Positions 1 to 36,285 of a stretch of DNA of 36,285 nucleotides are shown here, one piece after another. The DNA comes from Acidimicrobiaceae bacterium (GTDB taxonomy: Bacteria > Actinomycetota > Acidimicrobiia > Acidimicrobiales > Aldehydirespiratoraceae): contig VYCW01000069.1 in NCBI GenBank assembly GCA_009843735.1, forward strand, positions 1-36,285, in the 5' to 3' direction. The notes under the pieces were generated by a model. That model did not search any database. It had not been told where the DNA came from and saw only the letters and a program-made list of their open reading frames with translations. The number at the start of each line of letters is the position of its first letter. Positions within the stretch are counted from its first letter, which is position 1. A program made the position numbers and the translations under genes.

Positions 1-350
1 AGTACACCGCGGTGATCTACGGGGGCGTGATGGCCGGGCTGGGCGGCGCCTACCTGTCGCTGGCGGGGGGGAACCAGTTCTTCGACGACATCGTCGCCGG
101 ACGGGGATGGATCGCCCTGGCCATCGTGATCTTTGGGAACTGGCGGGCGTCGTGGATCCTGGGCGGCTCGCTGCTGTTCGGGTTCCTCGAGGCCACCCAG
201 TTGTCGCTGCAGGCCAGCGGTGTGGACCTGCCCTACCAGCTCCTGCTGGCCCTGCCGTTCATTCTGACGATCGTCGCGCTGGTGTTCAACCGCAGCCGCT
301 CCCAGGTCCCGCTGTCGCTGACCATCCCGTACCACCGGGGCGAGCGCTAG
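1..350 (+). CDS. ABC transporter permease, BMP/nucleoside type (C-terminal part only)
   Basis: This is the 3' end of a gene that starts before the window; the frame is open from base 3 and ends at TAG 348-350. The roughly 115 visible residues are hydrophobic and align along their length with the end of the complete permease at 11894-12838: both have AGRGWIALAIVIFGNWR, then a QLSLQA segment, a QLLLALPF segment and a final RGER. By family knowledge this is one of the two membrane subunits of a BMP-type (purine nucleoside/nucleobase) ABC importer in the inner membrane. The next gene, a molybdenum hydroxylase subunit, begins 17 bp downstream, so import and oxidation genes are probably co-transcribed. 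The partner permease, ATPase and binding protein should lie just outside the left edge. Confidence 0.88.
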   Translation, partial: YTAVIYGGVMAGLGGAYLSLAGGNQFFDDIVAGRGWIALAIVIFGNWRASWILGGSLLFGFLEATQLSLQASGVDLPYQLLLALPFILTIVALVFNRSRSQVPLSLTIPYHRGER

Positions 351-367
351 AAGACACTCGAGCGGCG

Positions 368-2797
368 ATGAGCCTCGATATCGACTCCCACATCCGCCAC
401 AGCACCCGCCACATCGGACGCTCGGTCCCGAGGCGGGAGGACCGGGGCCCGCTCACCGGCCGTGGGCGCTACGTCGCCGACATCAAGATCGTTGGGATGC
501 TCGAGGTCGTCCTCGTGCGCAGCATCGAGGCCCACGCCCGCATCGTGTCTATCGACACGTCAGAGGCCCTGGCCGTCGAGGGCGTGCAGGCGGTGTTCAC
601 CGCGGCCGACCTGGCCGACGTCAAGACCTTCCCGGACTACATCCCCTACATAGGCCCGGTCAAGCAGCGCCCGCTCGCCGAGGACCGGGTGCGATACGTG
701 GGTGCTCCCTACGCCGCCGTGGTTGCGGTGGACCGCTACATCGCTGAGGACGCCGCCGCGCTGGTCGCGGCGGGGACCACCTACGAGCCGCTGCCGACGG
801 TGGCCGATCTCGACCAGGCCCTGGCCCCCGGAGCGCCCACGCTCCACGACCACTGGGAGAGCAACTACTCGTTCGACGTGGCCACCCACAAGCCCGAGGT
901 CGACCACGCCTTCGAGCAGGCCGACCACACCTTCTCCGAGACCTACGTCAGCCAGCGCCAGACGGGACTGCCGATGGAGACCAGGGGAGTGGTGGCCGAC
1001 ATCACCGACGGGACGCTCACGGTGTGGTCGTCGACGCAGAGCCCGCACATGGTCCGTTCCACCGTCGCGCTGATGCTGGGCATGCCTGAGCCGCAGGTGC
1101 GGGTGGTCCATCCGACCATCGGGGGCGGCTTCGGCACCAAGACCCACATATACCCCGAGGACATCGTGGTTCCCTGGATCGCTCGCCGGCTCGACCAGCC
1201 GGCCCGCTGGATCGAGGACCGCATGGAGAACCTAGTGGCGTCGGTGCACGCCCGTGAGCAGCGCCACGACGTCGAGGTCGCCTACGACGACGACGGCACC
1301 ATTCGGGGGGTGCGCTGCGCGTCGATGCTCGACATGGGCTCCGGCGAGATCTTCATGCCAGGCACCGCGCCGGTCTTCGTGACCAATGCCTGCATCACCG
1401 GCGGCTACGACTTCCCCAACATGCAGGCCCGCACCATCGGCGTGGTCACCAACAAGACCCCGGCCGGTGCCTACCGGGGCTTCGGGATTCCCGAGGGCGC
1501 GTTCGTCATGGAGCGGATAATCGACCGGGTCGCCCGCCTTACCGGCACCGACCGGGTCGAGCTGAGACGGCGGATGCTGGTGCGACCCGGTCAGACGCCG
1601 TATGTGATGCACGGCGGGGGCCGACTCGACTCGGGCTCCCACACAGAGTCGTTCGAACGTGCCCTGGAAATGGCTCAGCCCGCGCTGGAAAGGGCCCGCG
1701 CCCGCTACGCCGGCGACCCGGATGTCCGGGTGGGGGTCGGCTTCTCCAACTATGTCGAACCGACATCGCCCAGCTACCACCTGACCACCGGACACTGGGG
1801 CGGCGGGGACGCGGCCACGGTGCGGGTCGACCCGGACGGCTCGGTGCGGGTGGCGGCCGGACTCAGCGCCATCGGCCAGGGGGCCGAGACCACCGCGGCC
1901 CAGCTGGCGGCCGACGCTCTGGGGGTCTCGCCGGAGAACGTCACCGTGGTGCTGGGCGACACCGAGCGGGCCCCCTACGGCTTGGGCTCGTGGGGCAGCC
2001 GCGGCGCGATGATGCTCACCGGCTCGGTGCTACTGGCCTCCGAGCGGCTGATGGACAAGGCCCGGGCCATCGCCGCGCACATGCTTGAGGCGGCCGAGGC
2101 CGACATCGTGCTCACCGACGGCGCGTTCCATGTGGCCGGCAGCGACCAGCCCTCGGTGAGCTGGGCCGAGGTCGGCACCGCGGCGTGGATCCGCTATGTG
2201 GACCTGCCCGACGGCATGGAGCCCGGCCTGGAGACCTCGGGCTACTTCCACCCTGAGAACCTGCAGCATCAGCTCGACGACACCGGCAAGATCAACGCCG
2301 CGGCCAGCTGGTCCAACGGCGCCCACATCGGGGTGGTCAGCGTCCGGGTAAGCACCGGAGAAGTGAGGATCGAAGACTACGTCGTGGTCCACGACTGCGG
2401 GACGGTCATCAACCCCGCGCTGGTGGAGGGCCAGGTCCATGGCGGGGTGGCCCAGGGCATCGCCGGCGCCATGTACGAGCACTTCCAGTACGACCCCGAC
2501 ACGGCGAACCCCCGGTTCGCGTCGTTCATGGACTACCTGGTGCCAACGTGCGCCGAAGTACCTCGGATGGAGGTCGACCACTTCGAGTCGCCCGCCCCTG
2601 AACAGCCCCTCGGTGTCAAGGGCTGCGGCGAGGGAGGCACCGTGGGGCCGCCTGCGGTGGTGGCCGGAGCCGTCTCCGACGCCCTCTCCGAATGGGGTGT
2701 CGACCTCACCGAGTGCCCTGTGACTCCGGTGGCGGTGAGGGCCGCCATCCGATCGGCCGGCGCGGCCGGGGCCGGAGCAGCCGGAGCAGGATCGTGA
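368..2797 (+). CDS. Molybdenum hydroxylase large (molybdopterin-binding) subunit, CoxL/XdhA family, set A
   Basis: Predicted 809-residue catalytic subunit of a xanthine dehydrogenase/CO dehydrogenase-like enzyme that hydroxylates a C-H bond using the Mo-cytosine dinucleotide cofactor; cytoplasmic. Seen: the N-terminal aldehyde-oxidase a/b hammerhead region (from about RREDRGPLTGRGRYVAD), the cofactor loop GGGFGTK at 252-258, the active-site loop AYRGFG at 368-373, and a C-terminal GCGEGG with the expected catalytic Glu at 755. The loop lacks the AYxCSFR signature of form I CO dehydrogenase, so CO is unlikely to be the substrate; the loop is closer to the FRGFG of xanthine dehydrogenases. ATG 368 is chosen because family homology begins there; the Shine-Dalgarno site is weak. 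The stop overlaps the next start by 4 bp (GTGA), and genes for the FAD and FeS subunits follow. The exact substrate is unknown. Confidence 0.9.
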   Translation: MSLDIDSHIRHSTRHIGRSVPRREDRGPLTGRGRYVADIKIVGMLEVVLVRSIEAHARIVSIDTSEALAVEGVQAVFTAADLADVKTFPDYIPYIGPVKQRPLAEDRVRYVGAPYAAVVAVDRYIAEDAAALVAAGTTYEPLPTVADLDQALAPGAPTLHDHWESNYSFDVATHKPEVDHAFEQADHTFSETYVSQRQTGLPMETRGVVADITDGTLTVWSSTQSPHMVRSTVALMLGMPEPQVRVVHPTIGGGFGTKTHIYPEDIVVPWIARRLDQPARWIEDRMENLVASVHAREQRHDVEVAYDDDGTIRGVRCASMLDMGSGEIFMPGTAPVFVTNACITGGYDFPNMQARTIGVVTNKTPAGAYRGFGIPEGAFVMERIIDRVARLTGTDRVELRRRMLVRPGQTPYVMHGGGRLDSGSHTESFERALEMAQPALERARARYAGDPDVRVGVGFSNYVEPTSPSYHLTTGHWGGGDAATVRVDPDGSVRVAAGLSAIGQGAETTAAQLAADALGVSPENVTVVLGDTERAPYGLGSWGSRGAMMLTGSVLLASERLMDKARAIAAHMLEAAEADIVLTDGAFHVAGSDQPSVSWAEVGTAAWIRYVDLPDGMEPGLETSGYFHPENLQHQLDDTGKINAAASWSNGAHIGVVSVRVSTGEVRIEDYVVVHDCGTVINPALVEGQVHGGVAQGIAGAMYEHFQYDPDTANPRFASFMDYLVPTCAEVPRMEVDHFESPAPEQPLGVKGCGEGGTVGPPAVVAGAVSDALSEWGVDLTECPVTPVAVRAAIRSAGAAGAGAAGAGS

Positions 2798-3660
2798 AGC
2801 CGGCGCCGTTCGACTACTGCCGGCCCTCGACGGTGGCCGAGGCCGTCGAGGCTCTCAACTCCACCGAGTCGAGCCGGGTGCTGGCCGGGGGCCAGAGCCT
2901 CATCCCGGCCATGAACTTCCGCCTGACCGACGTGTCCGTGCTCGTGGACATCGGCCACGTCGAGGGGCTCGATACGGTGGCATGCGACCCGGGCGGGGTG
3001 ACCGTGGGAGCGGCCGCGACGCAGACCCAGGTGCTGGACGACGACGGTGTGGCCGGCGTCGTCGGTGGCTTGCGGGCCGCTCTGCGCCATGTCGGGCACC
3101 TCCAGATCCGCAACCGGGGCACGGTCTGCGGCAGCCTGGCTCACGCCGACCCCGCTGCCGAGCTGCCTGCACTCGCGGTCGCCTCCGGCGCGGTGATCGC
3201 CGTCTCCGGACCCGACGGTGAACGCCGGGTCGATGCCGGGGACTTCTTCATCGGGCCGTTCTGGACGGCTCTCGAAGACGGCGAGCTCATCACCGAGGTG
3301 CGCTTTCCGGCGCCGCCGCCCGGCTCGGTGACCATCGTGGACGAGATCTCCCGCCGGGCCGGTGACTTCGCGGTGGCCGGCCTGGTCGCGACGGTGCAAG
3401 CCGACGGCGGCGCGGTGCGCTCGGCCAGCCTGGTCGGCTTCGGGCTTGGGGGAGTGCCCACCCGGCTGGAGTCGGCCGAGGCCGCTATCGGGGGGTGGGC
3501 CGCGGACCACCCGGCGGAACCCCTCGCCGAGGCGGTGATGGCCGACACCGCTGACGCATTCGACGACATCCACGCTACGAGCTGGTACCGCAGCGAGGCG
3601 GTCGCCGCACTGACGGTCAGGGCCGCCCGGAGCGCCCTGGCCGCCGGGGAGGCCTCATGA
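2794..3660 (+). CDS. Molybdenum hydroxylase FAD-binding (medium) subunit, CoxM family, set A
   Basis: A 288-residue FAD subunit that takes electrons from the 2Fe-2S subunit and hands them to the final acceptor. Both FAD signatures of the CoxM/XdhB family are visible: AGGQS at residues 31-35 and, from about residue 106, RNRGTVCGSLAHADPAAELP. The length is normal for the family (about 280-300). The GTG at 2794 is chosen because MKPAPFDYCRP is the typical N-terminus and because it overlaps the large-subunit stop (GTGA), showing translational coupling. It ends in an ATGA overlap with the small-subunit gene. Compared with the set B paralogue (13952-14800) it has Cys instead of Gly in the second FAD motif, a variant I consider tolerated. 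Confidence 0.9.
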   Translation: MKPAPFDYCRPSTVAEAVEALNSTESSRVLAGGQSLIPAMNFRLTDVSVLVDIGHVEGLDTVACDPGGVTVGAAATQTQVLDDDGVAGVVGGLRAALRHVGHLQIRNRGTVCGSLAHADPAAELPALAVASGAVIAVSGPDGERRVDAGDFFIGPFWTALEDGELITEVRFPAPPPGSVTIVDEISRRAGDFAVAGLVATVQADGGAVRSASLVGFGLGGVPTRLESAEAAIGGWAADHPAEPLAEAVMADTADAFDDIHATSWYRSEAVAALTVRAARSALAAGEAS

Positions 3661-4172
3661 CCATCCGCGAACCGACCTCCGAGGTAGACGTCGAGATCAG
3701 CATCAACGGACGGCGCCACCGTCACCGGGTACCGGCCCGACTACTGCTGTCGGACTACATCCGCGACACCGTCGGCTTGACCGGCACCCACCTCGGCTGC
3801 GAGCACGGCTATTGCGGCGCCTGCACCGTGATCGTCGACGGCGACGCGGTGCGGTCCTGCCTGATGCTGGCGGCACAGGTCGACGGCGCCGAGGTCCGGA
3901 CCGTCGAGGACCTGGCGCCCGCAGGCTCGGACTCCCTGTCGCCGATGCAGCAGGCCTTCCACGACAATCACGCCCTGCAGTGCGGCTTCTGCACCGCAGG
4001 CTTCCTGATGACCCTGGAGAGCGTCGATCCCGGCGACTGGACTGGAAGGGAGCGCATCGTCGAGCTGCTGTCGGGCAATCTCTGCCGCTGCACCGGTTAC
4101 CAGAACATCGTGGACGCGGTGACCGAGGCCTGGAGCGCGTACCATGGAAGCGGAGGATCCAACGATGGCTGA
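3657..4172 (+). CDS. Molybdenum hydroxylase 2Fe-2S (small) subunit, CoxS family, set A
   Basis: A 171-residue iron-sulfur subunit relaying electrons from the molybdenum site to FAD. All eight cluster cysteines are visible: the plant-ferredoxin-type cluster at C48, C53, C56 and C68 (GCEHGYCGACT) and the second cluster at C109, C112, C143 and C145 (QCGFC and LCRCTGY). Gln108, just before the first Cys of the second cluster, is the residue that normally contacts the pterin cofactor. There is no signal peptide or Tat motif, so the complex is cytoplasmic. The start ATG overlaps the medium-subunit stop (ATGA), and the 3' end overlaps the ferredoxin gene by 8 bp, so L, M, S and ferredoxin are one translationally coupled unit. 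Confidence 0.93.
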   Translation: MTIREPTSEVDVEISINGRRHRHRVPARLLLSDYIRDTVGLTGTHLGCEHGYCGACTVIVDGDAVRSCLMLAAQVDGAEVRTVEDLAPAGSDSLSPMQQAFHDNHALQCGFCTAGFLMTLESVDPGDWTGRERIVELLSGNLCRCTGYQNIVDAVTEAWSAYHGSGGSNDG

Positions 4173-4371
4173 CGCGACCGTCGAAGTGAACCACGACGTC
4201 TGCATCGTCTCGGGCATGTGCGCCTCGCTGGCGCCCGAGATCTTCGACATCGACGACGACGGCCTCAAGCTGGAGGTCCTCCAGCCGACGCTGCCGCCCG
4301 AGCTAGTGGCCAAGGCCCGCAGCGCCGAGGCCTGCTGCCCGGTGGAAGCCATAAGGGTAAGCGAGGCATAA
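4165..4371 (+). CDS. Small ferredoxin, probably [3Fe-4S] type
   Basis: A 68-residue acidic electron carrier. The ATG at 4165 is preferred over one at 4144 because GGAGG at 4152-4156 sits 8 nt upstream and the protein then begins MADATVEVNHDVC, right at the domain edge. Cysteines are in CIVSGMC (C10 and C16; the middle position is Gly rather than Cys, as in ferredoxins that carry a three-iron cluster) and a C-terminal CCPVEAI. Ferredoxins of this class commonly feed cytochrome P450s or Rieske oxygenases in actinobacteria. Lying 29 bp before the Rieske oxygenase gene and overlapping coxS, it is the obvious candidate electron donor for that oxygenase (inference). No ferredoxin reductase gene is in the window. 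Confidence 0.88.
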   Translation: MADATVEVNHDVCIVSGMCASLAPEIFDIDDDGLKLEVLQPTLPPELVAKARSAEACCPVEAIRVSEA

Positions 4372-4383
4372 AGGGGCAGAGAC

Positions 4384-4404
4384 ATGAACGGGACGACGCC
4401 ATGA
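4384..4404 (+). other. Possible short upstream reading frame (MNGTTP) before Rieske oxygenase A
   Basis: A six-codon frame whose ATG (4384) has a better Shine-Dalgarno site (AGGGG at 4372-4376, 7 nt away) than the oxygenase itself. Its TGA overlaps the oxygenase ATG as ATGA (4401-4404). It could load ribosomes onto the oxygenase start by reinitiation. It may equally be chance; no peptide function is implied. Confidence 0.3.
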
Positions 4405-5486
4405 CCATGACCCAGGATCCGGCCGCACCCGAAGGATTCGAGGTACAGGGGAACACCCAGCTCGACATGGCCGGCGAGGAGCGGCTCTACCAGCAGCTGA
4501 AGCGCTTCTGGCAGCCGGTGGCCTTCTCGGACGACCTGACCGACTCGCCCCATCAGGTCACGCTGTTCGACACCCGCCTGGCCGTGGCCCGCCTCGACGG
4601 CGAGCCCCACGTCTTCAGCGACATCTGCCGGCACCGGGGCTCGGCCCTGTCGCTGGGGCGGGTCGACGGCTGCTGGCTGCGCTGCGCCTACCACGGCTGG
4701 GCCTACGACGCCGAGGGCACCGTTGTCGACATCCCGGCCAGGCCCGAGCTGAACGGCAAGCTGACAGCCCAGTTGCCGAGCTACCCGACGATCGAGGCTG
4801 GTGGCCTGGTGTGGACGTGCATCTCGGGCGAGACGCCGCGGTTCGGTCCGTCGGAGTGCCCCGAACTGGACGATCCCTCATACCGGTTCCTGCGCTTCGA
4901 TCCCTACGAGTGGGACTGCTCGGTGGCCCGGCGCCTGGAGAACTACTTCGACTTCTCCCACTTCGCGCACGTGCACCACGGCATTCTCGGCGACCGCGAC
5001 GAGGCTGAGATCGCCGACTACGACGTGGCCCGACACGGCTCGGAGCTGAGGATCACCGCCGGTCCGTTCATCGAGTACACCGACAATGTCAAAAACTCGG
5101 CGGTCAACCACGACGGACTGACCTACGAGGCATGGAAGCGCTACCGGGTGTACATGCCCAACGCCATGAAGCTCAACAGCTCGGCCGGGGTGACCGAGGA
5201 CTTCGTGCTGTACGTCGCCGTCGCGCCGGTCAACCGGCGCCGGACCCGGTGCTTCACTTTCGTGGGCCGGAACTACGCGCTGGACCGCGACCAGGAGTTC
5301 CACGACATGCAGTACGTGATCCTGGGCCAGGACCAACCCATCGTCGAGTCGCAGCGGCCTGAGGAGCTGCCGGTGGATCTGACCGCCGAGATGCACGTCA
5401 AGGGAGCCGACGCGGGCACCGTGGAGTACCGGCGCTGGCTCATAAGCATCGCTGACGGCGAGATCGAGCTCGCCCCGACCGCTTGA
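4401..5486 (+). CDS. Rieske non-heme iron oxygenase, alpha subunit (A)
   Basis: A 361-residue oxygenase component that uses O2 and two electrons for hydroxylation or oxidative dealkylation. The Rieske 2Fe-2S ligands are C76-R-H78 and C95-x2-H98 (CRHRG and CAYHGW). The mononuclear iron site is N181-x2-D184-x2-H187-x4-H192 (NYFDFSHFAHVH); D184 is the usual bridging Asp. The family includes vanillate, dicamba and methylxanthine N-demethylases as well as aromatic monooxygenases; the sequence alone does not separate these. ATG 4401 lies just upstream of the domain; ATG 4407 is a possible alternative. It is a clear paralogue of the gene at 12915-13955 (shared RLENYFDFSHF, TDNVKN and LNSSAG). Ferredoxin and molybdenum hydroxylase genes precede it. 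Confidence 0.9.
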   Translation: MTMTQDPAAPEGFEVQGNTQLDMAGEERLYQQLKRFWQPVAFSDDLTDSPHQVTLFDTRLAVARLDGEPHVFSDICRHRGSALSLGRVDGCWLRCAYHGWAYDAEGTVVDIPARPELNGKLTAQLPSYPTIEAGGLVWTCISGETPRFGPSECPELDDPSYRFLRFDPYEWDCSVARRLENYFDFSHFAHVHHGILGDRDEAEIADYDVARHGSELRITAGPFIEYTDNVKNSAVNHDGLTYEAWKRYRVYMPNAMKLNSSAGVTEDFVLYVAVAPVNRRRTRCFTFVGRNYALDRDQEFHDMQYVILGQDQPIVESQRPEELPVDLTAEMHVKGADAGTVEYRRWLISIADGEIELAPTA

Positions 5487-5524
5487 CGTTCAACTCGCCT
5501 CGCGGCTCCAGCCCTGCGGGCGGG

Positions 5525-5530
5525 TACCGT
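5525..5530 (+). promoter_or_regulatory. Probable -10 element (TACCGT) of a leaderless promoter for the GroES gene
   Basis: TACCGT fits TAnnnT and lies 8 nt before the GTG at 5539. The same hexamer at the same distance precedes the ABC ATPase gene (9225-9230). It supports GTG 5539 as the true start and an independent transcript. No clear -35 is seen. Confidence 0.45.
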
Positions 5531-5538
5531 TGGGATCC

Positions 5539-5922
5539 GTGACCACGACCGAGCCCCGGGCTGACACTGTGTCCCGCAACAATTCCGCCCCCGGCCCTCA
5601 CGACGACGACCGTCTACCGGTCAAGATGCTCAACGACCGGATCCTGGTGGCCGTGGGCGAGGCCGAGGGCGAGCGCCGCTCGACCGGCGGCATCCTCATC
5701 CCGGCCACCGCCCAGGTGGGCAAGCGCCTCACCTGGGCCGAGGTGGTGGCGGTCGGCCCCAACGTCCGCAACATGGAGAAGGGCGACCGGGTGCTGTTCA
5801 ACCCCGAGGACCGCTACGAGGTCGAGGTACGGGGCCGCGACTACATCATCCTGCGCGAGCGCGACATCCACGCGGTGGCCGCGGAGCGCCTGGACAAGGG
5901 CAGCACCGGCTTGTACCTCTAG
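5539..5922 (+). CDS. GroES-like co-chaperonin (10 kDa chaperonin paralogue)
   Basis: A 127-residue protein with a Cpn10 domain from about residue 29 to the end: LNDRILVAVGEAEGERRSTG (strand plus mobile loop), GGILIPATA, then a GDRVLFNP turn and a DYIILRERDIHAV tail. The first 30 residues are a polar, Ser/Asn/Asp-rich extension not found in classical GroES (about 97 aa). The family caps the GroEL chaperonin in the cytoplasm. There is no groEL next to it, so it is likely a second, stand-alone paralogue. GTG 5539 is chosen from the upstream TACCGT element; TTG 5530 and ATG 5626 are alternatives. It probably has its own promoter and need not belong to the catabolic operon. Confidence 0.82.
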   Translation: MTTTEPRADTVSRNNSAPGPHDDDRLPVKMLNDRILVAVGEAEGERRSTGGILIPATAQVGKRLTWAEVVAVGPNVRNMEKGDRVLFNPEDRYEVEVRGRDYIILRERDIHAVAAERLDKGSTGLYL

Positions 5923-5986
5923 CGGCCGCGCCAAGACCGCCAGCCGGCCTCGGAATCGTCGACGCCATCATCGCCTGCTCAGCCCG

Positions 5987-6006
5987 CGCCCTGCTATCTC
6001 AGGGCG
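5987..6006. terminator. Possible bidirectional terminator between convergent genes
   Basis: A perfect 7-bp inverted repeat (CGCCCTG and CAGGGCG) with a 6-nt loop lies between the convergent groES-like and gcvT-like genes. It has no proper T-run, so intrinsic termination is uncertain. Confidence 0.45.
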
Positions 6007-6016
6007 AGCCTTATCG

Positions 6017-7246
6017 CTAGTTCCTGCGCTTCATCTCGACGAATGGAAGCTCCAAAACCACCGCGCCAACCTCGTACGTTGAACCGGCCAGGTTCCAATC
6101 CACGATCACGCTCGTCCCAGGCTCAGCAGAGTCGGTGCCGATCCGGGCGAGCCCGACGAGCCCACCGAATCTCGGGCTCCACGCGATGCTGTTCGTGTAC
6201 CCGACATGGCCGTCCTCGGATCGGACCGGCAGGAGCGGGAACCTCCAACGCTGCGGAACACGCGGCGGCACGCCCTGCTCACGCTGCTGGGCCGCGATGT
6301 CCTGCCCGTCGATGCGCAGCCCGACGAGGCGTCGGGCCGGTCCGCCGCTCTGTCGCTCGGCCAGCAGAGCGTCCCTGCCGACGAAGTCTCCCTTCCCGAA
6401 GTCGACGAACCTCCCGATGTTCATCTCCTCGGGTGTCGCCTCCCACTGGACATGCTGCGGGGATGTGGGATCGCCGGAATGCGTAGAGTTGTCGGGACCG
6501 GCTCTGGTGTAGTCGATGACCGGCAGGATGAGACCGGCTTCGATACGGCCGACATCCTCGGCCATATCTCCGAGCGGCATCATTCCGAGCGGCTCTCCCG
6601 CGGCGTACAGGGCGTCCCAAACGTCGAGTGCGTCCTCAGCGCGTACCCAGAACTCGAAGCCGCGCTCGCCCGTGAAGCCTTGCCGCCAGACCCAGACGTC
6701 GGCCGAGGCGAGCCGGATCTCGGTGCCCCGGGAGAAGCGCAGACCGGACAGATCCTGTCCTGCCGCCCTGGCCAGTATGTCGTCGGATGCCGGACCCTGG
6801 ACGTGGAGGATCCCCCACTCCTCGGTGACGTTCTCGACGGTGACATCGAACCCTTCAGCGTTCTGCGCATACCAGACATCCAGCGGGCTGGCGGTGTAGC
6901 AGAACTGCTGCTCGGACATTCGGAACAGCAGACCGTCGCTTATCAGCTTGCCCCGCTCATCACAGAATACGTTGTAATAGGCATGCCGCAGCTCCATCCT
7001 CGAGATGTCGCGAATGACGAGCCTCTGGAGATACTCCACGACGTCAGGACCCGAGAAGAAGTACATCTCAAGGGGCGACTTGTCCTCCAGGATCGCAGCG
7101 TCGCGCATGGCGGCCACTTCACCCCCGTGATCCCAGAACGACTCCGGGCGAAGGTAGACCACTTCACCGGTCGACCACTCGCTCCAAGTGCCCGACTTGG
7201 CGAGCGCTGCGACTCGCGGTGTGAACGGCGTTCCGCTGATCCGCAT
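6017..7246 (-). CDS. GcvT/aminomethyltransferase-family protein, possible tetrahydrofolate-dependent demethylase
   Basis: A 409-residue protein of the folate-binding GcvT family. Visible features: an N-terminal part with YYNVFCDERGKLISDGL matching the substrate/folate-binding segment, a central RQGFTGERGFEFWV matching the conserved T-protein motif (R-x-G-[FY]-TGE-x-G-[FY]-E), and a C-terminal barrel with VGYTNSIAWSP. T-proteins of glycine cleavage are usually about 365 aa, and no gcvH or gcvP is present, so a glycine role is unlikely. Relatives move methyl groups from dimethylglycine, DMSP or methoxy-aromatics to tetrahydrofolate, so a demethylase for an imported N- or O-methyl compound fits the context (inference). 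The start has a good site, AGAGGA, about 8 nt upstream. It is monocistronic, with its own promoter and operator, divergent from the BMP transport operon. Confidence 0.8.
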   Translation of the reverse strand: MRISGTPFTPRVAALAKSGTWSEWSTGEVVYLRPESFWDHGGEVAAMRDAAILEDKSPLEMYFFSGPDVVEYLQRLVIRDISRMELRHAYYNVFCDERGKLISDGLLFRMSEQQFCYTASPLDVWYAQNAEGFDVTVENVTEEWGILHVQGPASDDILARAAGQDLSGLRFSRGTEIRLASADVWVWRQGFTGERGFEFWVRAEDALDVWDALYAAGEPLGMMPLGDMAEDVGRIEAGLILPVIDYTRAGPDNSTHSGDPTSPQHVQWEATPEEMNIGRFVDFGKGDFVGRDALLAERQSGGPARRLVGLRIDGQDIAAQQREQGVPPRVPQRWRFPLLPVRSEDGHVGYTNSIAWSPRFGGLVGLARIGTDSAEPGTSVIVDWNLAGSTYEVGAVVLELPFVEMKRRN

Positions 7247-7296
7247 CTGTCCAATCCTCTATGACTTGGGGACTCGCGAGCTCATCGGCCCGTGAG

Positions 7297-7311
7297 ATTG
7301 ATGTGATCAAT
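7297..7311. promoter_or_regulatory. Palindromic operator ATTGAT-GTG-ATCAAT
   Basis: A perfect 6+3+6 inverted repeat in an AT-rich island of an otherwise very GC-rich region, lying directly downstream of the predicted minus-strand -10. A repressor bound here would cover the transcription start of the gcvT-like gene. Symmetry and spacing suit a dimeric helix-turn-helix regulator; the regulator gene is not in the window. Confidence 0.55.
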
Positions 7312-7321
7312 ACTTTGGCTG

Positions 7322-7349
7322 AGTGTAGTGAAGTCCACCCTCAAGTCAA
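7322..7349 (-). promoter_or_regulatory. Sigma70-type promoter for the gcvT-like gene
   Basis: On the minus strand, TTGACT (7344-7349) and TACACT (7322-7327) are separated by 16 bp. The expected start point is about 7315, with the palindrome 7297-7311 just downstream and a roughly 70-nt leader to the ATG at 7246. Confidence 0.55.
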
Positions 7350-7390
7350 GTTCGAATCGCCGGCGGGTGTGGGCAGCGGTGTCACCCGCC

Positions 7391-7420
7391 TTGACAGCCA
7401 TCGGGCCGGTAGACCACAGT
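7391..7420 (+). promoter_or_regulatory. Weak candidate promoter for the BMP transport operon
   Basis: A perfect -35 hexamer TTGACA (7391-7396) is followed 18 bp later by a poor -10 match, CACAGT (7415-7420). It points toward the lipoprotein gene at 7512. The weak -10 would fit an activated promoter, but the call is uncertain. Confidence 0.3.
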
Positions 7421-7511
7421 ATTGCTCTTGCCAATGCTTGGCCCCTGGTTCACGCTTGCCGGCGTGATATCCCGGCGGCCAAGAAAGGGTACCAACCATG
7501 AGGGGGCACCG

Positions 7512-8630
7512 ATGATGCGACTCACGATCCGACTGCTGGCCGCGGTGCTGGCTTTCTCGACAGTCCTAGTGGCTTGCGGGGACGACGAGCCCGAACCGGC
7601 CGCCGCGCCGGAACCGGCCGAGGCGCCCGCAACCACGGCAGCCCCCGAACCGGCACCCGCCGAAGAGGCCCCCGAACCGGCGGCCAGCGAGGATCCCACG
7701 TCACTCCACATCGCGGTCATCTTCGGGAACACCGCCGACGACACCTGGAGCACCTCGATGCTGGGGGCGCTCAACCGGGTCACCGCGGAGGCGCCATACG
7801 ACCTCGACATCACCTATGAGTACTTCGAGAACATCTCGTACGCCGACGGCGAGCGGGTCCTTCGCCAGACCGCGGAGACAGGCGAGTTCGACATGATCAT
7901 CGCCCACAGCACCTACTCCGACTCCATCTACGCCATCAGGGACGACTTCCCGGAGATCCTCTGGTCGTTCACCGGGTCCGGCAACGAGGGCCGGGGCGGC
8001 AACGGCTACTGGCTGGACGTCCTGCCCCACGAGGCCGCCTACCTCGCCGGCATCGCCGCGGGCCACCTCTCCGAGACCGGCATGATCGGCTCGGTGGCCG
8101 CCTTCCCGTTCCCGAACGTGAACGGGCCGGTCAACGGGTTCTTCGCGGGCGCACGCTCGGTGAACCCCGACATCGAGACCCGGGTGACCTACATCGAGAG
8201 CTGGTTCGATCCGGCCGCCGCCCAGGAGGCCGGCGCCGCCCTCATCGAGGAGGGCGCCGACAGCCTCTACGCGGCCTCGACCTTCGGCACCTTCCAGGCG
8301 GCCCTGGAGGCGGACCGGGTGTTCACCATCGGCGACCTGGACGACCAGGAGGCGCTGGCCCCCGAGGTCGTCATCACCAGCGTGATGATCCTGTGGGATC
8401 CGGGGCTGAAGGTCCTGATCGACGAGTGGTGGGCCCACGAGACCGCGGGCGAGGCCTATGACGCCCCGACCGAGCGGATCCAGTTCTACATGTCCGAGGG
8501 CGGAGCCGACATCGCTCCGATGAACGAGGCCCTGGTGCCCGCGGAGGTGATCGCCGAGGTCAACGCCGCTCGGGACCAGATCCTGAACGGCGAACTGGTC
8601 GTGGAGTTCAATCCGGGCGACGTCAACTGA
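7512..8630 (+). CDS. BMP-family ABC transporter substrate-binding lipoprotein
   Basis: A 372-residue exported lipoprotein. It has a basic N-terminus, a hydrophobic segment and the lipobox LVAC with Cys22 as the acylated residue, then a 40-residue Pro/Ala/Glu linker with repeated PEPA units (about 26-64) that tethers the domain to the membrane. The rest reads as a PF02608-type (BMP/PnrA) domain: LHIAVIFGN, a DMIIAHSTYSDSI segment, WLDVLPHEAAYLAGIAAG and GSVAAFPFPNVNGPVNGF. The family binds purine nucleosides or related nucleobases for an ABC importer. AGGGGG (7501-7506) serves ATG 7512 or 7515. It is the first gene of module B; the deaminase, ATPase and permeases follow on the same strand. Confidence 0.9.
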   Translation: MMRLTIRLLAAVLAFSTVLVACGDDEPEPAAAPEPAEAPATTAAPEPAPAEEAPEPAASEDPTSLHIAVIFGNTADDTWSTSMLGALNRVTAEAPYDLDITYEYFENISYADGERVLRQTAETGEFDMIIAHSTYSDSIYAIRDDFPEILWSFTGSGNEGRGGNGYWLDVLPHEAAYLAGIAAGHLSETGMIGSVAAFPFPNVNGPVNGFFAGARSVNPDIETRVTYIESWFDPAAAQEAGAALIEEGADSLYAASTFGTFQAALEADRVFTIGDLDDQEALAPEVVITSVMILWDPGLKVLIDEWWAHETAGEAYDAPTERIQFYMSEGGADIAPMNEALVPAEVIAEVNAARDQILNGELVVEFNPGDVN

Positions 8631-8641
8631 TCCACTCGAGA

Positions 8642-8671
8642 GCGGCCGGCCCGCGGCGCCGGGCCGGCCGC
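8642..8671 (+). terminator. Strong GC hairpin after the binding-protein gene
   Basis: A perfect 11-bp stem (GCGGCCGGCCC and its complement) with an 8-nt loop, 11 bp after the lipoprotein stop and 28 bp before the deaminase start. No T-run follows. It could act as a partial terminator or protect the upstream mRNA 3' end, raising binding-protein levels over the downstream genes as in many ABC operons (inference). Confidence 0.5.
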
Positions 8672-8699
8672 CAGCAACCGCAGATCGAGGGAGCCGCTC

Positions 8700-9191
8700 A
8701 TGACTGAGCTGACCGAGCGGGAAAAGCAGCTCCTGCGGCGGGCCATCGACGTATCGAGGCGCTCCCGCCAGAACGGGAACCACCCGTTCGGGGCGATCTT
8801 CGTCGACGGCTCGGGGAACGTCCTCGTCGAGGCCGAGAACTCGGTGGTCACCACCGGCGACCTGATCGGCCATGCCGAGACGAACCTGGCCCGCGAGATG
8901 GGCCTCGCCCTCACTGCCGAGCAGATCGCCGACGGCACCGTGTACGCGAGCTGCGAGCCTTGCGCGATGTGCGCCGGCGCCATGTACTGGGCCGGCGTCA
9001 ACCGCCTCATCTACGGCATGAACGAGTCGGACCTGATGGTGTTCGACAACGGCGAGCGGGACGAGAACGCCACGATGACCGGGGTCGGATGCCGGGCCGT
9101 GCTGGCCAGCGGGCAGCGCCACATCGAGGTCAGCGGCCCCCATCTCGTGGACGAGGCGGTGCAGGTCCATCACGGCTTCTGGGGCGACTGA
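8700..9191 (+). CDS. Nucleobase/nucleoside deaminase (guanine- or cytosine-deaminase-like, CDA fold)
   Basis: A 163-residue zinc hydrolase of the cytidine deaminase-like superfamily. The zinc and proton-shuttle motif is GHAET (His, Glu), with the second zinc motif SCEPCAMC (PCxxC). NHPFGAIFVD at the N-terminus and MYWAGVNRLIYG after the second motif resemble small bacterial guanine deaminases and TadA-like enzymes; the length agrees with GuaD (about 156 aa). GAGGGAG at 8687-8693 lies 6 nt before the ATG. Its place between the BMP lipoprotein and the ABC ATPase suggests it deaminates the imported base (inference). TadA itself would be unusual inside a transport operon, so a metabolic role is preferred. 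Confidence 0.85.
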   Translation: MTELTEREKQLLRRAIDVSRRSRQNGNHPFGAIFVDGSGNVLVEAENSVVTTGDLIGHAETNLAREMGLALTAEQIADGTVYASCEPCAMCAGAMYWAGVNRLIYGMNESDLMVFDNGERDENATMTGVGCRAVLASGQRHIEVSGPHLVDEAVQVHHGFWGD

Positions 9192-9224
9192 GGTCCCGTT
9201 CCCACACCGATGCCCACGGCTGAT

Positions 9225-9230
9225 TACCGT
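9225..9230 (+). promoter_or_regulatory. Probable -10 element (TACCGT) of a leaderless promoter for the ABC ATPase gene
   Basis: TACCGT is 8 nt before ATG 9239, which has no clear Shine-Dalgarno site. Its identity with the element upstream of the GroES-like gene suggests an internal, leaderless promoter that separates the ATPase-permease genes from the lipoprotein-deaminase pair. Confidence 0.45.
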
Positions 9231-9238
9231 TCGGGGCG

Positions 9239-10780
9239 ATGAACGGCTCCAGCGCTGACTCCGTCCTGCTGCGGGCCAGCGGCGTGACCAAGCGGTTCCC
9301 CGGCGTGGTCGCCAACGACAACATCACGCTGGACGTCCGTCGGGCCAGGGTGCACTGCCTGCTCGGGGAAAACGGGGCCGGCAAGAGCACCCTCGCCGAC
9401 CTGTTCTACGGGGTGCACGAGCCCGACGAGGGCGTCATCGAGCTGCGGGGCGAGCCGATCCACATGGTCTCGCCCCGTGACGCCATCGCGGCCGGGATCG
9501 GGATGGTGCGCCAGCACTTCGAACTGGTCACTCCGATGTCGGTTCTGGAGAACGTCGTCATCGGCACCCGGGGCGAGGCCAAGGTCGACCTGCGCGCCGC
9601 CCGGGACCGCCTCCGGGAGCTGTGCGACCTCTACGGCGTGGAGGTCGACCTCGACACGCCGGTCGGCGACCTGGCGGTGGGCCAGCAACAATGGGTGGAG
9701 ATCCTCAAGGCCCTCTACCTGGGCTGCGAAGTGCTGATCCTCGACGAGCCGACCGCGGTGCTCACCCCCGAGGGCATCGAACGGCTCTTTGCGACCCTGC
9801 GCCGCATGGCCTCCGAGGGACTCACCATCGTGCTGATCACCCACAAGCTCCACGAGGTGATGGAGATCTCCGACGATGTGACCGTCCTGCGGCGCGGCCG
9901 CGTGGTCCGCACCTCCCTCACCTCGGAGGTGACGATGGCCGATCTGACCAGGATGATGGTCGGCCGCGACGTGGACTTGGCCATCGACGTGGCCGAGACT
10001 CCGCGGGGAGACCTGGTGCTCGACGTCTCGGGGCTCGACGTAGCCACCGAGTCCGGTCGGGGCTCCCTCAAGCAGGTGTCGCTCCGGGTGCACGAGCGCG
10101 AGATCCTGGGCATCGCCGGCGTGTCGGGCAACGGCCAGGACGCGTTGTTCGACGTGCTCGTCGGAATGAGGTCCGCCGATTCCGGCCGGATCGTCGTCGA
10201 CGCGAGGGACGTTGCCGAGCTCTCACCCGCCGGCAGGCTAGATATCGGCATCGCCAGCGTTCCCGCCGACCGCATCCATCAGGGCCTCATGATGGACTTC
10301 CGGATCAGCGAGAACCTGATCCTCGGCCGCCAGCGCTCCGAGCGCTTCGGACGGCGGGGCTGGCTCAACCAGAAGGGCATCGGGGAGTTCGCCGACGACT
10401 CCTTCGCCGCCTTCGAGATCGCCGCACCGTCGCCGGCGCACGTCACCCGCGTCCTCTCGGGCGGGAACCTGCAGAAGATCGTGATGGCCCGCGAGCTCGC
10501 CGGCCAGCCCCGGCTGCTGGTCGTCCACCAGCCGACGAGGGGCCTGGACATCGGCGCCACCGAGTACGTGAGGCGGCGGCTGGTCGAGGAGCGAGACCGG
10601 GGCGCGGCCATCCTTCTGATCTCCGAGGACTTGGACGAGCTGCTGAACCTGTCGAGCCGCATCGCGGTCATGTTCGATGGCCGCATCGTCGGCGAGGTCG
10701 ACCGCCGCGACGCGACCATCGATCGGATCGGCCTGTGGATGGCCGGGGTGTCGGACACCCCGGGCGAGGCCCTGGCATGA
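9239..10780 (+). CDS. ABC transporter ATP-binding protein with two ATPase domains (BMP/nucleoside importer)
   Basis: A 513-residue cytoplasmic ATPase with two nucleotide-binding domains in tandem. Domain 1 has Walker A GENGAGKST (43-51) and Walker B VLILDEPT (D169, E170). Domain 2 has GVSGNGQ in place of a normal Walker A, the signature LSGGN (406-410) and VVHQPTRGLD, where the Walker B Asp-Glu pair is His430-Gln431. A degenerate second domain is typical of NupO/BmpC-type ATPases, so one active site probably drives transport. The length is normal (about 500-520). The gene overlaps the following permease by ATGA. It energises import of the ligand caught by the BMP lipoprotein and may also serve the truncated permease set at the left edge (inference). 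Confidence 0.93.
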   Translation: MNGSSADSVLLRASGVTKRFPGVVANDNITLDVRRARVHCLLGENGAGKSTLADLFYGVHEPDEGVIELRGEPIHMVSPRDAIAAGIGMVRQHFELVTPMSVLENVVIGTRGEAKVDLRAARDRLRELCDLYGVEVDLDTPVGDLAVGQQQWVEILKALYLGCEVLILDEPTAVLTPEGIERLFATLRRMASEGLTIVLITHKLHEVMEISDDVTVLRRGRVVRTSLTSEVTMADLTRMMVGRDVDLAIDVAETPRGDLVLDVSGLDVATESGRGSLKQVSLRVHEREILGIAGVSGNGQDALFDVLVGMRSADSGRIVVDARDVAELSPAGRLDIGIASVPADRIHQGLMMDFRISENLILGRQRSERFGRRGWLNQKGIGEFADDSFAAFEIAAPSPAHVTRVLSGGNLQKIVMARELAGQPRLLVVHQPTRGLDIGATEYVRRRLVEERDRGAAILLISEDLDELLNLSSRIAVMFDGRIVGEVDRRDATIDRIGLWMAGVSDTPGEALA

Positions 10781-11901
10781 ACACGGATGTTCCGACCACG
10801 CCCGGCCCGTCTTCGGGGAGCCTGCTCCGCCGGTCCGGCTGGCGACTGGAGAAACGGCTGGAGGTCAAGCCCTGGCACGAGGTCGTCACCCTGGTGGGCG
10901 CCTTCATCGTCGGGCTGGCCATCTGCTCGATCCTGATCGCGGCCTCCGACAAGAGCGTCGTCGACTCCTACCGGGCCCTATTCGACGGAGCCTTCGGATC
11001 CAGGCGGGCGGTCTACGAGACCCTGGTCCAGGCGACCCCGCTCATCTTCACCGGCCTGGCGGCCGCCTTCGCCTTCCGGGCCAGGGTGTGGAACATCGGA
11101 GGCGAGGGCCAGTTCTTCGCCGGCGCCATGGGGGCGTTCTTCGTCAGCAACCTGTGGCACGCCCACCTCCCCCGCGGCGTCATGGTGCCGGTGCTGTTCA
11201 TCGCGGCGGCCGCGGCCGGAGCGTTGTGGGCGTCGATCGCCGGCCTGCTGAAGGCCCGCTACGACACCAACGAGATCATCACCACGGTGATGCTCAACTT
11301 CATCATCCTGCTCATCCTGTCGTACCTCCTCGGCGACCTGTGGCGGTCGCCCGACACCTTCTACTTCCAGACGGTGACGCTGCCGGAGTCGGCCCATCTG
11401 CCGCTGATTGTCGACGGAACCCGGCTCCACTGGGGATTCGGGATCGCGGTGGCCATGGCCGTCGTGGTCCACGTAGTGCTCAGACGGACCGCGCTGGGCT
11501 ACGAGGTGCGCGGCGTCGGCATCAACCGCACCGCGGGCTCCTACAAGGGGATCTCGGTTCCCCGGGTGACCGTGCTGGTGATGGCCATCAGCGGCGCGCT
11601 GGCCGGGCTGGCCGGCGCGGCAGAGTTCTCCGGGATTCACCACCGCCTCCAGCTCGACATCTCCAACAACTTCGGCTTCGTGGGCATCATCATCGCGCTC
11701 ATCGGCCGCCTGCATCCGGCCGGTGTGGTCGTGAGCGCCATCGCGTTCGGGGCTCTCGTCAACGGCGCGGTGACGATGCAGATCCAGACCGGGATCCCGG
11801 CCGCGCTGGTCGACGTGATCCAGGGGCTCTCCCTCATCTTCGTGCTGAGCGGCGCGGTGGCGGTGCGCTACCGGCTCCAGAGGACCCATACCGATGAGTG
11901 A
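10777..11901 (+). CDS. ABC transporter permease 1 (BMP/nucleoside type)
   Basis: A 374-residue polytopic inner-membrane protein with about eight to nine hydrophobic segments, first at about residues 36-55. Family landmarks are AFAFRARVWNIGGEGQFF (NxGxEGQ), a NEIITTVMLNF coupling segment and GAAEFSGIHHRL. This matches the NupP/BmpD-type permease (PF02653 branched-chain/nucleoside permease family). A charged 30-residue N-terminal tail precedes the first helix. The ATG overlaps the ATPase stop (ATGA), and the 3' end overlaps the next permease gene by 8 bp, showing tight coupling. It pairs with the 11894-12838 product to form the transmembrane channel. Confidence 0.92.
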   Translation: MNTDVPTTPGPSSGSLLRRSGWRLEKRLEVKPWHEVVTLVGAFIVGLAICSILIAASDKSVVDSYRALFDGAFGSRRAVYETLVQATPLIFTGLAAAFAFRARVWNIGGEGQFFAGAMGAFFVSNLWHAHLPRGVMVPVLFIAAAAAGALWASIAGLLKARYDTNEIITTVMLNFIILLILSYLLGDLWRSPDTFYFQTVTLPESAHLPLIVDGTRLHWGFGIAVAMAVVVHVVLRRTALGYEVRGVGINRTAGSYKGISVPRVTVLVMAISGALAGLAGAAEFSGIHHRLQLDISNNFGFVGIIIALIGRLHPAGVVVSAIAFGALVNGAVTMQIQTGIPAALVDVIQGLSLIFVLSGAVAVRYRLQRTHTDE

Positions 11902-12838
11902 CGTTCTCGAGGCCCTGATCAACGTGGGTGTGCTGGCCAGCGCCATCCGCATCGCCACGCCGCTGCTGCTAGCCGCGCTGGGCGAGATGGTCACCGAGAG
12001 GGCCGGCATCCTGAACCTGGGCCTCGAGGGCACCATCACGGTGTCGGCCTTCGGGTCCTTCGTGGTGGCTGACAAGGCCGACTCCCTGTGGTTGGGAGTG
12101 CTCAGCGGGGTCGGAGCCGGAATACTCCTGTCGCTGCTGATGGCCGTCCTCGTGAGCAGCATCAAGGTCGAGCAGGTCGTGGCGGGGCTCGCCCTCAACC
12201 TGTTCGGCATCGGCATGGCCTTCTACCTGTTCCGGGCGGTCTACCCGCAGACCGGCGGCGAGATGCCCCGCAGCGACACCTTCGATTTCGCCGAGATCCC
12301 CCTTCTGTCCGACATCCCTGGAGTCGGGGAGGTCGTCTTCAGCCAGCACTGGCTGACGTACGCAGCCATCCTCGCCTGCCCCGCGCTCTGGTACGGGCTC
12401 AACCGAACCCAGTTCGGCCTCGAGTTGCGCAGCGTCGGCAACAACCCGGCGGCCTGCGACATGCGGGGCATCAACGTCACCGGGATGCAGTACTTGGCGC
12501 TGGTCTTCGGGGGCTTGATGGCCGGGCTGGCCGGCGCGTTCTTGAGCGTGTTCCTGTCGGGGCTGTTCTTCGTCGACGTCGCCGCCGGCCGGGGTTGGAT
12601 CGCGCTGGCCATCGTGATCTTCGGCAACTGGCGGATCGGGAGGATCCTGGCCGGCTCCCTGTTCTTCGGCTACCTCGACGCCTACCAGCTGTCGCTGCAG
12701 GCCCGGGGGGTGGACGTCCCCCACCAGCTGCTGCTGGCACTGCCGTTCGCGTTGACCATCGCGGCCCTGGTCGTGAACCGGCGACGCAGCCACGAGCCGC
12801 TGCACCTAGGCGTGCCGTACTTCCGGGGTGAGAGATGA
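11894..12838 (+). CDS. ABC transporter permease 2 (BMP/nucleoside type)
   Basis: A 314-residue membrane protein, the second channel subunit (NupQ/BmpE-like). Seen: LGEMVTERAGILNLGLEGT, the conserved motif of this half-transporter; SIKVEQVVAGLALNLFGIG; and a C-terminal AGRGWIALAIVIFGNWR. It is shorter than permease 1, as usual for this pair. Its C-terminus is strongly similar to the truncated permease at 1-350, showing that two paralogous transporters flank the two oxygenase/hydroxylase modules. A small perfect inverted repeat (GAGAT-GAA-ATCTC, 12832-12844) spans its stop codon. Rieske oxygenase B follows after 76 bp. Confidence 0.92.
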   Translation: MSDVLEALINVGVLASAIRIATPLLLAALGEMVTERAGILNLGLEGTITVSAFGSFVVADKADSLWLGVLSGVGAGILLSLLMAVLVSSIKVEQVVAGLALNLFGIGMAFYLFRAVYPQTGGEMPRSDTFDFAEIPLLSDIPGVGEVVFSQHWLTYAAILACPALWYGLNRTQFGLELRSVGNNPAACDMRGINVTGMQYLALVFGGLMAGLAGAFLSVFLSGLFFVDVAAGRGWIALAIVIFGNWRIGRILAGSLFFGYLDAYQLSLQARGVDVPHQLLLALPFALTIAALVVNRRRSHEPLHLGVPYFRGER

Positions 12839-12862
12839 AATCTCAGGGGCGGGAGGCGAGAC

Positions 12863-12891
12863 TCTCCGGGGACGAGATGAGATTCCGGAGA
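12863..12891 (+). repeat. Inverted repeat in the leader of Rieske oxygenase B
   Basis: TCTCCGG (12863-12869) and CCGGAGA (12885-12891) are perfectly complementary, with a 15-nt loop, in the 76-bp gap before the oxygenase. The hairpin ends 9 nt before the AGGAGGGG ribosome site, so it could modulate translation or mark an mRNA processing point. Function unknown. Confidence 0.35.
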
Positions 12892-12914
12892 CGAGCGACA
12901 AGGAGGGGCGTCCG

Positions 12915-13955
12915 ATGACCCAGCTGGAGGACCGGATCGACTACGTCGACGCCGACACCGAGGACAGCATCTACGAGGCCATGCGGGACAAGTTCTGGTA
13001 TCCGGTCGCGTACTCCGACGAGCTGACCGACACACCGCAGGGCTTCGTGCTGTACGGCAAGAAGATGGTGGTGGTGCGCCTCGCCGGCGAGCCCGTCGTG
13101 TTCGACGACCAGTGCCTGCACAAGGGGACCGCGCTCTCCCTGGGCGTGGTCGTGGACGACTGCCTGCGCTGCCCGTACCACGGCTGGACCTACGACGCCA
13201 CCGGCGCGGTGGCCCGGATCCCGGCACGGGAGGAGCTTTCGCAGCACGTCAACGTGAAGCTGCGCAGCTACCCCACCTGCGAGGTCAGCGGGCTGGTGTA
13301 CACCTGCCTGGGAGACCCCATTTACCCGCCGCCGTCGGTCCCGATGTTCGACGACCCGAGCTACCAGTTCCTGCATCTCGACATCTACGAGTGGGACTGC
13401 TCGATGGCCCGCCGACTGGAGAACTACTTCGACTTCTCCCATTTCCCGTGGGTGCACGACGGGCTGCTCGGGGACAGCAACCAGCCCCGGGTCGACGACT
13501 ACGACGTGGAGCGGGTCGGGGGCGAGCTGAGGTTCGTGGCCGGGCCGTTCCCGGAGTTCACCGACAACGTCAAGAATGCCCCCACCGCGGACTCCGGCGG
13601 CGAGCCCATCTTCGGCGCCATCAAGCGCTACCGAGTGTTCGTGCCGAACGCGATGCAGCTCAACAGCAGCGCCGGCGAACACGAGGACTACGTGCTGTGG
13701 GTGTGCCTGGCGCCCGTCGGCCCCCACCGGACCCGGTGCTTCACCTACCAGGGCCGCAACTACGGGCTCGACCACGGCGAGGAGTTCATGGCCTTCGCGC
13801 AACTGGTCACCGACCAGGACCGCCCGATCGTGGAGTCGCAGATGCCCTGCCAGGTCCCGATCAGGCTGCCGGAGGAGATGTTCGTCAAGGGGGCCGATCT
13901 CGCGCTGCTCCAGTACCGGAAGTGGCTGCTCGAGCTGGCGGGGTTGCGCGGATGA
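12915..13955 (+). CDS. Rieske non-heme iron oxygenase, alpha subunit (B)
   Basis: A 346-residue oxygenase paralogous to the one at 4401-5486. Rieske ligands are C67-L-H69 and C86-x2-H89 (CLHKG and CPYHGW); the iron site is N170-x2-D173-x2-H176-x4-H181 (NYFDFSHFPWVH). Other shared blocks are the TDNVKN segment, VPNAMQLNSSAG and TRCFTYQGRNYGLD. The start is certain: AGGAGGGG (12901-12908) lies 6 nt before the ATG. No ferredoxin or reductase gene is adjacent; the ferredoxin of module A may serve both. The stop overlaps the medium hydroxylase subunit (GGATGA). Linkage of the same two enzyme classes in both modules suggests consecutive steps on one substrate (inference); hydroxylation and N- or O-demethylation are both possible. 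Confidence 0.92.
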   Translation: MTQLEDRIDYVDADTEDSIYEAMRDKFWYPVAYSDELTDTPQGFVLYGKKMVVVRLAGEPVVFDDQCLHKGTALSLGVVVDDCLRCPYHGWTYDATGAVARIPAREELSQHVNVKLRSYPTCEVSGLVYTCLGDPIYPPPSVPMFDDPSYQFLHLDIYEWDCSMARRLENYFDFSHFPWVHDGLLGDSNQPRVDDYDVERVGGELRFVAGPFPEFTDNVKNAPTADSGGEPIFGAIKRYRVFVPNAMQLNSSAGEHEDYVLWVCLAPVGPHRTRCFTYQGRNYGLDHGEEFMAFAQLVTDQDRPIVESQMPCQVPIRLPEEMFVKGADLALLQYRKWLLELAGLRG

Positions 13956-14800
13956 AGCCGCCACCGTTCGCCTACTGCCGGCCGCACAGCCTCGACGAGG
14001 CGCTGGAGTTCCTGGCCGAGCACGGCGACGAGGCCCGTCCGCTGGCGGGCGGCCAGAGCCTGGTGCCGATGCTCAACCACCGGCTGGCCCGGCCCGAGGT
14101 GCTGGTCGACATCGGCGCCGTCGGTGAGCTGCAGCGGATGGAGCGCGACGAGTCGGGATGGCTGATCGGAGCCATGGTCACCCAGCGACGGGTGGAGCGG
14201 GACGGCACCGAGGGGTGCCAGCTGCTGCGCCTGGCCATGCCGTTCATCGGCCATCGCCAGATAAGGGCACGCGGCACCGTGGGAGGCAGCATCGCCCATG
14301 CCGATCCGGCCGCGGAGCTGCCGGCCGTGGCCCTGACTCTCGACGCCACGATGGTGGCCGCCAGCCTCGACGGCGAGAGGGAGATACCCGCCTCGACGTT
14401 CTTCGCGGGGCCTTACATGAACTCGCTCGAAGACGGCGAGATCCTCTCCCACGTCATCTTCCCTATGGCCCCGCCCTCGACCCGGTGCTCCTTCAGGGAG
14501 TTCGCCCGGCGTAAGGGCGACTTCGCGGTGGCCGGCGTGGCCGCCGCGGTCGGCTTCGATGACGGCTCGGTCACCGCCGCCAGGCTCACCGCGTTCGCGG
14601 TGGGGTCCAACCCGGTCCGACTCGCAGCCGCCGAGGCAGCCGTCGCCGGGCGGAGGCTCGATGAGGCGGCCCTGACCGAAACGGCAGAGGCCGCGGCCGC
14701 GGAGATCGAGCCGTGGGAGGACATCCACGGATCACCGCAGTACCGGCGCCAGCTCGTAGCTGCCCTGCTGCGACGGGCATTGCAGGAGGTGGCCCCATGA
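13952..14800 (+). CDS. Molybdenum hydroxylase FAD-binding (medium) subunit, CoxM family, set B
   Basis: A 282-residue FAD subunit. It begins MKPPPFAYCRP like its set A paralogue. It has AGGQS at 32-36 followed by LVPMLNHRLARP, and the second FAD motif RARGTVGGSIAHADPAAELP at roughly 105-125. RRKGDFAVAGVA near residue 190 is the usual C-terminal-domain block. The ATG overlaps the Rieske stop, and the stop forms ATGA with the next gene, so Rieske B, M, S and L are translated as a chain. Gene order here is Rieske-M-S-L, whereas module A has L-M-S-ferredoxin-Rieske. Confidence 0.92.
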   Translation: MKPPPFAYCRPHSLDEALEFLAEHGDEARPLAGGQSLVPMLNHRLARPEVLVDIGAVGELQRMERDESGWLIGAMVTQRRVERDGTEGCQLLRLAMPFIGHRQIRARGTVGGSIAHADPAAELPAVALTLDATMVAASLDGEREIPASTFFAGPYMNSLEDGEILSHVIFPMAPPSTRCSFREFARRKGDFAVAGVAAAVGFDDGSVTAARLTAFAVGSNPVRLAAAEAAVAGRRLDEAALTETAEAAAAEIEPWEDIHGSPQYRRQLVAALLRRALQEVAP

Positions 14801-15300
14801 CCGCTCCAACCGCACGGCGGGTCGAGCCCTCAGTCGAAGTGCCGATCAGCGTGACCGTCAACGGAGAGGCGGTCGAGGCGGTGGTCCCGGCTCGCCAGCT
14901 GCTGGCCGACTTCCTGCGGGAGGAGCTGCGCCTCACCGGCACCCACGTCGGCTGCGAGCAGGGGATCTGCGGAGCATGCACCATCAACCTCGACGGCGAG
15001 CCGGTGCGGTCCTGCATCATGCTGGCCGCCCAGGTCGACGGATCGGCCATCACCACGGTGGAGGGACTGTCGTCGGAGGGCCTGAGCCCGCTTCAACAGG
15101 CCTTCAAGGACAACCATGGCCTGCAGTGCGGGTTCTGCACCCCGGGATTCCTCATGACGCTGTCGACCGTGGACCCCGACGAATACCCCGGGGAGGAGGG
15201 GATCCGCGAGGCCATCTCGGGCAACCTCTGCCGCTGCACCGGTTACGGCGGCATCCTCCAAGCGGTGCGGACCGCCTGGAATCGCCCCCAGGATGCCTGA
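14797..15300 (+). CDS. Molybdenum hydroxylase 2Fe-2S (small) subunit, CoxS family, set B
   Basis: A 167-residue iron-sulfur subunit with all eight ligands: C53, C58, C61 and C73 (GCEQGICGACT) and C111, C114, C145 and C147 (QCGFC and LCRCTGY), with Gln110 next to the pterin-facing cluster. The start has an excellent ribosome site, AGGAGGT at 14784-14790, 6 nt upstream, which rules out earlier in-frame starts. The 3' end overlaps the large-subunit start by 8 bp. It carries electrons between the large (15293-17674) and medium (13952-14800) subunits; it might also serve the orphan large subunit at 21293 (inference). Confidence 0.94.
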   Translation: MTAPTARRVEPSVEVPISVTVNGEAVEAVVPARQLLADFLREELRLTGTHVGCEQGICGACTINLDGEPVRSCIMLAAQVDGSAITTVEGLSSEGLSPLQQAFKDNHGLQCGFCTPGFLMTLSTVDPDEYPGEEGIREAISGNLCRCTGYGGILQAVRTAWNRPQDA

Positions 15301-17674
15301 CACCTTCGAGCTGGGCGGCCGCCCGGTCTACACGGGGGCTCACGTCACCCGCCGGCAGGACGACGCCCTGCTCAGCGGCCAGGGCACCTACGTCGCCGAT
15401 CTCCGCCCCAGCGGCATGGCCGAGATAGCGGTGGTCCGCAGCCCGATCGCGCACGGCCGCATCACCGCTATCCACACGGCCGCGGCAGCCGCCGTCGACG
15501 GCGTGATCGAGGTGATCACCGCCGCCGACCTCACCGATGTCGCTCCCTATCCCAACTTCGCCGACGCCTACACCCAGACGCCCGGAACGTTCCCGCTGGC
15601 GCAGGACAAGGTGCGCTACGCGGGTTCTCCGGTGGCGGTGGTGTTGGCCGAGGACCGCTACATCGCGGAGGACGCGGCCGAGCTGGTGGAGGTCGACTAC
15701 ACCGAACTGCCCGCGGTCACCTCCCTGGAGGCCGCGCTGGAGCCTGATTCGCCTCGGCTCTTCGAGGACTGGCCCAACAACCGGCTGCTGGACCTGCAGC
15801 CCGACGACTCGGAGGTAGCCGCCATCCTGGCCGGCAACCGGGTGCTTCGGCGCCGCTACAAGATGGGTCGCCACACCGCCATGCCCATGGAGACCAGGGC
15901 CGCGCTGGCCGAGGTGCACGGCGGCCGTCTCCATCTGTGGTGCACCAACCAGCACGCCCACATCGCCCGCACCACGCTGTCGTACGTGCTGCCACTGGCC
16001 GAGCGCGACATCAGGGTGGTCATTCCCTACGTCGGCGGCGGCTTCGGGCTCAAGCAGCATCTGTATCCCGAGGATGTTCTCGTGTCCTGGCTGGCGCTCC
16101 GCCACGATCGTCCGGTTCGCTTCGTCGAGGACCGAGCCGAGCACATGATCGCCGCGGCCCATGCCCGCGACCACATGATCGACATCGAGGCGGCCATCGC
16201 CGACGACGGCCGGATCCTGGCCATGCGGGTCCAGGTCGTCCAGGACCTCGGCTCAGCCGAGATCTTCCCCGGGGCCTGGTGCCCCGCGCTGACCACGGCA
16301 GCCCACATGACCGGCCCCTACGACATCCGCGACTGCGTTGTGTCGGTGGCCGCGGTGACCACCAACAAGACCCCCGGCGGTTCGTACCGGGGCTTCGGGG
16401 TGCCCGAAGCGGTGTTCGCGCTCGAAAGGTTCATCGACGAGATCGCCGACGAGGTGGGCGCGGACCGTCTCGATCTGCGCCGGTCGATGCTGCTGCAACC
16501 GGCGGACCTGCCCTACACCACCGCCTCGGGCGCGCTGCTGGATTCGGGCAGCTTCGCCGAGTCGTTCGAGAGGGTGGTCGAACTGGGCGAGCACGCCTAC
16601 CAGCGGGCCGATGCCCGCTATCGATCCGATCCCGACTCGCGAATCGGGGTGGGCTACGCGGTCCTGTTCGAGGGCGTCTCGCCAACCCACCACGGCGCCT
16701 CCGCGCACTGGATGGGACACGAGTCGTGCACTATCGAGGTCCAGCCCGACGGCGGTGTGCGGGTGGCGTCGGGCGTCACCGACCAGGGCCAGGGAACGAC
16801 CACGTTCGTGGCCACCCTGACCGCCGACGCGCTAGGAGTCCCGATGGAGACCGTCCGCGTCGAGTTGGCCGACTCCGACGCCACGCCGTACGGCCTGGGC
16901 GCCTTCGGCTCCCGCCAGGCCGTCATCGGCGGCGGCGCCATCCTCCTGGCTGCGGCCGAGGTCCGGGGCAAGGTCAAGAGGATCGCGGCCCACATGCTGG
17001 AGGCCCCCGAGGACGACCTGGTGATCGAGGCCGGACGGGTCCACGTGGCCGGCAGCCCGGTGCCGGCGGTGACCATGGCCGAGATAGCCACCACGGCCGT
17101 TATCAGGACCATCGACCTGCCGCCGGGAATGGAACCGGGCCTGGAGGCGACCGCCCGGTACGAGCCCGAGCTCATGGAGCACACGCCCGACGAGAAGGGC
17201 CGGATCAACGCCAACGCGGCCTACGCCAACGCAGCCCATGCCGCCGTCATCCGGGTCGACCTGGGGACCGGCGAGATCGAGATCCTCAACTACATCCTGG
17301 CCCACGACTGCGGCCGGGTTATCAACCCCCCGATCGTCGACGGCCAGATCTGGGGCGGGATCGCCCAGGGCCTCGGCGGGACCCTGTACGAGGACCTGTG
17401 CTTCAACGACCTGGGCCAGCCCCAGACCGCCTTCATGGACTATCTCGTGCCGTCGGCGATCGAGATGCCCGACCTAGTGATCGAGCACTTCGAGAGCCCG
17501 TCGCCGAACACGCCCCTCGGGATGAAGGGTGTCGGCGAGGGCGGGACGGTCGGACCGGCGGCGGCCATCGGCAACGCTCTGGCCCAGGCCCTGGCCGAGT
17601 TCTCGCCCCAGATCCATGAGACGCCGCTGAGCCCGGCCGTGGTCCGGGCGATGATCCTCGACCAGCCGGCCTGA
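15293..17674 (+). CDS. Molybdenum hydroxylase large (molybdopterin-binding) subunit, CoxL/XdhA family, set B
   Basis: A 793-residue catalytic subunit. Landmarks: RRQDDALLSGQGTYVAD (start of the hammerhead domain), GGGFGLKQ at 248-255, the active-site loop SYRGFG at 364-369, DQGQGTTTFV in the C-terminal domain, and GVGEGG with the catalytic Glu at 749. The Gln after the cofactor loop is characteristic of the family. The loop is not the AYxCSFR of form I CO dehydrogenase. The ATG overlaps the small-subunit gene by 8 bp. It is the last gene of module B and converges with the SsnA-like gene after only 12 bp. It is much closer in its motifs to the orphan copy at 21293 than to set A. Confidence 0.92.
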   Translation: MPDTFELGGRPVYTGAHVTRRQDDALLSGQGTYVADLRPSGMAEIAVVRSPIAHGRITAIHTAAAAAVDGVIEVITAADLTDVAPYPNFADAYTQTPGTFPLAQDKVRYAGSPVAVVLAEDRYIAEDAAELVEVDYTELPAVTSLEAALEPDSPRLFEDWPNNRLLDLQPDDSEVAAILAGNRVLRRRYKMGRHTAMPMETRAALAEVHGGRLHLWCTNQHAHIARTTLSYVLPLAERDIRVVIPYVGGGFGLKQHLYPEDVLVSWLALRHDRPVRFVEDRAEHMIAAAHARDHMIDIEAAIADDGRILAMRVQVVQDLGSAEIFPGAWCPALTTAAHMTGPYDIRDCVVSVAAVTTNKTPGGSYRGFGVPEAVFALERFIDEIADEVGADRLDLRRSMLLQPADLPYTTASGALLDSGSFAESFERVVELGEHAYQRADARYRSDPDSRIGVGYAVLFEGVSPTHHGASAHWMGHESCTIEVQPDGGVRVASGVTDQGQGTTTFVATLTADALGVPMETVRVELADSDATPYGLGAFGSRQAVIGGGAILLAAAEVRGKVKRIAAHMLEAPEDDLVIEAGRVHVAGSPVPAVTMAEIATTAVIRTIDLPPGMEPGLEATARYEPELMEHTPDEKGRINANAAYANAAHAAVIRVDLGTGEIEILNYILAHDCGRVINPPIVDGQIWGGIAQGLGGTLYEDLCFNDLGQPQTAFMDYLVPSAIEMPDLVIEHFESPSPNTPLGMKGVGEGGTVGPAAAIGNALAQALAEFSPQIHETPLSPAVVRAMILDQPA

Positions 17675-17686
17675 CCGCGCCGAAAC

Positions 17687-19054
17687 TCAGCCCAGGATCG
17701 GCCCGCCGGGCACCCCGGCCTCATAGCGCTCCCAGAAGGCGGGAGCGGCCTCGCGGCAGCGGGCCTTGACCTCCTGCTCGTCGACGGTCAGCAGCTCGCG
17801 GTCCCGCATCAGGACCTCGCCGGCCACGATGGTGGTGGTGATCATCGACTCGTTCATGGCGAACACCAGGTGGCCGCCGATGTTGGCCGCCGTCATCGGG
17901 GTCGCCGGCTGGTAGTCGACCAGGATCAGATCCGCGGCCGCGCCCTCGGCGATGGTGCCGACCGGGGTGTCGCCGAAGTACAGGGAAGCCAGGGCGGCGT
18001 TGTTGTAGACGGCCATTTCCAGGAGCTGGTCCGGCGGCAGCCGCCGGGCATCGCGGTGGGCGATCTTCTGGAGGAAGTAGGCGGCCTCGGCCTCGCGCCA
18101 CATGGTGGGGGACAGGCCGTCGTTGCCCAGGCACACTCGCACCCCGGCCCGCATCTGCGACTCGACCGCGGCGATCCCGTCGCCCACGTTCATGTTGTTG
18201 CGGGGCTGGTGGCTCGACGCGGTGCCCGTCCCGGCCAGCAATCCGATCTCAGCGGCGTCGAGGTGGATGGCGTGGGCCATGATCGACCGCTCGCCGAGCA
18301 TGCCGTGGTTGTGGAGCCGCTCCACCGAGCGGGTGCCGGATCGGGCGAGGCTGCGGTACTGGTCGTACTCGTGCTCGCCGACGTGGACATGAAAGCCGGT
18401 GCCGGCCTCCACCGACTCCCGGCAGGCCGCCAGCGTGGCGTCGGAGACCGTCATCGGCGCGTGGATCCCGAAGCTGGCCGCAATCCGACCGCCGCCGATC
18501 GGACCGCTTGAGCAGCGGTCGACGAAGCGGGCGTTCTCGGCGATGCCCGCTGCGGCCCGCTCGGGCCCGTCGCGGTCGGTGACCTCGAAACAAAGCACGG
18601 CCCGCAGGCCGGCGCCGGCGACCACCGACGCGATCAGGTCGAGGACCCCGTCGATGCAGTTGGGCGAGGAATGGTGGTCGAAGTAGGTGGTGGTGCCGTT
18701 CTTGATGGCGTCGACCATCCCGACCTCGACCGCCAGCCGCACCTCTTCGGGACCCAGCGCCCGGTCGTAGGGCCACCACAGCCGGTCCAGGATGGTTGGC
18801 AGGGTGATGGGCGGGTCACCGGGCACGCTCATCCCGACTGCGAAGGCGCTGTAGAAGTGGCCGTGGGCGCAGATGTTGCCCGGCATAACGTACTGACCCC
18901 GGGCGTCGAGCCGGGGCTCGTCGCGGTGATGCTCCTCCAGCCGGGCACTGGGCCCGACCGCCGCGATCCTGCCGTCGGTGATCAGCAGGCCGCAGCCGTC
19001 GAGGATCTCGTTGGGCCGGCCCCAGGTGACGACGGTGCCGTTGGTGATCAGCAT
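17687..19054 (-). CDS. Amidohydrolase, SsnA-like (aminohydrolase/chlorohydrolase family)
   Basis: A 455-residue metal-dependent hydrolase of the amidohydrolase superfamily. Seen: the N-terminal beta-sandwich, VMPGNICAHGHFYSAF with the metal ligands H64 and H66, then FHVHVGE, MAHAIHL and CLGNDGLS supplying the remaining ligands, and a C-terminal TIVAGEVLMRDRE sandwich part. TYFDHHSSPNCIDG and LRAVLCFEVTDRDG strongly resemble SsnA, which in E. coli sits with guaD and xanthine-dehydrogenase-like genes. It is therefore probably a deaminase or ring-opening amidohydrolase for a purine-like product (inference). It is the last gene of the minus-strand operon, after the adenosine-deaminase-like and LLM genes. 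GGAG lies about 6-8 nt upstream of its ATG. Confidence 0.85.
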   Translation of the reverse strand: MLITNGTVVTWGRPNEILDGCGLLITDGRIAAVGPSARLEEHHRDEPRLDARGQYVMPGNICAHGHFYSAFAVGMSVPGDPPITLPTILDRLWWPYDRALGPEEVRLAVEVGMVDAIKNGTTTYFDHHSSPNCIDGVLDLIASVVAGAGLRAVLCFEVTDRDGPERAAAGIAENARFVDRCSSGPIGGGRIAASFGIHAPMTVSDATLAACRESVEAGTGFHVHVGEHEYDQYRSLARSGTRSVERLHNHGMLGERSIMAHAIHLDAAEIGLLAGTGTASSHQPRNNMNVGDGIAAVESQMRAGVRVCLGNDGLSPTMWREAEAAYFLQKIAHRDARRLPPDQLLEMAVYNNAALASLYFGDTPVGTIAEGAAADLILVDYQPATPMTAANIGGHLVFAMNESMITTTIVAGEVLMRDRELLTVDEQEVKARCREAAPAFWERYEAGVPGGPILG

Positions 19055-19087
19055 CTGTGCTCCGCCGACCCCCGCACGGCGGCCGGC

Positions 19088-20107
19088 CTAGAACCCGTCG
19101 GCGAAGGCATCGATCACCTCGCGGATGTTGCCCCTCAGCGGGTACATGATCGGGCACGTCACCCCCGCGTCGACGTACTCGCGGACCTTGCGGCGGCAGT
19201 CCTCGGCGGTGCCTACGGCCATGATGTCGCGCACGATCTCGGACGGGATGACCGCGCTGGCCCGCTCGTAGTCCTCCTCGGTGGCCGGCCAGCCCATCAA
19301 CGCCTTCGCCCTCTCGGCCACCTCCTCGCTGACGCCGCTGGCCTTCATGATGTGGGGCTCGGTGGCGAAGTAGTAGGCGGCCAGCTTCTTGCCCTCGTGC
19401 AGCGCGACGTCGGGGTCGTCGTCGCACATAGACACCACGATCAGCTCGGGCAGGTCGATGTCGGAGATCGACCGGCCCGACCTCTCCGCCCCCTTCCCCA
19501 CCAGCGCGATGGCCCGGCGGATGTAGTCGACCGACACGCCGTAGTTGAGGCACACCCCGTCGCAGATCTCCCCGGCCAGCTCGAGCATCCTGGGGCCGGT
19601 GGCGCCCAGGTAGATGGGTATGTCACGGGGAGAGGTGTCCCCCCACACCACATCGAGGCTCACCCCGTCCAGGCGGACGAAGTCCCCGCTGTAGGTCACC
19701 GGCTCCATGGTGAACAGGGCCCTGACGGCCTCGATGTTCTCCCGCATGGCGGTGAGCGGGCGGACCAGGTCGACGCCGACCCGGCCCGCGATCGGCTCCC
19801 ACCACGCCCCGAGGCCGAGCATGACCCGGCCCTGCCCGTCGACCTTGCCGCCCAGTTCCCACATGGTGCTGAAGCTGGCTGCGATCACCACCGGGTTGCG
19901 GGTCCAGATGGGCAGCACCCCGGCCGCTACCTTGATGCGACGGGTGTGAGTCAGGAACGCGCTCATAGCCACGACGCAGTCGCGGGCCAGGCGGTTGTCG
20001 CCCTGCCAGATCTCGCTGAAGCCCCGGTCCTCCATGTACAGGGCGAGGTCGAGTTCCTCGCGGATGTCGATCCGGTCCTGCATGTAGATGGCCATGCGCT
20101 GGGTCAT
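19088..20107 (-). CDS. LLM-class flavin/F420-dependent oxidoreductase (luciferase-like)
   Basis: A 339-residue TIM-barrel oxidoreductase. Characteristic parts are [17 protein letters not shown] at the N-terminus, [21 protein letters not shown], the glycine turn [32 protein letters not shown] and a final [18 protein letters not shown]. These match actinobacterial luciferase-like proteins that use F420 or FMN; which one cannot be decided by eye. GGAGGTGG, about 5 nt before the ATG, fixes the start. It lies between the adenosine-deaminase-like and SsnA-like genes with short gaps, so it probably oxidises or opens a ring in the same pathway. RutA, which opens uracil, is a precedent for this superfamily, but identity with RutA is not claimed. 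Confidence 0.87.
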
Positions 20108-20149
20108 CGCGCCACCTCCAGCCGCGCCGGCAGGGTCCGGGCGGCGCGG

Positions 20150-21166
20150 TCAGCTGCCGAAGTCGAAGGCATCGATGGCTGCGAGCAGTTCGGCCCGCAG
20201 AGGGTCCGGGCAGAAGCTCGCCTCGACGGATGTCCTGGCTAGCTGCCGCAGCACGTCGCTGGACCAGCCGTAGACCTCGCTGGCGGTCACGTACTCGTCC
20301 TCCAGGGTGATCCGGTAGAAGCCGGACCCGTCGGTGTTGAGGGTGACCCGGGCCCCGGCGTCGACCAGGGTCCGGATCGGGTGCGACTCCCGGCTGGGGT
20401 ACAGGCCGAGCAGGACGTTGGACCACGGGCAGACGTTCAGGAAGATGCCCCGCTCGACCAGTTCCTCGACCAGCTCGGGGTCCTCCACGGACCGCACGCC
20501 GTGGTCGACTCGCTGGGTCTTGAGCAGGTCGATGGCGTCCCACACCCCTTCGGGGCCGCTCGACTCGCCCGCGTGGGCCCGGATCCCGAGCCCGGCCGCC
20601 CGGGCCCGCTTGAACACGGGGGCGAAGCGATCGCCGGTGCGCCCCACCAGGGCCTCGTTCCCGTCGATGGACAGGGCCGCCACCCTGGGGTGCTGCATGG
20701 CCAGCATGGTGTCGAGCACGGCGTGGGCCTCGGCCCGGCTGTGCTTGCGGGAGATGCTGATCGACAGGTACACCGGCGGGTAGCCGTCGCGCTCGGCGTC
20801 CTCTAGCCCCGACGCCACCGCGGCGATGAACTCCTCAAGAGGGCCGTCGAAGTTCTTCCAGTGGATGGGGCTGACCATCAGGTCGGTGTAGGAGACTCCC
20901 GAGCGGCCCTGGCGCCTGGCAACCGAGTACGACAGCGACGCCACCTGCTCGGCGTCGCGGGGCAGGCACAGGACCCAGTCGAGGAAGGTCAGGAACTCCT
21001 GGAGGTCCTCCCAGTCGAACATGGCGTCGGGCGGCTCCTTGAGCAGGGGAACGCCGTTCTCGGTGGCCAGCCTTACCGCGTCCTCCACCTCGAACCCGCT
21101 GTCGAGATGGAGGTGCAGCTCCGCTTTGGGGAGCCTGCGGACAGTGTCCGCGGTGATGGAGCCCAT
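20150..21166 (-). CDS. Adenosine deaminase-family protein with an altered active-site Asp
   Basis: A 338-residue zinc amidohydrolase. Metal and catalytic residues: H18 and H20 in KAELHLHLD, H198 and E201 in RAHAGES, H222 in RVDHGVRS, and D279 in LNTDGSGFYRITLEDEY. Adenosine deaminases normally have TDDP here; the second Asp, which contacts the purine, is Gly280 in this protein. This suggests a related but different substrate, for example a modified adenine base or nucleoside (inference). The length is normal. ATG 21166 is preferred because GAGAGG lies 9 nt upstream; ATG 21175 would leave that site touching the start. It is the first gene of the minus-strand operon, divergent from the orphan large hydroxylase subunit. 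Confidence 0.85.
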   Translation of the reverse strand: MGSITADTVRRLPKAELHLHLDSGFEVEDAVRLATENGVPLLKEPPDAMFDWEDLQEFLTFLDWVLCLPRDAEQVASLSYSVARRQGRSGVSYTDLMVSPIHWKNFDGPLEEFIAAVASGLEDAERDGYPPVYLSISISRKHSRAEAHAVLDTMLAMQHPRVAALSIDGNEALVGRTGDRFAPVFKRARAAGLGIRAHAGESSGPEGVWDAIDLLKTQRVDHGVRSVEDPELVEELVERGIFLNVCPWSNVLLGLYPSRESHPIRTLVDAGARVTLNTDGSGFYRITLEDEYVTASEVYGWSSDVLRQLARTSVEASFCPDPLRAELLAAIDAFDFGS

Positions 21167-21210
21167 GGTGCCCATCCTCTCAGGCGCCGCGGCGGGCGCC
21201 CCGATACTGT

Positions 21211-21216
21211 TTGACA
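21211..21216 (+). promoter_or_regulatory. Possible -35 (TTGACA) in the divergent spacer
   Basis: A perfect TTGACA lies in the 126-bp region between the divergent adenosine-deaminase-like and orphan coxL genes, inside a short AT-richer patch. No good -10 follows at the usual distance, so an activated promoter or chance match is possible. A 7-bp inverted repeat (GTTGCCG 21220-21226, CGGCAAC 21254-21260) brackets the downstream segment. Confidence 0.3.
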
Positions 21217-21292
21217 ATGGTTGCCGGTACCCGCGGCCGAGCCGTGCCGCAGGCGGCAACGTTAGCGGGCCTCGTCCAGAGGTGAGAAGGCC

Positions 21293-23680
21293 GTGATCAA
21301 CACATCAGAGATCGAGCCCCCGCCCCGGCCGCTGTATGTCGGCGCCAACGTCACCCGGCCGGGCGACGACAACCTGCTGCGCGGTAGGGGGACTTTCGTG
21401 GCCGACATCCGGCTGAACGGCACCGTCGAGATGGTCATGGTGCGCAGCCCATACGCCCATGCCGAGATCGTGTCGATCGACGCCGACGCGGCCCGGGCCC
21501 TTCCGGGCGTGATCGCGGTCTGGACCGCGGCGGACCTCCACGGGGTGTCCCCGTTCCCGGACCTGGCCGCCCTGGCCGCGCCGGTGGCGATGCTGCCTCT
21601 GGCCACCACCAAGGTCAGGTATGTGGGCATGCCGGTGGCGGCGGTGGTGGCCGAGGACCGATACATCGCCGAGGACGCCGCCGAACTGGTTGCGGTCGAG
21701 TACTCGCCGCTGACGCCGGTCACGAGCATCGAGCAGGCGCTCGATGCGGCTTCTCCCCGGCTGTTCGAGGGCTGGGACAGCAACCGGCTCGTCGATCTCG
21801 CTATCTCGATTCCGGCGGTCGACGAGGCCATCGAGGCCGCGGGCTCGACGTTGAAGCGCCGTTACCGCATCGGCCGCCACACAGCCATGCCGATCGAGAC
21901 CCGCGCCACCGTCGCCGAATTCGACGGCAGCCGCCTCCATGTGCGGGCCTGTTGCCAGACCCCGCACATGATGCGGACCGCGCTGTCATATGTGCTGCCC
22001 ATAGGGGAGTCCGACATCAGGGTGACGGCACCGTCCGTCGGCGGCGGGTTCGGGCAGAAGCAGCACAACTACCCCGAGGACGTGCTGGTGTGCTGGGCGT
22101 CCATGCAGTTGCGCCGCCCAGTGCGCCACCAGGAGGACCGGACCGAGCACATGCTGGCGTCCGCCCACTCCCGCGACCAGGCGATCGAGATCGAGGCGGC
22201 CCTCGGCAGCGACGGCGTGATTGAGGCCATCCGGTGCCACATCTACCAGGACGCCGGATCGGGCGAGGTCTGGCCCGGAGGGTTCTGCCCCTCGCTGACC
22301 ACCGCGGGCCACATGACCGGCCCCTACCGGATCGACTTGGCCGCCGTCAGCGTGACCGCGGTGGTCACCAACAAGACCCCTTCGGGGTCCTACCGGGGTT
22401 ACGGCATTCCGGAGGCCTGTTTCGCGCTCGAGCGCTTCATCGACGACATCGCCGCGGCCGGAGGCCACGATCGCCTGGAGTTGCGGCGCAAGATGCTGCT
22501 CAAGCAGTCCGACTTCCCGTATCGCACCGCCGGTGGCGCGCACCTCGACTCGGGCACCTACCGGGAGTGCTTCGAGCGCATCGTCGAACTGGCCGAGGCC
22601 CGCTACGCCGACCATGTGGCTGAGTCGGACGGCGCAGAGCTCATCGGCGTCGGCTACGCGACCTACCGCGAAGGGACGGCGCCCAGCCACTACACCGTCG
22701 CCGGTCATTGGACGGGGTACGAGGCGTGCCGGATCGAGATCGACCCAAGCGGGACCGCGCTGGTGTCCTCGGGCATGACCGATCAGGGCCAGGGCACGTA
22801 CACGTTCGTGCAGACCCTGACCGCCGATGCGTTGGCGCTGGACCTCGACCGGGTGCGGGTGCGCCTGGGCGACACCGACCAGTGCCCCTACGGCCTGGGT
22901 GCGTGGGGCAGCCGCCAGGCTGTGGTGGGCGGCGGCGCCCTCCTGAACGCGGCGTCGGCGATCCGCGCCAAGGCTTCGGCCATCGCGGCCCACATGCTGG
23001 AGGCGAACCCCGACGATGTGGTGCTCGACGACGACGGCTTCCATGTGCGGGGGTCGCCGTCACCTGCGGTTTCGTGGCAGCAGATCGGCACCGCGGCCAC
23101 CATCCGGACCCTTGAGCTGCCCGAAGGCATGGACCCCGGCCTGGCCGCCACCGCCCGCTACGAACCGGAGATCCTCGAGCACGAGGTGAACGCGGACGGG
23201 GGCATCAACGCGGCCGCGGCCTGGGTCAACGCCACCCATGCCGCCATCGTGCATGTGGACGGGACCACGGGCGCGGTGGAGATCCTGGACTATCTCGTCG
23301 CCCACGACTGCGGCCCGATCATCAACCCGCCGATCGTGCTGGGCCAGATCGTGGGCGGCGTCGCTCAGGGCATCGGCGGCACGCTCTATGAGGACCTTGC
23401 CTACAACGAGGACGGCCAACCCCAGACCGCGTTCATGGACTACCTGGTGCCCTCGGCTATCGAGATGCCCGACCTCGTGGTCGAGCACTTCGGCAGCGAC
23501 TCCGAGCTGACCCCGCTGGGGATCAAGGGTGTCGGCGAGGGTGGCACGGTCGGGCCACCCGCGGCGATCACCAACGCGGTCGCCCACGCTCTGGCCGACT
23601 ACCACCCCGACGTGTCGGAGACCCCCCTGACGCCCGAGAGGGTCCTCCGGCTGATGGGCAAGCTCCCACTACCGAACTGA
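21293..23680 (+). CDS. Orphan molybdenum hydroxylase large subunit, CoxL/XdhA family (third copy)
   Basis: A 795-residue catalytic subunit with the complete set of motifs: TRPGDDNLLRGRGTFVAD, GGGFGQKQ at 250-257, the active-site loop SYRGYG at 366-371, DQGQGTYTFV, and GVGEGG with Glu749. It aligns end to end with the 15293-17674 product (for example the shared block TPLG-KGVGEGGTVGP) and is a paralogue, diverged in the substrate loop (RGYG versus RGFG). No medium or small subunit gene is next to it, so it must borrow them from set A or B, or from elsewhere. GTG 21293 has AGAGG about 10 nt upstream. It is divergent from the adenosine-deaminase operon and followed by an SDR gene 108 bp on. Confidence 0.9.
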   Translation: MINTSEIEPPPRPLYVGANVTRPGDDNLLRGRGTFVADIRLNGTVEMVMVRSPYAHAEIVSIDADAARALPGVIAVWTAADLHGVSPFPDLAALAAPVAMLPLATTKVRYVGMPVAAVVAEDRYIAEDAAELVAVEYSPLTPVTSIEQALDAASPRLFEGWDSNRLVDLAISIPAVDEAIEAAGSTLKRRYRIGRHTAMPIETRATVAEFDGSRLHVRACCQTPHMMRTALSYVLPIGESDIRVTAPSVGGGFGQKQHNYPEDVLVCWASMQLRRPVRHQEDRTEHMLASAHSRDQAIEIEAALGSDGVIEAIRCHIYQDAGSGEVWPGGFCPSLTTAGHMTGPYRIDLAAVSVTAVVTNKTPSGSYRGYGIPEACFALERFIDDIAAAGGHDRLELRRKMLLKQSDFPYRTAGGAHLDSGTYRECFERIVELAEARYADHVAESDGAELIGVGYATYREGTAPSHYTVAGHWTGYEACRIEIDPSGTALVSSGMTDQGQGTYTFVQTLTADALALDLDRVRVRLGDTDQCPYGLGAWGSRQAVVGGGALLNAASAIRAKASAIAAHMLEANPDDVVLDDDGFHVRGSPSPAVSWQQIGTAATIRTLELPEGMDPGLAATARYEPEILEHEVNADGGINAAAAWVNATHAAIVHVDGTTGAVEILDYLVAHDCGPIINPPIVLGQIVGGVAQGIGGTLYEDLAYNEDGQPQTAFMDYLVPSAIEMPDLVVEHFGSDSELTPLGIKGVGEGGTVGPPAAITNAVAHALADYHPDVSETPLTPERVLRLMGKLPLPN

Positions 23681-23748
23681 GCCGCGGCCGCCGCGGACGA
23701 GTTCCGCGTAGGCGGGCAGCCGACAAGGAGGCCCGGGTGACGAGCGCG

Positions 23749-23754
23749 TAGCAT
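23749..23754 (+). promoter_or_regulatory. Possible -10 element (TAGCAT) before the SDR gene
   Basis: TAGCAT fits TAnnnT and would give a leader of about 28 nt containing the AGGGAGGAAG ribosome site before GTG 23789. No -35 is visible. Confidence 0.3.
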
Positions 23755-23788
23755 CGAGCCCGATCGAGCGAGCAGGGAGGAAGCAGCC

Positions 23789-24526
23789 GTGGCGCCGACA
23801 GCGATAGTGACCGGAGGAGCGAGGGGACTCGGGCAGGCCTACTGCCTTGCGCTGGCGGGGGAGGGGTTCAACATCGTGGCCAGCGACCTGATCGACCCCG
23901 GAGAGACCGTGGCCGAGATCGAGGCCGCCGGCGGGCGGGCCCTCGGCATGCGGGCCGACATCAGCTCCGAGGGCGACAACCACGCCCTGGCCGCCGCCGC
24001 GGCCGACGCCTTCGGCACCATCGACGTGCTAGTCAACAACGCCGCCTACTTCTCCGAGACCACCCGGGGCCCGTTCCACCAGGTCCCCCAGAATGAATGG
24101 GACCGGACCTTTGAGGTTAACGTGCGGGGCGTGTGGCTCACCTGCTGCGCGGTGTACCCCTACATGCAGAGGCAGGGGTCCGGGAAGATCATCAACATCG
24201 CCTCCAACACGTGCTTCAAGGGAACCGTCGGCTTCCCCCACTATGTGGCCTCAAAGAGCGCCATCATCGGTCTGACCCGCTGCCTGGCCACCGAGCTGGG
24301 TCCCGACGGGATAACGGTCAACACCGTGTCGCCCGACCTGATACCTAACCCGTCGCTGCGGCCCACCGACGCCACCAGCGACCAGTTCGTGGTGGCCGGG
24401 CGGGCCCTCAAGCGCACCCAGGAGCCCGAGGACATGGTCGGGACCATCCTGTACCTCGCCGGCAGCGGCTCCGACTTCGTGACCGGCCAGAACCTGGTAG
24501 TCAACGGAGGCGCCTTCTTCCAGTAG
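23789..24526 (+). CDS. Short-chain dehydrogenase/reductase (SDR)
   Basis: A 245-residue classical SDR with an NAD(P)-binding Rossmann fold. It has the TGGARGLG dinucleotide motif (8-15), a VNNAAY segment equivalent to NNAG, the catalytic Ser in NIASNTC, Y152-x3-K156 (YVASK), and a C-terminal [12 protein letters not shown]. The acidic residue after the second strand (ASDLID) suggests NAD+ preference. GTG 23789 follows an AGGGAGGAAG ribosome site. It sits after the orphan molybdenum hydroxylase subunit on the same strand and may oxidise an alcohol in the same pathway, though it could be unrelated. The substrate is unknown. Confidence 0.88.
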
Positions 24527-24530
24527 ACCA

Positions 24531-24561
24531 CCCCGGCCGCGGGGCGGTACCGGCGCGCCGG
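24531..24561 (+). repeat. GC-rich palindromes between the SDR gene and hisI
   Basis: CCCCG-gccg-CGGGG (24531-24544) begins 4 bp after the SDR stop and may be a weak terminator without a T-run. A 12-bp palindrome CCGGCGCGCCGG (24550-24561) follows, just upstream of the hisI -10. Confidence 0.35.
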
Positions 24562-24563
24562 CT

Positions 24564-24569
24564 TAGGCT
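24564..24569 (+). promoter_or_regulatory. Probable -10 (TAGGCT) of a leaderless hisI promoter
   Basis: TAGGCT lies 7 nt before GTG 24577, placing the transcription start at or next to the start codon. No ribosome binding site is present in the gap, which agrees with a leaderless mRNA. Confidence 0.5.
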
Positions 24570-24576
24570 GGCGGGC

Positions 24577-24951
24577 GTGACTGGAGTAGCTATCGCCGCC
24601 AGCGACGAGGCCCTCGCGGCTGTCAAGTACGACGCCGACGGGCTCGTGCCGGCCATCGTGCAGGACGCCTCGACCAAGGCGGTGCTGATGATGGCCTGGA
24701 TGAGCGCCGAGACCCTGGCCCTGACCCTGGCCGAGGGCCGGACCGTGTTCTGGAGCCGGTCCCGCCAGGAGGTATGGCGCAAGGGCGAGACCTCCGGGGA
24801 GCGGCAGTGGCTGCAGGAGGCCTACTACGACTGCGACGGCGACACCCTGCTGTTCGTGGTCGACCAGGAGGGCGGCGGCGCATGCCACACCGGCAGGTAC
24901 TCGTGCTTCTTCCGGTCGTTCGACGGATCCGCTCCGGCTGACGGCGGCTGA
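24577..24951 (+). CDS. hisI: Phosphoribosyl-AMP cyclohydrolase
   Basis: A 124-residue cytoplasmic enzyme that opens the adenine ring of phosphoribosyl-AMP in histidine synthesis (third step). Seen: [16 protein letters not shown] and the [16 protein letters not shown] block, then the metal-binding DCDGD and [12 protein letters not shown] with the zinc cysteines. It is a stand-alone HisI domain without HisE, of normal size. GTG 24577 is supported by the TAGGCT element 7 nt upstream. trpE follows after 15 bp, so histidine and tryptophan genes share a transcript. A hisI-trpE pairing is plausible for actinobacteria, since both pathways use PRPP. Confidence 0.95.
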
Positions 24952-24966
24952 CGGCCGGGTCCGGCC

Positions 24967-26496
24967 ATGATTCAGCCCACCCAGGAAGAGTTCCGGGCGC
25001 TGGCCCGCGCCTACCGGGTGGTCCCGGTCTGGCGGGAGGTGCTGGCCGACCTGACCACGCCGGTGGCCGCCTTCGCGCGGGTGGTCGGATCCGGCGACGG
25101 CTTCCTGCTGGAGTCGGTGGAGCACGGCGAGCGCTGGAGCCGCTGGTCGTTCATGGGCCGCAACCCAATCGCCACCCTGGTGGCCCACGGCCGGCATGTG
25201 GATGTCACCGGCCCCCTCGGCGTCGACGTCCCCCGGCACGAAGGCATGCTCACCGCGCTGGAGGTGCTGCTTGACCATTACAAGGCGCCGTCGATCGAGG
25301 GCCTTCCCCCGCTGCATGGAGGCCTGGTCGGCTTTCTCGGATACGACATCGTGCGGGAGGTGGAGCACCTGCCCGACGTGCCCTTCGACGACTCGGGCCA
25401 TCCCGACGGGGTGATGTCACTGATCGGCGAGCTGGCGGTGTACGACCACTGGCGCCAGCGGGCCACCCTGATCTCCAACGTGGTCGTTCCCGCCGGGGCC
25501 GACGACCGGACCATAGACCGGCTCTACTACGAGGCTGTTCTGCGGGTGGAGGCCATCGCGGCCGACGGGGCCAAGCCCCTCGACGAGCCCCTGGTGGCGC
25601 CGCCCGAACCGTCCGACACCGGCGGAACGGAACCGGTAGCGACCACCTCGACCATGGGCCTGGAGCTCTACTCGCGCGCGGTGGAGGCGGCCCGGGAGTA
25701 CATCCTCGCGGGCGACGTGTTCCAAGTGGTGCTGTCCCAGCGCTACGACTTCGAGCTGGGTGCCGACGCCTTCGACGCCTACCGGGTGCTGCGCCAGGTC
25801 AACCCCAGCCCCTACATGTACTTCCTGCGCCACGGGCGCCTGGAGGTGGTGGGCGGATCGCCCGAGCCGATGGTCAAGCTCCTCAACGGCAAGGTGATCA
25901 GCCGGCCGATCGCCGGCACCCGGCGCCGGGGTCGCACCGACGCCGAGGACCGCCGTCTGGCTGCCGAGCTGGCCGAGCACCCCAAGGAGGTGGCCGAGCA
26001 CGTGATGCTCGTCGACCTGGCCCGCAACGACGTCGGACGGGTCGTGGAGTTCAGAACCCTCAACCTCGATGAGATGATGACCCTCGAGCGTTACAGCCAC
26101 GTGATGCACCTGACCTCGCAGGTGTCGGGGCGGCTGGCCGAGCAGGCCACGCCCATCGACGTGCTGCGGGCCACGCTGCCCGCGGGCACGGTGTCGGGCG
26201 CTCCCAAGGTCAGGGCCATGGAGATCATCGACGAGTTGGAGCCGGTCAAGCGAGGCCCGTACGCGGGGGTGGTCGGCTACATCGACTTCTCGGGCAACAT
26301 AGACACCGCCATCACGATCCGCACGATGCTGGTTCACGACGGGCGGGCCTCGGTGCAGGCCGGTGCGGGCATCGTGGCCGACTCGGTGCCCGCGGAGGAG
26401 CACGCCGAGTGCGAGAACAAGGCCCGGGCCCTGCTGGCCGTGGTCCCCGCAGCCCGACGGATGACCGAGACCCGGAGGAAGGTGGCCCGGCGGTGA
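24967..26496 (+). CDS. trpE: Anthranilate synthase component I
   Basis: A 509-residue enzyme that converts chorismate to anthranilate with ammonia from the TrpG partner; first step of tryptophan synthesis. The N-terminal regulatory domain contains [19 protein letters not shown], in which the LLES segment is the usual tryptophan feedback site. The catalytic chorismate-binding domain has [56 protein letters not shown] and a C-terminal GAGIVADS. No glutamine amidotransferase domain is fused and no trpG is in the window. The stop overlaps the following gene (GTGA), so the folate-binding protein is translationally coupled. Confidence 0.96.
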
Positions 26497-27380
26497 CGGT
26501 GAACATCGTCGCGGGCCCGGTGCCGAGGGACGTGGTTGCCGTCACCGGCGCCGACGCGGCACCGTACCTGCAGGGACAGATCTCCCAGGACGTCGACGCC
26601 GTGGCGCCGGGAGACTCCGCCTGGTCGCTGGTGCTGGCCCCGCAGGGCAAGGTGGACGCCTGGTTCCGTCTCACCCGCGGCCATGACGGCAGCTTCGTGC
26701 TCGACGTGGACCCTGGCTTCGGCGAGACGCTCGTGTCCCGGCTGGAGCGGTTCCGGCTGAGGGTCGACGTGTCCTTCGAGCGCCTCGACGGGTGGCGGAT
26801 GCTCGCCGTCCGCGGGCCCCGGGCCGCCGAAGCATGGCTCGACACCGTCGATGCAGAGGTCCGGTCCGTTGTCGACTGGCCCGGCTTCGGCGGGATCGAC
26901 CTCCTCGGCCCGGACATCGCGCCCCCTCCGGGCCTGCCCACCGACGGTGCCGGCGACCTGGAGGCGGCTCGCATCAGGGCCGGCTGGCCGGCCATGGGCC
27001 GCGAGCTGACCGAGCGCACCATCCCGGCCGAGGTCGGGGGCCTGGTGGAGTCGTCGGTCAGCTTCACCAAGGGGTGCTACACCGGCCAGGAGCTGGTGGC
27101 CCGGATCGACAGCCGGGGCGGCAACGTGCCCCGCCCAGTGCGTCTGCTGGAGATCCGCGGCGACATGTCGCCCGGCGGCGTGTCACCCGGCGACGAGATA
27201 ACCGTCGACGGCAAGGCGGTGGGGGAGATCACCTCGGCCGCGGCGGACCCGGACTCGGCCGTGACGGTGGCACTGGGACCGGTGCACCGGCGAGTCGAGC
27301 CACCCGCGGCGGCCACCGTCGCTGGGATGGCGGCCACCGTGCTGGCCACACCCGCCACCAGTACCGGCGGAGGCGAGTAG
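26493..27380 (+). CDS. Folate-binding YgfZ/GcvT-type protein (FeS cluster maintenance)
   Basis: A 295-residue protein of the YgfZ family, which uses tetrahydrofolate to help assemble or repair some iron-sulfur enzymes. The diagnostic motif KGCYTGQE is present with Cys195. GADAAPYLQGQISQDV near the N-terminus matches the folate-binding start of the family. It is smaller than, and distinct from, the GcvT-like protein at 6017-7246. GTG 26493 overlaps the trpE stop, with GGAGGAAGG about 10 nt upstream. Although it sits among trp genes, its likely clients are FeS proteins generally, including the many FeS enzymes of this window (inference). A Pro/Thr/Ala-rich tail ends the protein. Confidence 0.87.
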   Translation: MTVNIVAGPVPRDVVAVTGADAAPYLQGQISQDVDAVAPGDSAWSLVLAPQGKVDAWFRLTRGHDGSFVLDVDPGFGETLVSRLERFRLRVDVSFERLDGWRMLAVRGPRAAEAWLDTVDAEVRSVVDWPGFGGIDLLGPDIAPPPGLPTDGAGDLEAARIRAGWPAMGRELTERTIPAEVGGLVESSVSFTKGCYTGQELVARIDSRGGNVPRPVRLLEIRGDMSPGGVSPGDEITVDGKAVGEITSAAADPDSAVTVALGPVHRRVEPPAAATVAGMAATVLATPATSTGGGE

Positions 27381-27428
27381 GGGAGCGCCCGAGCGGCCGC
27401 GACCACGGCGAGCGGCTGCTCGGCCTCT

Positions 27429-27434
27429 TACCAT
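27429..27434 (+). promoter_or_regulatory. Probable -10 (TACCAT) of a leaderless promoter for the J-domain gene
   Basis: TACCAT is 6 nt before ATG 27441 with no separate ribosome binding site. It matches the recurrent TAnnnT-N6-9-start arrangement of this window. Confidence 0.5.
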
Positions 27435-27440
27435 GGCGGG

Positions 27441-27986
27441 ATGGACCCGTACGCGGTGCTGGGCGTGGCCCGCGACGCCCCCACCGACGAGATCCGGCAG
27501 GCCTATGTGGCCCTGGCCCGACGCACCCATCCCGACGTGCGGGGCGACGACCCCGCGGCGGCCGAGCAGATGCGCCGCATCAACCTGGCCTGGGAGATGC
27601 TGTCCGACGCCGACTCCCGGGCCGCCATCGACCGCCGCCTGAGCCGGCCCACGCAGCCCAAGGCGCCCCAGAGCGCCGGCCCGGCCGGCGGGCGGTCGAC
27701 CCCACCCACCGACGACGACATCTACGCCGGCCACTACGACCGCGACGACGGCCGCGACGACGACTTGGACGACCGGCCCATCACCGAGGGCAACCTTCCG
27801 GGCTGGATGCGCCTGGGCGCGCCGGCCGCCTTCGTCGTCGGCATCTTCGCGGTGATATTCGGGGTGATGGCCGGCGGCTTCGTGCTTCTGCGGCTCGGGC
27901 TGCTCCTGCTGGGCCTGTCGGTGCTGCTGTTCATGCTGTCACCGTTCGTCGTGCTGATCCGCAGTCGAGGCGGTCCGCTTCGCTAA
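27441..27986 (+). CDS. J-domain (DnaJ-like) membrane protein
   Basis: A 181-residue protein. Residues 2-67 form a J-domain: DPYAVLGVARDAPTDEIRQA, the HPD tripeptide at 30-32 that stimulates DnaK ATPase, and INLAWEMLSDADSRAAID. A Pro- and Asp-rich linker (about 68-120) leads to two predicted transmembrane helices (about 128-150 and 152-172) in a Phe/Leu/Val-rich C-terminus. There is no zinc finger or C-terminal substrate domain, so it is not classical DnaJ; it may recruit DnaK to the membrane (inference). It has its own apparent promoter and lies between the YgfZ-type gene and trpF, an arrangement with no obvious link to tryptophan. Confidence 0.85.
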   Translation: MDPYAVLGVARDAPTDEIRQAYVALARRTHPDVRGDDPAAAEQMRRINLAWEMLSDADSRAAIDRRLSRPTQPKAPQSAGPAGGRSTPPTDDDIYAGHYDRDDGRDDDLDDRPITEGNLPGWMRLGAPAAFVVGIFAVIFGVMAGGFVLLRLGLLLLGLSVLLFMLSPFVVLIRSRGGPLR

Positions 27987-28018
27987 ATCCCATCAGGCCC
28001 GCTCGGTCTCCCAGGCAG

Positions 28019-28024
28019 TAGCGT
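28019..28024 (+). promoter_or_regulatory. Probable -10 (TAGCGT) of a leaderless trpF promoter
   Basis: TAGCGT is 6 nt before GTG 28031 with no ribosome binding site between. It would start a trpFBA transcript. Confidence 0.5.
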
Positions 28025-28030
28025 CGGGTC

Positions 28031-28723
28031 GTGTTCGTAAAGATCTGCGGCACGACCAACGAGGACGACGCGCTGCTGGCCGTGGCCATGGGGGCCGACG
28101 CGGTGGGGTTCATCTTCGCGCCCTCGCCCCGCCAGATGTCATTGGACAGGGTGCGCGACATCGTCCGGCGCCTGCCCAGCGACGTGCTCAGCGTGGGGGT
28201 GTTCCGCAACGAGATGGCGTCGCGCGTCGTGAAGATGACCTCCGACGCCCGGCTCGGAGCGGCCCAGTTGCACGGCCACGAGTCACCTGAGGACACCACC
28301 TGGGTGGCCGAGCGGGTTCCGGTGACCATCAAGGTCTTCCCTCCCGGCCATGAGGGTCTGCAGCACTTGGGCGCCTACGGCGCCGACGCCGTGATGATCG
28401 ACAACGAGCGGCCCGGCTCCGGCGAGGTGTTCGACTGGTCGCTGGCCGAGGGCGCCCCTCTGGCCGGTCACCGGCTGATCCTGGCCGGCGGCCTCGACGC
28501 CGACAACGTTGCCGGAGCCATCCGCCGGGTGCGGCCGTGGGGGGTGGATGTGGCCAGCGGGGTGGAGAGCGAGCCGGGCCGCAAGGACCCGGCCAGGCTG
28601 CGAGCCTTCATCGAGGCGGCCAAGGCGGCTCGCAACATCGGCGCCGACGACAGACCCACCGCGGGCGCCGAGCCCCACCTGGGCGCGAGCACCGGCCCGT
28701 ACGACTGGGAACAGGACCTGTGA
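28031..28723 (+). CDS. trpF: Phosphoribosylanthranilate isomerase
   Basis: A 230-residue TIM-barrel isomerase for the third step of tryptophan synthesis. Landmarks: VKICGTTNEDDALLA with the catalytic Cys6, GADAVGFIFAPSPRQ, AQLHGHESPE, MIDNERPGSGEVFDW, ILAGGLDADNVAGAI with the catalytic Asp, and VDVASGVESEPGRKD binding the phosphate. About 25 extra residues follow the usual end. GTG 28031 is supported by TAGCGT 6 nt upstream. Its stop overlaps trpB (GTGA). The presence of a separate trpF means this organism does not rely on a bifunctional PriA for this step, or has both (inference). Confidence 0.95.
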   Translation: MFVKICGTTNEDDALLAVAMGADAVGFIFAPSPRQMSLDRVRDIVRRLPSDVLSVGVFRNEMASRVVKMTSDARLGAAQLHGHESPEDTTWVAERVPVTIKVFPPGHEGLQHLGAYGADAVMIDNERPGSGEVFDWSLAEGAPLAGHRLILAGGLDADNVAGAIRRVRPWGVDVASGVESEPGRKDPARLRAFIEAAKAARNIGADDRPTAGAEPHLGASTGPYDWEQDL

Positions 28724-29895
28724 CCGCGCCCGCGGGCGGGTTTATGGGCGAGCCGAGCGCCGACGGGCGCTTCGGCGACTTCGGCGGCATGTTCGTGCCC
28801 GAGACGCTGGTGCCCGCCTGCCAGGAACTCGACCGGGCCTTCCGCTCGGCCTGGGGCGACCCCGGCTTCCGAGGCGAGCTGGACCGGCTGCTGCGCGACT
28901 ACGCGGGACGTCCCTCGCCGCTGACGGAGTGCCCCAACCTGTCCTCGGAACTCGGGGTGCGCATCCTGTTGAAGCGCGAGGACCTCAACCACACCGGCAG
29001 CCACAAGATCAACAACGTGCTCGGCCAGGCCCTGCTGGCCCAGCGCATGGGCAAGACCAGCCTGGTGGCCGAGACCGGCGCGGGCCAGCACGGCGTGGCC
29101 ACGGCCACCGCAGCCGCCCTGTTCGGCATGGACTGCGTGGTGTACATGGGCACCGTGGACATCGCTCGCCAGGAGTTGAACGTGTTCCGCATGCGCCTGC
29201 TGGGAACCGAGGTCCGGGCGGCCGAGACCGGATCGCGCACCCTCAAGGACGCCGTCAACGAAACCCTGCGCCACTGGGTAGCGGTGGCCGACACCACCCA
29301 CTACTGCCTGGGCTCGGTGATGGGCCCCCACCCCTACCCGTGGATGGTCCGCGAGTTCCAGCGAGTCGTCGGGGAGGAGGCCCGCCGGCAGTGTGCTGAG
29401 ATCCTCGACGGCGGGGTGCCCGATGTGGTCACCGCCGCGGTGGGCGGCGGCTCCAACGCGGCCGGGATCTTCGCCGGGTTCGCCGACACCGGAGCCCGCC
29501 TGGTGGGGGTGGAGCCGGCCGGGGGCGCGGCCGTCGGCCGGGCCGTTCCCGGCATCGTTCACGGCTCGCGTTCGTACCTGATGCAGGACGAGTGGGGCCA
29601 GGTGCTGGAGGCCGAGTCGATCTCGGCCGGCCTCGACTATCCGGGCGTGGGCCCAGAGCACTCGCACCTAGCCGCCACCGGGCGGGCAACTTACGAGCAG
29701 GTCACCGACGCCGAGGTGATCGAGGCGTTCAGCCTGCTGTCGCGCACCGAGGGCATCATCTGTGCCCTGGAGTGCGCCCACGCCCTGGCCTGGGTGTCGC
29801 GGGCCCGCGCCGACCTGGCCGGCCGCACCGTGCTGCTGAACCTCAGCGGCCGGGGCGACAAGGACGTCGACCAGATGATGGGCATCCTCGGGTGA
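28720..29895 (+). CDS. trpB: Tryptophan synthase beta chain
   Basis: A 391-residue PLP enzyme joining indole and serine to make tryptophan, in an alpha2-beta2 complex with TrpA. Seen: RFGDFGGMFVPETL at the start, LLKREDLNHTGSHKINN with the PLP-binding Lys96, ETGAGQHGVATA, and the phosphate-binding GGGSNA. GTG 28720 overlaps the trpF stop and gives the best coupling; ATG 28744 is the alternative and would remove only eight residues outside the fold. The 3' end overlaps trpA by GTGA. Length is normal (about 390-410). Confidence 0.96.
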   Translation: MTAPAGGFMGEPSADGRFGDFGGMFVPETLVPACQELDRAFRSAWGDPGFRGELDRLLRDYAGRPSPLTECPNLSSELGVRILLKREDLNHTGSHKINNVLGQALLAQRMGKTSLVAETGAGQHGVATATAAALFGMDCVVYMGTVDIARQELNVFRMRLLGTEVRAAETGSRTLKDAVNETLRHWVAVADTTHYCLGSVMGPHPYPWMVREFQRVVGEEARRQCAEILDGGVPDVVTAAVGGGSNAAGIFAGFADTGARLVGVEPAGGAAVGRAVPGIVHGSRSYLMQDEWGQVLEAESISAGLDYPGVGPEHSHLAATGRATYEQVTDAEVIEAFSLLSRTEGIICALECAHALAWVSRARADLAGRTVLLNLSGRGDKDVDQMMGILG

Positions 29896-30728
29896 CCGAG
29901 GCTGCCGACGCCGCCCCTCCCGGCGGTACCGAACACGGCTGGGGGAGACTGGAGAGCGCCCTCCGGGACCGTCGCAACCGCGGCGGAAAGTGCTTCGTGC
30001 CCTACCTCACCGGGGGTCTGGGCGACGACTGGCTGGAGACGATCTGCGCGGTGGCCGCGGCCGGAGCCGACGCCATCGAGATCGGGGTGCCGTTCTCCGA
30101 TCCGGTGATGGACGGCACCGTCATCCAGCAGGCCAACGACCGGGCCCTGTCCGAGGGAGCGACCCCCCAGTCGATCCTGGCCGAGGTGAGGGGAGCGTCG
30201 GCCGACATCGGGGTGCCCACCGCGGTGATGACCTATGCGAACATCGCTCACCACATGGGCTACGAGCGGTTCGCGTCGTCGCTGGCCGAAGCCGGCATCA
30301 GCGGCTGCATCCTTCCGGACCTGCCCCTGGAGGAAGTGGGGGAGTGGGCTGCCTGCGCCGATGCGGCTGGCGTGGAGACGGTGCTGCTGGCCGCGCCCAC
30401 CGCGCCCGACGAGCGCCTGCCCCGTCTCTGCGCCCGGTCCCGGGGCTTCGTCTACAGCGTCGGCCTAATGGGCATTACCGGGGTTCGTGAGGCGCTGGCC
30501 GCCAGCGCCACCCGCACCGCGGCCCGCATCAAGGCAGTCACCGACATGCCGGTACTGGTCGGCGTGGGGGTGGGAACGCCCGCGCAGGCGGCCGAGGTGT
30601 GCCGGGTGGCCGACGGGGCGGTGGTCGGCTCGGCCATCGTCACCCGGATGCTGGAGGGGGCCGGTCCCGACGGCGTGGCCGGGCTGGTGGCCGAGTTCCG
30701 GGCCGCCCTCGACGCGGCCCACAGCTGA
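29892..30728 (+). CDS. trpA: Tryptophan synthase alpha chain
   Basis: A 278-residue TIM-barrel lyase that cleaves indole-3-glycerol phosphate to indole, passed through a tunnel to TrpB. The catalytic residues are Glu63 in EIGVPFSDP and Asp74 in VMDGTVIQ, equivalent to E. coli E49 and D60. Other blocks: FVPYLTGGLG, MTYANIAHHMGYERF, LPDLPLEE and VGVGVGTPAQA with the phosphate-binding glycines. GTG 29892 overlaps the trpB stop. trpC and trpD are not in the window, so the tryptophan genes are split in this genome. Confidence 0.96.
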   Translation: MTEAADAAPPGGTEHGWGRLESALRDRRNRGGKCFVPYLTGGLGDDWLETICAVAAAGADAIEIGVPFSDPVMDGTVIQQANDRALSEGATPQSILAEVRGASADIGVPTAVMTYANIAHHMGYERFASSLAEAGISGCILPDLPLEEVGEWAACADAAGVETVLLAAPTAPDERLPRLCARSRGFVYSVGLMGITGVREALAASATRTAARIKAVTDMPVLVGVGVGTPAQAAEVCRVADGAVVGSAIVTRMLEGAGPDGVAGLVAEFRAALDAAHS

Positions 30729-30740
30729 ACCCGATTCCCA

Positions 30741-30746
30741 TACGCT
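30741..30746 (+). promoter_or_regulatory. Probable -10 (TACGCT) of a leaderless promoter for the FAD oxidoreductase
   Basis: TACGCT is 7 nt before GTG 30754, which decides that start over the in-frame ATGs at 30769 and 30772. Confidence 0.45.
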
Positions 30747-30753
30747 CCTGCAA

Positions 30754-32568
30754 GTGAAGCGGGGCCGGATGATGGACCACGACCTGATCGTGGTCGGCGG
30801 GGGCGCGGCCGGGCTCGGCGCGGTGCGGGCCGCGCTCCGGGCCGGAGCCGATGTGGCCCTGGTCACCGATGAGGCTCCGGGAGGGGACTGCACCTTCACC
30901 GGCTGCGTGCCGTCCAAGACGCTGCTGGCCGCGGCCCGCGACGGCCTGAGCTTCACCGATGCGATGACCCGGGTGCGCTCCACCGTTGAGCACATCGCGG
31001 CCACCGAGTCGGCCGACGTGCTGCGCAGCCGGGGGGTCACCGTGATCGAGGGCCGGGCCCGACTGGTCACCCACGACACAGTGGCGGTGGGGGAGCGCCG
31101 CATCACGGCGCGCCGCATCGTGGTGGCCACCGGCTCGCAGCCCTCGCTGCCCGACTACATACCCGGCCTGGTCGAGGCCCGGCCCCTCACCAACGAGACC
31201 GTGTTCGACCTGACCGACGCCCCGGAGTCTCTCGGCATCATCGGCGGCGGGCCCACCGGCTGCGAGCTGGCCCAGGCCTTCGCCCTCCTGGGAGTCGAGG
31301 TCACCCTATTCGAACGGTGGTCCCAGTTGCTTCCGTCGGAGGAGCCCGAGGCGGCGGCGACGGTGAGGGCGGCCCTCCAGGACTGCGGCGTGCATGTGCG
31401 ACGCAATATCAGTGTGGCAGGAGTGGAGTCCCTTGGAGACGGGGGCTCTGGCCCCTACCGGGTCCTGCGCAGGCACCGTCGATCCGGGGGACTGTCCGAT
31501 GCCGTGGTGGTCGAGCGGCTGCTGGTGGCTGCCGGGCGGACGCCGTCCACAGACGGGTTGGGCCTCGAAGACATGGGCATGAAGCTCGGCCCGGGCGGCG
31601 TCATCCTCACCGACGCCCGTCTGGCCACCTCCATCAAGGGCGTCTACGCGGCCGGCGACGTGGCCGCCTGGCCGCCGCCGCCGACGGCCGCCGGCCACCG
31701 GTTCGAGGACCACCTGATCGAGAAAGGGGTCATCGACACCGCCGGCCGGCTCAGGGCGCGCCCCGACGGCGAGCGAGTGCAGGCCGCGCTGGCGGACCTC
31801 GGCATCCGAACCGGCACCCTGGTGATTCCTGACATCCGCTTCGGTGTGCGCGCCCGCCTTGCCGAGGCGCGACGCCGCTTCGAGCAGCGCGACCGCTGGC
31901 ACCTCCACTTCTCCCGCCCACGGCGCCCGGGGCCGCGCCGGAGGGGCCATCGGGAGTTCGCCACCACCTTGCCACCGCGAATGCGACGAATCCAGCAGCG
32001 CCAGACACTCGTCCGGATCTCTCCCGGACGGGGAAGGCCGCGCTATACCGGTCTCCGGAGCGTGCTCGCGGCCGGGCCGAGGGCAATGCTCTCCCACGCG
32101 GCCGACGAGATGGGACGGATCGCGGTTGGCAACGCGCTGGGCAAGGGTCTCCGGGGGCGCTTCCGGGCATCGATGGTGCCCCGGGTGGTGTTCACCGATC
32201 CTGAGGTGGCGTCGGTGGGAGTGATCCCGTGGCATGCACCACCGGGAAGCCGGGTGGCCTACCTGCCGCTGTCAGAGGTGGACCGGGCGATCACCGACGG
32301 CCGCACCGACGGCTTCATCGCCATCGTGGCCGGGCCCCGCCGCCTGCTGCGCAACGTGGGCGGGGGCCGCATCCTGGGAGCCACCATCGTGGCACCCAGG
32401 GCCGGCGAGATGATCCAGGAGGTCGTGCTGGCCATGCGCACCGGCGCCTTTGCCGGCCGCCTGGCCCAGGCCTCGCACGCCTACCCGACCTGGTCGAGCG
32501 GCGTCCAGAAGGCCGCGGCCCAGTTCTTCGGCGAGATCGAGGGCCGCCGGGCCCGCCGGGTCGGCTGA
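30754..32568 (+). CDS. FAD-dependent pyridine nucleotide-disulfide oxidoreductase with a large Arg-rich insertion
   Basis: A 604-residue flavoprotein of the lipoamide dehydrogenase/mercuric reductase class. Seen: the FAD motif LIVVGGGAAGLGA, the redox disulfide C46-x4-C51 (GGDCTFTGCVPSK), the NAD(P) motif GIIGGGPTGCELA, the second FAD motif AAGDVA (about 299-304), and a C-terminal dimerisation domain with FTDPEVASVG. Two oddities stand out. About 140 residues (305-444) separate AAGDVA from LSHAADEMGRIAVGNAL, where relatives have about 20-30; this insert is very rich in Arg. The usual C-terminal HxxPTxxE catalytic pair reads SHAYPTWSSG, lacking the Glu. Relatives are normally about 470 aa. It may therefore use a different acceptor or partner. 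It follows trpA but probably has its own leaderless promoter. Confidence 0.85.
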   Translation: MKRGRMMDHDLIVVGGGAAGLGAVRAALRAGADVALVTDEAPGGDCTFTGCVPSKTLLAAARDGLSFTDAMTRVRSTVEHIAATESADVLRSRGVTVIEGRARLVTHDTVAVGERRITARRIVVATGSQPSLPDYIPGLVEARPLTNETVFDLTDAPESLGIIGGGPTGCELAQAFALLGVEVTLFERWSQLLPSEEPEAAATVRAALQDCGVHVRRNISVAGVESLGDGGSGPYRVLRRHRRSGGLSDAVVVERLLVAAGRTPSTDGLGLEDMGMKLGPGGVILTDARLATSIKGVYAAGDVAAWPPPPTAAGHRFEDHLIEKGVIDTAGRLRARPDGERVQAALADLGIRTGTLVIPDIRFGVRARLAEARRRFEQRDRWHLHFSRPRRPGPRRRGHREFATTLPPRMRRIQQRQTLVRISPGRGRPRYTGLRSVLAAGPRAMLSHAADEMGRIAVGNALGKGLRGRFRASMVPRVVFTDPEVASVGVIPWHAPPGSRVAYLPLSEVDRAITDGRTDGFIAIVAGPRRLLRNVGGGRILGATIVAPRAGEMIQEVVLAMRTGAFAGRLAQASHAYPTWSSGVQKAAAQFFGEIEGRRARRVG

Positions 32569-32579
32569 AGGCTGCCGGA

Positions 32580-32600
32580 CCGGGAGCGACCAGCGCCCGG
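32580..32600. terminator. Possible hairpin between convergent genes
   Basis: CCGGGAGC and GCGCCCGG pair with one mismatch around a 5-nt loop in the 32-bp gap between the FAD oxidoreductase and the SDR. No T-run; a weak terminator at best. Confidence 0.3.
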
Positions 32601-33350
32601 CTAGCTGGTGAGGCCTCCGTCGACGCTGAGGATGGCGCCGTGGATGCCGGGGCAGTCGTCGGAGGCCACGAAGGCGAACAGCGCGGCGATGTGCTCGGGC
32701 CCGCTCATCGGCTTGAAGGCCATCATGCGGCGGATGAAGTGCCGGTCGGCGTCGGGGACGATCTCGTAGTTCTGGGTCATGGGGGTGTCGACGCCGCCGG
32801 GGGCGATGGCGTTGACCCGCACTGGCGTCTTGGCCAGTTCCGCGGCCAGGGCCCTGGTCAGCTGCACCACCGCGCCCTTGGTGGCGCAGTAGTGGGACGT
32901 GTACGCCAGTCCCTGGAGCCCGGCATTGGACGCGATGTTGACGATGTTGCCGCCCGAGGTCAGCAGATGGGGGAGTGCAGCCTGGGTCAGGAAGAACATG
33001 CCCTTCACATTCACGTCGAACATGAGGTCCCACTTCTCCTCGGTGATGTCCTCCACCCGGTCCTGCCACGAGACGCCGGCGATGTTGCCGAGCACGTCGA
33101 TGCGCCCGAAGGCGTCCACACAGGCGGCCGCGGCCGCCCGGCAGTCGGCGACCGAACGCAGGTCGCAGTGCTGGGTGGTGATCCGGCCTCCCGACTCGGC
33201 GACCTGCGAGGCGGTCTCGACCAGGCCGTCGTCGTTGACGTCCACCCCGAACACGTCGGCCCCCTCGGAGGCCAGGCGGATCGACACCGCCTGCCCCATG
33301 CCGGAGGCCGCTCCGGTGATGAGCGCAACCTTGCCGTCGAACCGCCCCAT
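32601..33350 (-). CDS. Short-chain dehydrogenase/reductase (SDR), second gene
   Basis: A 249-residue classical SDR: cofactor motif TGAASGMG (12-19), GNIAG in the NNAG position, NIASNAG with the catalytic Ser, Y154-x3-K158 (YCATK), and HGAILSVDGG near the end. The Asp after strand two (GVDVND) suggests NAD(H). It resembles general 3-oxoacyl-ACP-reductase/2,3-butanediol-dehydrogenase-like SDRs; substrate unknown. GGGAGG lies about 10 nt before the ATG. It is downstream of alkB on the minus strand with a 42-bp gap, so it may be read through from the SOS-controlled promoter, although a DNA repair role is not expected. Confidence 0.88.
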   Translation of the reverse strand: MGRFDGKVALITGAASGMGQAVSIRLASEGADVFGVDVNDDGLVETASQVAESGGRITTQHCDLRSVADCRAAAAACVDAFGRIDVLGNIAGVSWQDRVEDITEEKWDLMFDVNVKGMFFLTQAALPHLLTSGGNIVNIASNAGLQGLAYTSHYCATKGAVVQLTRALAAELAKTPVRVNAIAPGGVDTPMTQNYEIVPDADRHFIRRMMAFKPMSGPEHIAALFAFVASDDCPGIHGAILSVDGGLTS

Positions 33351-33392
33351 TTCGTCCCGCCTCCCGTTGTCGGCGCCCGTCAGCGGCGGAGG

Positions 33393-34061
33393 CTACCGGC
33401 CCTTCGCGGCGCCGGTGCGGCGGAATGTGACGCTCATCCGGGGCGGGGCGGAGGCAACCTTCGGTATCGAGTGCTCCCAGTCCTGCTGGCAGGAGCCGCC
33501 CATGACCAGCAGGTCCCCCGACGCCAGAGTGAACGAGCGGCTCCGACCCCCACCCACTGGTTTGAGCAGGAACCGGCGGGGGCCTCCCAGCGACACGATC
33601 GCCACAACGGCGTTGGCGGGGTCGATCCCGATCCGGTCACTGTGCCAGGCCACCGAGTCCCGGCCTCCGCGGTAGTAGTTGACCCAGACCGAGTTGAACC
33701 GGCAGCGGTAGCGGTCGCCCAGAGCCGAGGCCATCTCGTCGATGACGGTGGGAACACCGGCCGACCGGAGCCGCAGGTGGGCTCCCAGACGCGGTTCCTC
33801 CACCATCTGCCCGTACATCGGGCGCTCGGCCCGGGTCCACCGCAGCTCCGCAGCTAGCTGCTCGAGAAGCTCGTCGCCGCCGTGCAGCCACCGGGTCGCC
33901 ACGTCGATCCAGCTCCGGCCGCCCAGCTCCAGGTGCTCCACCGCCGCCGAGGCGTTCACGGCCGGCTGCCCCTGGGCGAACAGGTCACCCTGGAGCGGTC
34001 CCACATCGGCCTGGGTGCCTGACCTGGTGCCCCATCTGGCGCCCGATCCGGCAGTCGTCAC
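33393..34061 (-). CDS. alkB: Alpha-ketoglutarate-dependent dioxygenase AlkB (alkylated-DNA repair)
   Basis: A 222-residue Fe(II)/2-oxoglutarate dioxygenase that removes methyl groups from 1-methyladenine and 3-methylcytosine in DNA or RNA. Iron ligands H140 and D142 lie in AWHSDR, with the third ligand H197 in WEHSIPK; the 2-oxoglutarate-binding arginines are in R208-MSVTF-R214. RCRFNSVWVNYYRGGRDSV and LGGPRRFLLK are typical AlkB blocks. The first 25 or so residues are a variable tail. The GTG start at 34061 fits a leaderless transcript: the -10 TACATT ends 6 nt before it. A perfect LexA box in the promoter points to SOS control, rather than the Ada control known in E. coli. Confidence 0.92.
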   Translation of the reverse strand: MTTAGSGARWGTRSGTQADVGPLQGDLFAQGQPAVNASAAVEHLELGGRSWIDVATRWLHGGDELLEQLAAELRWTRAERPMYGQMVEEPRLGAHLRLRSAGVPTVIDEMASALGDRYRCRFNSVWVNYYRGGRDSVAWHSDRIGIDPANAVVAIVSLGGPRRFLLKPVGGGRSRSFTLASGDLLVMGGSCQQDWEHSIPKVASAPPRMSVTFRRTGAAKGR

Positions 34062-34067
34062 GAGGCC

Positions 34068-34095
34068 AATGTAGCGAACATATGTTCGTTATCAA
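34068..34095 (-). promoter_or_regulatory. alkB promoter (leaderless)
   Basis: On the minus strand, TTGATA (34090-34095) and TACATT (34068-34073) are separated by 16 bp. The -10 ends 6 nt before the GTG, so transcription should begin at the start codon. The spacer holds the LexA box. Confidence 0.65.
34075..34088. promoter_or_regulatory. LexA (SOS) box CGAACATATGTTCG
   Basis: A perfect 14-bp palindrome that matches every position of the Gram-positive LexA consensus CGAAC-RNRY-GTTCG. It fills the space between the -35 and -10 of alkB, the classic position for repression, and lies 58 bp upstream of the divergent MBOAT gene. Confidence 0.8.
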
Positions 34096-34125
34096 AGCCG
34101 GAGTCAGGTGGCCGCCTGCCGGACC

Positions 34126-34139
34126 GGAACTAGCGTTCC
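34126..34139 (+). promoter_or_regulatory. -10 (TAGCGT) of the MBOAT gene inside a LexA-like inverted repeat
   Basis: GGAAC-TAGC-GTTCC is a perfect palindrome with the GAAC-N4-GTTC core of LexA boxes, but with G/C outer bases and a non-consensus centre. It overlaps TAGCGT (34131-34136), a -10 candidate 9 nt before GTG 34146. A regulator bound here would block the MBOAT promoter; LexA binding is uncertain. Confidence 0.4.
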
Positions 34140-34145
34140 CCGGCG

Positions 34146-35645
34146 GTGCTGTTCCCCACGTTCACCTTTGCGGCGTTCTTCGCCGTGGTCCTGCCGGTGA
34201 GCTGGGCTCTGAAACGGTTCCCGACGCCGTGGAAGCTGTTCGTCCTGGGCGCCTCGTACTGGTTCTATGCGGCCTGGGACCGGCGTTTCGTGCTGCTGCT
34301 GGTGGCCATGACCCTGGTGAACGCGGCCGCGGCCCGGATGAACCGGCGATTCACCCACCCCGGCGCCCGCCGGGCCACGTTGGCGGTGGCGGTGGTCTTC
34401 GACCTCGGGGTGCTGGCCTTCTTCAAGTACTACGGCTTCTTCACCCAGAGCCTGGAGAGCAGCTTCGGGATCTCCAGCCCGGCTCTGAGCATCGTGCTGC
34501 CCATCGGCATCTCCTTCTTCACCTTCCAGGCCATCAGCTACGCGGTGGACGTCCACCGGGGTGAAACCGATCCCGCGCCGCTGCTCGACTTCGCCGTCTA
34601 CCTGTCGTTCTTCCCGCAGCTAGTGGCCGGGCCGATAGTCCGGGCCAGGGAGTTCCTCCCGCAGATGCGGTTCCCGCGCCGGGCCCGCCACCGGAGCAGC
34701 GGATCCGGCCGGCGCGAGCTCGAGGAGCCGGTGCAGCTGGAGCTGTGGTCGGACCGGGGCCTCGACCGGATCGAGCTGGGCCGGGCGGCCCAGCTGATCG
34801 GCAGGGGGATGTTCAAGAAGGTGGTGGTGGCCGATTTCCTGGCCGGGGCCATAGTGGACGAGGCGTTCGCCTCCCCGGGCAGCTACGGCGCCGTCGACGT
34901 GCTCTTCGGGGTGTACGGCTACGCGGTCCAGATCTACGCGGACTTCTCGGGCTACACCGACATGGCCATCGGAGTGGCCCTGCTGATGGGCTTCCGCTTC
35001 CCCCAGAACTTCGATCGGCCCTACGCGGCGGTGTCGATCCAGGACTTCTGGCGGCGCTGGCACATGACGCTGTCGCGCTGGCTGCGCGACTACCTCTACA
35101 TCCCATTGGGCGGCAACCGGCGGGGCCGGGTGCGCACCTACGTGAACCTGCTCGTCACGATGGGGCTGGGCGGCCTGTGGCACGGAGCGGCCGGCGTGTT
35201 CGTCGTCTGGGGCCTCTACCACGGCGTCGGGCTGGCCGCCGAGCGGCTGGCCGGCCAACTGTGGCCGGCACGAACTTCGACCGGGAGCGCACCCGACGCC
35301 GGGTCGGCGCTGGGGGATTGGCTGCGGGTGCTGGCCGTGTTCCACTTCGTGTGCGCGGGCTGGGTGCTGTTCAACAGCGAGACCCTGGCCCACGCCGGCG
35401 ACGTGTTCGAGCGCTTGTTGTCGGGGTGGGGGACCGGTACCGAGTTGCTCACACCGACAGTGCTGGCTGTGATCGTGGGATCCGTCCTGGCCCAGTATGT
35501 GCCGCTCGACTTCGCCGAACGCTGGTCGAAGCGGGCGGCGGCGGTCCCCTCCGCGGTGACCGCGGCCGCGTTCGCGGTGTGGACGATGATCGTGGTAGCG
35601 CTCGGCCCCGAGGGCGTCGCCGACTACATCTACTTCCAGTTCTGA
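34146..35645 (+). CDS. MBOAT-family membrane O-acyltransferase (AlgI-like)
   Basis: A 499-residue polytopic membrane protein with about ten to eleven hydrophobic segments. Diagnostic motifs are QLVAGPIVRAREFLPQM, FWRRWHMTLSRWLRDYLYIP-LGGNR, and GLGGLWHGA with the catalytic His346. The family moves acetyl or other acyl groups across the membrane to polysaccharides or other cell-surface acceptors, usually together with a membrane SGNH-type partner. An insertion rich in Arg, Ser and Glu (about 175-205) sits in a cytoplasmic loop. GTG 34146 fits the upstream TAGCGT element. The stop overlaps the next gene (TGATG), consistent with such a partner. Confidence 0.9.
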   Translation: MLFPTFTFAAFFAVVLPVSWALKRFPTPWKLFVLGASYWFYAAWDRRFVLLLVAMTLVNAAAARMNRRFTHPGARRATLAVAVVFDLGVLAFFKYYGFFTQSLESSFGISSPALSIVLPIGISFFTFQAISYAVDVHRGETDPAPLLDFAVYLSFFPQLVAGPIVRAREFLPQMRFPRRARHRSSGSGRRELEEPVQLELWSDRGLDRIELGRAAQLIGRGMFKKVVVADFLAGAIVDEAFASPGSYGAVDVLFGVYGYAVQIYADFSGYTDMAIGVALLMGFRFPQNFDRPYAAVSIQDFWRRWHMTLSRWLRDYLYIPLGGNRRGRVRTYVNLLVTMGLGGLWHGAAGVFVVWGLYHGVGLAAERLAGQLWPARTSTGSAPDAGSALGDWLRVLAVFHFVCAGWVLFNSETLAHAGDVFERLLSGWGTGTELLTPTVLAVIVGSVLAQYVPLDFAERWSKRAAAVPSAVTAAAFAVWTMIVVALGPEGVADYIYFQF

Positions 35646-36285
35646 TGCGCAGGCGGACCCCGGAGAAACCACCGTCGACGAAGCGCTCGGGACTAAGCCG
35701 TGCCCGCGACCGTTGGCTGGCGGTCGGGGCGGTCAAGCGGCTGCTGGTGAGGCGGACCCGGCGACGGCTGAGCTTCGTGGTCGAGGCAGTGGGCCGCCGG
35801 CTGCGAGGGCTGTGCCGGGCGGTGGGCCGGATCCGGCCGCCGCTCCCCGACACCGGCGACCACGAGACGCCGACGAAGTCGGTGCGGGCCTCGGTGATGT
35901 CGGCGACCCTGTGCCTGGGGGTGGCCGCCCTGCTCGTCAGCGGCAAGATCGTGGAGATCGCCGACAGGCTGCCTCTGGGCCCGGATCGGGACCGGTGGCT
36001 GGAGGCAGCCGCCGAGACCGACGACCTGGCCAACCGGCTGTCGCTGAACCGTCCCTACGACCTGCTGCGCGACCTGCGGGGCTCCGGGGACGGGGCGGGC
36101 CAGCAGATCGATGTGATCGGCGACGTGGAGGACCTCCTGCAACTCGACCTCGACGGGAACGCCGGGCAGCCCGGCGCGGCCGGAGACCCCGCACCGGCGG
36201 CCGGGCCCGGCGACGAGCCCGGCGAGCCCGCAGCCGCTCCGGTTGACGAGGGCGCCACCAGGCCCACCGAGACCGAAGGCTCAAC
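35645..36285 (+). CDS. Membrane-anchored protein, probable SGNH/DUF459-type acyltransferase partner (N-terminal part only)
   Basis: The frame from ATG 35645 stays open to the window end (213 codons plus two bases). The ATG overlaps the MBOAT stop. The first 75 residues are very basic (many Arg), then a single hydrophobic helix (about 79-98, MSATLCLGVAALLVSG) anchors it with the C-terminus outside. After that come LPLGPDRDRWLEAA and LNRPYDLLRDLRG, then an Ala/Pro/Gly/Glu/Asp-rich linker (about 165-213). This layout (cytoplasmic tail, one helix, low-complexity stalk) is what I would expect for actinobacterial SGNH hydrolase-like proteins encoded after MBOAT genes. The catalytic domain itself would be beyond the edge, so the function is inferred from context. 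Confidence 0.7.
   Translation, partial: MRRRTPEKPPSTKRSGLSRARDRWLAVGAVKRLLVRRTRRRLSFVVEAVGRRLRGLCRAVGRIRPPLPDTGDHETPTKSVRASVMSATLCLGVAALLVSGKIVEIADRLPLGPDRDRWLEAAAETDDLANRLSLNRPYDLLRDLRGSGDGAGQQIDVIGDVEDLLQLDLDGNAGQPGAAGDPAPAAGPGDEPGEPAAAPVDEGATRPTETEGS

What the first reader, a model, noticed from the sequence alone, without database searches (positions are those of the whole stretch)
1..23680. Candidate uncharacterised (methyl-)purine or N-heterocycle uptake and oxidation system
Within 24 kb lie a BMP-type importer, a guanine/cytosine-type deaminase, an SsnA-like amidohydrolase, an adenosine-deaminase relative, an LLM oxidoreductase, three molybdenum hydroxylase large subunits, two Rieske oxygenases and a GcvT-family protein. 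Known precedents exist for pieces: guaD-ssnA-xdhD in E. coli, Rieske N-demethylases (NdmA/B) and a xanthine-dehydrogenase-like caffeine dehydrogenase in Pseudomonas, and PnrA as a purine nucleoside-binding BMP protein. I know of no described pathway that combines all of them. A model of import, deamination, oxidative and folate-linked demethylation, then ring oxidation explains every gene class. The substrate is inferred only.
Basis: partly seen in the sequence, partly recalled or inferred. Interest (0 to 1): 0.8.

Follow-up and report, generated by a model that had tools for sequence, protein, structure and literature searches.

The report
Candidate sponge-bacterium methylpurine import and breakdown cluster
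A gene cluster in what look like sponge-associated Acidimicrobiia bacteria carries the parts needed to import purine-like compounds, strip amino and probably methyl groups, oxidise the ring and open it without uricase; the substrate is predicted, not shown.

Summary
The contig belongs to an Acidimicrobiia MAG. Rsk2 orthologues lie in 12 of 16 genus genomes; importer-deaminase and MoB-ADA modules come and go together. Evidence favours purines: NdmA/NdmB are the best sequence matches of both Rieske enzymes among solved structures; the binding protein folds like AtzT and nucleoside binders; 26 of 54 related Rieske loci outside the genus carry purine-type deaminase/amidohydrolase genes, 0 of 40 control stretches do. 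Uricase and OHCU decarboxylase: 0 of 16 genus genomes. Against: the Rieskes lie outside the NdmA/B clade, Rsk1's fold fits hydroxylases SxtT/GxtA equally, and no NdmD-type reductase or diaminopropionate lyase was found. Substrate, methyl removal and all reactions are inferred.

The parts
3..350 (+). 3' end of the permease of a second (upstream) importer; the contig begins here
   Evidence: BPD_transp_2 3.8e-5, 23.4 bits, just under the cut-off 26.8; in 7 of 7 genus stretches a BMP-ATPase-permease-permease set precedes MoA
368..2797 (+). MoA_L, molybdenum hydroxylase large subunit (AYRGFG, KGCGEGG)
   Evidence: MoCoBD_1, MoCoBD_2, Ald_Xan_dh_C; motifs
2794..3660 (+). MoA_M, FAD subunit
   Evidence: FAD_binding_5, CO_deh_flav_C; start from the codon model
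3657..4172 (+). MoA_S, 2Fe-2S subunit
   Evidence: Fer2, Fer2_2
4401..5486 (+). Rsk1, Rieske oxygenase; Q and L at the positions that are N282/F286 in NdmA (numbers recalled) and Q/L in NdmB
   Evidence: Rieske + VanA_C; best PDB sequence match NdmA 143 bits; model pLDDT 89
5530..5922 (+). second, divergent GroES-like (Cpn10) protein
   Evidence: Cpn10 70.7 bits; another copy elsewhere at 108.5 bits
6017..7246 (-). GcvT-family tetrahydrofolate protein
   Evidence: GCV_T, GCV_T_C; best NCBIfam TMAO demethylase C-terminal part 176 bits; best PDB aminomethyltransferase 1yx2 109 bits
7512..8630 (+). BMP-family substrate-binding lipoprotein (lipobox-like LVAC)
   Evidence: Bmp 100.9 bits; AtzT best in sequence and fold; only NCBIfam match ABC_BMP_B6 81 bits, cut-off 400
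8700..9191 (+). CDA-fold nucleobase deaminase
   Evidence: dCMP_cyt_deam_1; best PDB 8wlw/5xkq (recalled as MSMEG_3575), then guanine deaminases 1wkq/1tiy
9239..10780 (+). ABC ATPase (two ABC domains)
   Evidence: ABC_tran, two stretches
10777..11901 (+). ABC permease 1
   Evidence: BPD_transp_2 142 bits
11894..12838 (+). ABC permease 2
   Evidence: BPD_transp_2 136 bits
12915..13955 (+). Rsk2, Rieske oxygenase (A/T at the NdmA 282/286 positions)
   Evidence: Rieske + VanA_C; best PDB NdmA 139.1 and NdmB 138.5 bits, SxtDIOX close at 131.3
13952..14800 (+). MoB_M, FAD subunit
   Evidence: FAD_binding_5, CO_deh_flav_C
14839..15300 (+). MoB_S, 2Fe-2S subunit
   Evidence: Fer2, Fer2_2
15293..17674 (+). 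MoB_L, molybdenum hydroxylase large subunit (SYRGFG)
   Evidence: best PDB quinoline 2-oxidoreductase 477 bits
17687..19054 (-). SsnA-like amidohydrolase (candidate purine ring-cleaving enzyme)
   Evidence: NF005540 SsnA 439.9 bits, cut-off 444
19088..20107 (-). F420-type LLM oxidoreductase (candidate dearomatising reductase, partner of SsnA)
   Evidence: Bac_luciferase; best NCBIfam F420_mer 149 bits, cut-off 348.7; linkage
20150..21175 (-). adenosine/adenine deaminase family protein
   Evidence: TIGR01430 245 bits, cut-off 216.55; best PDB 3rys, 3ou8
21293..23680 (+). MoC_L, third Mo hydroxylase large subunit without its own FAD/FeS subunits; 61% identical to MoB_L
23807..24526 (+). SDR oxidoreductase at the edge of the cluster, before HisI and the trp genes; role unknown
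   Evidence: adh_short_C2; best NCBIfam pyridoxal 4-dehydrogenase 186.5 bits, cut-off 325

Best explanation
A modular locus for uptake and aerobic breakdown of purines, most likely N-methylated purines or their nucleosides. The BMP lipoprotein and ABC importer bring the compound in. The CDA-fold and ADA-family enzymes deaminate guanine/isoguanine- and adenine-type bases. The molybdenum hydroxylases (MoA, MoB, and MoC perhaps borrowing MoB's small subunits) add oxygen to the ring. Rsk1 and Rsk2 remove N-methyl groups oxidatively, and the GcvT protein may catch the formaldehyde on tetrahydrofolate. The LLM reductase then dearomatises the ring with F420H2 and SsnA hydrolyses it, so uricase is not needed. 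Shown: the genes, their families, their conservation and linkage, and that uricase and OHCU decarboxylase were not found in the genus. Inferred: every reaction, the methyl groups, the order of steps, and the fate of the ring-opened product.
For: Rieske best PDB sequence matches NdmA/NdmB. BMP fold nearest AtzT, then guanosine-bound Lbp, adenosine-bound BmpD and PnrA, ahead of sugar-binding proteins. BMP, CDA, ABC, Rsk2 and MoB genes run head to tail on one strand with short gaps or overlaps, kept in relatives. Rieske loci outside the genus carry purine-type deaminase/amidohydrolase genes in 26 of 54 against 0 of 40 controls. LLM relatives in 101 of 395 Acidimicrobiia; SsnA-family in 46 and Mo hydroxylase/XDH in 46 of 60 sampled LLM loci, against 0 and 2 of 40 controls. 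Other loci join XDH-SsnA-LLM-Rieske with ADA, nucleoside hydrolase, adenine deaminase or diaminopropionate lyase (L129, L136, L231), and one Rieske from each such locus that was put in the tree (L125, L128, L135, L136) groups with NdmA/B at 100/100. SsnA is the assayed ring cleaver of the reductive uric-acid pathway, and an F420 luciferase-family gene stands in for YgfK in Chloroflexota (PMC12507026, abstract and passages). Uricase 0 of 16, OHCU decarboxylase 0 of 16 genus genomes. In the own genome 4 of 6 BMP genes lie within 5 kb of such a Rieske gene. Sponges contain 1-methyladenine, herbipoline, dimethylisoguanines and theophylline (PMC5793054, passages).
Against: Window Rieskes are only 31-33% identical to NdmA/B and lie outside the NdmA/B-containing clade. 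The Rsk1 model matches hydroxylases SxtT/GxtA as well as NdmA and better than NdmB; Rsk2's lead over SxtDIOX in sequence is small (139 vs 131 bits). Rsk2 has A/T at the NdmA 282/286 positions. No PF00175 reductase domain in the 84.6%-complete assembly. The Mo subunits score far below the curated xanthine dehydrogenase cut-offs and MoB is nearest quinoline 2-oxidoreductase. The only NCBIfam match of BMP is a putative B6 transporter protein and the best of the SDR is pyridoxal 4-dehydrogenase, both far below cut-off. The core BMP-ABC-MoA-Rieske of other Acidimicrobiia lacks the purine deaminases, and SsnA/LLM are missing from this locus in 7 of 12 genus genomes that keep Rsk2. No diaminopropionate lyase over cut-off in 16 genus genomes. 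GcvT, CDA and LLM linkage to Rieskes outside the genus (2, 4 and 5 of 54) is not significant. Hits counted as SsnA-family (80 bits or more) may include other amidohydrolases.
Confidence: 0.45

Rival explanations
1. The cluster handles a different methylated or oxygen-substituted N-heterocycle (triazine-, quinoline-, pyridine/B6- or guanidinium-type compounds); the deaminases and amidohydrolases act as general C-N hydrolases.
For: Best PDB matches are AtzT (named as an atrazine binding protein) for BMP and quinoline 2-oxidoreductase for MoB; SxtT/GxtA tie with NdmA by fold. BMP's only NCBIfam match is a putative B6 transporter protein and the SDR's best is pyridoxal 4-dehydrogenase, both below cut-off. 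The core BMP-ABC-MoA-Rieske of 8 loci in other Acidimicrobiia shows no purine deaminase.
Against: Repeated linkage of related Rieskes with ADA, Ade, CDA and SsnA-family genes, 26 of 54 loci vs 0 of 40; independent loci with nucleoside hydrolase and diaminopropionate lyase.
Confidence: 0.24
2. Ordinary (unmethylated) purine or nucleoside breakdown: import, deamination, ring oxidation and SsnA/LLM ring opening; the Rieske enzymes hydroxylate the ring or act on a side chain rather than remove methyl groups.
For: SsnA-LLM-XDH mostly occurs without a Rieske gene: Rieske in 1 of 60 LLM loci. SxtT/GxtA hydroxylases are equally close in fold.
Against: Best sequence matches among solved structures, NdmA/NdmB, demethylate methylxanthines; Rsk1 shares NdmB's Q/L pair.
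Confidence: 0.15
3. Not one pathway: a hot spot where modules for different substrates have collected (core MoA-Rsk1-Cpn10-Rsk2 with the upstream importer; BMP-CDA-ABC cassette; SsnA-LLM-ADA-MoC).
For: Modules are separately present or absent among 12 genus genomes; three Mo hydroxylases and, in relatives, two importers side by side.
Against: The complete importer cassette and MoB-ADA are both present in 6 and both lacking (remnants in 2) in 5 of the 11 genomes where both can be seen; Rsk2 and MoB lie in the importer's gene string.
Confidence: 0.16

Closest known systems
Caffeine N-demethylation system NdmA/NdmB/NdmD, Pseudomonas putida CBB5 (PMC4408171, passages read)
   Same: Two co-encoded Rieske/VanA_C-type oxygenases whose best sequence matches among solved structures are NdmA and NdmB; Rsk1 shares NdmB's Q/L residues.
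   Different: 31-33% identity, separate clade, no NdmD-type reductase found, and an SsnA/LLM pair is present.
Caffeine C-8 oxidation cluster cdhABC-tmuM-tmuH-tmuD, Pseudomonas sp. CBB1 (PMC4408171, passages)
   Same: Three-subunit Mo hydroxylase proposed to oxidise a methylated purine ring.
   Different: CBB1 continues by urate-type oxidation (tmuM, tmuH, tmuD); none of the window genes identified is of those types, and OHCU decarboxylase was not found in the genus.
Reductive uric-acid (yanthine) pathway, E. coli/C. difficile and its putative F420 variant in Chloroflexota (PMC12507026, abstract and passages)
   Same: SsnA-like enzyme beside an F420-type luciferase-family reductase and near xanthine-dehydrogenase-like enzymes.
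   Different: Linked here to Rieske oxygenases, BMP importer and deaminases; no YgfK/UacX, HyuA, YgeY or YgeX type was identified in the cluster. The paper's text, as seen, names SsnA in Actinomycetota but gives the F420 variant for Chloroflexota only and does not mention Rieske enzymes (0 occurrences).
PnrA/BmpD/AtzT BMP-family binding proteins
   Same: Family (Bmp over cut-off) and fold; guanosine- and adenosine-bound members follow AtzT.
   Different: About 18-26% identity; ligand unknown. The family also holds uridine-, thymidine- and riboflavin-bound members.
Sponge-symbiont CoxL (COG1529) enzymes surveyed in PMC8941161 (passages)
   Same: Same large-subunit family; that survey already says many CoxL homologues act on other substrates and links a xanthine dehydrogenase subunit group to one Acidimicrobiia MAG.
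   Different: The passages seen do not describe a Rieske-BMP-SsnA gene cluster; 'purine' does not occur in its main text.

Membership tests
NdmA/NdmB methylxanthine N-demethylases | Rieske 2Fe-2S ligands and mononuclear iron 2-His-1-Asp site | tested here: met
   C96, H98, C115, H118, D202, H205, H210, D331 of Rsk2 invariant in the 7-row alignment; matching columns invariant in 50 rows. Which residues bind metal is recalled family knowledge
NdmA/NdmB methylxanthine N-demethylases | Closest characterised structures are NdmA/NdmB | tested here: inconclusive
   Yes by sequence; SxtT/GxtA tie with NdmA by fold
NdmA/NdmB methylxanthine N-demethylases | Falls inside the NdmA/NdmB clade | tested here: not met
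   NdmA/B group at 100/100 with 7 other rows (six Actinomycetota, one Acidobacteriota); window Rsk1 and Rsk2 lie in another clade of the midpoint-rooted tree
NdmA/NdmB methylxanthine N-demethylases | Dedicated NdmD-type (FNR-like) reductase | tested here: not met
   None identified in the cluster; PF00175 0 matches in the 84.6%-complete genome, control rings in 10 of 14 genomes
NdmA/NdmB methylxanthine N-demethylases | Releases formaldehyde from N-methylxanthines | not testable with these tools
   Needs enzyme assay
Reductive uric-acid (SsnA) pathway | SsnA orthologue | tested here: inconclusive
   NF005540 439.9 bits, cut-off 444; TIGR03314 411.2, cut-off 455.5
Reductive uric-acid (SsnA) pathway | Dearomatising reductase beside SsnA (YgfK, UacX or F420 luciferase-family) | tested here: met
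   LLM gene 33 bases from SsnA; SsnA-family gene in 46 of 60 LLM loci, 0 of 40 controls. Activity not tested
Reductive uric-acid (SsnA) pathway | Xanthine-dehydrogenase-like XdhD/XdhA partner | tested here: inconclusive
   Mo hydroxylases on both sides, but far below XDH cut-offs; own paralogous loci on C36 and C125 pair SsnA-LLM with XDH-like genes
Reductive uric-acid (SsnA) pathway | Diaminopropionate ammonia-lyase (YgeX) | tested here: not met
   0 of 16 genus genomes over cut-off with either model; present in L136 at 348.8 bits, cut-off 276
Oxidative (uricase) purine pathway | Uricase and OHCU decarboxylase | tested here: not met
   PF01014 0 of 16, PF09349 0 of 16 genus genomes; controls ring in 2 and 4 of 14. 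Other urate oxidase types were not searched
Aerobic CO dehydrogenase form I (CoxL) | AYxCSFR active-site motif (recalled) | tested here: not met
   AYRGFG, SYRGFG, SYRGYG in MoA, MoB, MoC; no AYxCSFR in the 20 own-genome loci read, several of them fragments
BMP/PnrA purine-nucleoside binding proteins | Family model over cut-off and fold | tested here: met
   Bmp 100.9 bits, cut-off 24.1; fold
BMP/PnrA purine-nucleoside binding proteins | Binds purine nucleoside | not testable with these tools
   Needs ligand assay

The most novel reading that the evidence does not exclude
Acidimicrobiia of sponges run a so far undescribed hybrid route for the host's methylated purines: oxygen-dependent N-demethylation by a new Rieske clade, molybdenum ring hydroxylation, then F420H2-dependent reductive dearomatisation and SsnA ring cleavage in place of uricase. 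Part of the many 'CoxL' genes of sponge Actinobacteria, often read as CO oxidation, would then serve purine chemistry.
Probability: 0.3. Interest if true: 0.8.

Novelty: new variant of a known kind. Interest (0 to 1): 0.6.

Why it matters
Sponge symbiont genomes hold many CoxL-family genes, many of unknown substrate (on average 12 per genome in Actinobacteria; PMC8941161, passages read), and sponges contain many methylated purines (PMC5793054, passages) for which my searches showed no described microbial sink. This cluster offers a concrete substrate class for some of those genes, gives genetic context in Acidimicrobiia to the putative F420 variant of the uricase-free purine pathway, and points to a named relative with a complete chromosome (Aquihabitans sp. 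G128, L134; taken to be cultured) that carries a Rieske of the NdmA/B-containing clade beside nucleoside hydrolase and deaminase genes, though no SsnA-LLM pair was seen in that 21-kb stretch.

Tried and rejected
Rejected for this genus, with the caveat that FAD-type urate oxidases were not searched.

CO dehydrogenase: considered because the best NCBIfam scores of MoA/B/C are CoxL models; rejected as form I because scores are far below cut-off and the motif differs.

Complete E. coli-like reductive pathway: rejected for the genus because no diaminopropionate lyase passes the cut-off (weak PALP matches only). A D-hydantoinase over cut-off is found in 15 of 16 and an M20 carbamoylase in 16 of 16, neither tied to the cluster.

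NdmD-type reductase: none found. The electron donor of the Rieskes is unexplained; the Pyr_redox protein at 30754-32568 is nearest MerA/lipoamide-dehydrogenase-type models, below cut-off, and was not pursued.

Cpn10 as a pathway part: 0 of 54 loci outside the genus; left unexplained.

Vitamin B6: the only NCBIfam match of BMP and the best of the SDR are B6 proteins, far below cut-off; not pursued, kept in the first rival.

Paper searches in the held open library showed no description of this combination; subscription papers and preprints are not covered. One search looked for the NdmA N282/F286 residues and found nothing usable; that numbering is recalled, the 'QL mutant' label of 6icp/6icq is from PDB titles.

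Controls: 40 arbitrarily placed 19-kb stretches of 17 genomes of the class, none of the window's genus. The 60 LLM loci were chosen from the places listed, mostly the best-scoring. Loci are not independent (some share a contig, a genome or a genus), so the p-values are indicative only. The genus group (15 loci) was set by isolate names and kept out of the 54; the genus of the others was not checked.

On checking, I added the B6 matches and the small NdmA-SxtDIOX margin, which I had left out, and lowered the main confidence from 0.47 to 0.45 for them.


Full report
What is there. Gene calling by codon usage with Pfam and NCBIfam confirms every gene class in the finding. From left to right: the end of another importer's permease (3-350); a Mo hydroxylase MoA (L, M, S; 368-4172); Rieske oxygenase Rsk1; a GroES-like gene; a GcvT-family gene on the minus strand; then one string of plus-strand genes with short gaps or overlaps: BMP lipoprotein, CDA-fold deaminase, ABC ATPase, two permeases, Rsk2, MoB (M, S, L). 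On the minus strand follow SsnA-like amidohydrolase, LLM oxidoreductase and an ADA-family deaminase; divergently, MoC_L and an SDR; then HisI and a trp operon. The window starts at base 1 of contig C99 of a 3.43-Mb, 84.6%-complete assembly.

Whose genome. A scan of named genome contigs with the Rieske alignment returned 69 loci. The nearest are Acidimicrobiia/Acidimicrobiaceae MAGs. That they come from sponges is my inference from isolate names and recall, not from a tool.

Conservation. Rsk2 orthologues (81-97% identity in 11 relatives) occur in 12 of 16 genus genomes counting the window's own. MoB, SsnA, LLM and ADA are together in 5 (window, G008, G010, G001, G006), with MoC in 4 of these. 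Two (G003, G002) keep MoB and ADA but lack SsnA and LLM. Five (G009, G011, G012, G013, G014) lack MoB to MoC; of these G011 keeps CDA and G013 the two permeases. The full GcvT-BMP-CDA-ABC cassette is in the 6 genomes with MoB where it can be seen, not whole in the 5 without, and cut off by the contig end in G002. In 7 of 7 genus stretches MoA is preceded by another BMP-ATPase-permease-permease set; six of those stretches also reach a further Rieske and SDR upstream. In other Acidimicrobiia the conserved core is BMP-ABC-MoA-Rieske (L088-L091, L093-L095, L098). So the locus is modular.

Rieske oxygenases. Best PDB sequence matches are NdmA and NdmB (Rsk2 139.1 and 138.5 bits, SxtDIOX next at 131.3; Rsk1 143 bits with NdmA). 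The residues taken as iron ligands are conserved. A 52-row, midpoint-rooted tree joins NdmA/B at 100/100 with seven Rieskes from six Actinomycetota and one Acidobacteriota (39-45% identical to NdmB by BLAST); the window pair lies in a different clade at 31-33% identity. At the position of NdmA residue 282 (number recalled; 6icp/6icq are titled 'NdmA QL mutant') the 50 rows carry only N, Q, E or, in five Rsk2-type rows, A; Rsk1 has Q with L four further on, as NdmB does. The Rsk1 model (pLDDT 89) has SxtT/GxtA, NdmA and NdmB as its 31 best hits; SxtT (5.6e-29) and NdmA (6.6e-29) are level, NdmB weaker (1.9e-24), so fold does not separate hydroxylase from demethylase.

Importer, deaminases, Mo enzymes. 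The BMP model (pLDDT 85) is nearest AtzT, then guanosine-bound Lbp, adenosine-bound BmpD and PnrA; uridine-, thymidine- and riboflavin-bound members are also in the list, and sugar-binding proteins come at 1.6e-9 after the last of these at 4.6e-16. Its only NCBIfam match is a putative B6 transporter protein, 81 bits against a cut-off of 400. The CDA-fold enzyme is nearest 8wlw/5xkq and guanine deaminases; ADA passes TIGR01430 and is nearest 3rys and 3ou8, recalled as adenine deaminases. MoB is nearest quinoline 2-oxidoreductase. MoA, MoB and MoC carry the G-x-GE motif and AYRGFG, SYRGFG and SYRGYG, not the form I CO dehydrogenase motif.

Ring opening. SsnA with YgfK cleaves reduced 2,8-dioxopurine in the reductive uric-acid pathway, and in Chloroflexota a putative F420 luciferase-family gene stands in for YgfK (PMC12507026, abstract and passages). 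The window's SsnA (439.9 bits, cut-off 444) lies 33 bases from an F420-type LLM. This LLM type is in 101 of 395 genomes of the class. In 60 LLM loci fetched (own and genus paralogues among them, the window's own locus not) an SsnA-family gene is present in 46 and a Mo hydroxylase/XDH in 46, with nitrilase in 24, M20 in 19 and a PALP gene like that of L136 in 9; 40 controls had 0 SsnA and 2 Mo. Hits of 80 bits count, so some 'SsnA' may be other amidohydrolases. Loci L129, L136 and L231 join XDH-like, SsnA-like (34-35% identical to the window's in L129 and L136) and LLM genes to Rieskes and ADA, with adenine deaminase-like (L129), nucleoside hydrolase (L136, L231) or diaminopropionate lyase genes, the last over its cut-off in L136. 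In this genus uricase and OHCU decarboxylase were found in 0 of 16 genomes. But no diaminopropionate lyase passes the cut-off either, so the end of the route here is unknown.

Co-occurrence. In 54 Rieske loci outside the genus against 40 controls: Mo 24 vs 2, BMP 16 vs 0, SsnA-family 19 vs 0, ADA/Ade 11 vs 0, CDA 4 vs 0, any purine-type hydrolase or deaminase 26 vs 0, LLM 5 vs 0, GcvT 2 vs 0, Cpn10 0 vs 0; CDA, LLM and GcvT are not significant on their own. Loci are related and some share a contig, so the p-values overstate. Within the own genome 4 of 6 BMP genes lie within 5 kb of one of the 14 Rieske genes listed (15 were counted); 3 of 5 without the window.

Weak points. No NAD_binding_1-type reductase in the assembly: the Rieske electron donor is missing. 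Mo subunits are far below xanthine dehydrogenase cut-offs. The widest core lacks purine genes. That CoxL homologues of sponge bacteria often act on substrates other than CO is already in print (PMC8941161, passages). All chemistry is inferred.

Verdict. The finding stands as an observation; its purine reading is favoured, its methyl reading plausible, and the SsnA-LLM ring-opening step is the main addition. Filed as a new variant of known purine catabolic systems, not as a member of the Ndm or the E. coli reductive pathway.

Noticed in passing
5530-5922: A second, divergent GroES-like gene (71 bits; the other copy at G000:C42 scores 108.5) sits inside the cluster and is 93-100% identical in the genus relatives that show it; no role known.
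   Followed up: partly
21293-23680: MoC_L is an orphan large subunit, 61% identical to MoB_L, without its own FAD and 2Fe-2S genes; it may borrow MoB's small subunits.
   Followed up: partly
L199-L242 (LLM loci): A recurrent gene set M20 - nitrilase - XDH - SsnA - LLM (sometimes with a diaminopropionate-lyase-like PALP gene) in Acidimicrobiia genomes looks like an F420-dependent, uricase-free purine pathway.
   Followed up: partly
L001-L020: The own genome gives 23 Mo-hydroxylase large-subunit matches at about 19 places; none of the 20 loci read shows the form I CO dehydrogenase motif, two show AYRGAGR. Several are fragments.
   Followed up: partly
whole genome G000: 15 NdmA-like Rieske matches but no PF00175 reductase domain in the 84.6%-complete assembly; the electron donor is unknown.
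   Followed up: partly
24577-30728: HisI followed by trp genes with a YgfZ/GcvT-like gene and a DnaJ gene between TrpE and TrpF; order kept in the genus relatives that reach it.
   Followed up: no
30754-32568: Pyridine-nucleotide disulphide oxidoreductase with about 165 residues between its redox and dimerisation domains, which looks like an insertion.
   Followed up: no
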